A DNA stretch of 64,000 nucleotides from Meiothermus sp. GTDB lineage: Bacteria; Deinococcota; Deinococci; Deinococcales; Thermaceae. The notes beneath the pieces are model-generated. The model did no database searches, had not been told where the DNA came from, and worked only from the letters and a program-made list of their open reading frames with translations. The translations under genes were made by a program, and so were the position numbers. This document shows, one piece after another, positions 1 through 64,000 of the stretch. The DNA lies in contig NZ_BPIM01000001.1 of the NCBI RefSeq assembly GCF_026004115.1, positions 1,550,001 through 1,614,000 of the forward strand, read 5' to 3'. Numbering within the stretch: position 1 is the stretch's first letter; every line of letters starts with the position of its first letter.

Positions 1-2
1 CC

Positions 3-1598
3 ATCGAGAACCTGGGCAGCATGGACGTGCTCTGCACCGACAAAACCGGCACCCTGACCGAAGGGGTGGTACGGCTAGACGGTGCGCTGGACTCGGGGGG
101 GCGGCCCTCATCCCAGGTCCTGCGACAGGCCTTCTGGAACGCTTACTTCCAGACCGGGCTGGCCAACCCCCTCGACCAGGCCATTGTGCAGGCGGCTTCC
201 CGGGCGGGCCTGGATGCCGCCCAAGCGCAAAAAGTGGACGAGATTCCCTACGACTTCAGCCGCAAGCGCCTGAGCGTGGTGGTGGAGCAGTCGGGGAAGC
301 GGCTTTTGGTGACCAAAGGAGCGCTGGAGCAGCTCCTCGAGGTCTGCACCGACCTCGAGGAGGAAGGCCAGGTTCGGCCTCTGGACGACGCCGACCTCGT
401 GCGCCTCGAGGCGCTCTACAGCCATTACAGCGAGCAGGGCTACCGGGTGCTGGGGTTGGCCTGTAAGCTGGTCTCTACTCAGCAGGCCGTCTTCACCCGC
501 GATGATGAGCAAGACCTTACCTTCCAGGGGTTTTTGCTCTTCTTCGACCCCCCCAAAGCGGGTGTGCAGGACACCCTGATCCAACTGGCCCGCCTGGGCG
601 TGAACCTCAAGATCATTACCGGCGACAACCGTAAGGTAGCGGCCCACCTGGCTGCCCGGGTGGGGATGGAGGTGCGGGGGCTGCTGACCGGGCGGGAGCT
701 CGCCACCCTCCCCGACGAAGCCCTTTGGCACCAGGCCGAGCGCTGCAACTTGTTTGTGGAGGTAGACCCTACTCAGAAGGAGCGCCTGATTCTGGCCCTG
801 CAAAAAACCGGCCACGTGGTGGGCTATATGGGCGATGGCATCAACGATGCCCCAGCCCTGCACGCAGCCGATGTGGGCATCTCGGTGGATCAGGCGGTGG
901 ACGTGGCAAAAGAAGCCGCCGACCTGGTGCTGCTCGAGTCCGACCTGGATGTCCTGCGGGAAGGCATCGAGGAAGGGCGCAAGACCTTCGCCAACACCCT
1001 CAAGTACATCTTCACCACCACCAGCGCCAACTTCGGCAACATGTTCAGCATGGCCGGGGCCTCGGCTTTTTTGCCCTTCTTGCCCTTGCTGGCCAAGCAA
1101 ATTCTGCTCAACAACTTTCTCTCCGACCTACCGGCGGTGGGCCTGGCTACCGATAATGTAGACCGCGAATGGCTGGAAAAACCCCACCGCCTGAATATGC
1201 GCTTCATTCGCAATTTTATGGTGGTGTTTGGCCTGATCAGTTCGGTCTTCGACTACCTGACCTTTGGCTTGCTGCTATGGGTTTTTCGTGCCAGTTCGGA
1301 GCAGTTTCGCACCGGCTGGTTCATAGAATCCCTGCTCACCGAGCTCTTGGTAGCGCTGGTCGTGCGTACCCGCCGTCCCTTCTTCCAGAGCCGACCCGGT
1401 CGCCTGTTGCTCTGGTCCACCCTGCTGCTGACCGTGCTGGCCGTGCTGATGCCGTATCTCCCTTTTAGCGGTGTTTTTGGGTTCGTGCCCTTGCCCTATC
1501 CACTGCTGCTGGGGCTCCTGGACCTGACCTTGCTGTACGTTTTGCTGGTGGAGTGGGTCAAAGGGATTTTCCACCGGCGTTTCTCGAGCCAGGTGTAA
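3..1598 (+). CDS. MgtA-type P-type ATPase, 3' part (5' end outside window)
   Basis: Only the C-terminal 531 residues are present; the reading frame is open to the left edge. The phosphorylation motif DKTGTLTEG lies at the start, followed by the nucleotide-binding region (KGALEQLLEV) and the hinge MGDGINDAPAL, which are P-type ATPase hallmarks. The C-terminal membrane part (MVVFGLISSVFDYLTFGLL, then GWFIESLLTELLV and RPFFQSRP) closely follows the MgtA/MgtB (P3B, magnesium import) subfamily, in which ions cross the inner membrane at the cost of ATP. Substrate magnesium is inferred from subfamily resemblance, not tested. The stop codon TAA is also the first three bases of a dispersed repeat, so the last residues may have been changed by its insertion. 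No co-transcribed partner is visible. Confidence 0.9.
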   Translation: MENLGSMDVLCTDKTGTLTEGVVRLDGALDSGGRPSSQVLRQAFWNAYFQTGLANPLDQAIVQAASRAGLDAAQAQKVDEIPYDFSRKRLSVVVEQSGKRLLVTKGALEQLLEVCTDLEEEGQVRPLDDADLVRLEALYSHYSEQGYRVLGLACKLVSTQQAVFTRDDEQDLTFQGFLLFFDPPKAGVQDTLIQLARLGVNLKIITGDNRKVAAHLAARVGMEVRGLLTGRELATLPDEALWHQAERCNLFVEVDPTQKERLILALQKTGHVVGYMGDGINDAPALHAADVGISVDQAVDVAKEAADLVLLESDLDVLREGIEEGRKTFANTLKYIFTTTSANFGNMFSMAGASAFLPFLPLLAKQILLNNFLSDLPAVGLATDNVDREWLEKPHRLNMRFIRNFMVVFGLISSVFDYLTFGLLLWVFRASSEQFRTGWFIESLLTELLVALVVRTRRPFFQSRPGRLLLWSTLLLTVLAVLMPYLPFSGVFGFVPLPYPLLLGLLDLTLLYVLLVEWVKGIFHRRFSSQV

Positions 1599-1794
1599 TA
1601 CCAGATTCGGTTAGTTCGGCGCCGGATGGCGGCGAACTAACAGGGCGAAGTTATCCGCGTAGCGGAGGGCGTAAGCCCCTTTGGAAGGGAGACGCTTTCT
1701 TCGCCGACCGTTCGGGAGGGGTGTGCTCTAGGATTCAAAAAGATAGCCTCTGGGGGCTTTTGGTTTGGATGATTATCTTTTGAATCCGGTATAA
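1596..1794 (+). repeat. two-hairpin dispersed element, copy 1 (long form)
   Basis: About 199 bp with imperfect inverted ends (TAATACCAGATTC at the left, GAATCCGGTATAA at the right). It contains one hairpin built on GGTTAGTTCG/CGAACTAAC near the left end and a second built on GGATTCAAAAAGATA/TATCTTTTGAATCC at the right end. Between them is a segment of about 65 bp that is present in copy 2 (6918-7073) but missing in the short copies at 32210-32340 and 57013-57144. No coding capacity is evident, so a non-autonomous (MITE-like) element is the likely explanation. Its first bases form the stop codon of the preceding ATPase gene. Confidence 0.85.
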
Positions 1795-2080
1795 TATCTA
1801 CATCCCACCCTAAAGCTGATGGTGCAGTAACGAAAGGGGTGAGTTTGTGCGGTGGTTGCTGCTGGGCCTGCTGGAGGCGGCCGTGGTCAAGTGGCCTGGT
1901 AGTTACCCGGCCGGCCGAACTATCCCTGGGGACAAACACCCCTTGGCAAGGTTGCCACACAGGACTACCCTGAAGATGAAAGGAGGCAAGTCGGCAACGG
2001 CTTTCCTTCCTCCCACCTCAGCAGCCTCTTCCCAAGGGAAAGGTCGCTGAGGTGTTGGTTTGAAGCGAGTGGAGGTGGGT
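1795..2080 (+). other. possible structured leader upstream of the stress-protein gene
   Basis: This 286-bp stretch has no convincing gene. It is rich in complementary segments; the clearest is a hairpin at 2016-2052 with stem CCTCAGC/GCTGAGG extended inward by TTCCC/GGGAA. There is no run of T after it, so it is not a plain terminator. Another GC-rich foldable segment lies near 1870-1915. A GTG-started frame of 67 codons exists at 1847-2050, but its composition looks like RNA rather than protein. I could not match it to a riboswitch class I know. Confidence 0.35.
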
Positions 2081-3055
2081 ATGTATCAACGCATTCTGTT
2101 GCCCATAGATGGCTCACCCCCCAGCGAGCACGCGGCGGCAGTGGGGCTGGCCCTGGCCAAGCGCCTGGGGGCCTCGGTGGTGCTGGTGCACGTCATTGAG
2201 CCGCAGCGCTACCGCGAGCTGCGCGATGTGCAGGAGGCCCTCGAGCGGGCCCGTACGGTGGGTCGGGCTTTGCTCGAGCAGTGGGAGCGCAAAGCCAGCC
2301 GCGCCCAGGTGGCCTGTGCTACCCAGCTCACCAGCACCGAACCCGAGAGCAGGCCCGGCGTGGCCGAGGCCCTGGTGGATGCCGGGGTAGCCCATGGTTG
2401 CGACCTGGTGGTGATGGGTACGCACGGCCGCACGGGGCTGCCCCGCGTCTTGCTGGGCAGCGTGGCCGAGCGGATGGCCCGGCTGGCCCCCGTGCCGCTT
2501 ATGTTGGTGCGGGGAGACGACACCAAACCCACCCTGTTCAAACGCATTCTGGTGGCTATTGACGGCAGCTCTCACAGCGATCTGGCCCTGCAACATGCCG
2601 ACGAACTGGCCGGGGCACTGAAGGCCCGGCTCTCGGTGGTCTATGTGGTGCCCGACCTGACCCAGCTCTATGTGAGTGCGGGACGGGCCTGGATGTTTAC
2701 TGACCCGGCCCAGCTCCAGGCCCAACTGGCCCAGGAACAGGCCCACCTGCGCGAGCAGGGCGAGTTCATCTTGCGAGAAGCCGCCCAACGCTGCAAACAC
2801 GCCCGCGTACACACCGTGCTGCGCGAGGCCGGACGGCATCTGATCGGCGAGCGCATCCGCGAAGTGGCCGAGGAAGAGAAGGCTGAACTGATCGTCATGG
2901 GCACCCACGGACGTACTGGGCTACGCAAGTTCTTGCTGGGTAGCGTGGCCGAGGATGTGGCCCAGCAGGCCCGCCAGCCCATTCTGCTGGTGCGCAACCC
3001 GGCGGCCCTGACCCACCCCGACGAGACCCACCTGCCCCCGCCGGGGGAGCGCTAA
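2081..3055 (+). CDS. tandem universal stress protein (two Usp domains)
   Basis: A 324-residue cytoplasmic protein made of two Usp folds, roughly residues 1-147 and 156-312. Each half starts with a strand plus Asp motif (ILLPIDGS and ILVAIDGS) and ends with the ATP-binding loop GTHGRTGL followed nine residues later by LLGSVAE, the G-2x-G-9x-G(S/T) pattern of ATP-binding Usps. The ATG at 2081 is preferred over an upstream TTG because GGAGGTGGG precedes it. It heads a cluster with a single-domain Usp, a CBS protein and a baeRF-like protein, a grouping typical of stress or dormancy programmes. The long upstream region with strong hairpins may carry regulation. Confidence 0.92.
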   Translation: MYQRILLPIDGSPPSEHAAAVGLALAKRLGASVVLVHVIEPQRYRELRDVQEALERARTVGRALLEQWERKASRAQVACATQLTSTEPESRPGVAEALVDAGVAHGCDLVVMGTHGRTGLPRVLLGSVAERMARLAPVPLMLVRGDDTKPTLFKRILVAIDGSSHSDLALQHADELAGALKARLSVVYVVPDLTQLYVSAGRAWMFTDPAQLQAQLAQEQAHLREQGEFILREAAQRCKHARVHTVLREAGRHLIGERIREVAEEEKAELIVMGTHGRTGLRKFLLGSVAEDVAQQARQPILLVRNPAALTHPDETHLPPPGER

Positions 3056-3103
3056 GTGATCCTGTAGCAAATCTGCTCTTAAAAGAGCCAACGAGGAGGA
3101 GCT

Positions 3104-3553
3104 ATGTACAACCGGATTCTGATTCCCACCGATGGAAGCGCCCCCAGCGAGGCCGCGGTCAAGGCGGGCCTCGAGCTGGCCAAAAGCCTGGGGGCCGAAG
3201 CGACCCTGCTTTATGTGGTGGAGCCGGTGGTAGCCCGTATTCTGATTGGCCCCGAAACCATTCCCTACTACCCCGAGCTGTCGCGTGACCTCGAGGTCGC
3301 GGGCAAGCAAGCCCTGGAGCGGGCCGAGGGGTTCGCCCAGTACCTGGGGGTTCCGGTCAGAACCGAGCTCAAGCAGGGCAACGCAGCCCAGGTTATTGTG
3401 GAGGAGGCTGCCCTTCACGACCTGGTGGTGATGGGCACCCACGGGCGCAGCGGGCTGGATCGACTCCTGCTCGGCTCAGTGACCCAGAAGGTCTTGCAAC
3501 GCTGCCCCAGGCCGGTGCTGGTGGTGCGCTTGAGCGAGCCACACCACCCGTAA
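3104..3553 (+). CDS. universal stress protein (single Usp domain)
   Basis: A 149-residue single Usp domain beginning ILIPTDGSAPSE, with the ATP-binding loop GTHGRSGLDRLLLGSVTQ near residue 110. A good ribosome site (AGGAGGAGCT) sits just before the ATG. Members of this family dimerise and bind ATP; physiological roles vary and cannot be assigned from sequence. It lies 48 bp after the tandem Usp gene and 9 bp before the CBS gene, so the three are probably one transcript. Confidence 0.92.
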   Translation: MYNRILIPTDGSAPSEAAVKAGLELAKSLGAEATLLYVVEPVVARILIGPETIPYYPELSRDLEVAGKQALERAEGFAQYLGVPVRTELKQGNAAQVIVEEAALHDLVVMGTHGRSGLDRLLLGSVTQKVLQRCPRPVLVVRLSEPHHP

Positions 3554-3562
3554 GGGACTGCT

Positions 3563-4021
3563 ATGAAAGCCAAGCAGATCATGGCCAGGCCCATTGTGGC
3601 CGTCTCGCCCAAGACGCCGTTGGTGGAGGTGGCCCAGAAAATGCTCGAGCACCACATCGGCTCCGCGCTGGTGGTGGATGACAAAGGCCAGCTGGTGGGC
3701 ATCATCACCCAGGGCGATTTTTGCCGCCACCCCGGGCGTATGGTGCCTTTTTCCCTGTTCGAGAGTGCCAATGTGCTGGCCAACTGGCTCTACCCCGATC
3801 AGGTCGAGAAAGTCTATCAAGCAGCCCGCAACCTGCGAGCCCAGGACATCATGCGCAGCCCGGTGGTCACGGTCTCGCCCGAGGCTTCGCTAAAGCGAGT
3901 GCTGGCCCTGATGCTCGAGCACGATGTCAACCGCATCCCGGTAGTGCGCAGGGGTAAAGTGGTGGGCATTATTTCGCGCTACGATATGCTCAAATGGATG
4001 ATGCAAGCGCAAACTGATTAG
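3563..4021 (+). CDS. CBS-pair protein
   Basis: A 152-residue protein consisting of two CBS motifs and little else. The first repeat (KQIMARPIVAVSPKTPLVEV, then LVGIITQGDF) spans about residues 1-60; the second (AQDIMRSPVVTVSPEASL, then VVGIISRYDML) about residues 93-148. CBS pairs bind adenosyl ligands such as AMP or ATP and usually act as energy sensors, either free-standing or attached to a partner. The gene follows two Usp genes at close spacing, consistent with an energy- or redox-stress role. No enzymatic domain is present. Confidence 0.9.
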   Translation: MKAKQIMARPIVAVSPKTPLVEVAQKMLEHHIGSALVVDDKGQLVGIITQGDFCRHPGRMVPFSLFESANVLANWLYPDQVEKVYQAARNLRAQDIMRSPVVTVSPEASLKRVLALMLEHDVNRIPVVRRGKVVGIISRYDMLKWMMQAQTD

Positions 4022-4142
4022 ATAGAGGCCCTGCCCACCGTGGGCCCATGTGTGCGGGCATGCGCGGTTCACAAAAGCACAGAAGTCCGCTTCAGTAGCC
4101 AACAACCGATGCTACAGGGGCGTACCTTGTGAAAGGAGGCAT

Positions 4143-5306
4143 ATGCTCAACAAAGCGCAAATCACCTATCTCCAGGAGGCCATCGCACCGCATCCAGCCC
4201 CGCTGCTCTCCTTGTACCTCGATGTGAACCTGGCCAACCCCGACAATAGCGGCAAGGCCTACGTGCTGCGGGCCAAGGAAGCCCTCGAGCGCCTGGGGGT
4301 GCCGTCGGCCCTTAGCAAAAAAGTGCTCGAGCGCCTGCAGCACTACATCCCCCAGGGCCGTACCCGGGCGCTCTTTGTGGCCGAAGATTTGTTTGAAGAC
4401 TACCACCTGCAGGTCGAGCTGCCCCTGCTCGAGCCCCGCGCGGGGGTGGAAGCCCACTGGGGGCCGCCTTACCTGGCCCCGCTGCTCTTTGCCCTCGAGG
4501 AGTACCAGCGCTACGGCGTGGTACACATGGATCAGGAGCGCCTGCGGCTATTCGAGGTATTCCTGGGCGAGATTGAAGAGGTGGCCGATGCCTTCCGGCT
4601 GCTGGACACCCACAACTGGCGTTACCTGGGCGAAGACCGCACCGGCTCGCCCGGACGCAGCGCCGCCCCAGCCACCAGCCCGGTGGGGGTAGCGGCGCGG
4701 GGCGGTTCGGGCAAGGACAAATACGAGCGGCGGGTGGACGAGTGGAGCCAGCGCTTCTTCCGCGAGGCCGGTGTCATTCTGCAGCAGCAGATGGCCGAGC
4801 GCGGCCTGGAGCGGCTGATTTTGCTGGGGGTGCCCGAGGAAGCCCGGCAAGCCCTCCCCAGGCCGGTAGCCGAAAAAGTGGTGGCCCTGCTGCCCCCGCT
4901 GCACACCGCTACCCCCAGTCCGGCGGAGGTGCTCAAAACCGTCTCGGCGACCATCGAAGCAGTGGAGCGACGGGAAGAGGAAGCCCTGCTCTCGCAGGTG
5001 CGGGAGAAAGGGGTGGGGGGCCTCGAGCAGGTGCTGAGCCTCTTGCAGGAGGGGCGCTTGCAGTACGTGCTGGTGCCCTGGCACCTGCAGGAAAAAGCCT
5101 GGCGCTCTGGCGATGGCTGGGTGGGCAGCAGCTCCCAGGCCGCCCAGGCCCACAGCCCCGGCCAGCCGGTAGAAGAAGTCGAGCTCAAGCGGGTGCTGCC
5201 CGAGCTGGCCGCCCGCTATGGCACCAAGCTCGAGTTTGTTCATGCCGAAGTCGCAGAGCGCTTGCGGCAGGAGCTGGGCGGTCTGGCCGGTATGCCCCGC
5301 TGGTAA
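4143..5306 (+). CDS. baeRF/VLRF1-like protein (eRF1-related fold)
   Basis: A 387-residue cytoplasmic protein. The layout resembles the bacterial relatives of archaeal/eukaryotic release factor 1: an N-terminal region with PLLSLYLDVN, a middle part with PYLAPLLFALEEY, GVVHMDQERLRLFEVFLGE and LILLGVPEEA, and a C-terminal eL30-like part ending in TKLEFVHAEVAERL. A charged, low-complexity Gly/Ser linker interrupts it near residues 160-190. Such proteins are thought to act on ribosomes, for hibernation or rescue, but function here is inferred. The ATG at 4143 is chosen because AAAGGAGG lies just upstream. It follows the Usp-Usp-CBS genes, strengthening a stress or dormancy reading. Confidence 0.7.
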   Translation: MLNKAQITYLQEAIAPHPAPLLSLYLDVNLANPDNSGKAYVLRAKEALERLGVPSALSKKVLERLQHYIPQGRTRALFVAEDLFEDYHLQVELPLLEPRAGVEAHWGPPYLAPLLFALEEYQRYGVVHMDQERLRLFEVFLGEIEEVADAFRLLDTHNWRYLGEDRTGSPGRSAAPATSPVGVAARGGSGKDKYERRVDEWSQRFFREAGVILQQQMAERGLERLILLGVPEEARQALPRPVAEKVVALLPPLHTATPSPAEVLKTVSATIEAVERREEEALLSQVREKGVGGLEQVLSLLQEGRLQYVLVPWHLQEKAWRSGDGWVGSSSQAAQAHSPGQPVEEVELKRVLPELAARYGTKLEFVHAEVAERLRQELGGLAGMPRW

Positions 5307-5353
5307 TCCTCTGGTAATGGCCGGAAGCTAGCCTGAGGGCAAGGAGGGTAGCC

Positions 5354-6904
5354 ATGACCAAGCCCATGGTTCCCACAGCAGAGGCTATGCCCACCCAGCG
5401 CAATGCCCTCGAGATGCGGGGTGTTTCCAAGCGCTTTCCGCTGGTACAGGCCAACCAGAATGTGGATTTCTCGGTGCGCTGGGGCGAGGTGCACGCCCTG
5501 GTCGGCGAAAACGGCGCCGGTAAATCCACCCTGATGAAAATTCTCTACGGCATCCAGCGCCCCGATGCGGGGGAGATCTGGATTGATGGAGAGAAGCGAA
5601 CCCTCCGCGACCCCCACGACGCCATTGCCCTGGGGATTGGAATGGTGCACCAAAACTTCACCCTGGTGGAGCCTTTTAGTGTGCTGGAGAACGTGATTCT
5701 GGGCCACGAGCCCACTGCCCCCCTGGGCCTGGATATGGCCGAGGCGCGCCGCCGGGTAGAAGCCCTGGTACGGCAGTTTGAATTCCAGCTCGACCTCGAC
5801 CGCCGGGTGGAGGATTTGCCGGTGGGCTTGCGGCAAAAAGTGGAGATCCTCAAGGCCCTGTACCGGCAGGCCCGCATCCTGATTCTGGACGAACCCACCG
5901 CTGTGCTTACCCCGCAGGAGACCGACGACCTCTTCCGCTTTCTGCGGGAGTATGCAGCCCAGGGCAACGCAGCGGTTTTTATCTCGCACAAGCTGCTCGA
6001 GGTCATCCAGGTCTCCGACCGTATCTCGGTCATGCGCGATGGCCGCATGATCGGCACCATTCCCACCCCAGGGGCCACCCTGCCCCAGATCGCCCGCATG
6101 ATGGTGGGGCGCGAGGTGGAGTTCAGGGTGGAAAAAGGCCCCGCCCATCCCGGCGAGGCGGTGCTCGAGGTCACCCACCTGACGGTGGCCCAGGCCAGAG
6201 AAAAACCCTTGGTGCGGGATGTGAGCTTTGCGGTGCGGGCCGGCGAGATTGTGGGCATCGCCGGGGTGCAGGGCAATGGCCAATCCGAGCTGGTCGAGGC
6301 CCTGACCGGGTTGCGGCCCTACACCGGCGAGGTGCGCTTTTTGGGCCGCTCGCTCGACCACGGCGACCCCCACAGGGTGCGGCGGGCGGGGGTTTCGCAC
6401 ATCCCCGAGGACCGCAACCAGCGGGGGTTGGTGATGGGCTTTACCAGCGCCGAGAACCTGATCCTGGGCGACCACAACCAGCCCCCCTACGCCGGGCCCT
6501 GGGGTTTTTTGAACCAGGAGGTGATAGAACAAACCGCTCGCCAGCGCATCGAGGCCTTTGATATCCGGCCCCGCTCCACCACCCTGAGCGCCGACCGCTT
6601 CTCGGGGGGCAACGCCCAGAAAATCATCGTGGCCCGCGAGCTCTCCCGCAACCCCCGGCTTCTGATTGCAGCCCAGCCCACCCGGGGCATCGACATTGGC
6701 GCGACCGAGTTCGTGCACGAGCAAATCGTGCGGGCCAGAGACCGGGGTGTGGCGGTGCTCCTGGTCAGCGCCGACCTGGGGGAGATTATGGCCCTATCGG
6801 ACCGCATCCTGGTGATGTACGAAGGGCAAATTGTGGGCGAACTGCCCGCCCAGGAGGCCACCGAAGAGAAGCTGGGCCTGCTGATGGCCGGGGTAAAAAC
6901 CTAA
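5354..6904 (+). CDS. nucleoside/simple-sugar-type ABC transporter ATPase (duplicated NBD)
   Basis: A 516-residue cytoplasmic ATPase with two nucleotide-binding domains in tandem. NBD1 has Walker [10 protein letters not shown] near residue 54, signature [12 protein letters not shown] and Walker [15 protein letters not shown]2 has a degenerate Walker A (GVQGNGQSE) and the signature [15 protein letters not shown]. This arrangement is characteristic of the importers for nucleosides or simple sugars (YufO/NupO/RbsA type) that use a BmpA-like binding protein and two permeases. None of those partners is in the window: the gene is followed at once by a repeat copy and an opposite-strand regulator. 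Either the permeases are elsewhere or the operon was split. Confidence 0.88.
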
Positions 6905-6917
6905 CAGCGGCCCTTTG

Positions 6918-7073
6918 ATACCAGATTCGGTTAGTTCGCTGCCGGATGGCGGCGAACTAACAGGGCCGAAGTTATCCGCGTAGCGGAGGGCGATACCGCC
7001 CCCTGGAAGGGAGACGCTTTCTTCGCCGACCGTTCGGGAGGGGTGTGCTCTAGGATTCAAAAAGATAGCCTCT
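6918..7073 (+). repeat. two-hairpin dispersed element, copy 2 (long form, right end lost)
   Basis: Nearly the same as copy 1 (1596-1794) from ATACCAGATTCGGTTAG through GGATTCAAAAAGATAGCC, but the second arm of the right hairpin and the terminal inverted repeat are missing. The sequence runs instead into a different repeat segment (7086-7135) that also occurs at 11225-11274. It lies 14 bp after the ABC ATPase stop codon. Confidence 0.85.
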
Positions 7074-7085
7074 CGCAGTTTCGGG

Positions 7086-7135
7086 CAATCGACGTGCTTC
7101 AAGATGTGTCACAAAACAAGTTACCTGTGCACCAG
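7086..7135. repeat. short degenerate repeat, copy a
   Basis: Fifty bases that match 11225-11274 at about 41 positions without gaps; the shared core is ACGTGCTTCAA...CAAAACAAG. It abuts the broken end of element copy 2, so it may be part of whatever truncated that copy. Origin unknown. Confidence 0.6.
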
Positions 7136-7169
7136 ATCCGCTTTTCAGCTTTCAAAGAGGGGTCTTTGC

Positions 7170-7193
7170 GCTAATCGGAAGGCCCGGATTAGC
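7170..7193 (-). terminator. stem-loop at the end of the CstR/CsoR-like gene
   Basis: GCTAATC pairs with GATTAGC around the stop codon of the minus-strand regulator gene. No good T-run follows on the minus strand, so it is a weak intrinsic terminator candidate or a 3' end stabiliser. Confidence 0.4.
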
Positions 7194-7470
7194 CTCGCAG
7201 CAAGCGCACCGCCTCCACAATGGCTTTGGTATCGCCCTGGCCCCGGGCCAGGTCGGCCCGGCACTCCTCCAGATAGGTCTCGAAGATCAGGTCGCCGGTG
7301 GCTTCCAGGGCGCTTTTGATGCCTGAGAGCAGGGTCAGAATCTCGCGGCAGTCGCGGTCTTCTTCCACCATTTTTTGCAAGCCCCGCACCTGCCCTTCCA
7401 GCCGCTTGAGGCGGTTGAGGACGCGCGTACGGGCCTCGAGGTTGTGTTTCTTACTGCTGGCAGCGCCCAT
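7189..7470 (-). CDS. CsoR-family repressor, CstR-like (Cys pair, no His)
   Basis: A 93-residue all-helical DNA-binding protein with the family core NRLKRLEGQVRGLQKM. The sensing positions hold Cys in DRDCREIL and Cys in YLEEC, but the His that copper-sensing CsoR carries between them is Tyr here. A Cys pair without the His is the pattern of CstR, the per/polysulfide sensor of cst operons; copper or other thiol sensing cannot be excluded. The ATG at 7470 gives the family's usual length. A palindrome TATCCCCAGGGGGTAT lies just upstream, and similar palindromes occur at sulfur and copper promoters across the window, so this is the best candidate regulator of them. Confidence 0.85.
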   Translation of the reverse strand: MGAASSKKHNLEARTRVLNRLKRLEGQVRGLQKMVEEDRDCREILTLLSGIKSALEATGDLIFETYLEECRADLARGQGDTKAIVEAVRLLRG

Positions 7471-7474
7471 AATG

Positions 7475-7517
7475 TATCCCCAGGGGGTATCGTACACTAA
7501 GACCGCGCTTCTTCCAA
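7475..7517 (-). promoter_or_regulatory. promoter and operator of the CstR/CsoR-like gene
   Basis: On the minus strand, TTGGAA (7512-7517) and TACGAT (7489-7494) are separated by 17 bp. The near-palindrome TATCCCCAGGGGGTAT (7475-7490) covers the expected start point, as for an autoregulated repressor. Confidence 0.6.
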
Positions 7518-7595
7518 CGTTCTCTGCATGCCCGCAGTCCAGGGCCCCAAGCAAAAAAGGTTTTTGCCGACCCATAATCAGCCATGGGCTAAAAG

Positions 7596-8408
7596 CTAGT
7601 CCAACTGTCGCAAAAGCTGCTCGAGCTGGGCCCGGTTTAAGGGGCCCAGGTGACGGGCCACGATCTGCCCATCGGCCCCAATCAGCAAGGTGGTGGGCAG
7701 CCCGCTCACCTGGAAGGCCCGCTGCAAACCTGCACTGTCCAGGAAAACCCGCGCTTCTAGCCCGGTCTGCTGCAAGAAGTCCTGAATGGCGCCTGCGTCT
7801 TCACCTGCGTTCAGGAGCACGATGGGATAGCCCTTCTGCTGGTACTCCACCAGGAGGGGCATCTCGGCCCGGCAGGGAGGGCACCAGGTGGCCCAGAGGT
7901 TCACCAGCATGGGCTTGGGCAGATCTGCAAAGCGTACCTCGCTGGGGCGGGACTGGCCGGCCTCGAGGTACTGTAGTACCTGGCTCCCTAGGGCTGGTTT
8001 GCTGGTTGAGGGGGCCGGACGGGTAAGGCCATACTGCACCCCTAACGGCAACAAGGCCACAGCCAGCGAGGCCGCTCCCGGAACCAGCAGGCGCATTGCT
8101 TCCCGCTTGAGCAAGAAAAGTGCCGCTAAAGCCCCGGCGGGGACGCCCACCCACCAGTTCCAGCCCCCGCTGCGGATGTCCAGGATACCGAGCAGGGCAG
8201 CAAAAGGATCAGGCCAGGTAGATAGGTGTTCCACGGCGTAGCCCACTCGAGCCGCCAGCACCGCAACCAGCAACACCCACCAGGCTTTACCCTCCACCCC
8301 CTGACGCGCGGCCAGCCAGGTAAAAGCAAGAATCCCCAGCAGGAGGGCCAGGTTGGGCCAGCTCAGGGCCAGGGGGCCTAGAAGCAAGGCATCCGGTGTG
8401 AGTCTCAT
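7596..8408 (-). CDS. membrane-anchored TlpA-type thioredoxin with Lgt-like N-terminal domain
   Basis: A 270-residue protein. The first about 140 residues form several membrane helices that resemble part of the Lgt fold (PLALSWPNLALLLGI, ARVGYAVEH, GGWNWWVGVPAGALAALF). After a short linker comes a TlpA/thioredoxin domain with the redox site WATWCPPCRAEMP near residue 180 and the cis-Pro segment GLPTTLLIG. The thioredoxin part should face the outside and reduce or shuttle disulfides, for example for cytochrome c or copper-site assembly. Lipoprotein transferase activity is not claimed. Its start overlaps the stop of a 46-residue gene (ATGA), and both are driven by a promoter with a CstR/CsoR-like operator. 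Confidence 0.8.
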   Translation of the reverse strand: MRLTPDALLLGPLALSWPNLALLLGILAFTWLAARQGVEGKAWWVLLVAVLAARVGYAVEHLSTWPDPFAALLGILDIRSGGWNWWVGVPAGALAALFLLKREAMRLLVPGAASLAVALLPLGVQYGLTRPAPSTSKPALGSQVLQYLEAGQSRPSEVRFADLPKPMLVNLWATWCPPCRAEMPLLVEYQQKGYPIVLLNAGEDAGAIQDFLQQTGLEARVFLDSAGLQRAFQVSGLPTTLLIGADGQIVARHLGPLNRAQLEQLLRQLD

Positions 8409-8545
8409 CGGCTATACACCACCCATCCCAAAAGAAGCACGGCCATCCAGGGCATCAGGTTGCACAGCGAAAGCCTGCGCAAGCGGCAGGACATCCAGCC
8501 GCGCAGGCGATCCGCAAAAGCCTTAGCTGGTTGATGAGTGTTCAT
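8405..8545 (-). CDS. 46-residue single-pass membrane protein with two cysteines
   Basis: A short frame encodes 46 residues: a basic N-terminal part (ADRLRGWMSCRLRRLSLC) followed by one hydrophobic helix (MPWMAVLLLGWVV) and YSR. Its stop overlaps the start of the TlpA/Lgt-like gene in an ATGA junction. Its ATG lies 6 bp behind a perfect -10 box (TATAAT), itself 17 bp after TTGCAT, so the transcript would be leaderless. An operator-like palindrome fills the spacer. The promoter and coupling make it a likely real gene. I do not recognise the family; the Cys residues and company suggest a part in thiol or metal handling. Confidence 0.65.
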   Translation of the reverse strand: MNTHQPAKAFADRLRGWMSCRLRRLSLCNLMPWMAVLLLGWVVYSR

Positions 8546-8551
8546 AATACC

Positions 8552-8580
8552 ATTATACCCCCAGGGGATATAACATGCAA
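8552..8580 (-). promoter_or_regulatory. promoter with CstR/CsoR-like operator in the spacer
   Basis: Minus strand TTGCAT (8575-8580), 17-bp spacer, TATAAT (8552-8557). The palindrome TTATACCCCCAGGGGATATAA covers the spacer and -10, so a bound repressor would block polymerase. Confidence 0.7.
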
Positions 8581-8612
8581 ATAATTTGGCTTTGTCGAGT
8601 CGGAGGTCTTTA

Positions 8613-8633
8613 TATACCCGTACCAGGTATAAA
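8613..8633 (+). promoter_or_regulatory. operator-like palindrome before the secreted unknown protein
   Basis: TATACCCGTACCAGGTATA precedes and overlaps a -10-like TATAAA (8628-8633). It is similar to the other ATACCC/GGGTAT sites. The -35 at the matching distance is poor. Confidence 0.45.
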
Positions 8634-8692
8634 ATCTAAATTTGGCTCAAGCTACATAGTGTTGACATTGTAGAAATACAATTGTTTTGGGT

Positions 8693-8711
8693 AAATACCC
8701 AGTAGGGATAT
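8693..8711 (+). promoter_or_regulatory. second operator-like site before the secreted unknown protein
   Basis: AAATACCCAGTAGGGATAT, a degenerate ATACCC/GGGTAT palindrome, lies 17 bp before the start codon and about 80 bp after the first site. A TTGACA occurs between them at 8662-8667. Confidence 0.4.
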
Positions 8712-8727
8712 CCACAGGAGGTAATAA

Positions 8728-9372
8728 ATGCGACTAATTGTTTTCTTGATGCTTGTGCTAGGCTTTGTACAAGCCCAACCGCTTACCCTGGGGGAGCAGT
8801 ATTTACTTCGCGGTTACACCGGGAATGCGATGGGCAAAATATGGGCAAGCGCACTGCGTTTTGAGGGGGTTGAGGTGCTCACCAACAGCAGCTCGATCTG
8901 CGCCAGCCTGAGCGGTGCAGCCATCGCTAGCTACCTGGAGGCCCGACCCAACGCGCAGCTAGCCAGCGTGGCCCTCTCCACTCCAGAAGATGCCCTGCGG
9001 TTAGTAAGCTTTCGGCAGCCAGCCCTAGCGCTCATCTTCGGAGGACAGACCGATGCTGCAACCAACAACGCCCTGGTAAAAGGGGTGTTGGCCGAAGCGG
9101 CCCAGCGCAATTACGGTGGGGCTATCTTCATCCACGTGCGCACCTGGGGTCTGGGCTCGGTGGGCCAAGCCGCCAAAGAGGACGCCAGTATCCGCCGCTA
9201 CCTTAGTGCGAAGAATAACCTCTTTGCAGTGCTGGTAGATGGTAACGCAGGTGAGGTGCGGGTAGCGCAGGTCAGGATCAACGCCTCCTCAGGGGACCAG
9301 GAGGTGGCCCAGGTGCTGGGTAGTCAGAAAATGGGAGAAGCCTGGCTGGCCTTATTCCGTCGTTCGTTGTAG
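8728..9372 (+). CDS. secreted protein of unknown function
   Basis: A 214-residue protein with a clear signal peptide (MRLIVFLMLVLGFVQAQ, cleavage near residue 17). I do not recognise the mature part. It alternates strands and helices (PALALIFGGQTDAATNN, GGAIFIHVRTWG, NLFAVLVDG) and has one Cys in SSSICASLSG. A strong ribosome site (CAGGAGGT) precedes the ATG. It stands alone, ends in a strong terminator and is preceded by two operator-like palindromes of the CstR/CsoR type, so it likely belongs to the sulfur or copper response. A periplasmic binding or shielding role is possible but unproven. Confidence 0.75.
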   Translation: MRLIVFLMLVLGFVQAQPLTLGEQYLLRGYTGNAMGKIWASALRFEGVEVLTNSSSICASLSGAAIASYLEARPNAQLASVALSTPEDALRLVSFRQPALALIFGGQTDAATNNALVKGVLAEAAQRNYGGAIFIHVRTWGLGSVGQAAKEDASIRRYLSAKNNLFAVLVDGNAGEVRVAQVRINASSGDQEVAQVLGSQKMGEAWLALFRRSL

Positions 9373-9399
9373 TTGATGAAAAGAGTAGTTGGTTAAAGG

Positions 9400-9438
9400 A
9401 CGTCACGTCTTTTTATCAGAAAAGACGTGACGTTTTTT
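9400..9438. terminator. bidirectional intrinsic terminator
   Basis: ACGTCACGTCTTTT and AAAAGACGTGACGT form a 14-bp stem with a short loop and T-runs on both sides. It separates the convergent secreted-protein gene and PCu(A)C gene. Confidence 0.9.
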
Positions 9439-9868
9439 AACGCATTTCCACAGTTAGGGTAAAAGTCACCTTAGTCCCATCCTCGAGCCTGAGGGTCAGA
9501 GTTACTTTCTGCCCTTCGGCCAGGGGCTTGGGGTTTTTCTCGCGCAGGCCGTAGAGCATTAAGTGGTAGCCGCCGGGCAGAATCTTGAGGCGGCCCTTGG
9601 CCGGCACGGTCAGGGCGTCCACCCGCCGCATCGCCGACAGGTCGAGGTGCTGGTCGTTACCGGCTTGGGTGGTCTGATGGAATTCCACCCGCGTGGCGAT
9701 GGGGGTGCTGGCCCCCACGATGCGGATCGGCTTATCGGTGGGGTTGTAAAGCACCAGGTAGGCCGCGGTAATGTTGCCCGGCACCCGCCGCACCCAGCCT
9801 TCCTCGAGCCGCAGCGTGGGCTGGGCCAGGGCCAGTCCAGCAAACAAAAGCAAAGATAACCATCGCAT
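9437..9868 (-). CDS. PCu(A)C-type periplasmic copper chaperone
   Basis: A 143-residue protein with a signal peptide (MRWLSLLLFAGLALAQ) and a PCu(A)C cupredoxin-like fold. Copper ligands follow the family pattern: VEFHQTT, then LSAMRRVD, then PGGYHLMLYGL, giving the His/Met set that holds Cu(I). Such proteins deliver copper to CuA of cytochrome oxidase or to nitrous oxide reductase. It is the last gene of a minus-strand run with nosY, nosL, nosF and nosD-type genes, which supports copper insertion into a periplasmic enzyme. Confidence 0.9.
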   Translation of the reverse strand: MRWLSLLLFAGLALAQPTLRLEEGWVRRVPGNITAAYLVLYNPTDKPIRIVGASTPIATRVEFHQTTQAGNDQHLDLSAMRRVDALTVPAKGRLKILPGGYHLMLYGLREKNPKPLAEGQKVTLTLRLEDGTKVTFTLTVEMR

Positions 9869-9883
9869 AAACGTCTCTACAGT

Positions 9884-10636
9884 TTACCGGTCGCGTCGGG
9901 TAAAACGCCAACCCGCGCCGAAAAACCCCATTCCTATCGCCAAGAGACCCACAGCCACCGGTAGAAGCCCCCCTGTGTAGCCTAGAAACTCCTTAAGCAA
10001 GTACCCCGTGGGCCCCACCAGCACCGGGGCTTCCAGCGCATACAGCAGGCCCACCCTAAACATCTCCAGGGGATTCAGCAGCACTGCCGAGAGCAAGAAA
10101 CCTTCCAGCGGATAGTCCCGCAACGCTACCGCCAGCCCGACCACCAGAGGGTCGTAGGCCAGTACCAGCATCCCCCACGCCAGCAAGCCCACCCCCAGTG
10201 CTCGGGCAGGCTCGAGGCCCGCCCCCACCCAGCCCGCCAGGGCTACCCAGACCCACAGAAGGCCCAGCCCACTGAGCATCAGGAGGCTGGCAGCCTTGCT
10301 CCCCAAGCCCAGCAGCCCTGCCGCCAGGGCCAGCCCGGCCAGAATGGGCAGGCTAAAGCCCAGACCCACCCCCAGCACCCCGAAGAGATAGAGCTGTGCT
10401 GGGCTCTGGGGCATCCCGGCCCAGAAGGCCCAGTCTTCCCGCAGGGTCAGCAGGGGTACGCTCAAGGCCAACACAAAAGGCGGCAACAAGAGCGCCAGCG
10501 AGGCAAAAAGCGAGACCACCGCCACCGCCTCGCCCCGGCCCAGGAAGGCCAGGGCCAGCAGGGGCAGCAGTACTACCGGGGCCAGGGCCCAGGGGTTGCG
10601 CAAAAGGGCTTTGGCATACAGGGGCAGGAGGGCCAT
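9884..10636 (-). CDS. NosY-like ABC permease
   Basis: About 250 residues, mostly hydrophobic, with roughly six membrane helices, in the style of the ABC-2/NosY permeases. It starts two bases after the stop of the NosL-like gene (ATG at 10636; a GTG at 10642 would overlap that stop in a GTGA junction). With the NosF-like ATPase and NosD-like protein it would form the membrane machine that, in nitrous-oxide reducers, supports sulfur or copper supply for the NosZ metal site. No NosZ is in the window, so the target here is open. Confidence 0.75.
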   Translation of the reverse strand: MALLPLYAKALLRNPWALAPVVLLPLLALAFLGRGEAVAVVSLFASLALLLPPFVLALSVPLLTLREDWAFWAGMPQSPAQLYLFGVLGVGLGFSLPILAGLALAAGLLGLGSKAASLLMLSGLGLLWVWVALAGWVGAGLEPARALGVGLLAWGMLVLAYDPLVVGLAVALRDYPLEGFLLSAVLLNPLEMFRVGLLYALEAPVLVGPTGYLLKEFLGYTGGLLPVAVGLLAIGMGFFGAGWRFTRRDR

Positions 10637-10638
10637 GG

Positions 10639-11142
10639 TCACCTGCCGTAGCCGGGTACCCAGGCTTGCTTGCGACCCCGCGCGAGGAGCTCGTTCCAGC
10701 GCAGTTTTTCTCCGGCGTGTTGGGGGCGCTCTTTCAGGTAAGCCTCCAGGGCTGTGCTGCTGCTAAAAGCCAGCAAGCCCACCCCCATGGGGGTACGAAT
10801 GCGTTCATTGAACAAAAAATGGGCCTCTTGGGTCGGAATAAAGCGGGCCTCGCGGCGCTCGGAGGTGGCAAAATCGGCCACGTAGAGCTCCTTGGGGGTG
10901 GCCTGGGGGCCGCCGTAACCCAGTAGATGGTCGAGCAGGCAGCCTACGTCGTCGTACTGGTAAACCTTTCCGGTACTGGTCACCATCTGGGCCGCGTAGC
11001 GGGCGTCCAGGATGGTCATGTTGCAGTAGGGGCAGGCATCCACCCCTACCCGCAAGGGCCGGGCTGCGGCCAGCGCGGGTTGCAATAGTCCAAAGCCCAG
11101 GGGCAGGGCCAGCAGTCCTTTGATGATGGTGCGTCGTTGCAT
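10639..11142 (-). CDS. NosL-family copper lipoprotein-like protein (first copy)
   Basis: A 167-residue exported protein with an N-terminal RR-type signal (MQRRTIIKGLLALPLGFGLL). The metal site is CPYCNMTI near residue 42, the NosL copper-binding Cys/Met motif, followed by RYAAQMV and a C-terminal FNERIRTPMG region as in NosL. There is no lipobox Cys in the signal. The ATG at 11142 has GGAG upstream; a longer frame upstream runs through a degenerate repeat and is not needed. NosL gives Cu(I) to apo-NosZ in denitrifiers. Confidence 0.85.
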   Translation of the reverse strand: MQRRTIIKGLLALPLGFGLLQPALAAARPLRVGVDACPYCNMTILDARYAAQMVTSTGKVYQYDDVGCLLDHLLGYGGPQATPKELYVADFATSERREARFIPTQEAHFLFNERIRTPMGVGLLAFSSSTALEAYLKERPQHAGEKLRWNELLARGRKQAWVPGYGR

Positions 11143-11224
11143 AGAGGCTCCTTGTGGTCTCGTGTCAAAGAATTTGGCGCGCAATACAGTCCCCTCGATG
11201 AGCCGCACATTGCAATTTTTGGGA

Positions 11225-11274
11225 CAATCTACGTGCTTCAAAACGTGCCGCAAAACAAGGTATCGGTGCGCCAG
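11225..11274. repeat. short degenerate repeat, copy b
   Basis: Partner of 7086-7135 (about 41 of 50 positions equal). It lies in the 176-bp gap between the two NosL-family genes, where nothing else was recognised. Confidence 0.6.
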
Positions 11275-11318
11275 CAGGGCCGAGGGTATGAACAAGCCCC
11301 CGGCCCAAGCGTCTGGGT

Positions 11319-11984
11319 TTATTTGAGCAGGCCGGCGTGTTTGGCCAGGAGGTTCACCAGGTTCATCTCAGGCAGGGGGGCCAGATCCAGCAGGGTCTGC
11401 CAGTCCAGGATACGGGTGCGGCCTAAGTCGGGGTTTTTGCGGGCAAAGACCTCCGCTTCTACCTTGGAACTGAAGGCGGCAATTTTTGCATCCATCACCA
11501 CCCAGCCGCGCTTCTCACCCCACAGGTAGACGGCCTGGCGGGCGGGCATCAGCCGTACAGCTTCGGGGCCTTTGGCAGGGTCGTAAAGCCCCCGGTCGGC
11601 CACGTAGAAGGTGCTGCCCACCCCGTCGCGCAAGCCGTAGATCCAGGCATAGTTGACCATGCAGGCGATGGACTCGAAGTGAATGGCCTCCATTCCCTTT
11701 TGCGGCTCTTTGAGGGCAATCTGGCTGTAGGTCTGCTCGAAGAAGCCCGGAGTAAAGGTGCGGTTCATCCAGGCCCCGGGGGCCGGGGTCTTGAGGGGCA
11801 TCGAGCAGAAGGCGCAGGTGCCCTGCTCCCAGGGGATAGACTTGGCGGGGATGGTTTCCAGATTGGCCGGGGCGGCGGAGGGGGCTTGCATCTGCTGCAT
11901 ATGCTGGGCCAGGGCCTGCGAAAGCGCAGTCGAAGCGCCTAAAGCCGAAAGCATCTTGATCACTTCACGACGGTTCTTGTACAT
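11319..11984 (-). CDS. NosL-family protein (second, divergent copy)
   Basis: A 221-residue exported protein with a twin-Arg-type N-terminus (NRREVIKMLSALGASTALS). A Met-rich stretch (QHMQQMQ) follows, then the metal motif CAFCSMPL near residue 58 and a NosL-like C-terminal part (ARQAVYLWGEKRGWVVMDAKIAAF). It is longer than the first copy and differs in the metal loop. Its start overlaps the end of the NosF-like gene by 20 bp, so translation is probably coupled. Two NosL-type chaperones in one operon suggests two copper sites or two partners. Confidence 0.8.
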   Translation of the reverse strand: MYKNRREVIKMLSALGASTALSQALAQHMQQMQAPSAAPANLETIPAKSIPWEQGTCAFCSMPLKTPAPGAWMNRTFTPGFFEQTYSQIALKEPQKGMEAIHFESIACMVNYAWIYGLRDGVGSTFYVADRGLYDPAKGPEAVRLMPARQAVYLWGEKRGWVVMDAKIAAFSSKVEAEVFARKNPDLGRTRILDWQTLLDLAPLPEMNLVNLLAKHAGLLK

Positions 11985-12603
11985 GGTTCACACTGCCTTG
12001 TTCTACTACCCGGCCGTTTTCCAGGCGGATAAACCGCTCGGCCAGGCGCGAAATTTCTTCTTGCCGGTGAGCCGACAAAATAACCAGTCCACCCATGGTC
12101 AGGTGGGCCGAGAGCCAGTCCTGCAAGCGGTTTAGGCCTTCGGTATCCAGGGCCGCGGCTGGTTCGTCCAGAAGCCAGAGCGGCGGGTAACCCATGAGCC
12201 CGGCCGCCAGGGCCAGCCGCTGCCGCCAGCCGCCCGAGAGCTGGGCTACGGGGCGCTTGTAGTGGGCCTGTAAGCCCATGCGCTCCAGGGCCTCGTCCTT
12301 GTCTGCCGAACCTGCACCCTTGAGCCGTCGGGCTGCTTCCAGTACCTCTTCTACCCGCAGGGTAGCGGGAAAGGTCAGGTGCTGGGGGATATAAGCGCGG
12401 CCTCGAGCCGCCCCCAGACTGCGGGGGTCGTGTCCGAAGAGCCGCACCAGGCCGCCATCGGGCTTTAGCCGCCCGGCCAGCAGGCCCAAAAGGGTGCTTT
12501 TCCCGGCCCCGTTGGGGCCCAGCAGGGCCAGGCTGCCCGCCTCCAGGCGAAGACTCACCCCTTCCAGGCGGCCTTTTTTGCGCAGGTCTACGACCTCAAC
12601 CAT
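11965..12603 (-). CDS. NosF-like ABC transporter ATPase
   Basis: A 212-residue single nucleotide-binding domain: Walker A GPNGAGKST near residue 33, Q-loop IPQHLTF, signature LSGGWRQRLALA, Walker B LWLLDEPAAALD and the H-loop in SAHRQEE. Position between nosD- and nosL/nosY-type genes identifies it as NosF-like. It would energise the NosY-like permease. It overlaps the 5' end of the NosL copy downstream and the 3' end of nosD upstream. Confidence 0.88.
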   Translation of the reverse strand: MVEVVDLRKKGRLEGVSLRLEAGSLALLGPNGAGKSTLLGLLAGRLKPDGGLVRLFGHDPRSLGAARGRAYIPQHLTFPATLRVEEVLEAARRLKGAGSADKDEALERMGLQAHYKRPVAQLSGGWRQRLALAAGLMGYPPLWLLDEPAAALDTEGLNRLQDWLSAHLTMGGLVILSAHRQEEISRLAERFIRLENGRVVEQGSVNHVQEPS

Positions 12604-13784
12604 AACCCTCCCAGCAGGCTCAAAAAGGCCAGCCCCACAAAGCCGGGCGCTATGCCCGCGGTGGGCCGCGCGGCGGGCCGGGCTTCCGAATCGGCCAGGG
12701 ACAGCATCCGCAGCCCCGGCACCCGGGCCTCGGCGGTCTCCCAGAGCACTACCCCCGGTGAGAGGGCCAAAAGGCTCAGGTCGGGTTGGCGCGCACTGAG
12801 CAGCGCAAAGCTGCTGCTAGGCAGGTGGGGGATGGGCAGGGGATAGGCCCGATCGAAGGCGTTGCCCCGCAGGCGTACCCTGGCTCTAGGGTCGTCGACC
12901 GCCAGGTCGTGCAGGTTGCCCATAAAAGTGTTGCTGGTAGCGAAGAGGGTGTTCTGGTCGGTGTCGCGGGCGAAGAGCAAGGCGGTGCCGTTGTTCTCAA
13001 AGCGATTGCCCTCGAGGCGGGTGTCCCTCGAGTCCAGCGACAAAAGCCCAACAGTACTCTGCACGAAGCGATTGTTTTTCAGTACAGTTTTCCATTCCTC
13101 TTGCAACAAAAGCCCGTAGCGCAGAGGCCCTACTTCCTGGGCGAAGGTGTTGTCTTCCACCCGGTTTTCGGCCCCGTGCATGAGGGCCGAGCCTACCCGG
13201 TTGCGCTGGCTGTGGTTGCCCCTCACCTGGGCCTGGTAGGTAAACATCAGGTGCAGGCCGTAGCGTTCGCTCGCCTCGACCCGGTTACCCTCCACCACCA
13301 CCCGCTCACCGTACTCCACGTAGAGGTTGTCCAGGAATCCGCTGATGCGGTTGTTCAGGAGCACCACGTTGTCGCTGCGATAGGTCTGTAGGCCGGGGGC
13401 TACCCCGGTGCCCGAGATTGTGGAGCTTTCGACCCTTGCCCCATTAGATTGCTCAATCCGGATACCCCCGGTAACACCCTCTGCCCGCAGGCCCCGCACC
13501 ATACAGCCCGCGCACTTGTAGAGCACCAGGGCTGCATCGGGCTCGTAGAAGTCGTCGCCGGGGCCTACGCCCCGCACCTCGAGGCCCTCCACCACAATCC
13601 CGGGGGCCGATAGCAGAAGCCCGCTGCCCCTGCCGCCCGCATCCAGCACCGCCCCCGGGCGGGCCACCAGGCGCACCCCCGGGGTGCTAATCTCCCAGGG
13701 ACCACGGTAAACACCCGCCTCCAGCACCACGGTCTGGCCCGGGAGCAAAGGGGGAGGGGGAGCAGGGGGATGCAGTATCAGCAT
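12588..13784 (-). CDS. NosD-like right-handed beta-helix protein
   Basis: A 398-residue protein of repeated beta-helix coils, with NosD-type turns such as GNRVEASERYGLHLMFTYQ, NRVGSALMHG and NNRISGFLDNLYVEYG. NosD proteins are periplasmic partners of NosFY in maturing nitrous oxide reductase. The N-terminus lacks an obvious signal peptide from this ATG, although export is expected, so the true start may lie further upstream or use another codon. A hydrophobic segment at the C-terminus (GFVGLAFLSLLGGLWL) may anchor it. It overlaps nosF by 16 bp. Confidence 0.85.
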   Translation of the reverse strand: MLILHPPAPPPPLLPGQTVVLEAGVYRGPWEISTPGVRLVARPGAVLDAGGRGSGLLLSAPGIVVEGLEVRGVGPGDDFYEPDAALVLYKCAGCMVRGLRAEGVTGGIRIEQSNGARVESSTISGTGVAPGLQTYRSDNVVLLNNRISGFLDNLYVEYGERVVVEGNRVEASERYGLHLMFTYQAQVRGNHSQRNRVGSALMHGAENRVEDNTFAQEVGPLRYGLLLQEEWKTVLKNNRFVQSTVGLLSLDSRDTRLEGNRFENNGTALLFARDTDQNTLFATSNTFMGNLHDLAVDDPRARVRLRGNAFDRAYPLPIPHLPSSSFALLSARQPDLSLLALSPGVVLWETAEARVPGLRMLSLADSEARPAARPTAGIAPGFVGLAFLSLLGGLWLRS

Positions 13785-13990
13785 GATTCAGCCAGGCGAC
13801 AGGCTGTGCCTGCCAGACGGAGAGCAAACTTATGGTGGTTACGCAGTACCAGCAGCGAGGCTTCGCCACAACGGCTACACAGCCGCTCGTGCAGGGCGGC
13901 GTGCTCGCTAAACCGGCAGGGGCGGCCCCCGGTTAAGCAGAGGGAAAGCCGGGCGCAGGTGGGGCCTGGGGGCCTCGAGCGGCTCCGGCC
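13778..13990 (-). other. open frame with a CxxC ribbon, start unclear
   Basis: A 70-codon minus-strand frame runs into the NosD-like start and contains CSRCGEASLLVLRNHHK, which looks like half of a zinc or copper ribbon, plus several other Cys. It has no ATG/GTG/TTG in a sensible place and overlaps the end of the DUF2946-like gene in another frame. It may be a real small gene with a CTG start, the true C-terminus of the neighbour after a frameshift, or chance. Confidence 0.3.
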
Positions 13991-14285
13991 TTACACCTGC
14001 TTGCGGCACTGGCCGCGGCACTGAAACGATGGGCAGAGCCCCGTCACTAAAGCCGCCGATGATGCACAGGGGGCAGTGGGGCTGGTGGGTATGGGTGGGG
14101 GTAGGGGTGGGTTGGGTGTGGGAAGCCCCCCCCTGGAAAGTGCAAATAAATGCGTCCGGCAGGAAACCCACCGGGAGTACCTGTGTGCGGGGGTCGCGCA
14201 AGGCGTACTGGCTCGAGACCACCAGCACCAGCCCCACCAGGAAGGAAATCCAGAGCGGGTGGCGGGCTTGGGCTGCAGCAGGCAT
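13908..14285 (-). CDS. DUF2946-like exported copper-associated protein
   Basis: A 125-residue protein with one N-terminal membrane helix (LWISFLVGLVLVVSSQYAL), a Thr/Pro/His-rich linker and the motif HTHQPHCPLCII near residue 67. The HxxxCPLC pattern after such a linker is what DUF2946 proteins, often near copper genes, show. It is the first gene of the minus-strand nos-type copper operon. The ATG lies 11 bp behind a perfect TATAAT, with an operator-like palindrome just upstream. Function is inferred from context; the C-terminal third is unlike other members that I recall. Confidence 0.6.
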   Translation of the reverse strand: MPAAAQARHPLWISFLVGLVLVVSSQYALRDPRTQVLPVGFLPDAFICTFQGGASHTQPTPTPTHTHQPHCPLCIIGGFSDGALPIVSVPRPVPQAGVRPEPLEAPRPHLRPAFPLLNRGPPLPV

Positions 14286-14303
14286 ATATTGAAATCATTA
14301 TAG

Positions 14304-14325
14304 CTACCCCCCCTATAGGGGCAAA
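14304..14325 (-). promoter_or_regulatory. operator-like palindrome at the nos-type operon promoter
   Basis: CTACCCCCCCTATAGGGGCAAA sits between a TTGCCC-like -35 and a perfect TATAAT (14297-14302) on the minus strand. It resembles CsoR-type sites (TACCCC...GGGGTA). Confidence 0.65.
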
Positions 14326-14334
14326 CGTCCCAGA

Positions 14335-14363
14335 TCGCATATCCCCCAGGGGTATGTTATACT
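14335..14363 (+). promoter_or_regulatory. trxB promoter with operator-like palindrome
   Basis: TCGCAT (14335-14340), a 17-bp spacer and TATACT (14358-14363). ATATCCCCCAGGGGTAT (14339-14355) fills the spacer, as at other promoters of the proposed CstR/CsoR regulon. Confidence 0.65.
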
Positions 14364-14409
14364 TTGTGCTGAAGTGCCAGCACTAAGCTGGCAAAAGGAG
14401 AACTTGCTT

Positions 14410-15348
14410 ATGAACCAACTCTACGACGTGGTGATTATTGGGGGCGGCCCTGCCGGGCTGACCGCCGGCATTTACACCGGCCGGGCCAACCTGAAGACCC
14501 TTATTCTGGAAAAAGGCCTGCCCGGCGGCCAGATTGCCCAGACCGAGGAGGTCGAAAACTACCCCGGCTTTCCTGAGCCCATTGGCGGGGCCGAGCTTTC
14601 TGAGCGCATGGTGCAGCAGGCCAAGCGCTTTGGGGCCGAGATCGCCATGGACGAGGCCCAGGGCATAGAGAAATCCCTTGAGGGCTTTGTGGTCAAGGGC
14701 TACGAGCAAGACTACCGCGCCCGCACGGTGATTCTGGCCACCGGGGCCAACCCCAAAAAACTGGGTGTGCCCGGTGAAGAAAAGTTCTATGGCCGGGGGG
14801 TGAGCACCTGTGCGACCTGCGACGGCTTCTTCTACCGGGGCAAGGAAGTGGTGGTGGTAGGCGGGGGCGATGCTGCGGTGGAAGAGGGCCTATTTCTGAC
14901 CAAGTTTGCCAGCAAGGTTACCCTGGTGCACCGCCGCGACGTCCTGCGGGCCAACAAGACCGCCCAGGCCCGGGCCCTGGCCCACCCCAAGATGCACTTC
15001 ATCTGGGACACCGTGGTAGAGGAAGTGCTGGGCGAAGAGACCGTGACCGGGGTGCGCCTCAAGAACCTCAAGACCGGCCAGGTCTACGACTACCCCACCG
15101 ATGGGGTCTTTATCTTCATCGGGCACGAACCCAACACCGGCTTCTTGAAGGGCCAGGTGGAGTTGCGCCCGGATGGCTACGTGGCGGTGAAGGACGAAAT
15201 TTTTACCTCGGTACCGGGGCTCTTTGCTGCCGGCGACGTGGCTGATCCCATCTACCGCCAGCTTTCCACCAGCGTGGGGGCCGGCACCCGCGCAGCCATG
15301 ATGGCCGAGCGCTACCTGGCCGAGCTGGAGCACGCCGCCGTGCATTAG
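14410..15348 (+). CDS. trxB: thioredoxin reductase
   Basis: A 312-residue flavoprotein that passes electrons from NADPH to thioredoxin. It shows the FAD motif [14 protein letters not shown] at the start, the redox disulfide [11 protein letters not shown] near residue 135, the NADPH motif [14 protein letters not shown] and the C-terminal FAD motif LFAAGDVAD. Length matches the low-molecular-weight bacterial family. The ATG at 14410 has AAAAGGAG upstream. Its promoter carries an operator-like palindrome and it is divergent from the copper operon, which suggests control by sulfur or copper stress. Confidence 0.95.
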
Positions 15349-15356
15349 GGGGTGCC

Positions 15357-16424
15357 ATGGAAGCCGCCGTTCCCGCAGCACCCAGCGTACGCTTCCTGAA
15401 CCCGGCCTGGTTTGCCTCGGTAATGGGCACCGGGGCGCTGGCTTTGGCCCTGGCCCAGTTCGGCCTGGTTGGGCTGGCCGTGCCGGTCTATGCGCTGGCC
15501 CTTGTGGCCCTGGTGGGGCTCCTGGGCCTTTACCTCGCCAAGCTTTTCCGCTACCCTCAGGCCGCCCTTGCCGACCTGCAGCACCCCCTGTTCTCGCAGA
15601 TGCTCCCTACCCTGCCTATTGCCCTGCTGGTGCTGAGCCTGGCCACCCGGGTGCTACCCCTGGGGCCCTGGTCGCTGCTCCTGGGCCAGGGGCTTTTCTT
15701 GCTGGGTACACCGCTCATCTTTGCGGTGGGCCTGCTGGTGGTGTATGTGGTGAGTACCCGGCTCAGGCTGCCCCTCGAGGCCGCCAACGGGGCCTGGTTC
15801 ATCCCGCCGGTCTCGGCCCTTTTGGTGCCCATGGCTGGGGGCTTTTGGCTTTCTACCTTTCCCAAGGTGTGGCAAAAAGAGCTTTGGGTGATGAGCGGGC
15901 TCTTTTTGGGCATTGGTTTTTTCCTGTTCTTGTTCGTGTTGCCCAGCTTCTTGCAACGGCTCTATGGGCACGACCGGCTCGAGCCCCACTTTCTGCCCTC
16001 GGTTTTTATCGGCCTCGCACCGGTGGGCCTGCTGGTGCTGGCCCCCTGGCGCTGGCTCGAGGGGGGCACGCAGGTTGGGTTGGTGCCAGAAGGCTGGCTA
16101 CAGGCCTGGCCGGTTATTGCGCTGGCCATTTGGGGCCTGGGGCTGTGGTGGCTGGCTTTTAGCCTTTTGCTCCTGCTCGACACCCTCCTGGCCGAGAGCC
16201 GCCGGACACAGTTCCACTTTGCCCCGGGCTGGTGGGGGTTTGTGTTTCCTGTAGGGGCTTTTACCTTGGCCACGCTGGCCTTATCCAGGGCGCTGGAATC
16301 GGCCTTCCTGAGCAGCCTGGCCTGGGCACTGCTCTTGCTGCTCGGAGTATTCTGGATGTGGGTGATGTTTTACTCGCTGCGGGCCTGGGTCGGCCTGGGG
16401 GCCATGCGACCCCCCAAAGGCTAG
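15357..16424 (+). CDS. TDT-family (TehA/SLAC1/Ssu1-like) anion carrier
   Basis: A 355-residue membrane protein with about ten helices, starting with the family motif FLNPAWFASVMGTGALALAL. The TDT family includes TehA, malate carriers, SLAC1 anion channels and the yeast sulfite exporter Ssu1. Eight bases separate it from trxB, so they share a promoter. In a sulfur-oxidiser, sulfite or another sulfur anion is a reasonable guess for the substrate, but dicarboxylate transport cannot be ruled out. Confidence 0.8.
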   Translation: MEAAVPAAPSVRFLNPAWFASVMGTGALALALAQFGLVGLAVPVYALALVALVGLLGLYLAKLFRYPQAALADLQHPLFSQMLPTLPIALLVLSLATRVLPLGPWSLLLGQGLFLLGTPLIFAVGLLVVYVVSTRLRLPLEAANGAWFIPPVSALLVPMAGGFWLSTFPKVWQKELWVMSGLFLGIGFFLFLFVLPSFLQRLYGHDRLEPHFLPSVFIGLAPVGLLVLAPWRWLEGGTQVGLVPEGWLQAWPVIALAIWGLGLWWLAFSLLLLLDTLLAESRRTQFHFAPGWWGFVFPVGAFTLATLALSRALESAFLSSLAWALLLLLGVFWMWVMFYSLRAWVGLGAMRPPKG

Positions 16425-16612
16425 CCTGAGCGCGCTTCATATAGGGTTGGCGATTGGCGAAAAAAGTCTTCTCTGTGTGGCGGTATCCCTCGCCCCTACG
16501 CTGCGTACCTTAGCCCGGTTGGTTCTTCGCTTCCCTACGAGGAACCAGCCGAAGCTGGCATCTGTCAGCGCGCGGGCCAAAGCCTGGCTGCAAAAAGTTC
16601 AATAAAGAACAC

Positions 16613-16666
16613 TTATCAAAAAAAACAAAACCTGGCTTGATGCTTGGGGATTTCTGGGCCTACACT
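16613..16666 (+). promoter_or_regulatory. probable promoter region of the transketolase operon
   Basis: TTGATG (16637-16642), 18-bp spacer, TACACT (16661-16666). Just upstream, TTATCAAAAAA (from 16613) also occurs in the cbbR/glpX divergent region (from 25672), making it a candidate CbbR contact. The rest of 16425-16699 holds an inverted repeat of GGTTGGTTC/GAACCAGCC (about 16519-16552) and no gene. Confidence 0.45.
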
Positions 16667-16699
16667 TCTCTCTGAGACCCGCCTTGTGAAAGGAGACAC

Positions 16700-18676
16700 A
16701 TGGAGAGCACCCTCAGCGCTATCGAGACCCAGGCCATCACCGCCGTTCGGATGCTGGCTGCCGACGCGGTGGAGCAGGCTAAAAGCGGCCATCCGGGCAT
16801 GCCCCTGGGCATGGCTCCGGCGGCTTATGTGCTCTGGACTGATTTTCTAAAACACAATCCGACGAACCCGCACTGGCCCGACCGTGACCGTTTCGTGCTC
16901 TCGGCGGGGCACGGCTCCATGCTCCTGTATGCGCTGCTGCATCTGACCGGCTACGACCTGCCCCTCGATGAACTCAAGCGCTTCCGACAGTGGGGTTCCA
17001 AAACCCCTGGCCACCCCGAGTACGGCCACACCCCGGGGGTAGAGGTAACCACCGGGCCGCTGGGTCAGGGCATCAGCACGGCGGTGGGGCTGGCGCTGGC
17101 TGAGCGTAAGCTGGCTGCCGAGTTCAACCGCGAGGGACACACCGTGGTGGATCACTACACCTATGTGCTGGCCTCAGACGGCGACCTGATGGAGGGGGTC
17201 TCGGGAGAGGCTAGCAGCCTGGCTGGGCACTGGGGGCTTTCCAAGCTGATTGTGCTCTGGGACGACAACCACATCTCCATTGACGGAAAAACCGAGCTTT
17301 CTTTTGCCGAGGACGTACTCGAGCGCTACCGGGCCTACGGCTGGCATACCCAACGGGTAGACGGAGAAGACCTGGTGGCATTGCGCCAGGCCCTCCGGGC
17401 TGCCCAGGTCGATGCCCGGCCCTCCATAATTGCTGTACGCACGGTGATTGGTGCAGGCTCGCCCAAGGCCGGGAGCCATAAGGTGCACGGCGAGCCTCTG
17501 GGCCCCGAGGCCCTCGAGGCCACCCGGCAGAACCTGCACTGGCCCCACCCCCCCTTCGAGATACCCCGCGAGGTCTACGAGCATTTCCGGGCTGCCGTGG
17601 CACGGGGACAGCGTCTCGAGGCCGACTGGAACATCCGCCTCGAGCGCTATGCCAGCGCCTACCCCGCCGAAGCCAGGGAGCTGGAGCGCCGCTTGAAAGG
17701 CGAACTGCCGCCCCTCGACTGGGAACAGCTCATCCCCAGCTTTAGCGGCAAGTTGGCCACCCGCGCCGCCTCGGGCAAAGTGCTCGATGCCCTGGCCCCT
17801 CGCCTGCCGGAGCTTTTGGGTGGCAGCGCCGACCTGACCCCTTCCAACAACACCCAGGCCCAGGGCATGCAGGCTTTCTCACGCGAGAACCCCACCGGCC
17901 GCTATGTGCATTACGGAGTTCGGGAGCACGGCATGGGGGCCATTCTCAACGGCCTCAACCTGCACGGGGGCTACCGGGCCTACGGAGGCACTTTCTTTGT
18001 TTTTTCCGACTACATGCGCCCAGCCATCCGACTGGCGGCCTTGATGGGTACGCCCACCGTCTTTGTGCTGACCCACGACTCCATCGCCATTGGCGAGGAC
18101 GGCCCTACCCACCAACCCATCGAGCACCTGGCCAGCCTGCGGGCTATGCCCAACCTCTTTGTGGTGCGGCCCGCGGATGCCCTCGAGACCGCCTACGCCT
18201 GGCGCCTGGCCCTGGAGCGCAAGCAAGGCCCCACCGCGCTGGTGCTCACCCGGCAGGCCCTGCCGGTACTGGAGCGGGGTAGCCTGGCCAGCGCAGAAGG
18301 CACTTTGCAGGGCGGCTATGTGCTCTCTGAGCGGCCTGATGCAAAAGCGGCCATCGTGGCTACCGGCAGCGAGGTGTCCCTGGCCCTGGAGGCCCAGAAG
18401 CAACTCGACGCCGAGCGAATTCCGGTACGGGTGGTGAGCCTACCTTGCTGGGAGGCCTTTGAGGCCCAGCCCGCAGCCTACCGCGAGGCCGTGCTGCCCA
18501 GGGGACTACCTACCCTGGCGGTAGAGGCTGGGGCCAGCCTAGGCTGGGAGCGCTACGCCGACGCCGTGCTGGGCCTCGATCACTTCGGGGCCAGCGCCCC
18601 CTACCCCGCTATCTACGAAAACCTGGGCTTCAGGCCCGGAGCCGTGGTGCGGGCGGTGCTGGAGCTTTTGCAGTAG
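16700..18676 (+). CDS. tkt: transketolase
   Basis: A 658-residue TPP enzyme that moves two-carbon units between sugar phosphates. Visible landmarks: [11 protein letters not shown] near residue 31, the TPP motif [14 protein letters not shown] to DDNHISIDG, and [15 protein letters not shown] plus [15 protein letters not shown] in the pyrimidine domain. The gene begins a plus-strand run with comB, cbbY, a Dabb gene and others, so here it most likely serves regeneration of ribulose bisphosphate in the Calvin cycle as well as the pentose phosphate pathway. AAAGGAGA precedes the ATG. Confidence 0.96.
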
Positions 18677-18705
18677 CCTTCCACTAGAGAGGTGTCCTTA
18701 TTCCC

Positions 18706-19407
18706 ATGAAGAAAGTTCGTGTTCACCCTTTGCCTTTAGAGGCCTTACCCCAGGCCGAGGTCATGCTGGTGGTGGATGTGATCCGGGCTACCAGCACGGC
18801 TGTGATGTTTTTGGAAGCCGGGGCCGAGGCCCTCTGGCTCACAGTGGGTCTGGAGCCGGCCCGCGCTCTCAAGCGCAATGGTGAACTGCTGGCCGGCGAG
18901 GTGGGGGGGCTGCGCCCGGAGGGCTTCGACTTTGGCAACAGCCCGCGCGAAGCCGCCCTGGCCGAACTCTCGGGCTGCACGGTCATTCACGCCACCACCA
19001 ACGGCACCAAGGCCGCCCACAAGGCGGCCCGGGTGGCCCGCGAGGTGCTACTGGCCTCGCTTTTGAATGCCCCTGCGGCTGCCCAATGGGCTTCCCGGCT
19101 GGGCACCGACGTGGCCATCCTCTGCGCGGGTAAGGAAGGCCAGGTGGGCATGGACGACCTCTACACCGCCGGGATGCTGGCCCAAAGCCTCCTTGCCGAG
19201 GGCTTTGAGCCGGAAGGCGACGGAGCCCAGATGGCCCTCCACCTGGCCCAGAAGCCCGCTCTGCCGTTGCTCAGGGCTTCCGAGGCGGCTTTGGCCTTGG
19301 AGCGCGAGGGGTTGGCTGCAGATGTAGATTTTTGTGCCCAGTTGGGCCTTTCCGAGCGGGTGCCCCGGCTACTGGAGCGGCGCGGCGAGGCGCTGGTCTT
19401 TGGCTAG
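18706..19407 (+). CDS. ComB-family (2-phosphosulfolactate phosphatase-like) enzyme
   Basis: A 233-residue protein with the ComB landmarks VVDVIRATSTAV near residue 22, ATTNGTKA near residue 103 and CAGKEGQVGMDD near residue 143. ComB is a magnesium-dependent acid phosphatase first known from coenzyme M synthesis, but many bacteria without coenzyme M carry homologues of unclear substrate. Between transketolase and CbbY, a role in removing an inhibitory sugar phosphate or a sulfonate-linked by-product is plausible. That is inference; no coenzyme M pathway gene is nearby. Confidence 0.85.
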   Translation: MKKVRVHPLPLEALPQAEVMLVVDVIRATSTAVMFLEAGAEALWLTVGLEPARALKRNGELLAGEVGGLRPEGFDFGNSPREAALAELSGCTVIHATTNGTKAAHKAARVAREVLLASLLNAPAAAQWASRLGTDVAILCAGKEGQVGMDDLYTAGMLAQSLLAEGFEPEGDGAQMALHLAQKPALPLLRASEAALALEREGLAADVDFCAQLGLSERVPRLLERRGEALVFG

Positions 19408-19479
19408 GGGAGGCCATCCATCGCTTGACCACACAATTATCGGCTATGGGCCCTATACCTTGAGGAATGTAGGTGAACC

Positions 19480-20229
19480 ATGCAGGCACTGATTTTTGAT
19501 GTAGATGGCGTTATAGCCGAGACAGAGGAGGGCCACCGGCTGGCTTTTAACCGGGCCTTTGCCGAGGCGGGACTGGACATTGAATGGAGCCCGGAGATGT
19601 ACGAGCGCCTCCTATGGGTAACCGGGGGCAAAGAGCGCATCGCTCACTACCTCTATCACTGCCCCGAGTGCCCCAAGCTCCTCGACGCGGACATTGCTCG
19701 GTTGCACAAGCGCAAGACCGAGCTGTACAACCAGATTGTGCAAGCAGGCGAGGTACCCTTCCGCCCCGGGGTGCTGAGACTCTGGCGCGAGGCCCGCGAG
19801 CGCGGGGTGCGGCTGGCCATTGCTACCACCACCTCGCTGCCCAACGTAGAGGTGCTGTTGCACCAGGCCGGGCCAGAGGTGCTGAGCTGGTTCGAGACCA
19901 TCGTGGCGGGGGATATGGTGCCCCAGAAGAAGCCCGCCCCCGATGTGTACCTCCAGGCCCTCCGGAACCTGGGCATCGCGCCGGAAGCAGCAGTGGCTGT
20001 AGAGGACTCCCAGAACGGTCTGATTGCGGCGCAGCGGGCCGGCATCCCCACCCTGATTACCCCCAGCTACTACACCCGTTCGCAGCGCTTCGAAGGGGCC
20101 CTGGCGGTACTGGAGCACCTGGGCGAGCCGGAGCTTCCCGCAAAGGTAGTGGAGGGGCCGCGCAGTTGTTCTATGGTGCTGACTCTCGAGGTCCTTCGGA
20201 ACTGGCACGGCATGTTTGTGGCGGCGTAG
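19480..20229 (+). CDS. cbbY: CbbY-like HAD phosphatase
   Basis: A 249-residue HAD-superfamily phosphatase. The nucleophile motif IFDVDGVIAETE is at residue 5, motif II TTTSLP near 113, the Lys in PQKKPAPDVYL and motif IV VEDSQNGL near 173. CbbY of red-type RuBisCO organisms removes the misfire product xylulose-1,5-bisphosphate, which blocks RuBisCO. The presence of form IC RuBisCO and CbbX in the same window makes that role likely. The C-terminal extension after residue 205 is slightly longer than usual. Confidence 0.88.
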   Translation: MQALIFDVDGVIAETEEGHRLAFNRAFAEAGLDIEWSPEMYERLLWVTGGKERIAHYLYHCPECPKLLDADIARLHKRKTELYNQIVQAGEVPFRPGVLRLWREARERGVRLAIATTTSLPNVEVLLHQAGPEVLSWFETIVAGDMVPQKKPAPDVYLQALRNLGIAPEAAVAVEDSQNGLIAAQRAGIPTLITPSYYTRSQRFEGALAVLEHLGEPELPAKVVEGPRSCSMVLTLEVLRNWHGMFVAA

Positions 20230-20231
20230 GT

Positions 20232-20534
20232 ATGGTGCGTCATCTGATTGTCTTCAACACTGAGGCCTCAGAAGCGGAAGTGTGGCAGATGTTCGAGCAG
20301 GCCCGCAGGGTATTGGGCCAGATTCCGGGGGTGGTGGGTTTTGAGCTGGGCAAGGCGTTGGGGGCGACCGCGCGCTACCGCTACGTACTGGTGGTGGATT
20401 TTGCCGATGAGAACGTAATTGATCTTTATCGCGATCACCCTTTGCATCAAGCTTTTGCCGATGGGATCTTCAGACCCATGGCCCCAGACCGCCTTACCAC
20501 CGATTTCCTAAGGCTCTACCCGGAGGCTTCGTGA
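20232..20534 (+). CDS. Dabb (stress-responsive dimeric alpha/beta barrel) protein
   Basis: A 100-residue protein with the Dabb pattern: an N-terminal strand MVRHLIVFN, a helix with QIPGVVGFELG, the strand YVLVVDFAD and HPLHQAFADGIF. Such small ferredoxin-like-fold proteins dimerise and often bind small molecules, sometimes as hydrolases or chaperones. The ATG lies three bases after the cbbY stop, and its own stop overlaps the next gene's GTG (GTGA). Substrate unknown; operon position suggests a support role in carbon fixation. Confidence 0.8.
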   Translation: MVRHLIVFNTEASEAEVWQMFEQARRVLGQIPGVVGFELGKALGATARYRYVLVVDFADENVIDLYRDHPLHQAFADGIFRPMAPDRLTTDFLRLYPEAS

Positions 20535-20818
20535 CGACAGAGGTGCTTCGCCGACTGCCTTACGCCGAGGCCGAACCCAAAGCCCGGCGGGTGTTGGTGG
20601 ACGGCTATGGTGAGGGGTTGGTGCTGGAAGGGATGGGGGGCTTCTACGGGCTTTACTACCTGTTTGGGCTACTGGGCCTGCGCGAACCCCAGCCCTCCTA
20701 CCCGCCCGACTGGGTGGAAGGCCCCCGGGCCAGCCTGGAAGACTTCTGGCCCCCTTACCAGATGGCCCACTGGCTCGAGCAAAACGGCTATAACCTTTTC
20801 ATCAACGAAAGCAAGTAG
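20531..20818 (+). CDS. small conserved-looking protein, paralogue A
   Basis: A 95-residue cytoplasmic protein starting at a GTG that overlaps the Dabb stop. I do not recognise its family. It shares with the next gene the blocks GYGEGLVLE, FYGLYYLFG, PDWVEGP, DFWPPYQMAHWLEQNGYN. These aromatic- and Gly-rich blocks suggest a small compact fold repeated twice in the operon. Placement between CbbY/Dabb and an aldolase points to a link with the Calvin cycle. Confidence 0.7.
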   Translation: MTTEVLRRLPYAEAEPKARRVLVDGYGEGLVLEGMGGFYGLYYLFGLLGLREPQPSYPPDWVEGPRASLEDFWPPYQMAHWLEQNGYNLFINESK

Positions 20819-20827
20819 GAGGTTGGA

Positions 20828-21112
20828 ATGCCCGGTGTTGCCCGTGAGTATGACGAGCTCGCCTACCGTGAGGCCCGTAGCCGGGCCGTGCGGCAGATGG
20901 TGGATGGTTTTGGCGAAGTCCTGGTGCTGCACGACGAGCACGGTTACTGGGGTCTTTACTACTTTTACTGGAGCCAAGAACCCCCGCCTGAGGCCAAGCC
21001 CCACTGGATGGAAGGCCCGCTCAAGGAGCCCGGCGACTTCCGCCCACCCTATATCGTCAAGACCTGGATGGAAGAAAACGGCTACGAGAGTTTTCAGAAT
21101 GACCTGGACTAG
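20828..21112 (+). CDS. small conserved-looking protein, paralogue B
   Basis: A 94-residue protein that aligns with the preceding gene over most of its length (GFGEVLVLH, YWGLYYFYW, PHWMEGP, DFRPPYIVKTWMEENGYE). It is more charged and lacks the extra hydrophobic segment that paralogue A has in its centre. AGGAGG lies 5 bp before the ATG. The pair probably arose by local duplication and may form a heteromer. Function unknown. Confidence 0.7.
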   Translation: MPGVAREYDELAYREARSRAVRQMVDGFGEVLVLHDEHGYWGLYYFYWSQEPPPEAKPHWMEGPLKEPGDFRPPYIVKTWMEENGYESFQNDLD

Positions 21113-21114
21113 CA

Positions 21115-21945
21115 ATGGTAGAACCCCGCCTCAACCGTTTGTTGGCCTCCGATGGCCGTTGCTTGGATGTGGCCGTTGATCACGGCATCTTTGGGGAGCT
21201 GGCTTTTCTGGCGGGCCTCGAGCGCTTAGCCCAGGCGGTGCAAACCCTGGTGGAAGCAGGCCCCGATGCCCTCCAGCTTGCCCCTGGGCAGGCCCACTGG
21301 CTTCAACGGATACCCGGCAAGCACAAGCCGGCCCTGGTGCTGCGGGCCGATACCACCAACGCCTACGGCCCGGTTCCGCCTCCGGTTGTTTTTGCTGAGC
21401 TGGCCGAGGGGGCTGTGGAGCAGGCCTTGCGGCTGGATGCGGCCTGTGTGGTGGTGAATTTGCTTTGGTTGCCGGGACAGGCAGAGCTATACCGGGATAG
21501 CCTCAAGAACGTGCAACGTCTGAAGGTAGAGGCCGAGCGCTACGGGATCCCCCTGATGGTGGAGCCTTTGGTCATGCAACCTGGAAAGGAGGGCTACGCG
21601 GTGGACGGGGATGTGCGCAAAATTATCTCCCTGGTGCGCCAGGCGGTGGAGCTGGGGGCCGATGTGATCAAAGCCGACTTCACACAGAATATTGAAGACT
21701 ACTACCGGGTGGTGGAGGCTGCCTCGAGCAAGCCGGTCTTGGTGCGGGGTGGGGGTAAAGTGGACGAGATCACCCTGTTAGAACGCAGCTACCAGGTCAT
21801 GCGTCAGGGGGCCAGGGGCCTGGTGTATGGGCGGAACATCCTGCAACACCGGAACCCCCGGGGCATGGTGCAGGCCCTCATGCAGATTGTGCATCAGGAT
21901 GCCACCCCCGAGGTAGCGCGGATCGCCCTGTCGGTTGAGGCATAA
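21115..21945 (+). CDS. class I (DhnA/LsrF-type) aldolase
   Basis: A 276-residue TIM-barrel enzyme of the archaeal-type class I fructose-bisphosphate aldolase/LsrF family. Landmarks are DVAVDHGIFG near the start, the Schiff-base Lys in GADVIKADF near residue 185, and the phosphate-binding segments VLVRGGGK and GLVYGRNI. It starts two bases after paralogue B. The likely role is aldol condensation or cleavage of sugar phosphates in the Calvin cycle or gluconeogenesis, parallel to the class II aldolase at 31222. Other aldol substrates are possible for this family. Confidence 0.8.
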   Translation: MVEPRLNRLLASDGRCLDVAVDHGIFGELAFLAGLERLAQAVQTLVEAGPDALQLAPGQAHWLQRIPGKHKPALVLRADTTNAYGPVPPPVVFAELAEGAVEQALRLDAACVVVNLLWLPGQAELYRDSLKNVQRLKVEAERYGIPLMVEPLVMQPGKEGYAVDGDVRKIISLVRQAVELGADVIKADFTQNIEDYYRVVEAASSKPVLVRGGGKVDEITLLERSYQVMRQGARGLVYGRNILQHRNPRGMVQALMQIVHQDATPEVARIALSVEA

Positions 21946-21955
21946 TGGTAGCGGA

Positions 21956-23284
21956 ATGGTAGCGAACCTCGAGCGCCTTGGAACGGGGGTTCTGCCCCCC
22001 GACGACCCCTTGCGGGTGCAGCTCCACAACGAACTGCACGCCCGGCCCACCCCGCGCATCCGCTTGCCTGCGCTGGTGCTCCAGGTAGCGGTGCGGCACG
22101 AAGGGGTGAGCCGCGAAGACGAGCTCGAGCACCTTCGCCGGCTGGCGGGTCTGGGGGAGCTCGAGCTCGACCAGCTTGCCGGTACCTACCTACGCCTGCG
22201 CTTGGCCGGGGGCTCGTTGCGCTGGGAGCGGCACACCGAGTTCAGTACCTATACCCTGGTGCAAAGCCTGCCGGGCCTCGAGGTTACCCCCGAGACCGAT
22301 CTGCTTAATCACGTCATCGTGGATCCAGACTGGCTTCGCGGCATTCCGGGTCGTACCCTTGCAGCACTCAAGCTGATTATGCTCGAGGGGCCGGTCGAAA
22401 AAGCCCTGGAAATTGCCCGGCCCTGGTTTGCGGGGGGAACGGTGGTAGCCTCGGTGATGGGCCGGAACGGCCATAGCTGCGTTGTAACCGACTTTCGTCT
22501 GCGCTCCAATGGCTTTGAGCGCATGGTGGTGGTGGCCCCGGCGGGCACCAGCGAGACCCGGGCAGGCCGCATTGCCGCCCGGCTGCTCGAAATCGAGTCC
22601 TACCGGATGATGGCCCTCTTGGGCTTTCCGGTGGCGCGGGGCTTGCGGGAGATGCTTTTGGAGTCGGAGCAGGCCCTGGCCCAGATTACCGCCCGTATCC
22701 GCGATACCAACCGGGCCGACGCCGAGTTGCTGGATGAGCTCGAGGCCCTGGCCGCCCGCATCGAGCACGCCATTGCCGAACACAGCTACCGCTTTAGCGC
22801 CACCGCTGCCTACCACGCCCTGGTCAAGGCCCGCCTGGCCGAGCTGCGTGAGACCCCCATCCCCGGCACCCAGACCCTCGGCGAGTTCCTACAACGCCGC
22901 TTCAGCCCAGCCATGGCCACCGTGGAGTCCACCGCCAGCCGCCTGATGGCCCTCTCCCAGCGCATCGAGCGGGCCGGGGCGCTGCTGCGTACCCGCGTGG
23001 ACATTGCCCTGGAAACCCAGAACCAGGAGCTCTTGAACAAACTCCGGCGCGGCCAGGAGATGCAGTATCAGCTCCAGCGCACCGTAGAGGGCCTCTCCAT
23101 TGCGGCCATCTCCTACTACGTGGTGGGCTTGCTGTACTACCTGTTCAAAGCGGGAAAAGAAGTGGGCCTGCCCCTCTCGCCCGAGCTGGCCGCCGGGCTG
23201 ACCATTCCAGTGGTGGTGTTGGGGGTGTGGTGGCTTACCCGGCAGATCCACCACCGGCTGCTGGGGCGGTACCAGGGGGATTAG
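21956..23284 (+). CDS. DUF3422-type membrane protein
   Basis: A 442-residue protein matching the DUF3422 pattern: N-terminal LHNELHARP block (residue about 21), a long middle with helical segments (ARIEHAIAEHSYRFSATAAYHALV), then two C-terminal membrane helices (SIAAISYYVVGLLYYLF and LTIPVVVLGVWWLT). The function of the family is not known. The gene is last in the transketolase operon and starts 10 bp after the aldolase stop. It may be an unrelated passenger or a membrane-linked partner. Confidence 0.75.
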   Translation: MVANLERLGTGVLPPDDPLRVQLHNELHARPTPRIRLPALVLQVAVRHEGVSREDELEHLRRLAGLGELELDQLAGTYLRLRLAGGSLRWERHTEFSTYTLVQSLPGLEVTPETDLLNHVIVDPDWLRGIPGRTLAALKLIMLEGPVEKALEIARPWFAGGTVVASVMGRNGHSCVVTDFRLRSNGFERMVVVAPAGTSETRAGRIAARLLEIESYRMMALLGFPVARGLREMLLESEQALAQITARIRDTNRADAELLDELEALAARIEHAIAEHSYRFSATAAYHALVKARLAELRETPIPGTQTLGEFLQRRFSPAMATVESTASRLMALSQRIERAGALLRTRVDIALETQNQELLNKLRRGQEMQYQLQRTVEGLSIAAISYYVVGLLYYLFKAGKEVGLPLSPELAAGLTIPVVVLGVWWLTRQIHHRLLGRYQGD

Positions 23285-23404
23285 AGCGCGCTTCGCCTAT
23301 TTTGAGCCATCTGGCTTTAAGAAAGCTCTGTACTAGACAGAACAGTGGCCGCCCATCCAGAAGGATTCTCAACCCCGCATAGCTCAATCTTTATGAAACG
23401 CACT

Positions 23405-23896
23405 CTACTTTGAGCGGGTTTTTGAGGGGGCTTTCCTGTGGCTTTCTGGTGCCTGCTTTCGCAAGGGCAGGGTGAACGGCGGCCAGTCCATGCGGGCCGT
23501 GGTGTTATAGATAAACTCTCTGACAAAGGGCCACATGTTAATGGGCAGGTTGATTTCTTTGAACACCTCGAAGTAGCCAGCAAAGCCTTCGGATTCGGGT
23601 TGAAGTTTGCTCGAGTACCAAAAACCAAAACTAACCTCAATGCTACCCTGCTCTGCCTGACTATCCTGGTCTACTACAACCAACCTGAACTGGCCTACTG
23701 CCTCGAAACCATCCTCCTCTGGCCGGTAGCTATAACTCTCCTCGAGCCCCACTTGGCTACGGAGTGGGTTAGGGCTGGCTTCCAAGGCTTGTACGCTGGC
23801 CTCTATTAGTCGTACCCTCCGCAGCTCCAGGCCGTTCACAAAATGGTTGTACTGCTTTGGGGTAGGCAGTTTGGGTTTGCTAACCTTGGATGGCAT
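23405..23896 (-). CDS. SecB-like chaperone of a toxin-antitoxin-chaperone cassette
   Basis: A 163-residue protein. Its central part alternates strands, and the C-terminal part has the SecB signature layout, EINLPINMWPFVREFIYN followed by TTARMDWPPFTLPLRK, corresponding to the SecB segment PYARELIS..TARGGFPPL. It overlaps the 3' end of the HicB-like antitoxin gene by 17 bp. SecB-like chaperones joined to HigBA, HicAB and similar pairs protect the antitoxin from degradation (TAC systems). The strongly basic tail (SHRKAPSKTRSK) is unusual. Confidence 0.7.
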   Translation of the reverse strand: MPSKVSKPKLPTPKQYNHFVNGLELRRVRLIEASVQALEASPNPLRSQVGLEESYSYRPEEDGFEAVGQFRLVVVDQDSQAEQGSIEVSFGFWYSSKLQPESEGFAGYFEVFKEINLPINMWPFVREFIYNTTARMDWPPFTLPLRKQAPESHRKAPSKTRSK

Positions 23897-24410
23897 AGCC
23901 GTTCACTTCCACGCGCGAGTACTCCGTAAAAAACCCCGACTGCTGGCTTCGGTATTCAAAGCGGTAGGCCTCCCAGTCGTCCATGCGCCGTTGCAGGGCA
24001 AGCACGCATTCCTGTAAGCTTCTAAGCTCGTGTCGCACAGCACGCAGCGCACTGGCCTCAGAAAGCAAGCCCACAATGTGCTGATTCAGGCTCACCCCCT
24101 CGACCTCGGCCCCTTCAGCCAGACGGCGGTGCAGGCTGGGGGGCATCCGCACCAGTACCTTGCCGCCGTAGTTGCGCTCGGTGGAGGGCAGGGGAATTTC
24201 GTCGCCGTGCTCGTAGGCCACCTCGAGCCACAACTGACGGGCCTCCTCGATCATAGCCAGGGCTTCTTGTGCGGTCTCGCCCACTGAAACACAGCCCGGT
24301 AGATCGGGAATTAGAGCGGTGTAGCCTCCCTCGGCCTCTTTTACCAGGGTAATGGGATAGCGTAAGCCCAGGTAGTACTCCAAAGGCTTGCGCCCAACCT
24401 CCATTTTCAT
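23880..24410 (-). CDS. hicB: HicB-type antitoxin with C-terminal extension
   Basis: A 176-residue protein. The N-terminal partial RNase-H-like fold reads RYPITLVKEAEGGYTALIPD then LPGCVSVGETAQEALAMIEEA, typical for HicB. A ribbon-helix-helix segment follows (KVLVRMPPSLHRRLAEGAEVEG, residues about 92-130). Beyond it are some 50 extra residues rich in Arg and aromatics (YRFEYRSQQSGFFTEYSRVEV). In chaperone-dependent antitoxins this is where the chaperone-addiction segment lies. The start overlaps the hicA stop by four bases. Confidence 0.85.
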   Translation of the reverse strand: MKMEVGRKPLEYYLGLRYPITLVKEAEGGYTALIPDLPGCVSVGETAQEALAMIEEARQLWLEVAYEHGDEIPLPSTERNYGGKVLVRMPPSLHRRLAEGAEVEGVSLNQHIVGLLSEASALRAVRHELRSLQECVLALQRRMDDWEAYRFEYRSQQSGFFTEYSRVEVNGYAIQG

Positions 24411-24646
24411 TCTTCCTCCTCCCCTATGACCTTTAGAACTTGCTTGAGGTAAGTGGTTTTGACTACCTGACCACCGTGCTTGGGAACGGTCAGCTTCCGG
24501 CCATCCGGGTGCCGAAAGATATGGTGGCTACCGTTGGCGCGCTTCTCGATAAAGCCATACGCCCGCAGCACCCGTTCCACTTCCTCATAACGCATCTCAG
24601 GTGGCAGACGGCGCATCTTTTCGAGCAGTTTTTCTAGCTGGCCCAT
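24407..24646 (-). CDS. hicA: HicA-type mRNA interferase toxin
   Basis: A 79-residue protein with a double-stranded-RNA-binding-like fold. The catalytic His lies in GSHHIFRHPDGRKLTVP near residue 40, and the C-terminal VVKTTYLKQVLKVIG helix is typical. HicA cleaves mRNA in translation-independent fashion and is neutralised by HicB. The toxin-first gene order (hicA, hicB, chaperone) fits HicAB loci. A perfect palindrome lies just upstream. Confidence 0.88.
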   Translation of the reverse strand: MGQLEKLLEKMRRLPPEMRYEEVERVLRAYGFIEKRANGSHHIFRHPDGRKLTVPKHGGQVVKTTYLKQVLKVIGEEEE

Positions 24647-24663
24647 CTACCACTTTCCTGCTA

Positions 24664-24683
24664 TGATATTACAAATAATATCA
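24664..24683 (-). promoter_or_regulatory. likely HicB operator
   Basis: TGATATTA-CAAA-TAATATCA, a perfect 8-bp inverted repeat, 17 bp before the hicA start and overlapping a TAATAT -10-like box. This is what an autoregulating ribbon-helix-helix antitoxin would bind. Confidence 0.65.
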
Positions 24684-24768
24684 CTTGTCTACGCTAACGG
24701 ACACCCGATGCACAGGAGCATGTTGATATACGGTTGAGCTGCCCGATCAAGGGTTCCCCCGACATAGC

Positions 24769-25662
24769 CTACGAAGCCAGCATCCCCCGCAGCGCTTCGG
24801 CAGCCGGGTTGCCCGCCTCCGTGGGGTAAAACAGCCAGAAAAGCCGCCTGAGTTCCATGCCCTTGATGCGCAAGGCCCGCAGGTTGCCCACCTTTACGTT
24901 GGGGCGTACCACCACGTTCGAGACGATGCCCACCCCGGCCCCCTCGAGCACCAGCCGCTTGGTGACCTCGTGGTTGTCGGTGTAAAAGACCGGGTTGACC
25001 TCGAGGCCGGCCTGTTCTAGGGCCGAGCCCAGCACCCGGAAGGTCATGGCTCCCGGTTCCCGCACAATCAGCGGAACCTCGGCCAGGTGTTCGGGGGTTA
25101 TTTCTTCCTTTCGAGCCCAGGGGTGCTCGGGCGGTACAATCACCACCAGCTCGTCTTCGTAAAAAAGCTGCCGCTCGAAGCCCTCGATATGCTCCACTGC
25201 CTCTACCACGGCCAGCTCAATTTCGCCCTGCATGAGCCGCTGGGTCAGCCGCTCGGAGCTGCCACTCTCTAGCTTAATGCGAATATCGGGATAGAGCCTT
25301 TTGAACTCGGTCAGGTAGCGGGGCAGCACATACACCGCCATGGTGGTCGAGGCACCAATCTCTACCCGCCCGCGCTCGAGGCGCTCCAAAGCCTGTGCGG
25401 CCTGCACAAACTCCTCCAGCGCCTGCACGGCCCGCCGGGCTTCGGGCAGCAAGTCCTGCCCGGTTTTGGTCAGCACCAGCCGGCGGCCCTGGCGGTGGAA
25501 GAGGGCCCGGCCAATCTGGGTTTCCAGGGCCCGCAGGTGCTGGCTCACACCCGGCTGGGTCATACCCAGGCTCAGGGCGGCCCGGCCCACACTGCCCTCC
25601 TGTACCACACACAAAAACACCCGCAAGGCCTGGGGGTTTGGAAAGGGGCGACGTTCAATCAT
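24769..25662 (-). CDS. cbbR: LysR-family regulator, CbbR-like
   Basis: A 297-residue LysR protein: N-terminal winged helix (ALRVFLCVVQEGSVGRAALSLGMTQPGVSQHL) and an effector domain from about residue 92 (VEIGASTTMAVYVLPRYLTEF). It reads away from glpX-cbbLSXP across an 85-bp AT-rich gap, which is the usual place of CbbR, the activator that senses NADPH or phosphorylated intermediates. The name rests on position and family; sequence alone does not separate CbbR from CysB-type relatives. Confidence 0.8.
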   Translation of the reverse strand: MIERRPFPNPQALRVFLCVVQEGSVGRAALSLGMTQPGVSQHLRALETQIGRALFHRQGRRLVLTKTGQDLLPEARRAVQALEEFVQAAQALERLERGRVEIGASTTMAVYVLPRYLTEFKRLYPDIRIKLESGSSERLTQRLMQGEIELAVVEAVEHIEGFERQLFYEDELVVIVPPEHPWARKEEITPEHLAEVPLIVREPGAMTFRVLGSALEQAGLEVNPVFYTDNHEVTKRLVLEGAGVGIVSNVVVRPNVKVGNLRALRIKGMELRRLFWLFYPTEAGNPAAEALRGMLAS

Positions 25663-25747
25663 AAGTATATATTATCAAAAAACTTAAATATAAACTTGCA
25701 CTATTTATCACAAGCTTCTACCCTGAAGCGTACCAGAGGAGGTGAGC
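25663..25747. promoter_or_regulatory. divergent cbbR/glpX control region
   Basis: An 85-bp AT-rich gap in GC-rich surroundings. It contains the inverted repeat TATATT-N13-AATATA with TTATCAAAAAAC inside, compatible with LysR sites (T-N11-A). A similar TTATCAAAAAA run precedes the transketolase operon. Confidence 0.55.
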
Positions 25748-28205
<2,458 letters not shown>

Positions 28206-28220
28206 TAAGGGAGGTTCTAA

Positions 28221-28643
28221 ATGCGTATCCACCAAGGTACTTTTTCTTTTCTGCCCGATCTGACCGATGAGCAAATCGAGAAACAAATTGCCTATATCAT
28301 CCGCAACGGTTGGGCAGTTGCAATCGAATACACGGATGATCCGAACCCCTACAACACCTATTGGAACATGTGGGGCTTGCCCATGTTCGACTTGGAAGAC
28401 CCCGCAGGGGCTATGTACGAGTTCAAAAAGTGTCGGGAGGCCTTCCCCAAGCACTATATCAAAGTTAATGGTTACGACTCATCGCCCATGTGGCAGGCCC
28501 AACGCGTGAGCTTTATAGCTCACCGGCCTACCTCAGAGGATCCCGGCTTCCGCTTGAACCGCCTGATCTGGTCGGATGGTCGTGTACAGAAATATGGCCT
28601 CGAGCCTTACGTGATCGATAAGCCAGAAGGCGAGCGGTATTGA
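28221..28643 (+). CDS. cbbS: RuBisCO small subunit, red type
   Basis: A 140-residue small subunit. Family features: MRIHQGTFSFLPDLTDEQI at the start, the NPYNTYWNMWGLPMFD block near residue 45, and a C-terminal extension (residues about 108-140) that red-type small subunits have and green-type lack; it forms the barrel in the central channel. Eight of these cap eight large subunits. It begins 15 bp after cbbL, with GGAGGT before the ATG. Confidence 0.96.
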   Translation: MRIHQGTFSFLPDLTDEQIEKQIAYIIRNGWAVAIEYTDDPNPYNTYWNMWGLPMFDLEDPAGAMYEFKKCREAFPKHYIKVNGYDSSPMWQAQRVSFIAHRPTSEDPGFRLNRLIWSDGRVQKYGLEPYVIDKPEGERY

Positions 28644-28652
28644 ACTTTTCTA

Positions 28653-28685
28653 GCCCGTCCTTTGGCCCCGGGCCAGGGACGGGTT
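28653..28685 (+). terminator. stem-loop between cbbS and cbbX
   Basis: A long GC-rich hairpin: CCCGTCC pairs with GGACGGG and, inside, GGCCC with GGGCC. Only a short T-rich stretch (TTCATTCT) follows. It could be a leaky terminator or an mRNA stabiliser that makes cbbLS transcript exceed cbbXP. Confidence 0.6.
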
Positions 28686-28704
28686 CATTCTAACGGGAGG
28701 CTCT

Positions 28705-29616
28705 ATGACCGATACTGTGAACACCGCCGACCTCAAGGCCTTGCTGCGACAGACCGGGGTACCCGAGGTGCTGGAGCGCCTGGAGCGGGAGTTGGTGGGG
28801 TTGATTCCGGTCAAGACCCGTATCCATGAAATAGCAGCTTACCTGGTGGTGGATAAGTTGCGCCGTGAGCTGGGATTGGAGGCGACCCGCCCGGTGTTGC
28901 ACATGGCTTTTACGGGCAATCCTGGTACTGGCAAAACCACCGTGGCCATGCGGATGGCCACCATCCTGCACCGGCTGGGCTACATCCGCCGCGATCACCT
29001 GGTGGTGGCCAGCCGCGACGACCTGGTCGGCCAGTACATCGGCCACACCGCCCCCAAAACCAAGGAGATCTTGAAGCGGGCCATGGGCGGCGTTTTGTTC
29101 ATCGACGAAGCTTACAGTCTCTATCGCGCCGAGAACGAAAGAGACTACGGTCAGGAGACCATTGAAATTCTACTGCAGGTAATGGAAAACCAGCGGGAGG
29201 ACTTGGTGGTGATCCTAGCCGGTTATGAAGACAAGATGGAGCAATTTTTTGCGCTCAACCCTGGAATGCGCTCGCGTATTGCTCACCATATTCGCTTTCC
29301 CGATTACACCGAAGAGGAGCTAGTGGCCATCGGCAAGCTGATGATTGCCGAGCAGAACTACTACCTGGATGAATTGGCAGAGCGAGCTTTCGTGGAGTAT
29401 GTGCGGTGTCGCAGGATGCTGCCCAACTTTGCCAATGCCAGGAGCATTCGCAATGCTATCGACCGCTTTAAGCTACGTCAGGCCAAACGACTCTTCGAGC
29501 AGGCGGGCCAGGTTACTGCGGACGACCTGCGTCGCATAGCTGTGGAAGACATACGGGCCAGCGAGGTTTTTCGCGAGTGTCAGGAGTTAGAGAAAGGAGG
29601 GGAGCATGCCCCATAG
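28705..29616 (+). CDS. cbbX: RuBisCO activase CbbX (AAA+)
   Basis: A 303-residue AAA+ ATPase that re-activates red-type RuBisCO by pulling on the large-subunit C-terminus. It shows Walker [10 protein letters not shown] near residue 72, pore loop [11 protein letters not shown], Walker [12 protein letters not shown], and the sensor region [16 protein letters not shown]. Its end overlaps the start of the phosphoribulokinase gene by 11 bp. Presence of CbbX and CbbY confirms the red-type system. Confidence 0.96.
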
Positions 29617-30574
29617 ACCTTTTATGCTGGGCATCGCAGGTGACTCGGGGGTGGGCAAGACCACCATCAGCAGCGGCATCGCCCGCTTGCTGGGGCAGGA
29701 GCGCACCACCAACATCTGCGTGGACGACTACCACAAATACGACCGCAAGCAGCGGGCCGAACTGAAAATCACCCCACTCAACCCCGAGTGCAACTACATG
29801 GACATCATGGAGCAGCACGTGCGGCTACTGTCATTAGGTGAGCCCGTCCTCAAACCTGTGTACAATCATGCTACAGGTACCTTTGATCCCCCCATTTACA
29901 TTCCACCCCCAAGGGCCATCAAAGATCATGCTCGACTGATTCCTCGAGCGGTCGTTTTGGAGGGCTTGTTGACCCTCTTTTCTGAGCCCATGCGCGAGCG
30001 CTACCACCTGAAGGTCTATTTAGACCCCGAGGAAGACCTGCGCCGGGAGTGGAAGGTCAAGCGCGATGTGGCCAAGCGGGGCTACACCCCCGAGCAGGTA
30101 GTGGCCGACATCGAGCGGCGGATGCCCGACTCCAAAGCCTTCATCTGGCCCCAGAAGGAGTATGCCGATATCGTCGTGCGTTTTTACCGGCCCGAGGGCT
30201 ACGACCCCGAGAAGCCCAGCACCCTCTCGGTGCGCATCACCCTCAAGCGCAGCCTGCCTAAGCTCGACCTGACCGAAGTGCTGCACTCGGCTTACGAAGA
30301 CGAACCCTCGGTGATAAGGCTCGAGGCCCGCAAAGAGGCCGATATCCTGGATATTTCCGGGGGTATGGAACCAGAGCGGGCAGCGGTCTTCGAGCGGCTT
30401 ATCTGGGAGCAGCTCGGCCAGCACGCCGAGCACTTTAACCCCGAACTTATCGGTACCTTCTGGGACAAAGGGGGGCAGAGCTACCCGCTGGCCCTGACCC
30501 AGCTCGTCATCGCGTATTATCTGGTACATATGCGCGAGCAGGCTATCCAAAAAGGAGCCCTGGCCTATGCCTAA
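29606..30574 (+). CDS. cbbP: phosphoribulokinase
   Basis: A 322-residue kinase that makes ribulose-1,5-bisphosphate from ribulose-5-phosphate. Walker [10 protein letters not shown] lies at residue 12, DDYHKYDR near 40 contains the catalytic Asp, and EGLLTLF near 118 the Walker B-type acid. Length and the [10 protein letters not shown] block fit the PRK form found in cyanobacteria and chloroflexi rather than the shorter proteobacterial form. The start overlaps cbbX, and the stop overlaps the epimerase gene by 8 bp. Confidence 0.95.
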
Positions 30575-31241
30575 ACTGCGGGTGGCCCCTTCCATCCTCA
30601 CCGCGGACTTTGCCCGTCTGGGTGAGCAAATCCAGGAGGCCGAGGCGGCAGGGGTGGACTGGATTCACCTCGATGTGATGGACGGGCGCTTTGTGCCCAA
30701 TCTGACCTTTGGCCCGCTGGTGGTGGAAGCCATCCGCAAGGTCACCGGGCTGCCCCTGGATGTGCACCTGATGATTGTGGAGCCCGAGCGCTACCTGAAG
30801 GACTTTGCCCAGGCCGGTGCGGACTGGATTACCGTGCATGCCGAGGCCACGCCCCACGCCCACCGGGCGGTGCAGCAAATCAAAGAACTAGGCAAGAAGG
30901 CCGGACTGGCCCTCAACCCGGCCACGCCGCTGGAGGCCATGCTGCCCTTGCTGCCCGAACTCGACCTGGCCCTCCTGATGAGCGTGAACCCCGGCTTCGG
31001 CGGGCAAAAGTACATCCCCGCCAGCACCGAGCGCATCCAGCGCCTGCGCGGCCTGCGCGATCACCTGAACCCTGGTTGCCTGATCCAGGTCGATGGGGGC
31101 ATCAAGCCCGAGAACGTGGCCACGGTCTATCGGGCCGGGGCCGATGTGGTGGTGGTAGGGAGCGCTTTGTTCAACAAGCGGCCGGTGGCCGAAAATATGG
31201 AGAAACTGCTAGGAGAAGTGTATGCCGTTGGTCCTAGGTAA
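30567..31241 (+). CDS. rpe: ribulose-phosphate 3-epimerase
   Basis: A 224-residue TIM barrel that interconverts xylulose- and ribulose-5-phosphate. Landmarks: [14 protein letters not shown] at the start, [17 protein letters not shown] near 35 with His/Asp metal ligands, LDVHLMI near 70, [10 protein letters not shown] near 140 and VDGGI near 175. The gene is overlapped on both sides (cbbP by 8 bp, aldolase by 20 bp), a tight translational chain. It supplies the substrate for phosphoribulokinase. Confidence 0.95.
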
Positions 31242-32145
31242 AGACGTCCTCGATAAGGCGCGGCGTGAAGGCTATGCTGTGCCCAGCTTCAACACCAACA
31301 ACTTAGAGACTACCCAGGCCATCCTCGAGACCGCCGAAGCCCTCAGGGCCCCGGTCTTCATTCAGGTTTCCGACGGTGCCCGCAAGTATGCGGGGCTGGA
31401 AAACCTCTCCAACCTGGTGCGCGACATGGCCAGCCGGGTGAGCGTGCCGGTGGCGCTGCACCTTGACCACGGGGCCGACTACAAGATGGTGCTTCAGGCG
31501 CTGCGGGCTGGCTTCACCAGCGTGATGATTGACGCCTCGCACCACCCCTTTGAGGAGAACGTACACGAGACTAAAAAGTGCGTGGAGGCCGCCCATGCGG
31601 TGGGGGTAAGCGTAGAGGCCGAGCTCGGCCGCTTGCAGGGTATCGAGGATAACATCGTGGTGGAGGCCAAAGATGCTTTCCTCACCGACCCTGAGGAGGC
31701 CGTGCGCTTTGTGGAGGCCACCGGCATCGACTACCTGGCCATTGCCATCGGCACTTCGCACGGGGCCTACAAGGGCAAGGGGCGGCCCTACATCGACCAT
31801 GTCCGGCTCGAGCAGATTGCCGCCCGGGTCTCCATTCCCCTGGTGCTGCACGGCTCTTCTGGTGTGCCGCAGTGGCTCAAGGACAAAATGCGCGCCACCG
31901 GGGCCGACCTCGGCGACCCCACCGGCATCCACGACGAAGACGTGCGCAAGGCCATTCCCAACGGCATCGCTAAAATCAACATCGATACCGACCTGCGCCT
32001 GGCTTTTACCGCTGGTATCCGCGAGGTGGTGGTGGGTAACGCCAAGGAGTTCGACCCGCGCAAACTGCTGGGCAAGGGCCGCGAGTACCTGAAGCAGGTC
32101 ATTAAGGAAAAGTTCGAACTGATGGGCACGGTGGGGCGGGCCTAG
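31222..32145 (+). CDS. fba: class II fructose-bisphosphate aldolase
   Basis: A 307-residue zinc-dependent aldolase. Metal and substrate residues can be seen: HLDHGAD (catalytic Asp and zinc His) near residue 80, [10 protein letters not shown] near 130, GTSHGAYKG near 177, LHGSSGVP near 208 and [12 protein letters not shown] near 250. It is the last gene of the glpX-cbbLSXP-rpe operon and makes fructose and sedoheptulose bisphosphates in the cycle. A repeat copy follows 65 bp later. Confidence 0.95.
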
Positions 32146-32209
32146 ACTTCGCTCTAGCCTTATGCAGGAATAGAATCTCCTGTAGCTGGCCGACATGGCT
32201 ATCTGGATG

Positions 32210-32340
32210 TAATACCGGATTCAAAAAGATAGTCATTCAAACTAAAAAATCCAGAGGCTATCTTTTTGAATCCCAGAGCACTCCTTTCAGTCGGGTTAGT
32301 TCGTCACTGTTCAGTAACGAACTAACCGAATCTGGTATAA
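32210..32340 (-). repeat. two-hairpin dispersed element, copy 3 (short form)
   Basis: A 131-bp copy in inverse orientation relative to copy 1, with ends TAATACCGGATTC and GAATCTGGTATAA. Both hairpins are present, but the 65-bp middle of the long form is missing. It lies between the aldolase and YqhA-like genes. Confidence 0.85.
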
Positions 32341-32370
32341 CGTAGGGGAGTCCTTAGGGCGGGCGTTTTG

Positions 32371-32850
32371 ATGAGTCGTGTTGAGCAGTTGATCCAGAGC
32401 GTGCTCTGGCAGGCCCGCTGGGTCATGCTGATACCGGTGGTGGGGCTGCTGGCGGGTGCGGTCTATTTTGCGGTGCAGACCGGGATCGAGGTATGGCGGG
32501 CGCTGGGCTCGGGTAGCCTGGAAAAGGCCCTACCCATGATGGTGAGCGCGGTAGATTTGGCTCTCCTGGCCTCGGTGCTGATCATCTTTGCCCTAGGGCT
32601 CTACGAACTCTTCATTGCCGAGGTAACCCGGCTCGAGGGTAGCCTGAATAACGTACTGCGGGTACGTAGCCTCAGCGATCTCAAGACCAAGCTGGGCCAG
32701 GTCATTCTGATGATTTTGGTGGTGAAGTTCTTCGAAAAAGCCCAGGCGTTTTCGCCCAAGGTGGCGCTGGACTACTTCTTCTTTGCTGGCGCGGTTGCCC
32801 TTCTGGGGGCGGCCTTGTGGCTGGTACAGGCCGAAAAATCCGGTAAATAA
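32371..32850 (+). CDS. YqhA-family (UPF0114) membrane protein
   Basis: A 159-residue protein with four membrane helices (VMLIPVVGLLAGAVYFAV; LALLASVLIIFALGLYELF; KLGQVILMILVVKFF; YFFFAGAVALLGAALWLV) and the family block SDLKTKLGQVI. The function of UPF0114 is unknown. The ATG at 32371 is favoured over an adjoining TTG. It stands alone downstream of the repeat, 82 bp before a cytochrome gene. Confidence 0.85.
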   Translation: MSRVEQLIQSVLWQARWVMLIPVVGLLAGAVYFAVQTGIEVWRALGSGSLEKALPMMVSAVDLALLASVLIIFALGLYELFIAEVTRLEGSLNNVLRVRSLSDLKTKLGQVILMILVVKFFEKAQAFSPKVALDYFFFAGAVALLGAALWLVQAEKSGK

Positions 32851-32932
32851 CCTTTAGTTATCGTTCAGATAACCCGGGGTGGCTTGCAAACCGATTTTTA
32901 GGGCGCATACTATAGGGTGGAGGTGATATAAC

Positions 32933-33406
32933 TTGCTCAAGCGCAATATTTCCTTTCTTTCGGCTGTTTTGCTGTGGGGCCTGGTAGGCTACCTGTTTAG
33001 TGCTCAGACTGCTGCGGCCCAGGCCAGCCCCCTCTATGCCCAGTGCCAGGGCTGCCACCAGCCCACCGGTGCCGGCATCCCGGGGGTCTTTCCACCGCTG
33101 GCGGGCCATGTGCCCGATATTCTGGCCGCCAAAGGGGGCCGCGAGTTTCTGATTCAAGTGCTGCTTTACGGCCTGCAAGGCCAGATTACCGTCAAGGGTG
33201 CCAAGTACCAGGGCGCTATGCCGGCCTATGCGCAGCTCAAGGACGAAGAGATTGCCGGCCTGCTCAACCACATCTCGACCCAGTGGGGCAACAAGTTTCC
33301 TGCAGGCCAGCAAGCCTTCACCGCTGCCGAGGTTAAGGCCCAGCGGGCCAAGACCATGACCGCGGCGCAGGTGCTCGAAGCCCGCAACAAGCTCGGTCTC
33401 AAGTAG
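32933..33406 (+). CDS. periplasmic monohaem cytochrome c
   Basis: A 157-residue protein with a signal peptide (ISFLSAVLLWGLVGYLF..AQA) and one haem site CQGCH near residue 38; the distal Met is probably in the QGAMPAYAQL block near 97. It starts at TTG, supported by a good GGAGGT site. The fold looks like class I cytochromes that serve as electron carriers, and in this setting it could take electrons from Sox proteins. The C-terminal 35 residues are extra. Confidence 0.85.
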   Translation: MLKRNISFLSAVLLWGLVGYLFSAQTAAAQASPLYAQCQGCHQPTGAGIPGVFPPLAGHVPDILAAKGGREFLIQVLLYGLQGQITVKGAKYQGAMPAYAQLKDEEIAGLLNHISTQWGNKFPAGQQAFTAAEVKAQRAKTMTAAQVLEARNKLGLK

Positions 33407-33421
33407 CTACACCTTGAAACT

Positions 33422-33451
33422 AAGCCCGGACATTTCTTCCGGGCTTTTTTG
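33422..33451 (+). terminator. intrinsic terminator after the cytochrome gene
   Basis: AAGCCCGGA pairs with TCCGGGCTT across a short loop and is followed by TTTTTTG. Confidence 0.9.
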
Positions 33452-33479
33452 TATGTTCTGCCAGAGCGGGTCGCGCGGG

Positions 33480-33998
33480 CTATCCGGCCTTGATATAGGC
33501 ATAGCCCTTGGCTTGCAATTCGGCCACAGCCCCGACCCCCGATGGCACCCACTTGATGAAATCGTCCGAGCGCAGTTTGCTTTCAGGAATGTTGTTGCGG
33601 GCGAAAGTGATCTGGCAGACGTAGTACTCCACCCCCAGGGAAGCCAACTGTTTGATGCGGCTGAAGATGGCCTCCTGATCGAACTTTTCGGCTGTCCAGG
33701 CCTGGGGCAGGCCCTCGAGGTCTTTCAGAAAAAACTTGATCCCCTGCCCGTGGACTACCATCACCAACTTCAGCTTGAAGGGGTCGTTGTCGTAGACCGA
33801 CAGGTGGTTGCTCATGTTGGTCAGGGTCTGGGCAAAGCGGTCTGGCGTGCCGTAGTCGCAGTGATAGAGGGCGGCCATGGGTGTTTCTTTTTTGAACTGG
33901 CTATAGTTGAGCTTATCGTTGGCCTGGGCCTGGAACAAAGGCAGGGCACCCAGCCAAGCAGCCATCCGAATCAACCCGCGGCGATCCACAGACTTCAT
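33480..33998 (-). CDS. exported DsrE-family protein
   Basis: A 172-residue protein with a signal-type N-terminus (MKSVDRRGLIRMAAWLGALPLF). The mature part resembles DsrE/DsrF-like folds: LKLVMVVHGQGIKFFLKD near residue 78 and GVEYYVCQITFARNNI near 124, with one Cys in the second block where sulfur-carrying DsrE proteins often hold it. It is alone between two terminators next to the Sox operon. A periplasmic sulfur-transfer role is plausible but unproven. Confidence 0.75.
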   Translation of the reverse strand: MKSVDRRGLIRMAAWLGALPLFQAQANDKLNYSQFKKETPMAALYHCDYGTPDRFAQTLTNMSNHLSVYDNDPFKLKLVMVVHGQGIKFFLKDLEGLPQAWTAEKFDQEAIFSRIKQLASLGVEYYVCQITFARNNIPESKLRSDDFIKWVPSGVGAVAELQAKGYAYIKAG

Positions 33999-34086
33999 AC
34001 CTATACCTCCTTTGTGTATAAGGGCATACTAGAACGATGCAGAGTACTGGTCAATAGCAGCGGCTCGCAGTATAGCCAAAGAAAAT

Positions 34087-34113
34087 CGGTAGGGCGTAAA
34101 ATTGGCCCTACCG
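34087..34113 (-). terminator. terminator of the Sox operon (minus strand)
   Basis: CGGTAGGGC and GCCCTACCG form a stem directly after the last gene of the minus-strand sox operon; the minus strand continues ATTTTCTTT. Confidence 0.7.
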
Positions 34114-34140
34114 TTTCTAAATTGTGCTTGAAAAGCGTAA

Positions 34141-34437
34141 TCAGATGATCTTACGCAGAATCATGGCAATCTGGCCCTTGCTTAGCTCCGTATCGCCTGC
34201 AGCGGCCTGGGTCTCCCAGGCGTTCAGGTACTCTTCCAGCACCACGCTGGCCACCGAGTCCATGGCTTTGCGGGTGGCCTGAATCTGATCTAAAAGTTCA
34301 TCAAAGGGCCGCCCCTTCTCGGCCATGCGTTGCAGGCCCCGCACCTGGCCCTCGATGCGCTTGAGGCGCCGGAGAATCCCCTCCAGGGTTTCGGGGTCGG
34401 TGAAGGTGCCATCTAGCTTGGGTTTTCCCGGGGTCAT
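34141..34437 (-). CDS. CsoR-family protein without Cys or His
   Basis: A 98-residue protein with the family core ILRRLKRIEGQVRGLQRMAEKG, so the fold is clear. Every residue that other members use to sense copper, formaldehyde or persulfide is gone: the first Cys position reads GRPFDELL, and the H..C pair reads EEYLNAWE. There is no Cys or His in the whole chain. It is the last gene of the 13-kb sox operon. It may be a constitutive DNA-binding partner, a heteromer subunit with the other CsoR-type protein, or respond to something else. Confidence 0.85.
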   Translation of the reverse strand: MTPGKPKLDGTFTDPETLEGILRRLKRIEGQVRGLQRMAEKGRPFDELLDQIQATRKAMDSVASVVLEEYLNAWETQAAAGDTELSKGQIAMILRKII

Positions 34438-34450
34438 GCCGCCCCTCCGC

Positions 34451-35119
34451 TCACAGCCGCTCTTGCAGCCACTCAGGGGTAATTTTCAGGAAGAAGCTAT
34501 TGAGCTGGGTGTAGGTGCCGGTGAGTAAGAGAAGTCCTACCGCAATCAGCACCACCCCGGCCACAATCTCCACCGCGTGGGAAAGCCTGGATGCGCGCTT
34601 GAGGAAGGCTCGAGCCCGTTCGGCAAAAAAGGCCACCAGCAAGAAGGGCACGGCCAGCCCCAGGATGTAGGCCACCAGCAGGTGCACCCCTCCACCGGTT
34701 GCGGTAAGGGTTAGGATGCCCCCCAGAATGGGGCCGATGCAGGGCGTCCAGCCCAGCCCCAGCACGATGCCCAGCACAAAAGCCCCCCAGGGGCGGTCGG
34801 TAGGGCCTTCGTAACGCAGGTTCACGCCCCACTTGGGCTTGAGGCCCAGCATATAAAGCCCCAGCAGAATCAGCACCCCACCCCCAATGCGGCCCAGCAG
34901 ATCGCGATGCTCAAAGAGCAGTCCACCCAGCAGGGTGAAGGGCAATCCCAGCAAGAAGAAGATGGCTGAAAAGCCCAGCACAAAGAAAACCGCATTGCGC
35001 AAAGGGCGACCCTGCTGGCCCCCCAGGTATAGCAAATAGGTAGGCACCAGAGGAAGCACGCAGGGCGATAGGAAGGAGAGGATGCCTGCCAGAAACGCGA
35101 TGGGAAGGCTCAGAGTCAT
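34451..35119 (-). CDS. ccdA: CcdA/DsbD-type thiol electron transporter
   Basis: A 222-residue membrane protein with six helices and the two conserved Cys in FLSPCVLPLVP (residue about 20) and GLGWTPCIGPILGG (about 126). CcdA moves reducing power from cytoplasmic thioredoxin across the membrane to outer thioredoxins such as SoxW or TlpA types. Position in the sox operon, shared with SoxW at its start, suggests it keeps SoxY or its partners reduced; in other bacteria this job is given to SoxV. Confidence 0.9.
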   Translation of the reverse strand: MTLSLPIAFLAGILSFLSPCVLPLVPTYLLYLGGQQGRPLRNAVFFVLGFSAIFFLLGLPFTLLGGLLFEHRDLLGRIGGGVLILLGLYMLGLKPKWGVNLRYEGPTDRPWGAFVLGIVLGLGWTPCIGPILGGILTLTATGGGVHLLVAYILGLAVPFLLVAFFAERARAFLKRASRLSHAVEIVAGVVLIAVGLLLLTGTYTQLNSFFLKITPEWLQERL

Positions 35120-35122
35120 AGG

Positions 35123-36370
35123 TTAGGCTCGAGGTAGTTCTTCAAACAGGTTGGTCCAGACATTGACCACCTGGCCGCCCCCGCTGGTCTGACCGGTTTC
35201 AATGGTTTTGACCACCTGTAGAGAGCGCATGTCCAGCTTGTACAGGTTGCCGTCGGCATTGGATACATAGCCAAAACGGCCGTCTCGGGTAAAGACCACG
35301 TGTCCCATACGGCCCTTACCGATAACCAGATCCTTAAGTGTTCGCAAGCCCGCAATGTCAATCACCGTGATCACGTTGTTGCCATAGTTGGTAGCAATAG
35401 CCCGCCTACCATCGGGGGTGTTGTAGGCGTGTCCTACCCCCGTGCTGGCGCAGCTCACCCGGTGAAGCAAACGCTTGCTGCGGGCGCTGTAAAAAGCCAC
35501 TTCCCGACCTCGCAGGTTGTTGCCCGGGCCTCGGTTCAGGGCCATAAAGTAGCGACCGTCTTGTGTAAAGTTGCCGTGATGTGCTTCGACGGCCTCTTCA
35601 CCGATCAGGGGCATATCCATCTGGGCTATCACTGGCAAGTCGGGTTTGGTCAGGTCATATACCACAATGCCGGGCTTAACCTGGTTACTGCCCTCATGAA
35701 TGAGCCAAAGCTCCTTCCCATCCGGGCTAATACAAGGGTAGTGAGGTACGCTGGGCGAGCGGAAGGTGCGTGCGGACCAGTCGGTTGTGTCTACCACAAT
35801 GAGCCGGTCGTCCACCCGATCTACGCTGTAAAAGTAGCGGCTGTCCCAACTCCAGGCATTGTGCATGGAGGTGACACCCTTGGGCTGGTTCTGCACCGGT
35901 ATTTCCAGCACCTGCTCGATGGTGTCGTCGGCGGTTCGGATAAAAACCAGGCGGAGTTTGCCCTCGCTCAAGCCCCAGTGATCGACCCCTACCCGCTGGC
36001 CATTGGGGCTAACCAGGCCATGTTTGGGGCGGTTGCCGGTTTGTAGCACCTTGGCTACACGCAGGTTTTGCAGGTCGAGTACCACCACCCGGGTTTCCCC
36101 CTCCGCTGCCCCACTTACGTAGACCTTTTGGGCATCGGGGGTCATGCTACCCAGGGTTGCGCCTCGAGCAGTATCAAGGCTGGCCACCACCTGATCGGTG
36201 CGGGTATCCACCACGTAGGCCTTGGCGTTGGCGTTGAGGAAGACCACGTAATCCGACCAAACCACCGGGGTGGCCTGGGCCTGGGCTTCTTGTCCAGACT
36301 GCGCCACAGCAAGGCCAGCAGCGGTCAGCCCAAGGGTTTTTAAAACTTCACGACGGTTGATCTCGCTCAT
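35123..36370 (-). CDS. exported YncE-like beta-propeller protein
   Basis: A 415-residue protein with a twin-Arg signal (NRREVLKTLGLTAAGLAVA). Repeated blades follow, of the type AKAYVVDTRTDQVVASLD, KVYVSGAAEG and RFGYVSNADGNLYKLD, as in seven-bladed YncE or cytochrome-cd1-like propellers. No haem motif is present. It sits between ccdA and the Rieske gene in the sox operon with GGAGGT before the ATG. It could be a periplasmic binding or scaffold partner for sulfur enzymes; the function is not known. Confidence 0.8.
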   Translation of the reverse strand: MSEINRREVLKTLGLTAAGLAVAQSGQEAQAQATPVVWSDYVVFLNANAKAYVVDTRTDQVVASLDTARGATLGSMTPDAQKVYVSGAAEGETRVVVLDLQNLRVAKVLQTGNRPKHGLVSPNGQRVGVDHWGLSEGKLRLVFIRTADDTIEQVLEIPVQNQPKGVTSMHNAWSWDSRYFYSVDRVDDRLIVVDTTDWSARTFRSPSVPHYPCISPDGKELWLIHEGSNQVKPGIVVYDLTKPDLPVIAQMDMPLIGEEAVEAHHGNFTQDGRYFMALNRGPGNNLRGREVAFYSARSKRLLHRVSCASTGVGHAYNTPDGRRAIATNYGNNVITVIDIAGLRTLKDLVIGKGRMGHVVFTRDGRFGYVSNADGNLYKLDMRSLQVVKTIETGQTSGGGQVVNVWTNLFEELPRA

Positions 36371-36421
36371 CTGACCTCCTGAACCTCGGCTAGGTTTTAT
36401 CCGAACCAGAACAAAAAAAAC

Positions 36422-37147
36422 TTATCCCAGCACCGGACAGCTGGTGGGCACTTTGGTGTGCTCGGCGTAGGGGAGAACGGTGGCTTTGGCCACTTCCTCG
36501 CGGGCCCGGGCGGTGGTGCGGAACAGGTCACGCAGGTTCTGGGCCTGGGCCCGGAAGAACTCGTCGAACTGGGGGTTGCCCAGGAAGCCTGTGGCGTAGG
36601 CTTCGTCCTTGGCAGGGTCGTACTCGAGGACCACCGCCGCCAGAGCATGGGGAGCCGGCCCGCCCTTCACCTCGCCGCCTTTGGTCACATCAAAGGCTGA
36701 AAGGTGCGAGCAGCAGACCATGCGGGCCCCCCGGTTTCCCTCGGGTTTGTAGTAGCCCATGGCCCCCAGGTTGGGGGCAGCGTAGCTGTAGGCGTGGGGG
36801 CAGATGCTGGTGTAGGCTACCACGCTCTTGCGCGGCCCCACCCCGCCCGTCCAGCGGTAGTTTTTGCCGTCGGGCATTTTAACGTCTACCGGCGCGAGCT
36901 CAGCGTCCACATTGACCAGGATGTTGGGGGTGGCCGCGAAGGGGTAGGCGAACACAAAAGGCTCGTGGGGCTTCAGGCTGCTCAGTTTGAAGGGGTTGCC
37001 GGCTTTGTCTACCAAAAGCGCCTTGGGGAAGGGGTTGGCGCTGCTTTGGGCCCGGACGAACTCGAGCATCCCCAGCGGCGAGAACTTGAGCAAAAGGCCC
37101 AGCGAGGTGCCTCTGGCTAGTAAATCAAGAAAGTTGCGACGGTCCAT
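36422..37147 (-). CDS. exported Rieske iron-sulfur protein
   Basis: A 241-residue protein. A twin-Arg-like signal (MDRRNFLDLLARGTSLGLLL) precedes a Rieske domain with cluster ligands Cys-Pro-His in TSICPHAYSY (near residue 126) and Cys-x-x-His in VCCSHLSAFD (near 160). It carries an electron across the outer face of the membrane. It follows the SoxD-like cytochrome gene by 10 bp, so it may hand electrons from sulfite dehydrogenase to the chain. It is unlike bc1 Rieske in that the first ligand loop is CPHAYSY; arsenite-oxidase-type small subunits are another relative. Confidence 0.82.
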   Translation of the reverse strand: MDRRNFLDLLARGTSLGLLLKFSPLGMLEFVRAQSSANPFPKALLVDKAGNPFKLSSLKPHEPFVFAYPFAATPNILVNVDAELAPVDVKMPDGKNYRWTGGVGPRKSVVAYTSICPHAYSYAAPNLGAMGYYKPEGNRGARMVCCSHLSAFDVTKGGEVKGGPAPHALAAVVLEYDPAKDEAYATGFLGNPQFDEFFRAQAQNLRDLFRTTARAREEVAKATVLPYAEHTKVPTSCPVLG

Positions 37148-37157
37148 GCAAATACCT

Positions 37158-37721
37158 CTAGGGGAGCTTGAGCCAGGGGAAGCGCTTCTGGGTGCCGGGA
37201 TCAAGCTCCAGCAGGGCTCGGGCTGGCATCTGCACCTTGGGCAGGGTCTGCGCGTTCATGGGCTCGCTTTCGTCAATAACGCCATTCTGGTAAAGAATGT
37301 AGGCCACCACCGCATACACTTCATCGTTGCTCAGGATGCCGGGGGTGGCAAAGGGCATGGCTCGGCGGGTGTAGTCGAAGAGGGTGGTGGCGTACTGCCA
37401 GTAGTTGCCAATGGCAAAGTCCACCGAGTCGGTTTCTTTGGTAATGGGGAAAGGCTCGGAAACCAACCGGGTAAAGGCCCCGCCCTCACCGGTTGCACCG
37501 TGACAGCCTGCACAGTGGGTGGCATAGACCTTGGCCCCCTCGTCTACGGTTCCCTGGCCTGGGGGGAGTCCTATGCCATTAGCCAGAATGGAGGGCCGGA
37601 TGTTCCACTCCTGCACCTCTTGCTCGTTGAGGGGGGTGCCGATCTGGTAGCGCCCCTGGGCCAGCACCAGGGCCGAAAGGGCCAGGGCCGAAAGGGCCAG
37701 GTAGAACCACTTGCGCCGCAT
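37158..37721 (-). CDS. SoxD-like cytochrome c (sulfite dehydrogenase partner)
   Basis: A 187-residue protein with a signal peptide (MRRKWFYLALSALALSALVLAQ) and one haem site CAGCH near residue 70; a likely Met ligand is in RRAMPFATPG near 119. It starts within the stop codon of soxC (TGATG), so the pair is made together. In SoxCD the cytochrome takes electrons from the molybdenum subunit. It has a single haem and is shorter than the classic diheme SoxD, so the name stays tentative. Confidence 0.8.
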   Translation of the reverse strand: MRRKWFYLALSALALSALVLAQGRYQIGTPLNEQEVQEWNIRPSILANGIGLPPGQGTVDEGAKVYATHCAGCHGATGEGGAFTRLVSEPFPITKETDSVDFAIGNYWQYATTLFDYTRRAMPFATPGILSNDEVYAVVAYILYQNGVIDESEPMNAQTLPKVQMPARALLELDPGTQKRFPWLKLP

Positions 37722-39016
37722 CAGGACTCACCTCCACAGCCGCCCCGGCCCACTGCGCCGAGCTGGGCGGGTGCACCCGCTAAGGTCTTGTCGCCGTTGA
37801 CCACCTTGCCGTCGGCGCCAATCCGCCAGGCCTGGATGGCGTTGTAGTGGTAGCGGTTGTTGCGGGCCCACTTGGCAAAGAACTCCTCCTGGGTGGGCTG
37901 GGTATTGCCTTTTTCGTCCCAGGCCCGGCTCATAATGACCGTTTCCTTACCGTCCCAAACCCAGTTGTACTTAAAGCGCACCACCGATAAAGCGTCGGGG
38001 GCGGGCTCGAGGCTGGCTTGCTTCCAGGATTTACCGCCGTCCAGCGAAATTTCCACCCGGCGAATGCGTCCGTGGCCGCTCCAGGCCAGGCCGCGAATCT
38101 CGTGGAAGCCCCGCTGAATCTGCTGCAACCCCGAAGGATAAGTGATGATAGATTCCGGATCCATCACCCAGGTGAAGGCGTAGATTTTGCCATCGGCCAT
38201 CACATCGGTGTACTCCGAGGTTTCGTCCTTGCTCATGACCGGAGTATCGGTCACCTGGATGCGCCGCAACCACTTGACCTGGATGCTCCCCTCCCAGCCC
38301 GGCACCACCAGCCGCACCGGGTAGCCCTGCTCGGGCCGGATGGCCTCGCCGTTCTGGGCGTAGGCTACCAACACGTCGTCCAGGGCCTTTTCCAGCGGCA
38401 GGCTGCGGGTGTAAGCGGCGGCGTCCTGGCCTTCGGGAATCAGCCAGCGCGCTCCTTCCTTGAGGCCGGCCTCTTTGAGCAAAATGGAGAGGGGCACCCC
38501 CGTCCAGGAAGAGTTCGAGACCAGCCCCCGGCTGCGGGTGGCGGTGAGGGTCATGTCGGGAGGGTTGCGGTAACCGTTTTGCCCATTGCCTGCGCACTCG
38601 ATGAAGTAGGTGCGGGTTACTGAGGGGAAGCGCTTGAGGTCTTGCAGGGTGAACATTAAAGGCCGCTCGACCATCCCGTGAATTACCAGCCGGTAGTCCG
38701 CGGGGTTCACGTTGGGCACCCCGCCGTGGTGCCGCTCGAAATGCAGCGAGCTGGGGGTGATGATGCCCTCGAGCTTCTCCAATGGGGCAAAGTCGGCGCC
38801 GGTGTGGCGGCTGCGCAGGTTGGGGGAGATGTAGCGAATTACATCCTTCTCGAACTCACTGCGCTCTCCGTACTCGCGCAAGGTAGCTCCCAGCACCTTC
38901 ATGGTATCGGTGGCGCCCTGGGGAATTTTGCTCTGGGCCTGGCCCCCAGAGAGCTTGACGAAAGCTCCGGCAGCCGCCCCTTTGCTCAAGAGTTGCAACA
39001 GCTTACGACGATTCAT
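37721..39016 (-). CDS. soxC: SoxC, molybdopterin subunit of sulfane/sulfite dehydrogenase
   Basis: A 431-residue exported enzyme of the sulfite oxidase family. The twin-Arg signal is NRRKLLQLLSKGAAAGAF. The Mo-ligand Cys lies in YFIECAGNGQNGY near residue 140, with the family segments HYGGVPN-like HHGGVPNVNPADYRL and SWTGVPLSILLKEAG. In the Sox cycle SoxCD oxidises the sulfane sulfur bound on SoxY, so no sulfur globules need form. The ATG at 39016 is chosen at the RR signal; a longer frame upstream overlaps soxF without a signal. Confidence 0.92.
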   Translation of the reverse strand: MNRRKLLQLLSKGAAAGAFVKLSGGQAQSKIPQGATDTMKVLGATLREYGERSEFEKDVIRYISPNLRSRHTGADFAPLEKLEGIITPSSLHFERHHGGVPNVNPADYRLVIHGMVERPLMFTLQDLKRFPSVTRTYFIECAGNGQNGYRNPPDMTLTATRSRGLVSNSSWTGVPLSILLKEAGLKEGARWLIPEGQDAAAYTRSLPLEKALDDVLVAYAQNGEAIRPEQGYPVRLVVPGWEGSIQVKWLRRIQVTDTPVMSKDETSEYTDVMADGKIYAFTWVMDPESIITYPSGLQQIQRGFHEIRGLAWSGHGRIRRVEISLDGGKSWKQASLEPAPDALSVVRFKYNWVWDGKETVIMSRAWDEKGNTQPTQEEFFAKWARNNRYHYNAIQAWRIGADGKVVNGDKTLAGAPAQLGAVGRGGCGGES

Positions 39017-39074
39017 CCGGTGTGTTCTCCTATAGCGGGGTGGGACGGGGCCCGTTCCACCCCGGATTGCAGGC

Positions 39075-40355
39075 TCAGGCGCCTGGGCCAAACATGTCGC
39101 CCCACAGGCCCCTGGCCCATTCAAAAGCGAGGGCCCCATTGGGCTTGGAGCGGTTGTTGTCTACGGTGGATTGTTGCCGAACCTGGCGGGCAGCTTCGTC
39201 CCAGTTGTGCTTATGCGAGACCCAGATGGACTCCTCGCTGCTCACAAAGCTATAGCAGATGTTGTCGGGAAGTGGGTTGGGAATCTCGGCTACCTGCTTG
39301 CCCGCAATGCGCTGGGCGATGTGGTCGGCAATGATCTTGCCGTCGTTGTAGGCCACCTGCCCGCTCTTGGGGTAGGGCACGTTGCCGATTACGTCGCCAA
39401 TAATGTAGACCCGGTCGTCTCGGTCAGAGAGGAAGGTAGGCAGCCGCACGTTGGCCCAGCGGTCGCCCAGCCCGGCCGTGCGAACAATGTCCCCAGCCTT
39501 CATGGGCGGGATGATGTTGGCCAGGTTGAACTTGAACTCACCCAGCGGGGTTTTGACCTCCTTCTTGGCGTAGTCAATGGCCGTGACCTCGGCCTGGGGG
39601 ATGTACTGGATGTAGTCTTTGTAGAGGTCGTTGTAGGCCGCGGTGAAGCCTGGGCCCTTGGAGATGGGGCCAGGGTTGGCGTCCAGCACGATCACCTTGC
39701 CCTTGATCTGGTTGGTTTTAAGGTAGTACGCCAGCATGGCCGCCCGCTCGTAGGGGCCAGGGGGGCAGCGGTAGGGGGGCTTGGGAATGGCCAGCACCAG
39801 GTCGCCCCCTTCAAAGTTGTCGATCTGACGCTTGAGGGCGATGTGCTCCCAGGGTTTGAAGCCCACTGGCATGAACTGCTTGACTTCGTTGTAACCCTGG
39901 ATGGCCTCATACATGTAGTCGATGCCCGGCGAGACCACCAGGTAGTTGTAGAAGATGATGCCGCTGGTGGTGCGCACGTAGCGGCCGGCCCGATTAACCT
40001 CGATGGCCCGTTCGTTGACGATGGTGACCCCGGCCTTGGCCACGTTGGCGTAATCAAAGACGATGAAATCGAGGTCTTTGACCCCCCCCAGGTACAGGTT
40101 GCTCATGGGGCACGACATGAAGGCGGGGTTCTTCTCGATCAACACCACCTCGATGTTGGGGTTTTTGCGGCGCAGGTGGCGGGCCGTGCTGATCCCCCCC
40201 CAGCCCCCGCCGATAATCACCACCCGGTTGCCCCGGGCTGGCCCCAACACGCTGCTGGGCTTGCTGAAGAACTCCTGGGCAAAAGCGCTACTGGCTGCAG
40301 CAGCTCCCGCTACCGCACCTGCCTTGAGAACCTTCCGACGCGTTACCTTGCTCAT
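39075..40355 (-). CDS. SoxF/FccB-type sulfide dehydrogenase flavoprotein
   Basis: A 426-residue exported flavoprotein. Signal: VTRRKVLKAGAVAGAAAASSAFA. The FAD motif VVIIGGGWGGIS is near residue 44; redox Cys lie in AFMSCPMSNLYLGG and PPYRCPPGPYER, and another at ICYSFVSSEES in the C-terminal FCSD domain. It oxidises sulfide to bound sulfur and passes electrons to a cytochrome c partner. The ATG at 40355 has GGGAGGA directly upstream. No dedicated FccA/SoxE follows, so a general cytochrome or the SoxD-like one may serve. Confidence 0.9.
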   Translation of the reverse strand: MSKVTRRKVLKAGAVAGAAAASSAFAQEFFSKPSSVLGPARGNRVVIIGGGWGGISTARHLRRKNPNIEVVLIEKNPAFMSCPMSNLYLGGVKDLDFIVFDYANVAKAGVTIVNERAIEVNRAGRYVRTTSGIIFYNYLVVSPGIDYMYEAIQGYNEVKQFMPVGFKPWEHIALKRQIDNFEGGDLVLAIPKPPYRCPPGPYERAAMLAYYLKTNQIKGKVIVLDANPGPISKGPGFTAAYNDLYKDYIQYIPQAEVTAIDYAKKEVKTPLGEFKFNLANIIPPMKAGDIVRTAGLGDRWANVRLPTFLSDRDDRVYIIGDVIGNVPYPKSGQVAYNDGKIIADHIAQRIAGKQVAEIPNPLPDNICYSFVSSEESIWVSHKHNWDEAARQVRQQSTVDNNRSKPNGALAFEWARGLWGDMFGPGA

Positions 40356-40482
40356 GCTTCCTCCCATAACCCGAGCCATCCCGGAGACGGCACCTCCGGC
40401 AACTTTCGCAAGCTTGGGCTTAGCCTTCAGTTTATCAGATACAGTCCAGACCTGCGAAAGCCATAACGGGCGGTTATATCAC

Positions 40483-41349
40483 TTATTGCTGGGGGCGATA
40501 GGGTTGGCCACCCACCCCCTCCAGAATCTGGCTCATAACCCGCCGGGCCTCCTGGAGCATCCCCATCGTGGTCTGGTTTTGGGCCACCCCGGGCATGATG
40601 CCCATCAGCATGGGTTCAATGGCCCCCACCAGGGCTCCGCCGGGCATGGGCGCCACGAAGAAACGGCAAGGCGCGGCAAAGCCGCCGGCGGGCTGGGTCA
40701 TGAACATGTGGTAGGCCCACTCGCTTTTGCAGGGCTGGATGCCCACCACGTTGCCCATCTTGACCGAGGGCAACACGTTGAGGCCATTGTTGCCGAGCTC
40801 GCTCTCGATGAGTAGGGTGAGTTCGTCCACGTTGCCGCCCTCCACCATGTACATGAGGGCCGGCATCATGCCCGAACTGGGATCAGGCATCATGGCCGGT
40901 GCCACTTTGCGGGGCAAGCCCAGGCTGGCGATAACCGCTTTGAGCTTGGCCCCCAGCAGACGGCTTTTGGTATTTTTGACCCCCAGCATGGCAAACATCA
41001 GGTCGGGGTCGAAGGTACCCACCGTTACCACACCGGGCCTGGCCGCGTGCACGTAGATGGTAGGCGGCAGGATGATGGCGGTCATGACGTTTTCCTGCAC
41101 GGCAGCCAGTGCCCCGGCTTCGGGCTCCAGAACCAACAGCAGGTAATCTGGGAAGTCGGCCTTGAAGTTTTTGACCTGGCCGCCCAGGTTCAGGGTACGG
41201 GCGACCTTGAGCCCCTGGGCACTCACAGCCGCCTCGACACGGGCCTGGGTATCGGCTACGCTTACCCCACGCAGGGTGGTTTCCAGTGATTGTGCCAGCG
41301 CTGACAGGGACAGGATAAAACCGAATAGCAATAACCACTTGACCTTCAT
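40483..41349 (-). CDS. exported DUF302-domain protein
   Basis: A 288-residue protein with a signal peptide (MKVKWLLLFGFILSLSALAQ) and a DUF302 N-terminal half (LETTLRGVSVADTQARVEAAV then YLLLVLEPEAGALAAVQEN). The second half reads like a further copy or a partner domain with IQPCKSEWAYHMFMTQ and AAPCRFFVAPMPGG; the two Cys could pair. DUF302 is common in sox gene groups of Thermus relatives and others; its role is unknown. It lies between the rhodanese and soxF genes. Confidence 0.78.
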   Translation of the reverse strand: MKVKWLLLFGFILSLSALAQSLETTLRGVSVADTQARVEAAVSAQGLKVARTLNLGGQVKNFKADFPDYLLLVLEPEAGALAAVQENVMTAIILPPTIYVHAARPGVVTVGTFDPDLMFAMLGVKNTKSRLLGAKLKAVIASLGLPRKVAPAMMPDPSSGMMPALMYMVEGGNVDELTLLIESELGNNGLNVLPSVKMGNVVGIQPCKSEWAYHMFMTQPAGGFAAPCRFFVAPMPGGALVGAIEPMLMGIMPGVAQNQTTMGMLQEARRVMSQILEGVGGQPYRPQQ

Positions 41350-41358
41350 ATGCCTCCT

Positions 41359-41790
41359 CTATGGCTTTTGGACAGGCAGATTCTGCTCGAGCCAGCTACG
41401 AAAGCCACCGTTGAGGTTCTTTACCTCTTTGTAACCCAATGCCCGCAGATAGGCGGCGGCTACCGCGCTCACGTGCCCGCTGCCGCAGTAGACCAGGATG
41501 GGCTTGTCCTTTTCTTTGGGCAGTTCGCTCAGACGGTCGGGGAGCTGACTGATGTGGATGTGCACTGAGTTGGGTAAGAAGCCCCTCGAGCGTTCCTCGG
41601 TGGTGCGAACATCCAGGATAAAAGGCTCAAAGACCTCCACAAAATCTTTGGCCTCGGCGGCGTAGAGCAGGTAGCTGGCGGGGTTAATCTTCTTGATGAA
41701 ATTGCCCATGTCCTGCAGCGAGGAAGGGGCCATCTCCTGGGCAAGGCCCAGGCTTCCCAGAAGCACCAGCAGTATCCAACCTCTACGCAT
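41359..41790 (-). CDS. periplasmic rhodanese-domain protein
   Basis: A 143-residue protein with a signal peptide (RRGWILLVLLGSLGLAQ) and a rhodanese domain. The active Cys is in ILVYCGSGHVSAVAA near residue 100. It would accept sulfane sulfur from Sox intermediates or thiosulfate outside the membrane. The ATG at 41790 has GGAGG upstream. Follows soxA by 9 bp. Confidence 0.85.
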   Translation of the reverse strand: MRRGWILLVLLGSLGLAQEMAPSSLQDMGNFIKKINPASYLLYAAEAKDFVEVFEPFILDVRTTEERSRGFLPNSVHIHISQLPDRLSELPKEKDKPILVYCGSGHVSAVAAAYLRALGYKEVKNLNGGFRSWLEQNLPVQKP

Positions 41791-41799
41791 ATACACCTC

Positions 41800-42597
41800 C
41801 TAACGGGTAAAGCCCGGCAGCTCGGTGAACTTGTTTTTGCCCTTGGTGGCCTCGGCCAGCATGTAGGTGGAAAGGGCAATCATGGGCTCGGAGTAATGGT
41901 CGGGTGGGTGAATGCCCACCGACTCGTAGCAGAAGGCAATCCGGTCTTGCAGGGTATAAAGTTTATCGGCCTCGAAGCGGTAGGCCGGCCACTCGTTGGA
42001 GAGGCCCTGGCGCGGGCTGCGCACCGGGGAGAGCCGCACTTTACCGCCGGCGTAGCTGTCGTGGCAGATGGCACAGTTCATGTCGCGGTCGCCGGCCCGG
42101 TGGTACCAGAGCTCCCGGCCCAGGTTGTACATGGCGATCTCCTGCGAAGTTTTGGGCACCACGTTGATGGGCATCTCGGTGGACTTGGAGGCCACGAAAG
42201 CGGTGAGGGCCTTCACGTCTTCGCGCTTGATGTCTTGCGGGCGGAAGCCCTGAAGATTCACCATGCAGCTCACGATGCGGGTCTCGAGGTCTTCTACCCG
42301 CCGGGTGTCGGCAAAGTAGCGGGGCAGTTGGGTCAGGGCGCCCTCGAGCTTCCCCGGCCCCAGGCCAAAGTCGCAGGCCTCGAGGCTCGCGTTCTTGGGG
42401 CCTCGCTTCTGAGCGAACAGCTCCTCGCCCTGGGCGGCATACAGTTCGCCCGGTAGAATACCGGCGGTCTGACGGAACAGCTCCCGCTGCCGTTCGGCTT
42501 CCTTGTAGGGGTCTACCTCTTGCTGCTGGGTGAGGGCGATGCTCAAGCCCAACCCCAGCGCCAACAAAAATCCAATCCACAGGCTGCGGTTGCGCAT
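41800..42597 (-). CDS. soxA: SoxA, copy 1
   Basis: A 265-residue exported cytochrome that, with SoxX, joins thiosulfate oxidatively to SoxY. There is one haem motif CAICH near residue 175. The Cys that acts as (persulfidated) haem ligand is in RIAFCYESVG near 222, and a Cys pair in LEACDFG and IVSCMVN replaces the second haem, as in single-haem SoxA types. It is the last of the core genes and follows SoxX copy 1 by 4 bp, within the order A-X-B-X-A around soxB. Confidence 0.93.
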   Translation of the reverse strand: MRNRSLWIGFLLALGLGLSIALTQQQEVDPYKEAERQRELFRQTAGILPGELYAAQGEELFAQKRGPKNASLEACDFGLGPGKLEGALTQLPRYFADTRRVEDLETRIVSCMVNLQGFRPQDIKREDVKALTAFVASKSTEMPINVVPKTSQEIAMYNLGRELWYHRAGDRDMNCAICHDSYAGGKVRLSPVRSPRQGLSNEWPAYRFEADKLYTLQDRIAFCYESVGIHPPDHYSEPMIALSTYMLAEATKGKNKFTELPGFTR

Positions 42598-42601
42598 GGT
42601 T

Positions 42602-43165
42602 TCACCTCTTGGCGTTCACCGGCGAGGCCGGGTCGAGCAGGAACGCGGTTACGTGGGCGGTTTCTTCCGGGGTCAGGATGCCGTGGTGGCCGGCCCGGTA
42701 CATCAGCGAGCAGGGCATGGTAGCCCAGGCGTTGTAAATCTTGTCGTAGGTGTACTTGACCACCGCTTCGCTGGTGCCGCGCTGCCCATAGCCCACCAGT
42801 CCTGGCCCCATGCGCCCGGCCCCGGCCTCTTTGGGGTCGCCCGTGTGGCAGGCATAGCAGTTGCCCTTGCGGGGGTTGGTGAACAGGGCCTCACCCTGCT
42901 TCCAGTCGCCCATCAGTTTGCCGTCGGCGGGGTATTTGATGAGGGCCCGCTGGCGCTCGAGGAAGGCCCCCACTTCCTCCGGGGGCAGTTTGTCACGGTA
43001 CTGCGAACACAGCGCCTGGTCACGGTCTTGCTTCATGGTTTCGGCAAACTTGCTACCGCCGCTGTTGATGGCCTGCTGAACGCGCTGCTGGAAGGGCCCC
43101 TGCTGAGACAGGGTGAGCCCCACGAGCAGCATGGCCAGTAACCCAATAAAATATCTGGTTTTCAC
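42602..43165 (-). CDS. soxX: SoxX, copy 1
   Basis: A 187-residue exported monohaem cytochrome. The signal peptide YFIGLLAMLLVGLTLS precedes the haem site CYACHTGD near residue 103, with a distal Met in AGRMGPGL or in the NAWATMPCSLMYRAG block. The C-terminal segment (ILTPEETAHVTAFLLDP) is typical of SoxX. It is long for the family because of an N-terminal helical part (residues 25-90). Gap to soxA is 4 bp. Confidence 0.92.
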   Translation of the reverse strand: MKTRYFIGLLAMLLVGLTLSQQGPFQQRVQQAINSGGSKFAETMKQDRDQALCSQYRDKLPPEEVGAFLERQRALIKYPADGKLMGDWKQGEALFTNPRKGNCYACHTGDPKEAGAGRMGPGLVGYGQRGTSEAVVKYTYDKIYNAWATMPCSLMYRAGHHGILTPEETAHVTAFLLDPASPVNAKR

Positions 43166-43192
43166 CTATAAGCCTCCTTCTTTTATCCTGTT

Positions 43193-44899
43193 TTATCCTG
43201 GTAACACATAGCGCTGATCCAGTACCCGCATGCTGGGGCGCGGGGGGATGCGGACAGTTTTGACCTGCTTGAGGTACTCGGCTATCAGGTCGTAGATGGG
43301 GCGGGGGGTGTATTTTTCCACCAGGGTGCCGCTGCGCTGCAGGCGTCCACCAAAGGAAGCCAGGGTGTACTCCCGGTTGGGGTCGAGGCGGCGGCCCCGA
43401 ATGGCCACATTGCGTATGCGCTGGCCGGTGGGGGCATTGACCGCCAGGTCGTAGGAGAGCCCAAAAACCCGGCTCATGTCCCCGCCTTGCTGGTAGAAGG
43501 GGTCGGGGTTGAAGGTGTTGGCCGCCACGTCCTCGAGTACTGCTTGCAAGCGGTCGCCCTTGAGCTTGAATACGTAGACCTCAGGGTAGGTGAAGCCGGT
43601 GTAGGCCAGAATTTTATCCATGGTGATGGGTTGGCCCGGCAGGATGGCCGTGCCCCAGCGGGTGCCGGTGCTAAAGGCTACATCCACCTCCGGGTAGGCG
43701 GCCTGTACCGCTCTACCGGCCAGCTCGTCGAGGGTGGAGTAGGTGGAGTCGCGCTTATACAAAAGGGTTTCGGTAGTGCCCAATACCTGATCCAGGTAGT
43801 CCAGGTGTGGGGCGTAGGCATCGCGGATGAAGGCCTCGAGCTCTGGGTCGGGTTTGATCAGTTGGGTGGCTACCGGCAAGGTTTTAGCGCGCAGGTCTGC
43901 AATGCCACCTTTCCTCATTTGCAGATCTATGCGGATAACGGCCTTGCCCGCCGAACCACCGGCCACCAACCAGGTGTTGCCTACCCGGATGGGGGCGGGG
44001 GTGAAGTCGTGGGTATGGCCGGTGAGAATCAGGTCAAGGCCCTTGATGCGCCCGGCCAGGGCCAGATCCAGCGGTACGCCGTTGTGGGAGAGCAGCACCA
44101 CCGCGTCTACGCCCTTGCTGCGCAGCTCGTCCACATATTTCTGCAGTTCGTTTTCCCGAACCCCAAAGGATAACCCCTCGGAAAACTCCTCTGGATGTGA
44201 AACTTTTACATAGGGGAAGGTAGAACCGATGATGCCCAGGCTGTAGCCCCCGATTTCGTGGATGACATAGGGCGGATAAACGGGGTCGCCAAAGAGGTCA
44301 TCGACAATATTGAAGCTGATAATCTGGGCTTTGAGCGCCTTGACCAGCTCCTCCACTCGCTCGCGGCCCAGGGTGTACTCCCAGTGGAAGACCATGTGGT
44401 CGAAGCCTACCCGGTTCATCCAGTCCACCATCACCTGCCCTTTGGTGCGCAAGGAGATGCCGGAGTTGGTCCAGGTATCGCCGCCGTCCAGCACCAGGGT
44501 ACGTTTTTCACCCGCCTGGGCTTTCTGCTGCTTGATAAGGGCACCGATATAAGCCCCGCCCCCCATGGGCCCAAAGCGCTGGGCCAGCGCCGCGAAGTCT
44601 ACCGAGGAGAACGCATAGGCCTCGAGGCTGCCCCGCCGAAGGCCGTAGTAGCGCAAAAAGGCCTCGCCGGTCAGGTAGCCGGGTTTACCCTCCAGGGCTT
44701 TGGCGGCCAGCAGGTTGGGCGGTTCCATAAAGTAGTGGGGCCGCAGCTGGCCGTGCGTGTCGGTGTTGAAGAGGAGGGTGACGTTGCCAAAGGGGGGCAG
44801 GTCGTAAAGCTGCTCGGGGCGTTCCATGGCCTGGGCAAAGGCTTTAGGGGAGGTCATGCCCAGGGCCAGCAAGAGTTGTACCAGTTCACGTCGGGTCAT
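43193..44899 (-). CDS. soxB: SoxB, dimanganese sulfate thiol esterase
   Basis: A 568-residue exported hydrolase of the 5'-nucleotidase superfamily that frees sulfate from SoxY-bound cysteine-S-sulfate. Metal motifs: LLFNTDTHGQLRPHY near residue 45, LVLDGGDTWTNSG near 137, VLLSHNGVPLD near 270 and ILTGHTHDF near 294. The N-terminus has the RR signal type (TRRELVQLLLALGM). Flanked on both sides by a soxX then a soxA. Confidence 0.96.
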   Translation of the reverse strand: MTRRELVQLLLALGMTSPKAFAQAMERPEQLYDLPPFGNVTLLFNTDTHGQLRPHYFMEPPNLLAAKALEGKPGYLTGEAFLRYYGLRRGSLEAYAFSSVDFAALAQRFGPMGGGAYIGALIKQQKAQAGEKRTLVLDGGDTWTNSGISLRTKGQVMVDWMNRVGFDHMVFHWEYTLGRERVEELVKALKAQIISFNIVDDLFGDPVYPPYVIHEIGGYSLGIIGSTFPYVKVSHPEEFSEGLSFGVRENELQKYVDELRSKGVDAVVLLSHNGVPLDLALAGRIKGLDLILTGHTHDFTPAPIRVGNTWLVAGGSAGKAVIRIDLQMRKGGIADLRAKTLPVATQLIKPDPELEAFIRDAYAPHLDYLDQVLGTTETLLYKRDSTYSTLDELAGRAVQAAYPEVDVAFSTGTRWGTAILPGQPITMDKILAYTGFTYPEVYVFKLKGDRLQAVLEDVAANTFNPDPFYQQGGDMSRVFGLSYDLAVNAPTGQRIRNVAIRGRRLDPNREYTLASFGGRLQRSGTLVEKYTPRPIYDLIAEYLKQVKTVRIPPRPSMRVLDQRYVLPG

Positions 44900-44954
44900 A
44901 GCGCCTCCTTTCCCAGGCCCAGGTGTTCGCCGGGGAGCGATGAGATTCGAGAAG

Positions 44955-45533
44955 TTAGCGCTTCAGCGCCGGTTTGGTGTTGAAGTCTGAGGCCGGGTCG
45001 AGCAGGTAGGCCACCACGTGGGCAATCTCCTCCGGCTTAAGCAGACCGCCGTGACCGAAGCGGTACATCACGGTGCAGGGGAAATAAGCCCAGGTGTTGT
45101 AGATCACCTCGTAGGTGTACTTCTGAACAGCTTCGGAAGTGCCCCGCTGACCATACTTTTCCAGGCTGGGCCCGACATTACCCCCAATGTTGAGGGGGGA
45201 GCCCACGTGGCAGGAGAAGCAGTTACCTCGAGCCAGGGTGTTAAAAATGGGTTCGCCCTGTTTCCAGTTGCCCATCAGCTTGCCATCGGCGGGGTATTTG
45301 ATGCTCTTGCGCTGCTCTTCGATGAAGGGGCCGAGCACCTCGGCCGGTAGCTTGTTGCGGTGGATGGAGCAAAGGGCCTGGTCGGGGGCCTGCCGCAGCA
45401 GGGTGTTGGCGTAGTTCTGACCCCCATCCTGGATCAGCCGCTGGAGTTCGGTGTCGATGTAAGATTGGCCGGTTTGACCACTGGCTAGGCCCAGAAGCAA
45501 GAGAAGCAGGGTAGGTAGATAGAATCGCCGCAC
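44955..45533 (-). CDS. soxX: SoxX, copy 2
   Basis: A 192-residue relative of copy 1 with the same N-terminal extension (residues 20-95; KYPADGKLMGNWKQGEPIF) and haem site CFSCHVGS near residue 105. It differs in the loop after the haem (PLNIGGNVGPSLEKYGQRG) where copy 1 has Met and Arg. Signal peptide LPTLLLLLLGLASG. It follows the second soxA by 9 bp, so this pair probably forms its own SoxAX complex. Confidence 0.92.
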   Translation of the reverse strand: MRRFYLPTLLLLLLGLASGQTGQSYIDTELQRLIQDGGQNYANTLLRQAPDQALCSIHRNKLPAEVLGPFIEEQRKSIKYPADGKLMGNWKQGEPIFNTLARGNCFSCHVGSPLNIGGNVGPSLEKYGQRGTSEAVQKYTYEVIYNTWAYFPCTVMYRFGHGGLLKPEEIAHVVAYLLDPASDFNTKPALKR

Positions 45534-45542
45534 AAGACCTCC

Positions 45543-46334
45543 CTAGCGTATGAAACCGGGCAGATCCATCCGCGCCCCGTTGGCCTGCACGTTCATGAAG
45601 AGGGTCAGGGCGATGATGGGTTCGGAGTAGAAGTCGGGCGCAGGCATGCTCAGGTTGCTGTAGCAAGCCCGGATGCGGTCGGCCATGGTCCAGGCCTGGT
45701 CGTTGGAGTAACGGAAGGCCGGCCAGTGGCTAACTGCGCGCTTATCCTTGAGGATGTCGGAATAGGGGAGAACGCCGGCCCGCTTGCCCACATAGGTGAC
45801 GTGGCAGGTCGCGCAGCCCATGTCACGCGGGCCGGCCCGCAGGTAGAAAAGCCGCTCCCCTAGCTCGTAGAGCTTCTTTTCCTGGGGCATTAGGGTTCGC
45901 ACCGTCACCGGCTGCTCGTTGGAAAGGGAGGCCAGGTAAAAGGCAATCGCCACCACCTCGCTGCGCTTAATTTCCTGCGGCTGGAAGCCCTGCAGCCGGA
46001 TCATGCAGGTGCGGATGCGCGAGTCGAGGTCTTCCACCCGGCGGGTGTCGAAGAAGTAGCGGGGCAGCCGCCCCACCACACCTTCAAGTTTCCCCGGCCC
46101 CCGGCCAAAATCGCAGGCCTCGAGGCTCACCTGCTTGGGTCCACGCTTGGCCTTGAACAGTTGTTCGCCCTGTTCAACGTACAGGTCGCTGGGCAGAATA
46201 CCCCCGCTCTGCTCGAGGAGTTGCTTCTTTTGCTTTTCGGCCTCCTTGACCGGATCGTCTTCTTCCTGGGCCAACACAAACAGGCTGAAGAGGGCCAGAA
46301 CTGCCGCCCCTACCAAACGCCAGAAGCGACCCAT
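45543..46334 (-). CDS. soxA: SoxA, copy 2
   Basis: A 263-residue exported cytochrome akin to copy 1: haem motif CATCHVTY near residue 178, ligand Cys in RIRACYSNLSM near 225, and the Cys pair in LEACDFG and IRTCMIR. The signal peptide is FWRLVGAAVLALFSLFVLAQ. The ATG at 46334 has GGAGGT upstream; an in-frame GTG two codons earlier is less likely. Sequence differences to copy 1 near the active site suggest different preferences for the sulfur substrate or the SoxYZ form. Confidence 0.92.
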   Translation of the reverse strand: MGRFWRLVGAAVLALFSLFVLAQEEDDPVKEAEKQKKQLLEQSGGILPSDLYVEQGEQLFKAKRGPKQVSLEACDFGRGPGKLEGVVGRLPRYFFDTRRVEDLDSRIRTCMIRLQGFQPQEIKRSEVVAIAFYLASLSNEQPVTVRTLMPQEKKLYELGERLFYLRAGPRDMGCATCHVTYVGKRAGVLPYSDILKDKRAVSHWPAFRYSNDQAWTMADRIRACYSNLSMPAPDFYSEPIIALTLFMNVQANGARMDLPGFIR

Positions 46335-46343
46335 CGGCACCTC

Positions 46344-46670
46344 CTAAGCCAGCGTCAGGTCTGCGGTCTTTTCACCGGTTTGGCCGTTGAGGTCTTTGCA
46401 GGTGACCTTGAGCTGGCCCGCCTTGGTGGCCTTCATCTTGAAGGCAAACAGCGGGTTGGCGCTGGTGCCGGGGCCCGGCTTGACCTGGGCAATAACCTGG
46501 TTGTCCATCAGCACGTTGACCTCGTTGATGTAATCGGCAGGAATTTGCTTGCCGCTGGCGTCCCGGCGGGTACCGGGTTCCATGGGGTGCTGAACCACAA
46601 TCTGTACGCGAACCTCGTCGCCGGCTTTAGGTTTGGCCGGGTTGAAACGAACCAAAATGTTAATCGCCAT
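46344..46670 (-). CDS. soxZ: SoxZ
   Basis: A 108-residue beta-sandwich partner of SoxY. The N-terminus ILVRFNPAKPKAGDEVRVQIVVQHPME and the block LMDNQVIAQVKPGPGTSANP are SoxZ-like. It has no signal of its own and would be exported with SoxY through the Tat path. The ATG at 46670 has AAGGAGGC upstream. Ten bases separate it from soxA copy 2. Confidence 0.95.
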   Translation of the reverse strand: MAINILVRFNPAKPKAGDEVRVQIVVQHPMEPGTRRDASGKQIPADYINEVNVLMDNQVIAQVKPGPGTSANPLFAFKMKATKAGQLKVTCKDLNGQTGEKTADLTLA

Positions 46671-46681
46671 CGCATGCCTCC

Positions 46682-47152
46682 TTAACCGCAACCGCCTACC
46701 GTGACCCGCACCGACTGCGAAGCCATCAGGAACTTACCGTCTTTGGTCTCGACCACTGCCCGAACCGGGGCCGTTTCGGCCACCCGCACACGGGTTGCGT
46801 AGTAGGGCAAGACCCCGTTCAGCACGACGGTGAAGAGCAGGGGATTGGCGTTCTTATCGCTGAAGCAGTGAATGGCCTTGACCTGATCGGCCGGCAGGCT
46901 GGCCTCAATTTCTACCGGTACGTTCGCGCCCGACTCGGCGATGGTAGGGGCAACCAACTTAACCTGCTGCGAAGGGGTTAGATCTTTAAAGCCCTTACCC
47001 AACACCTGCTGCAAGCCTTTCTCGAGGTTGGCGACGTCTTCGCCCTCGAGGCCCCCCTGGGCCAGCGCCGAAGTCAGTTGGTTGGCCAACATGCTTCCGG
47101 CGACCGCACCGGCCGACGCTTTTAAAAATGTCCTTCTATCCACAACCTTCAC
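46682..47152 (-). CDS. soxY: SoxY, sulfur carrier
   Basis: A 156-residue protein with a Tat signal (VDRRTFLKASAGAVAGSML) and, at its very end, the swinging-arm motif VTVGGCG. The terminal Cys carries the thiosulfate sulfur while Sox enzymes act on it. The last residue lacks one of the usual two Gly after Cys. SoxY and SoxZ overlap little and are 11 bp apart; soxW overlaps its start by 17 bp. Confidence 0.95.
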   Translation of the reverse strand: MKVVDRRTFLKASAGAVAGSMLANQLTSALAQGGLEGEDVANLEKGLQQVLGKGFKDLTPSQQVKLVAPTIAESGANVPVEIEASLPADQVKAIHCFSDKNANPLLFTVVLNGVLPYYATRVRVAETAPVRAVVETKDGKFLMASQSVRVTVGGCG

Positions 47153-47570
47153 CTCCTACTTTCGCACAGATCTGCCGAAGTTCGCTCAGAAACTGCGCAC
47201 GGGTGCGGCTACCGAATAGCCGGCCCGCCTCTTTCCACGTACCCCCCTGGGGTACGAAGAAGACAAAACTAGGGGTACCCAAAGCCCGCATTTGCGTGCT
47301 GAGGGCGCGTCCCTCTGGGCTCTGGCTGTCCACGCTGGCCACCACAAAACGCTGGCGCAGAGTTTTAGAGACAGCCTCGTCGGAGAGCACAAAAGTATTC
47401 ATTTGATCGCAATACGGGCAGGCATGGCTCCAAAAGTAGACCATTAAAATGCGCCCGTGCGACTGGGCATACTGGCTGGCCTGGCCATAGGGATACCAGC
47501 GGTCAAAGTCCACTTCCTGGGCGCTGACCATAAGTAAAGATCCAACCAGTACCAAAAGCATGTAACGCAT
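47136..47570 (-). CDS. soxW: SoxW-like thioredoxin
   Basis: A 144-residue exported thioredoxin-fold protein with signal peptide MRYMLLVLVGSLLMVSAQ and redox site SHACPYCDQMNTFV near residue 52. Such SoxW/SoxS proteins re-reduce SoxY after mixed disulfides. The C-terminus GGEGCG mimics the SoxY arm, an odd feature that may only be chance. First gene of the 13-kb sox operon; its promoter has an operator-like palindrome in the spacer. CcdA at the operon end is a likely electron source. Confidence 0.85.
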   Translation of the reverse strand: MRYMLLVLVGSLLMVSAQEVDFDRWYPYGQASQYAQSHGRILMVYFWSHACPYCDQMNTFVLSDEAVSKTLRQRFVVASVDSQSPEGRALSTQMRALGTPSFVFFVPQGGTWKEAGRLFGSRTRAQFLSELRQICAKVGGEGCG

Positions 47571-47596
47571 ATTGCACCGTAATTTTCGGTTACCTA

Positions 47597-47625
47597 TTAG
47601 TACTACCTGGGGGTATGAATGTCAA
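47597..47625 (-). promoter_or_regulatory. sox operon promoter with operator
   Basis: Minus strand TTGACA (47620-47625), 17-bp spacer, TACTAA (47597-47602). ATACCCCCAGGTA (47604-47616) sits in the spacer and matches the CstR/CsoR-like sites. Confidence 0.75.
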
Positions 47626-47701
47626 CCCTGCGTCCAACCATCTTGATGATCAAAAGAAAACAGCTCAGCAAACAAAATATTGCATTTATAGCCCATAAAA
47701 G

Positions 47702-47733
47702 AATAAGTTATTGTAATAATGCAATAACTTATT
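47702..47733. repeat. perfect 12-bp inverted repeat in an AT-rich gap
   Basis: AATAAGTTATTG and CAATAACTTATT are separated by eight bases. The 460-bp gap 47571-48030 also contains the repeat 47800-47930 and a promoter for each flanking gene; no gene was found in it. The palindrome may be a regulator site or cruciform. Confidence 0.6.
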
Positions 47734-47799
47734 GCTCTTGGATATAACCCTTATTACTATTTTGGGATTGGACGTGCAGGAGCGGTGCATAAAACAAAC

Positions 47800-47930
47800 C
47801 ACCCCCTCCTCCAATGGGTGAGGCCAGGTGGGGGTCTGATACCCAGCCAGGTCGCCTGCCTGCAAGCATAATACCGACGGTCTAAAGCCCACCTGGCCAG
47901 GGTTGGTGCGTGAACCCTCGCAAACCCTGG
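47800..47930. repeat. degenerate intergenic repeat R3, copy a
   Basis: Shares CCAATGGGTGAGG, CAGGTGGGGG, ATACCC, GCCAGGT, and GTCTAAAGC in the same order with 59331-59472. It starts with a partly paired GC-rich hairpin. REP-like, not coding. Confidence 0.55.
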
Positions 47931-47991
47931 CCCCGAGATTGAATCCCCACCTCTTGTCTTTGTAGACTATTATGCTATTTAATTTATAGCT

Positions 47992-48010
47992 AAATACCCG
48001 CTATAGGTAT
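47992..48010 (+). promoter_or_regulatory. operator-like palindrome before the TlpA-like gene
   Basis: AAATACCCGCTATAGGTAT lies 20 bp before the start codon. A TTGTCT/TATTTA pair with 16-bp spacer upstream (from about 47955) would place the site at the transcription start. Confidence 0.5.
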
Positions 48011-48030
48011 CGATTCATCAGGGGGAAAAC

Positions 48031-48510
48031 ATGAACCGTTGGTTGGCAATCTTGGCTTTGCTCGCAATTGTTCTGGCAGCCTCGCCGGGACAGATGGCCC
48101 CGGACTTTCGCTTGCGCGATGCGTCGGGGAAGGCATACTCCCTGGCCAGCTTCAAGGGCCGGCCGGTGGTGATTACTTTTTGGGCCAGCTGGTGCCCTGT
48201 CTGCCGGGCTGAGTTTCCCAAACTGCACCAGCTTGCCCAGGAATACAAGGTGCCCTTTGTGGTGATCAGCCGCGAGCCGCGCGACACCGAACAGGTGGTG
48301 CGGGACTACATGAAAAACTACCCCCGCTTCCTTCCGCTATTGGCCCAGCCTGGGGGGGATAACCCGGTGGCCGTTGCCAACCGCTACAAGGTACTGGGCC
48401 AGCCCTGGACTTTTGTTTTGGATGGCGAGGGAAAAATCGTCAACCTGTATGCCGGCAAGGTGGAGGTGGAGTCCCTCAAGGATGACCTGGCCTTGGCCGG
48501 GTACGAGTGA
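48031..48510 (+). CDS. TlpA-like exported thioredoxin
   Basis: A 159-residue protein with a signal peptide (WLAILALLAIVLAAS) and a TlpA/ResA fold; FWASWCPVCRAEFP near residue 53 is the redox site, and the cis-Pro lies in LGQPWTFVL. It reads away from soxW, across a region with operators on both sides. Probable tasks: thiol reduction of cytochrome c apoproteins, SoxY or copper proteins outside the membrane. Confidence 0.87.
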   Translation: MNRWLAILALLAIVLAASPGQMAPDFRLRDASGKAYSLASFKGRPVVITFWASWCPVCRAEFPKLHQLAQEYKVPFVVISREPRDTEQVVRDYMKNYPRFLPLLAQPGGDNPVAVANRYKVLGQPWTFVLDGEGKIVNLYAGKVEVESLKDDLALAGYE

Positions 48511-48538
48511 ATCTGGCGTGGTGAGCCGGGTGGTCGTT

Positions 48539-48566
48539 CCCCGTCCCCCCAGGTTGCGGGACGGGG
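48539..48566. terminator. GC-rich hairpin after the TlpA-like gene
   Basis: CCCCGTCCC and GGGACGGGG form a stem; no clear T-run on either strand. It lies between the convergent TlpA-like and CZB genes. Confidence 0.5.
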
Positions 48567-48612
48567 TAAAGCAAACAGCGCCAGCCGGGATGCGCGGCTT
48601 CTGCGAGCGGGT

Positions 48613-49065
48613 TTAGTTCAGCGTACGCTCTTTGTGCATGAGGGCGGCGAGGTTAAACACGATGTCTTTGGATAGCCGGTCGAAGTCGGCCTCGAGCATG
48701 GCCTGAGCCGCCTCCACCCCGCGCATGCGCAACGTTTGTACCACCCGGGCCGCATATAGGTGAAACGAGCGGTGCGCTTCGCGTAACGTGGCAAACTCGG
48801 GGTGCAGGGCCAGGGTGCTACGGGCTGCCTGGCCATAGAGCCACTGGCCCAGCATGCACTGGTTGTCCTGCATGATTACACCAATATCGAGCTCTTCGTT
48901 GGAACGGCCCAGAATCGAGTCCTCGAGCCGCTTGCGCCAGGCCAGGTGGGCGTTGATGACGGCCTGCACGTCCAGGCCCAGAAAATGCTGCTCGCCTTCA
49001 TCCAGTTGGGGGGCTTCCTGGGGTTGTTTGCGGCCCCAACTCCGGAGCCAGTCCAAAAGGTTCAT
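48613..49065 (-). CDS. stand-alone CZB (zinc-binding) protein
   Basis: A 150-residue soluble helical-bundle protein. The CZB ligands are visible: His in INAHLAWRKRL, Cys in NQCMLGQWLYG, and His residues in LREAHRSFHLYAARV. CZB domains sense zinc or oxidants such as hypochlorous acid and usually control a chemoreceptor or diguanylate cyclase; here no output domain is attached. The ATG at 49065 follows TAATAT by 7 bp, so a leaderless start is preferred to an upstream TTG. Likely partner unknown. Confidence 0.8.
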   Translation of the reverse strand: MNLLDWLRSWGRKQPQEAPQLDEGEQHFLGLDVQAVINAHLAWRKRLEDSILGRSNEELDIGVIMQDNQCMLGQWLYGQAARSTLALHPEFATLREAHRSFHLYAARVVQTLRMRGVEAAQAMLEADFDRLSKDIVFNLAALMHKERTLN

Positions 49066-49230
49066 AGGTGGTATATTATGGTTCAATTGTGGAACAGGTG
49101 TGCAAAATAACCTTTAGCAACGCGTTATAACCGTTACACCGGTCGAAACCTTAGCTTTTCAGTGGCTTTTTAATGGAAAGCCTCCACCCAGCGATGGTGT
49201 GTGGAAGTAAAGGGGGTGTTTGACAGCGGT

Positions 49231-49995
49231 CTACCCGTGCAGCACTCTGGGCAGGTTCTGCCAGAGAATAAAGACCCCCATCACCACCAGAAACCCGGCA
49301 AAGCCGCGTCGCAGGGTTAGCTGGGGGATGGATGCGGCCACGCGTCCTCCAAACAGGCTACCCGCAATGCCAAGTGCTGCGAAGATCAGCACAACGTCCC
49401 AGTGAACCGTGTAGCCCTGCGCCGGCAGCAGGTGCAAGTACTTGTAGAAGCCACTGGCCGACTTCATAGCGACAATCAGCAGGCTGGTGCCCACCGCCAG
49501 GTGCATGGGGAGACCGCCCAGCAAGACCAGGGCGGGCACTATCAGAAAACCGCCCCCCACGCCCACCAGGCCGGTCAGTACCCCCACGGCCAGGCCATCC
49601 AGAACAATCTTGATAAAAGAGCGCTTCTTGGGGGTGGCCTCGAGTCGGGGCGGGCGGAACATCATGTAAGCCGCCAGCAGCATCACCACCGCAAACAGCC
49701 CCAGTTGCCAGACCCCTGGCACCCACTGGGAAAAATAGGCCCCCAGGTAGGTTCCGGCCATACCGGGCAGGCCAAAAAACAGCACGTTGCGCCAGTCAAT
49801 CAGGCCCCTGAGGGCATAGGGCAGGGCCCCTACCAGGGCAATCAGGCCCACGATGGCCAGGGACTCGGCGATGGCCAGCTTGTCGGGTTCGCCTACCAGG
49901 TAGACCAGGATGGGCACCGTCAGGATGGAACCCCCCGATCCCAGCATGCCCAGAGCCAGGCCAATCAGAATGGCGCCCATCCAGGCTAGGAGCAT
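49231..49995 (-). CDS. TauE/SafE-family sulfur-anion exporter
   Basis: A 254-residue membrane protein with about eight helices in two halves, each beginning with a Gly-rich motif (GLALGMLGSGGSILTVP; GLVGVGGGFLIVPALVLL). Members next to cst genes export sulfite or related sulfur anions. It starts within the 3' end of a rhodanese gene (10-bp overlap) and has AGGAGG before the ATG. It is the last gene of the sqr-cstB-rhodanese series, as tauE belongs to the cst operon of staphylococci. Confidence 0.87.
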   Translation of the reverse strand: MLLAWMGAILIGLALGMLGSGGSILTVPILVYLVGEPDKLAIAESLAIVGLIALVGALPYALRGLIDWRNVLFFGLPGMAGTYLGAYFSQWVPGVWQLGLFAVVMLLAAYMMFRPPRLEATPKKRSFIKIVLDGLAVGVLTGLVGVGGGFLIVPALVLLGGLPMHLAVGTSLLIVAMKSASGFYKYLHLLPAQGYTVHWDVVLIFAALGIAGSLFGGRVAASIPQLTLRRGFAGFLVVMGVFILWQNLPRVLHG

Positions 49996-50351
49996 GGGGC
50001 CTCCTCGGGCTTGAACGGGGCCTCAACCGCTCTTTGGCTTGGGGTAGGGGAAGTAGAGCGCTCGAGCCGGTATCCCTGGGCTGCATACCCCTGGATACCA
50101 CTCACCAGCTTGCCTACCTCAAAACCCTCGTATTCCAACACCTCCGCCGCCAGCCCAGCCCGGCTGCCGGTAGCACAGATGGTCACGAGGGGGCTTTTGA
50201 GGGGGCTGAGATCATCCAAAAGGCGCTCCAGAGGCAGGTTGAGTGAGCCAGGAATGTGCCCGCTGGCGTACTCTTCCGGCGAGCGCACGTCCAGCAGCAG
50301 GGCGCCTTTCTTTTGCCAGAGAGAAAGCTCGTTGGGGAATACGTCGTGCAT
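49986..50351 (-). CDS. rhodanese-domain protein (single)
   Basis: A 121-residue cytoplasmic rhodanese with active Cys in LVTICATGSRAGLA near residue 60; the loop is CATGSR. Its ATG overlaps the previous gene's stop (TGATG at 50351). A Pro/Glu-rich tail of about 20 residues ends in CS. Moves sulfane sulfur between low-molecular or protein thiols. Confidence 0.85.
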   Translation of the reverse strand: MHDVFPNELSLWQKKGALLLDVRSPEEYASGHIPGSLNLPLERLLDDLSPLKSPLVTICATGSRAGLAAEVLEYEGFEVGKLVSGIQGYAAQGYRLERSTSPTPSQRAVEAPFKPEEAPCS

Positions 50352-50692
50352 CACTTCACCGGTAGCTTGTGCCGCTTCCAGGCCTCGAGGCCGCCCACCA
50401 GGTTGTAGACCTGGAAGCCTTTTCCGGCCAGAAAGCGGGCCGCGCTGGCGCTGCGGCTTCCGCTTCGGCACTGGCAGATAATCTCTTTGTTCCTGGGCAG
50501 TTTCTCCCACTCGAGGGCCAGCTTGTCCAGCGGCAGGCCTTGTGAGCCAGGGATTTTGCCCTCCTGGCGCTCCAAGGGGGTACGCACATCCAGGATGAGG
50601 GCCCCCGCTTTGGCCTTTTCGTAGGCCTCTACCGGGCCAAGGCGGCCCACTGCGGCCCCGCCGCCCAACAGGTTTTTGAGCCAGCCGATCAA
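50351..50692 (-). CDS. rhodanese-domain protein (single)
   Basis: A 113-residue protein with a short amphipathic start (MIGWLKNLLGGG) and a rhodanese domain with active Cys in EIICQCRSGSRSASAA near residue 75, where the second Cys of CQC aligns with the catalytic one. It begins at TTG overlapping the stop of the tandem rhodanese gene (TTGA). Part of a chain of five overlapping or adjoining sulfurtransferase genes. Confidence 0.85.
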   Translation of the reverse strand: MIGWLKNLLGGGAAVGRLGPVEAYEKAKAGALILDVRTPLERQEGKIPGSQGLPLDKLALEWEKLPRNKEIICQCRSGSRSASAARFLAGKGFQVYNLVGGLEAWKRHKLPVK

Positions 50693-51351
50693 CGCTCCAC
50701 CTCAAACCCGGCGCTCATCCAGCCGTAGGTACCGCCTTCCAGGTTGCCCACCTTCTCCTTGGCGAAGCCGTGCCCCACCAGGTACTCCGAGGCCTGGGAC
50801 GAACGCCCCCCCGAGGCGCAGACCACGACCAGCTTGCGGTCTTTGGGCAGCTTGCCCACCTCTGCAGTAAAGCGCCCCAGGGGAATGTTCACAGCGCCAG
50901 GTACGTGCCCCATGGCGTACTCGTAGGGTTCGCGCACATCTACCACATACGCACCCTCCTGAATCCACTGCTGGGCCTCGTGGGGGGTCAGCTCGGTGAA
51001 GGCGGTGTCGTGGTAGGTTGCTTCCAGGGGCTCTGTATCCAGCGGCAGCCCGGCCTGGTACCAGGCCATGATGCCCCCATCCAGGTTCAGCAGGTTGCTG
51101 TACCCCTTTGCCGAGAGCCAGCCTGCCGCCTGGCCGCTGCGGTTGCCGCTGCGGCAGTAGAGCACCACCGGTTGATCTTTGGGAATCTCCGAGAAGCGCC
51201 CGGCGAACTCGGACAGCGGAATCAGCCGGGCGCCTTCGATGCGCACCTGGGCATACTCCTCGGGTTCACGCACATCCACGAAGAGAACGTTTTGCTCTTG
51301 CAGCTTACGGGCTTCGGCGGCGCTGATGTCTTTGTATGGAACGGTGAGCAT
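50689..51351 (-). CDS. tandem rhodanese (two active domains)
   Basis: A 220-residue cytoplasmic protein with two rhodanese domains of about 100 residues each. Both have a catalytic Cys: VVLYCRSGNRSGQAA near residue 71 and LVVVCASGGRSSQAS near 181. In most two-domain rhodaneses the first domain is inactive, so two intact sites is notable. The ATG at 51351 follows GGGAGGAAAA. It neighbours the CstB-like gene and likely relays persulfide. Confidence 0.87.
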   Translation of the reverse strand: MLTVPYKDISAAEARKLQEQNVLFVDVREPEEYAQVRIEGARLIPLSEFAGRFSEIPKDQPVVLYCRSGNRSGQAAGWLSAKGYSNLLNLDGGIMAWYQAGLPLDTEPLEATYHDTAFTELTPHEAQQWIQEGAYVVDVREPYEYAMGHVPGAVNIPLGRFTAEVGKLPKDRKLVVVCASGGRSSQASEYLVGHGFAKEKVGNLEGGTYGWMSAGFEVER

Positions 51352-51362
51352 GGTTTTCCTCC

Positions 51363-51671
51363 CTAGACGGGGCTTGCGCAGGGGATGCCGGCTTCGCACC
51401 AGGCCTTGATACCCCCCTCGAGGTGCCAGACCTTTTTGTGGCCCAGGTTTTGTAGTGTTTTGAGCGCTTCTTGTGAGCGGTTGCCGCTGCGGCAGTAGAG
51501 CAACACCGGCTGGTCGTGCCCCAGGTACAAAGGGGCCAGGGCCTCGAGCCGGGACAGCGGCAGGCGCAGGGCCCCCGGCAGGAGGCCGCTGGCCCATTCT
51601 TCGGGTTCGCGGATGTCCACCACTTGAAAGCGCTCCAGGGTTTGATAGGCAGTTTTGACGCTCAGGTTCAT
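51363..51671 (-). CDS. rhodanese-domain protein (single)
   Basis: A 102-residue rhodanese with the active loop LLYCRSGNRSQEAL near residue 60. Another Cys pair lies close to the C-terminus (KAWCEAGIPCASPV). It is the first of the four small rhodanese genes after cstB (66-bp gap) and precedes the tandem rhodanese by 11 bp. Confidence 0.86.
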   Translation of the reverse strand: MNLSVKTAYQTLERFQVVDIREPEEWASGLLPGALRLPLSRLEALAPLYLGHDQPVLLYCRSGNRSQEALKTLQNLGHKKVWHLEGGIKAWCEAGIPCASPV

Positions 51672-51737
51672 ATTCTTGGTTTCGTGGGGGAGCCCCCAGC
51701 CAGAGCCAGGGGCTCGTTTGTAGGGTTCAGTCCTGTA

Positions 51738-53180
51738 CTAGGCCTCCACCAGCTCGCGGGCCGGGCCTTTCTCTACCGGGAAGCCTTCCTGCTGCCAGGC
51801 CCGGATGCCACCGGTGAGGTTGATCAGGTTGCTGAAGCCTGCCGAGAGCAGGGCGCTGATGGCGGTGGAGGAGCGGTCGCCGCCCAGGCAGTGCACCACC
51901 ACCGGCTTGTCCTTGGGAATGCGGTTCAGGTTGTTCATCACCCGTCCGGCGTGGATATTCAGAGCGCCGGGGATATGGCCGGCTTGGTACTCGTCGGCCC
52001 CGCGCACGTCCAGGATGGCTGCCTCGCCTTTTTCCCACAGGGCTTTGGCCTGGGCCGCGGTGATCTGCGGCACGGTCTCGAGCTCGCCCTGCACGTAGCC
52101 CTCGAGGCTGGGAATATAGCCCACCACCCGGTCCAGCCCGATACGGATGAGCTGCTTGACCAGCTCGGGCACCCGCTCGGGGCCGGCCAGCAGAATCAGG
52201 TCACGGTCGTAGGGCAGCAGCCAGCCGGCCCAGGTCGAGAAGCTCTTGCCCGCCGGGATGTTGATGGCCCCTTTGAGGTGCCCCCCGGCGAAGGCCAGCT
52301 TGTCGCGGGTGTCTACCAGCAAAGCGCCTTCGGACAGCTTTTGCTGGAACTGCTCTAAGGTGAAGAGGTGTGGCTCTTTGAGGTCGCCCAGAATGGGCAT
52401 GCCGTCGCGGTTGAGCCGCTTCATCTGGGCGAAGTAGTAAGGGGCCTCGGGCTGGCCGGACAGCAGCGCCTTGACAAAGCCTTCCTCGTCATTGTTGCGC
52501 AGGTAATCGGCCCACCAGGCAAAGCGGCGCTCATAGCCCACGGTGGTGCTGGCGACGGCCCCCAGGCCCTTGCCGCAGGCGCTACCGGCCCCGTGGCCGG
52601 GCCAGACCTGCACGTAGTCGGGCAGGGTGAGGAACTTTTCCTTGAGGCTCTTGAACATGCGGCGTGCGCCGGGCTCGGCAGTGCCCATGATGCCCGCGGC
52701 CTCTTCCAGCAGGTCGGGGCGGCCAATATCGCCCACAAACACAAAGTCGCCGGTCAGGAAGAAGCCGGGTTCTGTGGCAGCAGCCCCATCTTGCACCAGG
52801 AAGCTGATGTGCTCGGGGGTGTGGCCGGGGGTGTGTACCACGGTAAGGGTGATGTTGCCCAGCTTGATCTGGTCGCCATCTTTCACGAGCTGGTAGTCGA
52901 AGCCCTCGAGGCCCTTGTACTTCCAGTTTTCGTCGCCTTCGTCGCTCAAGTAGAGCTTGGCCCCGGTGGCCCTGGCCAGCTCGCGGGCTCCCGAAAGGTA
53001 GTCGGCGTGGATGTGGGTCTCAGTTACGGCCACAATTCGCATCCCGTTCTTCTGGGCTTCGTCCAGGTACACCTGGATATCGCGCCGGGGGTCGACCACC
53101 ACCGCAGTACCGGCCGACTGACAACCGATAAAGTAGCTACCCTGTGCTAGTCCTTCCTCGTAGATTTGCTTGAAAAGCAT
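51738..53180 (-). CDS. CstB-like persulfide dioxygenase-rhodanese fusion
   Basis: A 480-residue cytoplasmic protein in three parts. Residues 1-240 are an ETHE1-type metallo-beta-lactamase with iron ligands in THIHADYLSG, VVHTPGHTPEH, LTGDFVFVGDIGRPD and VWPGHGAGSACG. Residues about 265-360 are a rhodanese fold whose active loop reads LILLAGPERV, with no Cys. Residues about 375-475 are an active rhodanese (VVHCLGGDRSS). This PDO/pseudo-rhodanese/rhodanese order is that of CstB, which oxidises persulfides to sulfite or thiosulfate. Its promoter carries two operator-like sites. Confidence 0.9.
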   Translation of the reverse strand: MLFKQIYEEGLAQGSYFIGCQSAGTAVVVDPRRDIQVYLDEAQKNGMRIVAVTETHIHADYLSGARELARATGAKLYLSDEGDENWKYKGLEGFDYQLVKDGDQIKLGNITLTVVHTPGHTPEHISFLVQDGAAATEPGFFLTGDFVFVGDIGRPDLLEEAAGIMGTAEPGARRMFKSLKEKFLTLPDYVQVWPGHGAGSACGKGLGAVASTTVGYERRFAWWADYLRNNDEEGFVKALLSGQPEAPYYFAQMKRLNRDGMPILGDLKEPHLFTLEQFQQKLSEGALLVDTRDKLAFAGGHLKGAINIPAGKSFSTWAGWLLPYDRDLILLAGPERVPELVKQLIRIGLDRVVGYIPSLEGYVQGELETVPQITAAQAKALWEKGEAAILDVRGADEYQAGHIPGALNIHAGRVMNNLNRIPKDKPVVVHCLGGDRSSTAISALLSAGFSNLINLTGGIRAWQQEGFPVEKGPARELVEA

Positions 53181-53202
53181 GTACGAACCTCCTGGCTCGT
53201 AG

Positions 53203-53247
53203 AATATATCCCTGGGGGGTATTTTGTCAAATACCCCCCCATGATAT
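53203..53247 (-). promoter_or_regulatory. cstB promoter with two operator-like palindromes
   Basis: Minus strand TTGACA (53225-53230), 16-bp spacer, TATATT (53203-53208). Palindrome 1 (53205-53222, TATCCCTGGGGGGTAT core) fills the spacer; palindrome 2 (53229-53247, ATACCCCCCCATGATAT core) lies upstream of or over the -35. Confidence 0.75.
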
Positions 53248-54522
53248 TTAGGCCAGCCCCTTAAGCATCAGGTTCCAGTACATGAAAGGCAGGCCGTACT
53301 TCTTCAGGAGCCACATGTCGTAGCGCTCCTTCTGGGTGTTGATGGGCAGGGTGGGGTGCCACTGGTTATCGTAAAGGAACTCAGCCAAAAACATTTTGCC
53401 GTAGGCGGTAACCAGCGGGCAGGAGGTGTAGCCGTCATACTGCCGGGTGGGATCTTGACCCTTCATAACCGACAGGAGATTTTCCACCAGCACCGGAGCC
53501 TGCTTGCGCACGGCCGCACCGGTTCTGGAGGTGGGCAGGCTGCTGGCATCGCCCAGGCTAAAGACGTTGGGAAAACGGGCATGTTGAAGGGTGTGCTTGT
53601 GCACCTCTACCCAGCCCAGTGGTGTGCTGGGGTCGGCCAGTGGGCTTTGTTTGATGAAATCGGGGGCGCTTTGGGGAGGAACCACATGGAGGAAGTCAAA
53701 AGGAACTGTGATTCGGGGCCTCGGGGTATCCGGTGCGGCTTTGACCGTGGGATGGTTGGCGGTTAGCTCGAAGGTGGCCTCTTTTTTATGACCATCAACC
53801 GCTACGAGTTCGTGATGAAAGCGGGTATCGATGCCGTAGCGCTCGATCACCCGATCCAGCACCGCTTTTATTTCTGGTACAGCAAAAATGGTCGTTCCTG
53901 CTGAACCGAAAACCACCTCGAGGTCCCTGGCGAAACCACGACGTCGGGCGTAGTCGGCGGTCAGGTACATGATTTTTTGGGGGGCTCCACCGCACTTGAC
54001 CGGTGTACTGGGGGCACTAAAAAGGGCCACGCCCCCTTTTAGTTGCTGCATGAAGGCCCAGGTTTTGGGTGCGAGGTCGAAGCGGTAGTTGCTGCTCACT
54101 CCATTTTGCCCAAGGGTTTCCTCCAGCCCCTCGATCTTATGCCAGTCGAGCTGGATACCTGCTGCAACCACCAGAAAGTCGTAGCCAACCTCACGCCCAC
54201 CACGGGTGTGTACCACCTGCTTGATGGGGTCAATTTCCTCGGCAGCGTCCTGAATCCAGCGAATCCCCGGGGGAATCTGGCGTTCTTCAGGTCGCACCGT
54301 GGCCTCGGGGCGATAGGCTCCCGCGCCCACCAGCGTCCAGGCAGCCTGGTAGTAGTGCTTGTCGGAGGGCTCGAGCACGCCCACATCCTCTACCCCTTTG
54401 CGCCTTAGCTGGGCAGCCACGGTCAGGCCTGCCGTCCCGCCGCCGACAATCAGGATTTTGTGATGGAGCCGCTCCTTGACCTGGCTCCGTACCGTAATTG
54501 TTTTTTCCTCCCTTATAATCAT
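53248..54522 (-). CDS. sqr: sulfide:quinone oxidoreductase (type II-like)
   Basis: A 424-residue flavoprotein with FAD motif ILIVGGGTAGLT near residue 25. Redox Cys lie in STPVKCGGAPQKIMYL near residue 172 and DGYTSCPLVT near 367. This two-Cys pattern (no third Cys near residue 120) and the KCGGAPQKIMY block match type II SQRs, the group of mitochondrial SQOR, which usually pass sulfur to an acceptor thiol. A membrane-associating C-terminus (YGLPFMYWNLMLKGL) follows. It makes persulfide that CstB downstream would consume. Confidence 0.93.
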   Translation of the reverse strand: MIIREEKTITVRSQVKERLHHKILIVGGGTAGLTVAAQLRRKGVEDVGVLEPSDKHYYQAAWTLVGAGAYRPEATVRPEERQIPPGIRWIQDAAEEIDPIKQVVHTRGGREVGYDFLVVAAGIQLDWHKIEGLEETLGQNGVSSNYRFDLAPKTWAFMQQLKGGVALFSAPSTPVKCGGAPQKIMYLTADYARRRGFARDLEVVFGSAGTTIFAVPEIKAVLDRVIERYGIDTRFHHELVAVDGHKKEATFELTANHPTVKAAPDTPRPRITVPFDFLHVVPPQSAPDFIKQSPLADPSTPLGWVEVHKHTLQHARFPNVFSLGDASSLPTSRTGAAVRKQAPVLVENLLSVMKGQDPTRQYDGYTSCPLVTAYGKMFLAEFLYDNQWHPTLPINTQKERYDMWLLKKYGLPFMYWNLMLKGLA

Positions 54523-54641
54523 AAAAAACCTTCCTTGGAGCTTGGCATCTTTCAGACCAGGGTAGGTATAACTTTTTGTTAAAGCAAATAGCTTTTGGTT
54601 ATATTTTTCATCACATCGGGGTATGATTGTCCCAATCAGCT
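54523..54641. promoter_or_regulatory. divergent sqr/LysR control region
   Basis: A 119-bp AT-rich gap. It holds two direct repeats, ATAACTTTTTGTTAA and ATAGCTTTTGGTTAT, about two turns apart, suitable for a LysR protein. A -10-like TATGAT lies 14 bp before the LysR start. The half-site GGGGTATGA resembles the CstR/CsoR motif but is not palindromic here. Confidence 0.5.
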
Positions 54642-55562
54642 ATGCGTCTGAACCCTAGGTATCTGGTGGTATTTTGTGTGGTGGCCGAATTGCGCAGCCT
54701 GAGCCGCGCCGCCGAGGTATTGAACCTGAGCCAGCCCGCCGTAAGCAAAACCCTGAAGGCCCTCGAGGATGCCGTGCGGCAGCCTCTTTATGAGCGTACG
54801 CCCCAGGGCATTGCCCTGACCGAGGCCGGAAAGGCCTTACTGCCCTACGCCTGTGCGGTTAGCAGGAGCCTGGCCCAGGCCACCCGCTTTATCGAAGAAA
54901 AGCGGCATCAGCGTATCCCCAGCCTCGAGGTGGGTCTGGCCTGGAGTCTGATTCCGCGTTACCAGGTGACGTTTTTAGACTGGGCCAGGGCGCAAAAGGG
55001 CCGTTTCGAGCTTCAACTGACGCACGGCACAACCCTCGAGCTCATCGCCCAGGTGTACCAGCGCGACCTGGATGGTGCGCTGGTGTTGGGCGGCAGCGAA
55101 GCCTTGCCGGAGCCCCTGGAGGCCCGCCGCCTGACCACCGACGAGGCCGTGCTGGTAGTTGGCCCTTCGCATCCCTGGGCAGACATGGGGGGGGTTGCCC
55201 TGGGGCTACTGGAAGATATGCCGGTGCTGGTTCCCCAGCGCAACTCGCGTTTGCGCTTGCGCCTCGAGCAGTTCCTCGAGCGCTACGGCATTGTGCCCGC
55301 AAGTCTGGTGGAGTGCGGCAGTTTGTTTGGGGTCAAGGCTGCTGCCGCTGCTGGGCTGGGGGTGGGGATTGCCGCCCGCTCCTTTGTCCAGCCCGAGGTA
55401 GAGGCCGGCACCTTGCGGGCTTTGTTCATCGAAGACCCCGGCTTCTCGCTGGGGGTGCACTGGATTACCCACCCCGAAGCCTCGTTGGGCATTGCCACCC
55501 GTGAACTGCTGGGGCAGTTATGGCGCTCGCTTAGCTTGGCCCAGGGCCTCGAGAAGGTTTGA
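54642..55562 (+). CDS. LysR-family regulator next to sqr
   Basis: A 306-residue LysR protein: winged helix YLVVFCVVAELRSLSRAAEVLNLSQPAVSKTLKAL and an effector domain from about residue 85 (PSLEVGLAWSLIPRYQVTF). Relatives with the SQPAVSKTLKALE helix include PcaQ/GbpR-type regulators of aromatic catabolism, but the divergent sqr gene suggests that it controls sulfide oxidation. The ATG at 54642 is preferred over an upstream TTG. Effector unknown. Confidence 0.87.
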   Translation: MRLNPRYLVVFCVVAELRSLSRAAEVLNLSQPAVSKTLKALEDAVRQPLYERTPQGIALTEAGKALLPYACAVSRSLAQATRFIEEKRHQRIPSLEVGLAWSLIPRYQVTFLDWARAQKGRFELQLTHGTTLELIAQVYQRDLDGALVLGGSEALPEPLEARRLTTDEAVLVVGPSHPWADMGGVALGLLEDMPVLVPQRNSRLRLRLEQFLERYGIVPASLVECGSLFGVKAAAAAGLGVGIAARSFVQPEVEAGTLRALFIEDPGFSLGVHWITHPEASLGIATRELLGQLWRSLSLAQGLEKV

Positions 55563-55578
55563 GCTGATACCCCAAAAA

Positions 55579-55610
55579 AACCAGAACCCTGTTGCATTGG
55601 GGTTCTGGTT
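55579..55610 (-). terminator. terminator of the tRNA transcript (minus strand)
   Basis: AACCAGAACCC and GGGTTCTGGTT make an 11-bp stem; on the minus strand a T-run (TTTTTTT) follows. It also lies 17 bp after the LysR stop on the other strand. Confidence 0.85.
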
Positions 55611-55715
55611 CGAACGCCAAACCAAACTTAGGGGTACTCGTAGGTGACTTGAAGATACGGTTTGTTGCTTGCGGCGTTGCTGGTTTAAAAGTGGCGGATT
55701 CTTGATGTTTTGAGC

Positions 55716-55791
55716 TGGTGCCAAGGGGCGGAATCGAACCGCCGACACTGCGATTTTCAGTCGCATGCTCTACCGACTGAGCTACCTTGGC
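55716..55791 (-). tRNA. tRNA-Phe (GAA)
   Basis: A 76-nt cloverleaf with encoded CCA: acceptor GCCAAGG/CCTTGGC, D-arm GCTC..GAGC, anticodon loop CTGAAAA (GAA), T-arm GGCGG TTCGATT CCGCC. Preceded on the same strand by tRNA-Asp 25 bp away. Confidence 0.97.
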
Positions 55792-55816
55792 AAGAGGCCG
55801 CCCGCAGGCGGCTTGG

Positions 55817-55893
55817 TGGCGCTCCGGACGGGACTTGAACCCGCGATCTCCCACGTGACAGGCGGGTATGTTAACCAACTACACCACCGGAGC
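55817..55893 (-). tRNA. tRNA-Asp (GTC)
   Basis: A 77-nt cloverleaf with encoded CCA: acceptor GCTCCGG/CCGGAGC, anticodon loop CTGTCAC (GTC), T-arm CGCGG GTTCAAG TCCCG. First of the two tRNAs in the transcript. Confidence 0.97.
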
Positions 55894-55967
55894 AGATTGT
55901 TGCGCAGCGTCGGAGTCGTCCGAACGGGCACATAGGATAATAGCGGCTGGCCTACTGGGTGTCAAGC

Positions 55968-56318
55968 ATGATGACCTGGAAAGAGGTGCTTGCCCAACAC
56001 AAAACCCTGCGGGGCATTGGGCAGCATAGCCTGCTGGTAGACCGGGGCGAGTCGGGCTACCGCAACCGCTTCTTGCCCGACGGCGCCATTCTGTACCCGG
56101 GCGAGGGGCTTGCGGGCCACCAGCAGCCCACCGGGGGGAACCGGATTTTGCTCGAGGCCCTCGCATCCCAAACCCCCTTGCGGGTTTATGAGCGCTTGAA
56201 GCCCAACTGCTGGCAGGATCGGGGCCCGTACCGGGTCGAGGGTGTGGAATACCGGCTGGAAGAGGCCGAGCGCCGCTATGTCTACTGGTTCCGGCTGGTG
56301 CCGCTCGCTGCTACCTGA
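55968..56318 (+). CDS. small protein of unknown function, possible SRA-like fold
   Basis: A 116-residue protein from the ATG at 55968. The block YPGEGLAGHQQPTGGNRILLEAL followed by PLRVYERLKPNCW and YVYWFRLVPL recalls the YDG/SRA-type base-recognition modules (xYxGEGxxGxQ..GNxxL pattern) found with McrA-like nucleases, but here the protein stands alone and I am not certain. It reads away from the tRNA genes and its 3' end overlaps trpF (opposite strand) by 37 bp. Other options: a stand-alone modified-DNA reader or an unrelated fold. Confidence 0.6.
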   Translation: MMTWKEVLAQHKTLRGIGQHSLLVDRGESGYRNRFLPDGAILYPGEGLAGHQQPTGGNRILLEALASQTPLRVYERLKPNCWQDRGPYRVEGVEYRLEEAERRYVYWFRLVPLAAT

Positions 56319-56899
56319 GCCAAAAACCGCCGCAGCTTGAGGGGGTCTTTGAGGCGGGGCGCTGCTTCCACCCCGCTGCTTACGTCCACCGCATACGGCT
56401 TCAAGTCGAGTATGGGTTGCAGGTTGTGGGGGGTCAGGCCTCCGGCAATGATGAGCCGGGGGTGTGGCTTCAGGGGTACAACCCAGTCGAGGGGATAGCT
56501 TTGCCCGCTCCCGGGACTGACCCCATCCAGCAAGAGTGCGTCGGCAGGATAAGAAAGCCACTCGGGTTGGGCCGGGCCGGAGAGCTTGAAGGCTTTGATG
56601 ACCGGAAGGAACCGGCGGATATGCTCGGCCCACTCGGGGGGTTCGCTCCCGTGAAGCTGGGCCACCTGGAGCCGGGCCGTCTGCATATGATCGAGAACCA
56701 CCTCCGGGGGGGTGTCGACAAACACGCCCACCCGCACCACAAAAGGCCCCAGCGCCTCCGCAATGGGACGGATTTGCTCGGGCTCCACATAGCGCTTGGT
56801 GCCAGGGGCCAGGATGAAGCCCAGGGCCCAGGCCCCTAGCTCTTCGGCCAGGAGGGCGTCCTCGAGGCGGGTGATACCACAGATTTTGGCGCGGGTCAT
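56282..56899 (-). CDS. trpF: phosphoribosylanthranilate isomerase
   Basis: A 205-residue TIM barrel that catalyses the Amadori step of tryptophan synthesis. AKICGITRLEDAL at the start holds the general-base Cys; VGVFVDTPPEVV, LQVAQLHGSE, ALLLDGVSPGSGQ (general-acid Asp) and LIIAGGLTPHNL plus VDVSSGVE follow in family order. No other trp gene is adjacent. It ends within the oppositely oriented unknown gene. Confidence 0.95.
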   Translation of the reverse strand: MTRAKICGITRLEDALLAEELGAWALGFILAPGTKRYVEPEQIRPIAEALGPFVVRVGVFVDTPPEVVLDHMQTARLQVAQLHGSEPPEWAEHIRRFLPVIKAFKLSGPAQPEWLSYPADALLLDGVSPGSGQSYPLDWVVPLKPHPRLIIAGGLTPHNLQPILDLKPYAVDVSSGVEAAPRLKDPLKLRRFLAQVAASGTSRNQ

Positions 56900-57012
56900 A
56901 GGGGTCTCGGGTTGGGGGTTTTTCCGGGAAATGTGAAGCCCAGTGTCTTTTTTTGTCTTACTACGGTCAATAGATCTATAGATCTTATAGACTATAGACG
57001 ATCGGCTTTAAC

Positions 57013-57144
57013 TTATACCGGATTCAAAAAGATAATCATCCAAACCAAAGATTCCCAGAGGCTATCTTTTTGAATCCTAGAGCACTCCCTTCGGTCGGGT
57101 TAGTTCGACGCCATCCGGCGCCGAACTAACCGAATCTGGTATTA
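57013..57144 (-). repeat. two-hairpin dispersed element, copy 4 (short form)
   Basis: A 132-bp copy with ends TTATACCGGATTC and GAATCTGGTATTA, both hairpins and no long-form middle. Its last three bases are the TAA stop codon of the lutB-like gene, as copy 1 supplies the stop of the ATPase gene. The rest of 56900-57012 is AT-rich, with repeated AGATCTATAGA-like motifs and no gene. Confidence 0.87.
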
Positions 57145-58536
57145 CACTTCCCCATCCTCCCACATCTGCCGAAAGCTCTTGGGGCTGGGCTTCAAACCTG
57201 CCCGGCCTTCCGTCCAGGCTTTGAGCACCGGCACCACCGTGTTATCCAGGGCTTTTTCGGGCAAGAGGCGCACGGCCTTGGAGGCCAGGCGGTAGGCCCA
57301 GGGCTGGGTCATGGCCAGGGCATAACCCTTGATGGCGGCGACCTCAAACCGAGGGGTCAGCCCTTCTTCCACCGCCCGGTTGCGCCAGGTGAGCAGCAGC
57401 TTGGGGATGGGAATCCGTACCGGGCAGGCCTGGAAACAAGCCCCGCACAGAGAGGAGGCGTAGGGGAGGGGTTTGGTCTCCGGGAGGCCCAGTAGCCCTG
57501 GGGACAGGATGGCCCCAATGGGCCCACTGTAGACGTAGCCGTAGGCGTGGCCGCCGGTCTGACGGTAGACCGGGCAGGCGTTCAGGCAGGCAGCGCAGCG
57601 CAGACAGCGCAGGGTCTCCCAGGCTTCGGGGTCGGCCAGCACGCTGCTGCGCCCATTGTCCACAAAGACCACGTGCACCTCTTCGGGCCCGTCGGGTTCA
57701 TCGGGCTGGCGCGGCCCCTGGATGAGCGAGACAAAGGTGCCGATCCGCTGTCCGGTAGCAGCACGGGCGGTGAGCGAAAGGAAGACCGAAAGATCGGAGA
57801 AGCGGGGCAGGAGTTTTTCCAGGCCCACCAAGGCCACATGAATGCGCGGGGCCGAGGTGGAGAGCCGAATATTTCCTTCGTTTTCAATCAGGGCCAGGGT
57901 GCCGGTCTCGGCGACCACAAAATTGCCCCCCGAGATGCCCATATCGGCCCTCAGAAACCCCTCGCGCAGCAGCTTGCGGGCTGCGGCGGCCAGGTGGTCG
58001 GGGCTGGCGTCCAGAGGGGTTTGGAAGCGCTCGTGGAAGAGCTGGCGGATTTGCTCCAGGTTCAGGTGAATGGCCGGGCCCACGATGTGCGAAGGGGGCT
58101 GCTTCAGCAGTTGGATGATGTACTCGCCGAGGTCGGTCTCGAGTACTTCCACCCCCATCCCCTCGAGCATGGGGTTGATGCCCAGTTCTTCCGAGACCAT
58201 GGTCTTGGCCTTGACCACCTTCCTGACCTGGCCTGTGCGGGCAATGTCGGCCACAATGCGCCGGGCGTCGTCGGCGTCCTCGGCCCAGTGCACCTGCACG
58301 CCGTTTTTCTGGAGGTTGGCTTCGGCTTCCAGCAGGTACCTGTCCAGGTTGGAGAGCACATGGTTCTTGACGCCTTCGGCCCAGTGCCGCCAGGTTTCGG
58401 CATCCACCTCGGCATAGGCCTGCCGTCTTTTGCTATCGAAGTTCAGGGTGGCCCCGGTGACCGAGTCGCGTACATGGGGCTCCTCGCGCAACACTCGAGC
58501 GGCTTCCTGGGGGTACTGGTTGGCGGTGACTTTCAT
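57142..58536 (-). CDS. lutB: LutB-like lactate-utilisation iron-sulfur protein
   Basis: A 464-residue protein. The LUD domain (KNGVQVHWAEDADDARRIV; VVKAKTMVSEELGIN; GISGGNFVVAETGTLALIENEGN) is followed by two 4Fe-4S sites with CLRCAACLNACP near residue 305 and CGACFQACPV near 357. With LutA and LutC it oxidises L-lactate in a cytochrome-independent manner. LutC is not in the window. The ATG at 58536 has GGGAGG upstream and overlaps the lutA stop (ATGA). Its own stop is given by a repeat. Confidence 0.92.
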   Translation of the reverse strand: MKVTANQYPQEAARVLREEPHVRDSVTGATLNFDSKRRQAYAEVDAETWRHWAEGVKNHVLSNLDRYLLEAEANLQKNGVQVHWAEDADDARRIVADIARTGQVRKVVKAKTMVSEELGINPMLEGMGVEVLETDLGEYIIQLLKQPPSHIVGPAIHLNLEQIRQLFHERFQTPLDASPDHLAAAARKLLREGFLRADMGISGGNFVVAETGTLALIENEGNIRLSTSAPRIHVALVGLEKLLPRFSDLSVFLSLTARAATGQRIGTFVSLIQGPRQPDEPDGPEEVHVVFVDNGRSSVLADPEAWETLRCLRCAACLNACPVYRQTGGHAYGYVYSGPIGAILSPGLLGLPETKPLPYASSLCGACFQACPVRIPIPKLLLTWRNRAVEEGLTPRFEVAAIKGYALAMTQPWAYRLASKAVRLLPEKALDNTVVPVLKAWTEGRAGLKPSPKSFRQMWEDGEV

Positions 58537-59261
58537 TGCGTGGCCTCCCACAGAACCGAAGCCAGGGGCCTGACCGCCAGGCCCAGACCCCGGTTTTCGA
58601 TGCGGCCCGCGAGGTGAAGTATGCAGCCGCCATCGGCGCTGGTAAGGAAATCAATCTGGCTTTGGGCTGGCAGGGTGGAAAGCTTGCGGTCGGCCATGCT
58701 CAGGGCCACCTCGGGCAGCTTGACCGAGAACAACCCGCCAAAGCCGCAGCACTCTTCGGTGGCGGCCCAGTCTACAATTTCGGCCCCGGCATTGCGCAAG
58801 AGCGTGAGGGGCTCTTGCTTGATGCCGAGTTCGCGCAGGGCATGACAGCCGTGGTGGTAGGCAATACGCCGGCCTTGCAGGCCCTGGCCCAGGTGGTTGA
58901 CCCCCAGCACCTTCACGATGAACTCCGCAAGCTCAAAGGTCTTGTGGCTCAGGGCCTCGGCCCTGGCGAACATGCGGGGCTGCTCGCGGTACAGCTCGGG
59001 GTAGAAAGCCCGCAACATGGTGGTGCAGGAGCCCGAAGGCAGCACCACGTACTGGGCGTTTTCGAACACCCCCAGGGTGTATTCGGCCACCTGGCGGGCC
59101 TCGGCCCAGTAGCCGGCGTTGTAGGCGGGCTGGCCGCAGCAGGTCTGGCCCTGGGGAAACTCGACGGTGCAGCCCAGGTGACGAAGAAGCTTTACGGCGG
59201 CCACCCCGGCCTCGGCGAAGAACTGGTCGGCCAAGCAGGTGACGAAGAAGGTCACTTTCAT
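58533..59261 (-). CDS. lutA: LutA-like Cys-rich (CCG) oxidoreductase subunit
   Basis: A 242-residue protein with two CCG modules, GQTCCGQPAYNAGY near residue 42 and EECCGFGGLFSVK near 175, that hold the iron-sulfur cofactor as in GlpC/HdrB relatives. VTFFVTCLADQFF at the start is typical of LutA. The ATG at 59261 lies 9 bp behind a perfect TATAAT, which favours it over an upstream in-frame ATG at 59294. Operon lutA-lutB. Confidence 0.92.
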   Translation of the reverse strand: MKVTFFVTCLADQFFAEAGVAAVKLLRHLGCTVEFPQGQTCCGQPAYNAGYWAEARQVAEYTLGVFENAQYVVLPSGSCTTMLRAFYPELYREQPRMFARAEALSHKTFELAEFIVKVLGVNHLGQGLQGRRIAYHHGCHALRELGIKQEPLTLLRNAGAEIVDWAATEECCGFGGLFSVKLPEVALSMADRKLSTLPAQSQIDFLTSADGGCILHLAGRIENRGLGLAVRPLASVLWEATQ

Positions 59262-59330
59262 GTTGAATGGATTATATCCAAATACGTGGCCCAATATGGG
59301 GGGTTATGACAGGGCCGGCGCGAAGTAAAA

Positions 59331-59472
59331 CCTCTCCTACCTCCCCCAACGGGGGAGGTCAGGTGGGGGCCTAATACCCGGCCAGGTTGCTTGCTTGCAG
59401 GCAATTTTTGCAACACCGGCTGTCTAAAGCGCACTTAGCTAAGGTTTGCGGGGGTTTGCGTACCGACCCTGG
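59331..59472. repeat. degenerate intergenic repeat R3, copy b
   Basis: Partner of 47800-47930. It starts with a strong hairpin (CCTCCCCC/GGGGGAGG) and goes on with the same ordered blocks (CAGGTGGGGG, ATACCC, GCCAGGT, GTCTAAAGC). It fills much of the 304-bp gap 59262-59565, where no gene is seen. Confidence 0.55.
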
Positions 59473-59565
59473 GGGGTTATGAGCAAGCCAGGACATAACC
59501 AGGTAAAGGCTTTCTGAAAGGGTCGAGGCCCTGGGTGCGCTATGCTTAAGGCTGGAGGTTCTCAG

Positions 59566-59904
59566 ATGCGGCGGAAACTCATCCTGAGCACCTCGAGCCA
59601 GCTCGAGGGCTACCAGATCACCGAGTACCTGGACGTGGTGTTTGGCGAGGCCATTGTGGGGGCCAACATCTTCCGCGACCTGCTGGCCTCGGTGCGCGAC
59701 ATTGTGGGTGGGCGGAGCGGGGCCTACGAGGCTGAGTTGCGCAAAGCCCGCGAGATAGCTTTGGGGGAGCTCGAGCAGGCGGCCATGGCCCGTGGGGCCG
59801 ATGCCGTGATTGGCATTGACGTGGACTACGAGACCGTGGGACAGGGCAATATGCTGATGGTGACAGCCTCGGGGACGGCGGTAAAAGCAAGCAAACGGTA
59901 CTGA
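59566..59904 (+). CDS. YbjQ-family (UPF0145) protein
   Basis: A 112-residue protein with the family pattern: [30 protein letters not shown], then a helix and [16 protein letters not shown]. YbjQ proteins form pentamers of unknown function. The ATG at 59566 has GGAGGTTCTC upstream. Two bases separate it from the next small gene. Confidence 0.88.
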
Positions 59905-59906
59905 AC

Positions 59907-60104
59907 ATGGTGCTTTGTGGGGATGATTGTCGGTCTATCTGCGACCACTGCCGATATTTCAAGCCTATCTACGACAACGAAGACGCAAGGGACGGGTATG
60001 GCTGGTGTGAGCGGCATCAAAAAGAAACAGACCGCCTCTCGCTCTGCGACGAGTTTCACTGCTGGCGGGCGATTCCTACGCTCGAGGCCCAGCGCGATAG
60101 GTAA
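59907..60104 (+). CDS. small Cys-rich protein
   Basis: A 65-residue protein with six Cys and two His in a zinc-ribbon or small Fe-S-type arrangement: CGDDC, ICDHCRYFKP, WCERHQKET, LCDEFHCW. I do not recognise the family. It follows the YbjQ-like gene by two bases and its end overlaps the DUF418 gene on the other strand by 29 bp. The regular CxxC-type spacing and good position make a real gene likely. Confidence 0.65.
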   Translation: MVLCGDDCRSICDHCRYFKPIYDNEDARDGYGWCERHQKETDRLSLCDEFHCWRAIPTLEAQRDR

Positions 60105-61158
60105 AACTGCGCCACAGGGCCTCGAGGGGCCCCCGGCCAAAACGCCCCAGCCACCACCGGCTAAGGATGACCTGCAAGGCCACAAACCCTACTGCTATCA
60201 GCGGAAACCACAGAGGGTGTACCTGCCCGTATAGCCCCAGCCCATAGCCATAGAAGACTGTACTCATCACGGCAGACTGGAGCAGGTAGTTGCTGAGGGG
60301 CATCCGGCCTGCGTACTGCAAGCTGTGAAGCCAGCCCAGCCGGGGCCAGGCCAAGCGAAAGAGGGCCATGTACACGAGGGCAAAGGCCAGCCCGCCCAGT
60401 CCGCGCAAGGGTTGGAGGTCGGGGTGCTGGGCGTTGTAGAGGTTGACCGGAATTCCCACCAAAAGCCCCACGGCCACCACCCGCCACAGCGTGGCCTGGC
60501 CAAAGGTCTGCCAGCGCGGGGCCAGGTACATCCCCAACAAAAACAGGCCCACCAACTCGGCCCCAAAAACCAAAGAGGCCAGGGGGGTGTTGTAGAGCCA
60601 GGTCTCGAGCCGCACCCCACTCACTTCCCTGAAACTCCCATGGGCAAAAACCTCGTCGCTGCCGACAGCGGGCATCTGAGCGCGCAAAGAGGTGCTGAAC
60701 CACCACATCAAGACATAGCCGGCCAGCAGGAACCTGGCAATGTTCCAAGGCTGTTGTTTCTGACCCAGATAGCGCAGGGCGAAGAGGCCCAGAATGGCAT
60801 AGGTACCCAGGATGTCGCCGTCGAACAAAAAAATACCGTGCAGCGCCCCCAGCCCCAGCAGCCAGCCCAGGCGACGCCGCAGCAGCGATAGGGCATCCTG
60901 GCCGGCTGCCACAAAACGCTGGTATTGCAGGGCCAGCCCCAGCCCAAACAGAATCGAGAAGATGGTATAAAACTTGCCGCTAAAGAAAAAAGCCAGCACT
61001 TCACGGCCCAGAAGGTAACTTTCCGAGACCCCATGCCGGGTGGCATAAAGCCCCACCCCGGCCAGGTGTTCCAGGTTCACCGCCAGGATGCCCACCAGCG
61101 CTAACCCCCGCACGGCATCGAGGAAAGCATCACGCTCTACCGGGGGCAGCGGCTGCAC
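60076..61158 (-). CDS. DUF418 membrane protein
   Basis: A 360-residue protein with about nine membrane helices. The start block DAFLDAVRGLALVGILAVN, GKFYTIFSILFGLGLALQ and RMPLSNYLLQS are typical of DUF418 (YeiB-like) proteins, whose role is unknown. I choose the GTG at 61158: it lies 6 bp behind TACAAT, in line with leaderless starts nearby. A longer frame upstream would cross the divergent promoter and gene. Confidence 0.82.
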   Translation of the reverse strand: MQPLPPVERDAFLDAVRGLALVGILAVNLEHLAGVGLYATRHGVSESYLLGREVLAFFFSGKFYTIFSILFGLGLALQYQRFVAAGQDALSLLRRRLGWLLGLGALHGIFLFDGDILGTYAILGLFALRYLGQKQQPWNIARFLLAGYVLMWWFSTSLRAQMPAVGSDEVFAHGSFREVSGVRLETWLYNTPLASLVFGAELVGLFLLGMYLAPRWQTFGQATLWRVVAVGLLVGIPVNLYNAQHPDLQPLRGLGGLAFALVYMALFRLAWPRLGWLHSLQYAGRMPLSNYLLQSAVMSTVFYGYGLGLYGQVHPLWFPLIAVGFVALQVILSRWWLGRFGRGPLEALWRSFTYRAGPRA

Positions 61159-61195
61159 CAGCTGATTGTACGGGGATTGCTTTAGAATCGGGTAT
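61159..61195. promoter_or_regulatory. divergent leaderless promoters
   Basis: A gap of only 37 bp carries TACAAT 6 bp before the GTG of the DUF418 gene (minus) and TAGAAT 7 bp before the ATG of the DinB-like gene (plus). Confidence 0.55.
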
Positions 61196-61702
61196 ATGCA
61201 AACGCCGGTGCAAATACCCCCCTTTTTACGGGGCGACGTGGAAGGTGTCCACCTGATTGTTTCGGTTTGGTTGCGCAGCCTCGAGGAGGTTGAGGAAATA
61301 GTGGCCAGGTGGGCTTCCGACCTGAGCCCCGCAGGCTTCTGGTGGGTGCCTGCGCCGGGCACCAACCCCATTGGGGGTCTGGTGCGGCATATCGGGGGTT
61401 CGTCTTACCGCTTGATGTTGCGTGGAACCGGCCAGGAAGTGCCCGAGGCCATTCGCATTCGCCCAGCCGAGGAGATGGCCCCCTCTGGACGCGATCCCCA
61501 GGAGGTGTTGGCCGAGTTTGCCGAGCATATGGTCAAAACCAAAGCCGCGCTCCGAACCCTGACCATGAGCGACCTCGAGCGGGTGGTTCGGTTTGTCCAG
61601 TACGAAGTCAAGGCAGCCTATGTGCTCGATCATATTGCCGCCCATGCCCAGCACCACGCCGGCCAGATCATCACCACCCGCAAGCTGTGGAATGCGCAGT
61701 GA
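61196..61702 (+). CDS. DinB-fold protein
   Basis: A 168-residue four-helix protein of the DinB/YfiT type. Metal His positions are visible in GGLVRHIGGSSYRLM near residue 63 and in DHIAAHAQHHAGQI near 146. The family includes thiol (bacillithiol, mycothiol) transferases and many of unknown task. The ATG at 61196 is 7 bp after TAGAAT, so a leaderless mRNA is likely. Confidence 0.85.
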   Translation: MQTPVQIPPFLRGDVEGVHLIVSVWLRSLEEVEEIVARWASDLSPAGFWWVPAPGTNPIGGLVRHIGGSSYRLMLRGTGQEVPEAIRIRPAEEMAPSGRDPQEVLAEFAEHMVKTKAALRTLTMSDLERVVRFVQYEVKAAYVLDHIAAHAQHHAGQIITTRKLWNAQ

Positions 61703-61858
61703 TGGCTAATCAGAGCCGATACTCCATGGTCTATAGTCCATAGGCTATGGTTCATTGACGATAGCCAGGGAGGTTTGGTTGGGCCCTGGGAGCATGGGCG
61801 CGATTTAAATCCAATCTGGAACCCATCCAACTCATGCGCCGGATGGCAAGATTGGGGC

Positions 61859-63034
61859 ATGGGCAAAACTTTGTTTTCCAGGGCAATCTTGGGGCTGCTG
61901 GCTTTGGGGCTGCTGGCACTGGTACAGGCCTTTTCCACCGAACGGATGCAGGCCGACCTGCAGGCCCTGCAGTCCCAGGGGCCGCGGGTGGCGGGTACCC
62001 CGGCGGTGGCGGCGGCGGGCGAGTATCTGGCCGCAGAACTGCGCAAGGCGGGTTACACGGTGGAGTTTTTCCCCTTCACCTATAGCCGCACCCGCGACCA
62101 GGGCTCGAGCCTGGCGGTAGGCAGCACTGCTTTCCCCGTCAACAGCGTATCGGGCAGCCCGGGCCGGCGGGTAGACGGGCCCCTGGCGGTGGTGCCGGGG
62201 GCGGGGCTGGCCGACGACTTCGCGGGCCTGAACCTGCAAGGCCGCATTGCGGTGGTGCGCCGGGGGGGGATTCCGGGCCTCGAGAAAGCCCGCTTGGCCG
62301 CCGAAAAAGGTGCCCTGGCCATCATCCTGGTCACCGAAGAACCCAGCAGCACCCGCTTCACCTTTGGCGGCAGTAGCCCTATTCCGGGCGTGACCCTCTC
62401 CCGGAGTGACGGCGAGGTGCTATTCAACCAGGCTGGGGCGCGAGCGGTGCTGGAGACCCGCATCGTGACCGAGGAAGTCCAGGGGCGCAACGTGATTGCC
62501 AAACGGGGCAGCCAGAACCCCCTGGCCATTGTGGGTGCACACTACGACTCGGTGCCCGGCAGCCCAGGGGCCAACGACAATGCCTCGGGAACCGCGACGG
62601 TGCTCGAGCTGGCCCGCCAGCTTGCCGCTAGCCCCCTTTCCGAGCGCATCTGGTTTATGTTCTTCGACGGTGAAGAGGACGGGCTGTGGGGCTCGAGGCG
62701 CTTCGTGGAGCAAAACCCCGAGCTTGTGCGCGGCCTCAAGGCCATGCTCAATCTGGACATGGTGGGGGTGGACGTGAACGGCAGCCTGGGCATCGGGGGC
62801 AGCAACCAACTGCGGACCCTGGCCGACTGCAATGGCCTTCAGGTGGCCTGCGGCAGCGCGCCGGGCGGGGGCAGCGACCACGTGCCCTTTGCCCAGGCCG
62901 GGGTGCCGGTGCTCTTCTTCTTCCGGGGCCTCGACCCCAACTACCACCGCCCCACCGACACCCTCGCCGACCCGGTGCTCCTGGCCCAGACCGGACAGGT
63001 GGTGCAGGGCATTCTGGAGCGACTCTTGCGTTAG
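61859..63034 (+). CDS. exported M28-family aminopeptidase with PA domain
   Basis: A 391-residue zinc peptidase. Signal peptide: LFSRAILGLLALGLLALVQA. A protease-associated domain is inserted around residues 95-200 (GRIAVVRRGGIPGLEKA). Zinc ligands are complete: GAHYDSVPG (His), GANDNASG (Asp), FFDGEEDGLWG (Glu-Glu), NLDMVGVD (Asp) and NYHRPTDT (His). A Cys pair (DCNGLQVACG) may form a disulfide. The upstream 61703-61858 stretch is short, has palindromic CCATGG/CTATAG motifs and no gene. Confidence 0.92.
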   Translation: MGKTLFSRAILGLLALGLLALVQAFSTERMQADLQALQSQGPRVAGTPAVAAAGEYLAAELRKAGYTVEFFPFTYSRTRDQGSSLAVGSTAFPVNSVSGSPGRRVDGPLAVVPGAGLADDFAGLNLQGRIAVVRRGGIPGLEKARLAAEKGALAIILVTEEPSSTRFTFGGSSPIPGVTLSRSDGEVLFNQAGARAVLETRIVTEEVQGRNVIAKRGSQNPLAIVGAHYDSVPGSPGANDNASGTATVLELARQLAASPLSERIWFMFFDGEEDGLWGSRRFVEQNPELVRGLKAMLNLDMVGVDVNGSLGIGGSNQLRTLADCNGLQVACGSAPGGGSDHVPFAQAGVPVLFFFRGLDPNYHRPTDTLADPVLLAQTGQVVQGILERLLR

Positions 63035-63057
63035 CACAATCCCCAAAGCGGGGCTTC

Positions 63058-63972
63058 TTACGGCATCCAGTTACCGCCGCACACAATCACCGCCAGGCGC
63101 TCGGGCAGGTCGTAGTCCATCAGCACGGGCCCCAGGGCCAGCCCGGCGGTGGGCTCCACCACCTGCTTGAGGCGTTCCATCAACAGGCGCTGGGCTTGCA
63201 GGGTTACCTCGTCGGGCACGGTCAGGATGCGGTCTACGTGGTTTTGCATCACCGGGAAGGTTTTCTCCCCAATGACCAGGGTGCGCACCCCGTCGGCCAC
63301 GGTTTTAGGAGCCTGCATCAGCTTGACCCGTACCCCCACCTGAAGGCTCTGCTGGGCATCGTTGGCACCCTCGGGCTCCACCCCAATCACCGCTGTCTCG
63401 GGCCGCAGGGTTTTGACGACGGTGGCAATGCCGGAGATGAGCCCACCGCCACCCACCGCAACCAGTACTGCGTCTAAAGCAGGCACCTGCTCCAGGAGTT
63501 CCAGCGCCTGGGTACCTTGCCCCGCCATGACCCGCAAATCGTCGAAGGGGTGGATGAGCTCGTAGCCGGTCTCCTCGGCCAGTTTGCGCACCACCTGCTC
63601 GCGGTTTTCCACCGTTACGCCCTGGTCGTAGACCAGGGCCCCATAGGCGCGGGTGGCGGCTTTTTTGGTGGGGGAGGCGTCCTGGGGCATCACCACCAGG
63701 GCCGGAACCCCAATCACCTGAGCCGCATAGGCCACCCCCTGGGCGTGGTTGCCGGAAGAAACACCGATCAGGCCTTTGGGGTCTTGTAGCTGTAGGGCTG
63801 CGTTGAGGGCGCCACGGGCCTTAAAGCTGCCGGTTTTTTGCAGGTGTTCTGCTTTGAAAAAGAGCTTCTTTCCCAGCAGCCTGTCCAGGCCTGTGCTGGC
63901 CAGCACCGGGGTGCGGTGAATGTACGGGCCAATTCGGCGGGCAGCGCTCAGGATGTCTTCCAGGGTCAGCAC
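63058..63972 (-). CDS. threonine dehydratase/serine racemase-family PLP enzyme
   Basis: A 304-residue fold-type II PLP enzyme. The Schiff-base Lys is in LQKTGSFKARGA near residue 50, SSGNHAQGVAYAA near 75, and the phosphate-binding VAVGGGGLISGIA near 180. It lacks the C-terminal ACT regulatory domain of biosynthetic IlvA, so it is of the catabolic threonine dehydratase or serine racemase type; the substrate cannot be separated by eye. Ends the window with a short untranslated stretch (63973-64000). Confidence 0.9.
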   Translation of the reverse strand: MLTLEDILSAARRIGPYIHRTPVLASTGLDRLLGKKLFFKAEHLQKTGSFKARGALNAALQLQDPKGLIGVSSGNHAQGVAYAAQVIGVPALVVMPQDASPTKKAATRAYGALVYDQGVTVENREQVVRKLAEETGYELIHPFDDLRVMAGQGTQALELLEQVPALDAVLVAVGGGGLISGIATVVKTLRPETAVIGVEPEGANDAQQSLQVGVRVKLMQAPKTVADGVRTLVIGEKTFPVMQNHVDRILTVPDEVTLQAQRLLMERLKQVVEPTAGLALGPVLMDYDLPERLAVIVCGGNWMP

Positions 63973-64000
63973 AGCCCCATGCTAACAGGCAGGTGCGTAA

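Follow-up and report, generated by a model that had tools for sequence, protein, structure and literature searches.

Candidate operators of Cys-pair CsoR-family repressors recur at sulfur and thiol promoters in Meiothermus

Introduction

CstR of Staphylococcus aureus and YrkD of Bacillus licheniformis are Cys-pair sulfane-sulfur sensors of the CsoR family that control rhodanese, persulfide dioxygenase and SQR-type genes (PMC5480029, PMC9918477), a combination also seen at the locus described here. In the available parts of the S. aureus report, CstR was judged to control one operon directly, cst (PMC5480029). Unlike that case, the boxes described here extend to sox, trxB and tlpA, and one genome has several paralogs. 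In the accessible portions of the literature on CstR, we found no account of trxB control.

Two relatives have been described in Thermus. TTHA1953 of T. thermophilus HB8, published in 2023 as a repressor of sox, is a CsoR-like Cys-pair protein with cysteines 29 residues apart that represses the soxW operon and a divergent gene and binds DNA more weakly after thiol oxidation. According to the available excerpts of that report, its 20-bp consensus lacks C tracts, binding failed at a genomic site that was assayed and has a four-C tract, NaHS gave no release, and trxB and cstB are not among the targets named (PMC10318464). TtCsoR (TTHA1719) belongs to the same protein family and serves a copZ-csoR-copA copper operon through a different operator (PMC10318464).

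Here we examine a stretch of 64,000 nucleotides (the window) in which the original prediction had a single regulator, encoded at 7189-7470, reading ten palindromes at sulfur, thiol and copper promoters. The source, Meiothermus, is a hot-spring bacterium. We conclude, with a probability of about 0.68, that CsoR-family repressors of the Cys-pair (CstR-like) type use the boxes as operators. The system is of a known kind with a wider regulon.

Results

Domain searches upheld the gene labels of the first reading (Table 1). The nos-like cluster encodes PCuAC, two NosL-like proteins, an ABC ATPase, NosD and two unassigned proteins, and a SLAC1 anion-channel gene (PF03595) at 15357 is next after trxB. 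The thioredoxin-like gene at 47136-47570 is called soxW by analogy with TTHA1422, and the MBL-rhodanese protein at 51738-53180 is called CstB from its domains.

Table 1. Genes and candidate operator boxes in the window
Feature	Position	Strand	Remarks
CsoR-family regulator A, 93 aa	7189..7470	-	Pfam PF02583 80.3 bits; fingerprint, tree
Operator box TATCCCCAGGGGGTA	7475..7489	.	4 bp upstream of regulator A ATG
TlpA/Lgt-like thioredoxin-fold membrane protein	7596..8408	-	ResA/DsbE-type and weak Lgt NCBIfam matches, all sub-cutoff
Operator box TACCCCCAGGGGATA	8556..8570	.	Promoter side of 7596-8408 gene; promoter score 10/12
Operator-like box	8615..8629	.	Before 8728-9372; without comparative support
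Operator-like box	8696..8710	.	Before 8728-9372; without comparative support
Secreted unknown of the first reading, no known family	8728..9372	+	Pfam/NCBIfam: zero matches
nos-like copper cluster, putative operon	9437..14285	-	Divergent from trxB
C/G palindrome	14304..14325	.	nos-side promoter; outside 15-bp register
Operator box TATCCCCCAGGGGTA	14340..14354	.	Between trxB and nos-like operon
trxB, thioredoxin reductase	14410..15348	+	TIGR01292 above cutoff
Paralog D, Cys-less CsoR-family	34141..34437	-	PF02583 65.2 bits; F-Y-W; inside sox supercluster
Putative sox operon: soxW, SoxY, SoxA-like, SoxB, SoxA	41800..47570	-	
Weak operator box	47601..47615	.	Before soxW, in TTGACA...-10 spacer
Operator box TACCCGCTATAGGTA	47995..48009	.	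Before tlpA
tlpA, ResA/TlpA-like thiol-disulfide protein	48031..48510	+	
Putative cst-type operon: MBL-rhodanese protein, two rhodaneses, TauE	49231..53180	-	
Operator box	53207..53221	.	cstB promoter spacer; promoter score 11/12
Second operator box	53232..53246	.	Upstream of cstB
SQR-like flavoprotein	53248..54522	-	Upstream of cstB; NF049943 E 3.5e-67, sub-cutoff

Nine of the ten predicted ATACCC-n-GGGTAT palindromes share one register and fit a 15-bp consensus, TAYCC-N5-GGRTA with A/T flanks, with at most one mismatch; the tenth, at 14304-14325, is out of register, and of 14 Meiothermus regions compared upstream of trxB, 2 have its flanking TAC, the window's own included. The literal pattern ATACCC-N4-GGGTAT matched none of the nine sites even with two mismatches allowed, and TACCC-N(3-7)-GGGTA missed sites too. 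Scored against the consensus TAYCCCCNGGGGRTA, five 15-mers in the window reached 13-14 of 14 letters, compared with a mean of 0.07 (maximum 1) in 60 dinucleotide shuffles. One of them, at 47240, lies inside soxW, so four of the five are promoter sites. The other five named sites score 12, 11, 11, 10 and 9, at a level where the background is considerable (25 observed at 11 or more vs 13.3 expected in the window). With a leave-one-out matrix, eight of the nine sites rank above every non-site position in the window. The soxW box at 47601 is the weakest: it scores 13.1, four non-site window positions rank higher, and the profile did not recover it at E<=10.

Placement within promoters was scored out of 12 for -35/-10 match against 3000 random window positions, which were not A/T-matched. 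Scores of at least 9 (P = 0.006) were found at 8556 on the minus strand, at 14304 on the nos side, at soxW and at cstB (53207), and also at the operon of a second regulator, paralog B, outside the window. The trxB promoter scored 8 (P = 0.05), and 7475, 8615, 8696, 47995 and 53232 each scored 7. Thus, of the five sites originally placed between -35 and -10 elements, four hold well and trxB only weakly.

Regulator A belongs to the CsoR/RcnR (DUF156) family (PF02583, Trns_repr_metal, 80.3 bits vs a cutoff of 22.8). It has the Cys pair but not the copper-site His, as had been noted: Cys41 and Cys70 flank Tyr66 in the His position, and its sole His is His9. This C-Y-C arrangement at 41/66/70 is that of CstR-like proteins rather than the Cys-His-Cys or Cys-His-His of copper CsoRs with a cop operator, and predicted sites stand at cst-type genes (cstB, rhodanese, TauE, SQR), as is typical of CstR. 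The same fingerprint runs through the A and B rows of our alignment with two C-F-C exceptions.

The genome encodes three Cys-pair CsoR paralogs, so the claim that the 7189-7470 protein alone reads the boxes is not supported. Paralog B sits in a rhodanese/protein-disulfide-oxidoreductase operon outside the window. Paralog C (G000:C1:1220285) clusters with Thermus-side TTHA1953-type proteins (100/99 support), apart from A and B; regulator A falls outside that clade, shares 43-47% identity with Thermus-side proteins and does not qualify as an ortholog. The tree has 91 distinct rows and few columns, one Bacteroidota row is wrongly labelled C, and A and B separate poorly in it, so we rely only on the split of A/B from C/D and on the clade of paralog E, a copper-type C-H-H protein within copZ-csoR-copA. 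In four genomes, cstB is preceded at a distance of 225 bp, on its own strand, by an A-like regulator. Three genomes (G008, G010 and G015) lack regulator A yet keep the trxB and cstB boxes. Thermus-side genomes lack the A clade and carry both boxes, suggesting that one box may be read by more than one paralog.

A genome-wide matrix scan, as the original prediction had proposed, yielded three more places with boxes: the rhodanese/protein-disulfide-oxidoreductase operon, an SQR-like gene and a short ORF. The scan was non-exhaustive, with 150 of 977 first-look candidates scored, so its matches are a lower bound, and it did not recover the soxW site. A search across the family applied stricter filters and kept a shortened list, so its matches too are a lower bound. 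In the same genome, 27 other loci totalling 75,823 bases, chosen mostly around weak matches to the pattern, gave no score of 17 or more (best 16.9).

Conservation at promoters was tested with class-held-out matrices and 300 shuffles per promoter (p<=0.01) in 30 loci each, drawn from the genomes with a match (45 for sox, 49 for cstB and 46 for trxB). The genomes labelled Thermus-side are presumed to be Thermus and its neighbours, from the same family and Cys39/Cys68 as in TTHA1953. The cstB box was present in 22/22 non-Thermus and 7/8 Thermus-side loci, and the trxB box in 16/19 and 11/11, being missing in G003, G006 and G012. At soxW the counts were 15/20 and 1/10, with degenerate boxes in G006, G008, G011 and G015. 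When sox sites were held out, 12 of the 15 soxW loci with a tlpA match had a box scoring at least 13 within 45 bp of tlpA; soxW loci without such a match fall outside the 15. Three further counts used held-out matrices and no shuffles, with the same genome represented twice among some loci: a score above 12 within 450 bp of the regulator A start (16 of 17 A-clade loci), a box at the B operon (13 of 17, unseen in four) and a box of at least 17 at the SQR-like gene (6 of 9 loci, from nine of the ten genomes with a match, the split match of G020 being left out). The box is therefore kept in relatives at the regulator start, cstB, trxB, tlpA and the SQR-like gene, and less strictly at soxW. At 8556 it is present in three loci (L042, L043 and L044). 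The two sites assigned to the secreted protein at 8728-9372 are unsupported: among the loci fetched, its tblastn matches were confined to its own genome.

Discussion

These data suggest how the repressors might work. A reduced oligomer would sit on TAYCC-N5-GGRTA, at several promoters between -35 and -10, and block RNA polymerase. Its predicted targets are the cst and soxW operons, trxB together with the SLAC1 gene that follows, tlpA genes, the SQR-like gene elsewhere, the rhodanese/protein-disulfide-oxidoreductase operon and the regulator's own gene. As persulfides or polysulfides rise, a Cys41-Cys70 cross-link would free the repressor from DNA and jointly switch on sulfide oxidation, persulfide handling, thiosulfate oxidation and thioredoxin-dependent reduction. 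Thiol persulfidation or oxidation would probably trigger release, and we infer that paralogs A, B and C share one box.

The wider regulon first proposed is upheld as far as boxes extend beyond one cst operon and are conserved at cstB, trxB, tlpA and, to a lesser degree, soxW; its copper arm is not. The trxB link looks new and is the freshest part. That a CsoR-family repressor controls sox was already known for Thermus (PMC10318464); the protein there is the ortholog of another paralog, C. If the reading is right, a persulfide-type sensor reaches beyond a detoxification operon to set thiosulfate-oxidation and thioredoxin-reductase levels, sulfur energy use is coupled to persulfide reduction, and the paralogs offer a test case for division of labour among repressors with one box.

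It is possible, at well below even odds, that A/B have no true targets beyond the promoters of the cst, rhodanese and regulator genes, and that sox and tlpA are under C, the TTHA1953 ortholog, with a fortuitous matrix fit. The grouping of C with TTHA1953-type proteins away from A/B favours this, as does the weakness of the soxW box. By our reading, the published consensus TAC-N2-TAC-N4-GTA-N2-GTA holds two 15-bp TAC-N9-GTA frames offset by 5 (PMC10318464, available parts), and in both G037 and G049 it matches, with one mismatch, 43 bp ahead of cstB. However, its 8 matches in the window, counted with up to three mismatches, fall within what chance would give (5.6 expected), and at one mismatch or fewer the genome has none (control, 2). 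At that stringency, 50 genomes gave 33 forward matches vs 21 for the reversed control, and 28 Thermus-side genomes 12 vs 3. Most Meiothermus loci inspected retain a C-rich box in the soxW promoter spacer, unlike the Thermus side, where the fitting 15-mer lies off the spacer, at -22 to -25, in 5 of 10 loci. Counting against the preferred reading, with its box shared by C, the unbound four-C-tract site and the lack of NaHS release, as given in the available excerpts, argue against C reading C-rich boxes (PMC10318464).

A bolder version of the preferred reading, in which Cys-pair repressors act through these boxes, is doubtful. One TAC-N9-GTA-type 15-bp box would be common to the long-separated A/B and C clades across Thermaceae and unite sulfide, thiosulfate and thioredoxin-reductase genes in one sulfane-sulfur regulon, with Cys-less D as a sulfur-blind competitor or brake on the same boxes. 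D is related to the Cys-pair regulators and may act on the boxes, hypothetically; among 11 loci that contain D or one of its relatives, each extending about 200 bp beyond D, a weak box before a DsrE gene (at 34004) recurs in one, the closest relative.

A regulon that answers to copper, with a copper CsoR acting at the boxes and the thiol genes as an appendage, is very unlikely. The nos-like copper cluster and trxB do have a common intergenic region, and in other phyla CsoR genes of the C-H-C copper type have this box in front of them. There, 12 of 50 loci have it no more than 150 bp ahead of the CsoR-family match, and several of these matches are copper types with a His, so the box says nothing of the ligand. 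Against copper, paralog E is the counterpart of TtCsoR and lies 69 bp behind CCCCACCCAGGGAGGGGTGGGG, which resembles the TtCsoR site in the published excerpts (PMC10318464); the 15-bp box is absent from the 8-kb region of E, and the targets kept in relatives are genes for sulfur and thiol handling. With a separate copper operator and no His ligand in regulator A, we rejected copper control. Also rejected, as extremely unlikely, is recurrence that simply follows from A/T-rich promoter elements having C/G-rich spacers: the outer TAT is often the -10 element and five of nine sites are unremarkable by plain consensus score, but the shuffle controls, the 75,823 bases without a score of 17, near-invariant boxes across genera and the two boxes at cstB all speak against it.

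A shared 15-bp box in the window

The original prediction held that ten ATACCC-n-GGGTAT sites form one CstR/CsoR persulfide/copper regulon. Nine of the ten places share one register, a 15-bp box with TA at both ends and consensus TAYCCCCNGGGGRTA, and most of the nine carry extra A/T outside these ends. The tenth is a C/G palindrome of different layout. In a pattern search of the window the literal ATACCC-N4-GGGTAT failed to describe the sites. Plain consensus scores reached 13-14 of 14 at four promoter sites, far over shuffles, and 9-12 at the other five. With a leave-one-out matrix, eight of nine sites ranked over all non-site window positions; the soxW site (47601) ranked below four. A near-perfect box also falls within the soxW gene itself, and one relative (locus L204) has a comparable match within its soxW; this in-gene box is probably due to chance or coding constraint.

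The predicted placement in the -35/-10 spacer was borne out at cstB, soxW and the 7596-8408 gene, and the box at the operon of regulator paralog B is placed likewise. Thermus-side cstB promoters (e.g. loci L253 and L255) read TTGACA, then box, then TATACT. Promoter scoring gave no good promoter for A, tlpA or the 8728 gene. A repressor bound to a box between -35 and -10 would act by occlusion.

Regulators and sites of the box system (C1, contig of the own genome G000, on which the window spans 1550001-1614000; L, fetched loci)
Feature	Position	Strand	Character
Regulator A	window 7189-7470		C-Y-C
Regulator B	C1:1288188		C-Y-C
Regulator C	C1:1220285		C-F-C
Regulator D	window 34141-34437	-	F-Y-W at sensing positions, no Cys (L-Y-W in one genome)
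Regulator E	C1:814718		C-H-H
Tenth place	window 14304-14325		C/G palindrome
In-gene soxW box	window 47240-47254
SQR-like gene	C1:3001436		box 45 bp upstream
New box	C1:1061278-1061300 (L012 about 1501-1515)		precedes short ORF
E-operon palindrome	L028:4268-4289		C/G palindrome, CCCCACCCAGGGAGGGGTGGGG

Boxes elsewhere in the genome and in relatives

In the 3.35-Mb genome, a degenerate pattern gave 52 strand matches vs 23 for a reversed control, palindromic sites counting twice. A profile built from 11 sites (nine in the window, two outside) found at least 11 distinct places at E<=10 among the 150 of 977 candidates scored: ten training sites and one strong new box, with the soxW training site missed. 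The two outside training sites and the new box put boxes at three or more locations beyond the window. One has a rhodanese gene on one side and, on the other, an operon encoding a protein disulfide oxidoreductase (TIGR02187 match over its cutoff), a rhodanese and B; another precedes an SQR-like gene, whose top NCBIfam match is the type III SQR model (130.7 bits, under cutoff). The short ORF behind the third resembles, by eye, a 39-aa single-span membrane protein.

Promoters of cstB (CstB is an MBL-rhodanese fusion), trxB and soxW were tested in relatives, each against 300 shuffles, using matrices built without sites of the class under test. At p<=0.01, the cstB box was found in 22/22 non-Thermus and 7/8 Thermus-side loci, the trxB box in 16/19 (exceptions in genomes G003, G006 and G012) and 11/11, and the soxW box in 15/20 and 1/10 (8/10 at p<=0.05). 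The non-Thermus soxW exceptions were our own genome (p 0.02), G006, G008, G011 and G015. A box lies within 45 bp of tlpA in 12/15 loci. Scored without shuffles and with some genomes twice, boxes also occur at the start of A (score above 12; 16/17 loci), the B operon (13/17) and the SQR-like gene (17 or more; 6/9). The 8728 gene, behind boxes 8615 and 8696, had no match among the other fetched loci. A SLAC1 gene follows trxB in the window, and SLAC1 proteins can export sulfite.

S. aureus CstR was judged to control one operon directly (PMC5480029), whereas boxes here stand at more target genes; the CstR-like repressor YrkD controls a sulfur-oxidation cluster (PMC9918477), and TTHA1953, a CsoR-family protein, controls sox in Thermus (PMC10318464). 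Given these precedents, neither the repression of sulfur genes by Cys-pair CsoR proteins nor the control of sox is new. Literature searches, mostly at listing level, found no published precedent for a family-wide conserved CstR-type trxB box or for paralogs sharing a box. The box system is real, mostly familiar in kind, and takes in a larger set of target genes than is on record for CstR.

Candidate readers of the box

Five CsoR-family genes (A-E) are present in the genome. A has the predicted Cys pair with Tyr in place of His; its close named relatives are from Meiothermus hypogaeus (98%) and other Meiothermus. In a tree of 91 CsoR-family rows, Thermus-side proteins are joined by C and D (support 100/99) and Trueperaceae rows by A and B (95/89); E forms a separate clade (100/100).

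Copper control by the box was not upheld. The copper paralog E sits in copZ-csoR-copA, downstream of a palindrome close to the published TtCsoR site of Thermus, and the 15-bp box is absent from the 8-kb region around E. The nos-like cluster, divergent from trxB, may share the 14340 box and is a candidate for control only.

Nor can A be singled out as the reader, as originally proposed: three paralogs carry Cys pairs, and G008, G010 and G015 keep the trxB box without A, so its upkeep does not depend on A. The A/B kind had no match in 28 Thermus-side genomes (27 from group g4 and a single one from g5, the genus name being inferred), where best identity to A was 43-47% in 27, with none in one genome of 65% completeness; eight Thermus-side rows (four distinct) were in the tree and the remainder were classed by identity. 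The box is nonetheless present there at trxB and cstB, so the simplest view from these sequences is that C reads it there. Thermus-side rows carry Cys39 and Cys68, as PMC10318464 reports for TTHA1953, which therefore corresponds to C, not A. The consensus published there can, on our reading, be parsed as two 15-bp TAC-N9-GTA frames offset by 5, a basic length that would fit the box, and a match with one mismatch lies 43 bp upstream of cstB in G037 and G049. However, the same paper reports that TTHA1953 failed to bind a four-C-tract site that was tried, which counts against C. The three Cys-pair paralogs may divide the work of reading the box among themselves.

In other phyla, a box lies within 150 bp before a CsoR-family match in 12/50 loci (23 box matches in 766,324 bases overall), and some of these matches carry copper-type His. 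The box therefore appears to be a family-wide operator that alone says nothing of ligand.

In the 11 Meiothermus genomes that clearly match the D kind, its gene shares a contig with soxW at a distance of 11.4-12.8 kb; G008 encodes a divergent D-like protein 11.5 kb from soxW. A-like regulators of nearly identical sequence are found in named records of Meiothermus and Calidithermus (L047, L048, L049), and one lies 225 bp before a cstB copy in G003, G007, G017 and G021; this hints that a regulator-cstB pair may have been transferred.

Follow-up and report, generated by a model that had tools for sequence, protein, structure and literature searches.

RbcX and Raf1 are small accessory proteins that occur only in organisms with RuBisCO, and the same holds for p95 and p94, two small proteins encoded in tandem in a 64,000-nucleotide stretch of DNA from Meiothermus sp. 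(hereafter the window). However, p95 and p94 show no sequence match to RbcX or Raf1, contain a β-sheet, are restricted to one lineage, do not appear to track CbbL and are encoded beside a RuBisCO of the red type, a type whose hosts have neither RbcX nor Raf1 (PMC9833100). When 36 family members were compared with Pfam and NCBIfam, and in profile searches of the PDB, no homology to the RuBisCO assembly chaperones RbcX, Raf1, Raf2 or BSD2 was detected. The activases CbbX, CbbQO and Rca are members of cbb regulons, as are p95/p94, but activases are AAA+ ATPases whereas p95/p94 comprise only 94-95 amino acids without an AAA+ match, and the window already has its own cbbX (Table 1). CP12 proteins resemble p95/p94 in being small, acidic, dedicated to the Calvin (CBB) cycle and flexible at their ends; in contrast, p95/p94 have neither the cysteine pairs nor a CP12 family match, and a folded β-sheet domain is predicted for them. 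CbbY has the same operon and presence pattern as p95/p94, but it is a HAD enzyme to which p95/p94 show no sequence similarity.

Autotrophic growth in the Thermaceae was first shown in 2026, according to the main text of PMC13019369, which describes a cbb cluster of seven genes (glpX to fba) together with transketolase; the genes between transketolase and cbbR are not discussed where that main text deals with the cluster. Autotrophy or CBB genes in Thermaceae are the subject of PMC13019369 and PMC5015936, and the passages of both articles on these topics contain no discussion of p95/p94.

The p95/p94 pair and its operon

Two open reading frames of 95 and 94 residues sharing ordered sequence blocks had been reported in the initial annotation, and both are present: p95 and p94 are 46% identical (39/85 residues, 72 bits, E = 4e-23, BLASTP) and the blocks appear in the same order in their alignment. 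All p95 and p94 sequences fall into two reciprocally monophyletic clades (support 100/100), and the duplication is therefore older than the split between Meiothermus and Thermus. Values of dN/dS between species (0.05-0.23) indicate purifying selection on both genes, and the encoded proteins are acidic, with a pI of 4.3-5.3. Neither p95 without p94 nor p94 without p95 was found among 50 Thermaceae genomes.

In the window, tkt is followed by a comB-like gene, cbbY, dabb, p95, p94, a DeoC/LacD aldolase gene, DUF3422, hicBA-like genes, a LysR-type regulator gene on the reverse strand and then the genes from glpX to fba (Table 1). Translational coupling in one operon with transketolase, as proposed earlier, is borne out by the coordinates: cbbY and dabb overlap by 4 nt, as do dabb and p95 (GTGA), the gap of 9 nt between p95 and p94 contains AGGAGG, and only 2 nt separate p94 from the aldolase gene; upstream, the intergenic gaps of tkt-comB-cbbY amount to 29 and 72 bp. 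The assignment to a Calvin-cycle operon stood insofar as this gene order places p95/p94 inside the transketolase operon, but the RuBisCO genes belong to a second, separate operon, which begins 4.6 kb downstream, past DUF3422, hicBA and the reverse-strand cbbR.

Table 1. Positions of the features discussed, in coordinates of the window.
Feature	Position	Strand	Remarks
CbbR-type box ATAAA-N6-TTATCAAAA	16602..16621	+	upstream of tkt; one of two exact genome-wide matches
tkt, transketolase	16700..18676	+	TIGR00232, E 6e-269; first gene of operon
comB-like, 2-phosphosulfolactate phosphatase family	18706..19407	+	PF04029, E 5e-59
cbbY, HAD enzyme of xylulose-1,5-bisphosphate phosphatase type	19480..20229	+	closest solved relative CbbY 4uar, E 1.6e-60
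dabb, Dabb-domain protein	20226..20534	+	PF07876, E 2.4e-13
p95	20531..20818	+	95 aa, GTG start; conserved tail NESK; own clade 100/100
p94	20828..21112	+	94 aa, ATG start; conserved tail ND[LV]D
DeoC/LacD-family aldolase	21115..21945	+	PF01791, E 1e-32
HicB/HicA-like gene pair	23880..24646	-	between DUF3422 and cbbR
LysR-type regulator, CbbR by position	24769..25662	-	divergent from adjacent glpX-cbbL in fetched CBB Thermaceae loci
CbbR-type box ATAAG-N6-TTATCAAAA	25661..25680	+	upstream of glpX-cbbLSX; the other exact genome-wide match
RuBisCO operon glpX, cbbL, cbbS (red type), cbbX, prk, rpe, fba	25742..32145	+	
RuBisCO subunit genes	26751..28643	+	
cbbX	28705..29616	+	

Given its closest solved relative, the HAD protein of the window is, as judged from sequence, a true CbbY. 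The RuBisCO small subunit is of the red type, with 1bxn as best match over its full length. The ComB-family protein of the CBB operon scores under the NCBIfam equivalog cut-off, and its substrate may be another phosphate ester. By inspection, the two genes between DUF3422 and cbbR resemble a HicB/HicA toxin-antitoxin pair; similar genes are found in genome G003, G005 has a hicB-like match, and they are absent from most relatives.

The constant neighbour of p95/p94 is cbbY, which adjoins them in the fetched loci, and in G006, G009, G013 and G014 it is still beside the pair when cbbLS is located on another contig. The dabb gene is absent in G002 and G008, and the DeoC/LacD aldolase is not conserved across all CBB-bearing Thermaceae. 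In Thermus (L074-L079, L099-L106), an extra gene resembling class II fructose-bisphosphate aldolases (37-42% to cbb fba) lies between comB and cbbY; in most Meiothermus the DeoC/LacD aldolase gene past p94 takes its place. Allomeiothermus silvanus carries the pair on a 348-kb plasmid record (NC_014213.1, about 56.1-56.7 kb), where p94 is annotated as a hypothetical protein. Among Meiothermus lineages the RuBisCO subunit genes were swapped within an operon that is otherwise conserved (L062, L064, L066, L067, L069/L080, L065/L082, L070/L081); between G002 and the genome of the window, cbbL is 87% identical, compared with 96-99% for prk, rpe, fba and glpX on its flanks.

Distribution of p95/p94 and their dedication to the Calvin cycle

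Scanning 84,980 species with a pattern search, which required one of two conserved motifs and could therefore miss very distant relatives, returned 11 relatives, exclusively from Meiothermus or Thermus. Profile searches of 111 members of the phylum located the pair in 27 genomes, all of them Thermaceae. When 50 Thermaceae genomes were compared, both genes were present wherever CBB genes occurred (26/26), and among the 24 genomes without CBB genes neither gene was present in 23, the remaining one (G003) containing broken remnants. Form I cbbL was detected in 25 of the 50 genomes, and the pair in these 25 as well as in G003 and G015. The latter was considered as a case of the pair without RuBisCO and rejected: one of its contigs opens within cbbS, with cbbX, prk, rpe and fba behind it, so that G015 is no exception to the co-occurrence of pair and CBB genes. 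Weaker RuBisCO-like matches (E about 1e-17 to 1e-26) showed a distribution unlike that of the pair. Neither pattern scan nor profile searches turned up a homologue in any genome without a history of CBB genes. The profile and neighbourhood check suggested in the initial annotation yielded relatives in Thermaceae only, accompanied by cbb genes everywhere in the fetched loci, which is the opposite of homologues being widespread without RuBisCO and away from cbb genes. In this family, p95/p94 are dedicated to the Calvin cycle.

On an rpoB tree the CBB trait switches at least 11 times, and independent contrasts on supported branches agreed with joint presence or absence in 9 out of 9 cases (sign test, p = 0.004); with the broken genes of G003 scored as present, 8 contrasts agreed and 1 was neutral (p = 0.008). 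In G003 (L063), cbbL and prk are missing, p95 and p94 are frame-broken, comB is broken, tkt is cut down to a short remnant and cbbY is still open. As G003 is a metagenome-assembled genome of about 4x coverage, single frameshifts could be errors; the loss of tkt is harder to explain in this way. In the Thermus genome G069 (L097), which has a truncated prk and no RuBisCO, everything from comB through cbbX is gone and tkt abuts the prk remnant.

The pair and RuBisCO also have a control site in common. Exactly two perfect copies of ATAAR-N6-TTATCAAAA are present in the 3.35 Mb of the genome to which the window belongs, at the tkt and glpX promoters, along with one more site containing a mismatch, and the shuffled window contained no copy; this genome-wide count is partly circular because the pattern was derived from the same two sites. 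Independent support comes from conservation, since in most Meiothermus relatives, some of which have the operons apart, both promoters carry the box. A Thermus variant, ATRAG-N6-CTTATRGTA, occurs at the two promoters of G025, G064 and G072, where the looser pattern gave three genome-wide matches each; in other Thermus the tkt-side copy is more degenerate, and a box could not be located in the stretch of G003. With a CbbR-type box at its operon promoter in common with cbbLS, the pair can be counted among the CbbR regulon, and the neighbouring LysR-type regulator suggests that CbbR would bind both boxes.

According to the part of PMC13019369 concerned with CBB genes, the CBB cluster is laterally mobile in Thermaceae, and any hitch-hiker would then co-occur with it. 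That p95/p94 are such a passenger pair without a role in the cycle is nevertheless highly improbable, as both copies are under purifying selection in 26/26 genomes, also where the operons are separated, as they have decayed in G003, which lacks cbbL and prk, and as they sit in a coupled operon with a CbbR-type box. The functional tie to the Calvin cycle that had been suggested at the outset is strongly supported by presence, loss, operon and control site; co-presence with RuBisCO, loss or decay without it, and a control site shared with the RuBisCO genes indicate that p95/p94 are dedicated helpers of CO2 fixation.

RuBisCO subunits versus operon neighbours

Evolutionary distances of p95/p94 tracked those of tkt, comB, cbbY and dabb, at a partial r of 0.42-0.88, whereas partial correlations with cbbL were 0.11-0.16; in Meiothermus, where cbbL and cbbS covary (partial r 0.86), the values were 0.12 for cbbL and about 0 for cbbS. 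Linkage accounts for part of the correlation with the neighbours, so that these values weaken a role specific for the RuBisCO subunits and leave another partner unproven. In the CbbLS tree, the genome of the window groups with G005, G006 and G014, and a grouping with its rpoB sister G002 was rejected (AU p = 2e-6). The tkt+cbbY tree rejects the CbbLS grouping (AU p = 1e-4), and p95+p94 alone gave an AU p of 0.06 against the CbbL grouping, which falls short of a significant rejection. G006 and G013 have p95/p94 that are 96% identical and CbbLS of different lineages. When CbbLS was exchanged among Meiothermus, p95/p94 apparently did not move along.

An earlier proposal that p95/p94 act as RuBisCO accessory factors or assembly chaperones was not sustained as a specific role, given that CbbL/CbbS were apparently exchanged without p95/p94, that similarity to known RuBisCO factors is lacking in the searches described above and that E. 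coli can assemble form IC RuBisCO with no additional chaperones (PMC9833100). The main rival to the explanation preferred below is a broader version of this proposal, in which p95/p94 would serve RuBisCO and CbbX by folding, assembling, stabilising at 60-70°C or reactivating the red-type enzyme via surfaces unchanged between lineages. The strict pairing of p95/p94 with form I cbbL, in presence and in loss, the CbbR-type box common to both operons and a correlation of distances with cbbX (partial r 0.49-0.71) are in agreement with such a helper, and thermophily makes a lineage-specific stabiliser plausible. However, cbbX also tracks cbbY, so that its signal is unspecific, and nearly identical pairs accompany different CbbLS lineages in G006 and G013. 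As the pair is, in addition, linked to cbbY-tkt rather than to cbbLS and form IC assembly does not call for further chaperones, we consider a RuBisCO-CbbX helper somewhat unlikely.

Predicted fold and proposed role

No match to Pfam or NCBIfam was obtained for the 36 family members, a PHROGs scan gave nothing significant, a viral collection contained no relatives of the pair, and Foldseek comparisons with PDB and BFVD gave no match at E <= 0.001. The best hit of the PDB profile search (E = 0.98; reverse transcriptases, 32 residues) was dismissed as chance. Weak PDB fold matches to IRAK4, Knl1, PURA and MRP1/2 (TM-scores of about 0.3 or less) and BFVD matches to unnamed phage proteins that remained below significance were set aside. 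Descent from Dabb or CbbS was likewise rejected (hhalign probability of 0.3% for each).

An AlphaFold2 model of p94 based on 36 sequences shows a confident small fold (pLDDT 86, pTM 0.77) in which two short helices, one four-stranded sheet and a further helix are followed by a disordered yet conserved C-terminal tail. When p95 and p94 were predicted as a fusion (p95-TAG=Q-p94), both halves adopted the same fold; with a pTM of 0.51 and no confident interface, no p95-p94 interface is claimed. The residues invariant in the family are A, D, G, L, Y, P, E and N only, the invariant polar ones being D26, Y44, E85 and N94 (columns of alignment A2). That no His, Cys, Lys or Ser is conserved family-wide speaks against an enzyme, and the invariant residues together with the acidity seem to favour protein binding over catalysis.

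These properties bear on two further explanations. Since the constant neighbour CbbY is a xylulose-bisphosphate phosphatase, p95/p94 might be a metabolite-repair part, for example a small enzyme or lyase-like domain that acts on a sugar-phosphate by-product and passes it on to CbbY. The cbbY neighbour in fetched loci and the Dabb, HAD and aldolase genes around the pair would fit, but with only four invariant polar residues and no His, Cys, Lys or Ser among them, this is very unlikely. Alternatively, a small, acidic pair with conserved flexible tails and a strict CBB link could act like CP12 and, depending on the metabolic state of the cell, reversibly bind and gate PRK, GAPDH or transketolase; the lack of conserved cysteines and of a CP12 match, and a folded sheet domain unlike the disordered CP12, make such a regulator quite improbable.

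As a tentative best explanation, which we regard as possible as a whole, p95/p94 are small acidic proteins of one family, duplicated long ago and obligately paired, that serve only the Calvin cycle of Thermaceae. For partner and mechanism, we infer a non-catalytic, probably hetero-oligomeric protein-binding pair that serves the CbbY/transketolase arm and not the large and small subunits of RuBisCO. p95 and p94 could be joined as a hetero-oligomer through the four-stranded sheet, and the two different disordered conserved tails, NESK and NDLD, would be displayed as docking peptides. The pair would bind or support an enzyme of the CbbY/transketolase arm, that is, of sugar-phosphate housekeeping, or would tether such enzymes together. 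The persistence of cbbY beside the pair even with cbbLS elsewhere speaks for this arm; against it, the correlation with tkt, comB, cbbY and dabb can come from linkage alone. A more far-reaching version, which we consider unlikely, would be a heteromeric scaffold or thermoprotective clamp, specific to Thermaceae, by which CbbY/TKT and perhaps also RuBisCO-CbbX are organised at 60-70°C; it would be a kind of CBB organiser not known before and without a relative in other autotrophs.

As a strictly CBB-linked, co-regulated and always paired family without known relatives, p95/p94 are a concrete, deletable candidate for the high-temperature requirements of a red-type Calvin cycle, and also a candidate for the engineering of heat-stable carbon fixation.
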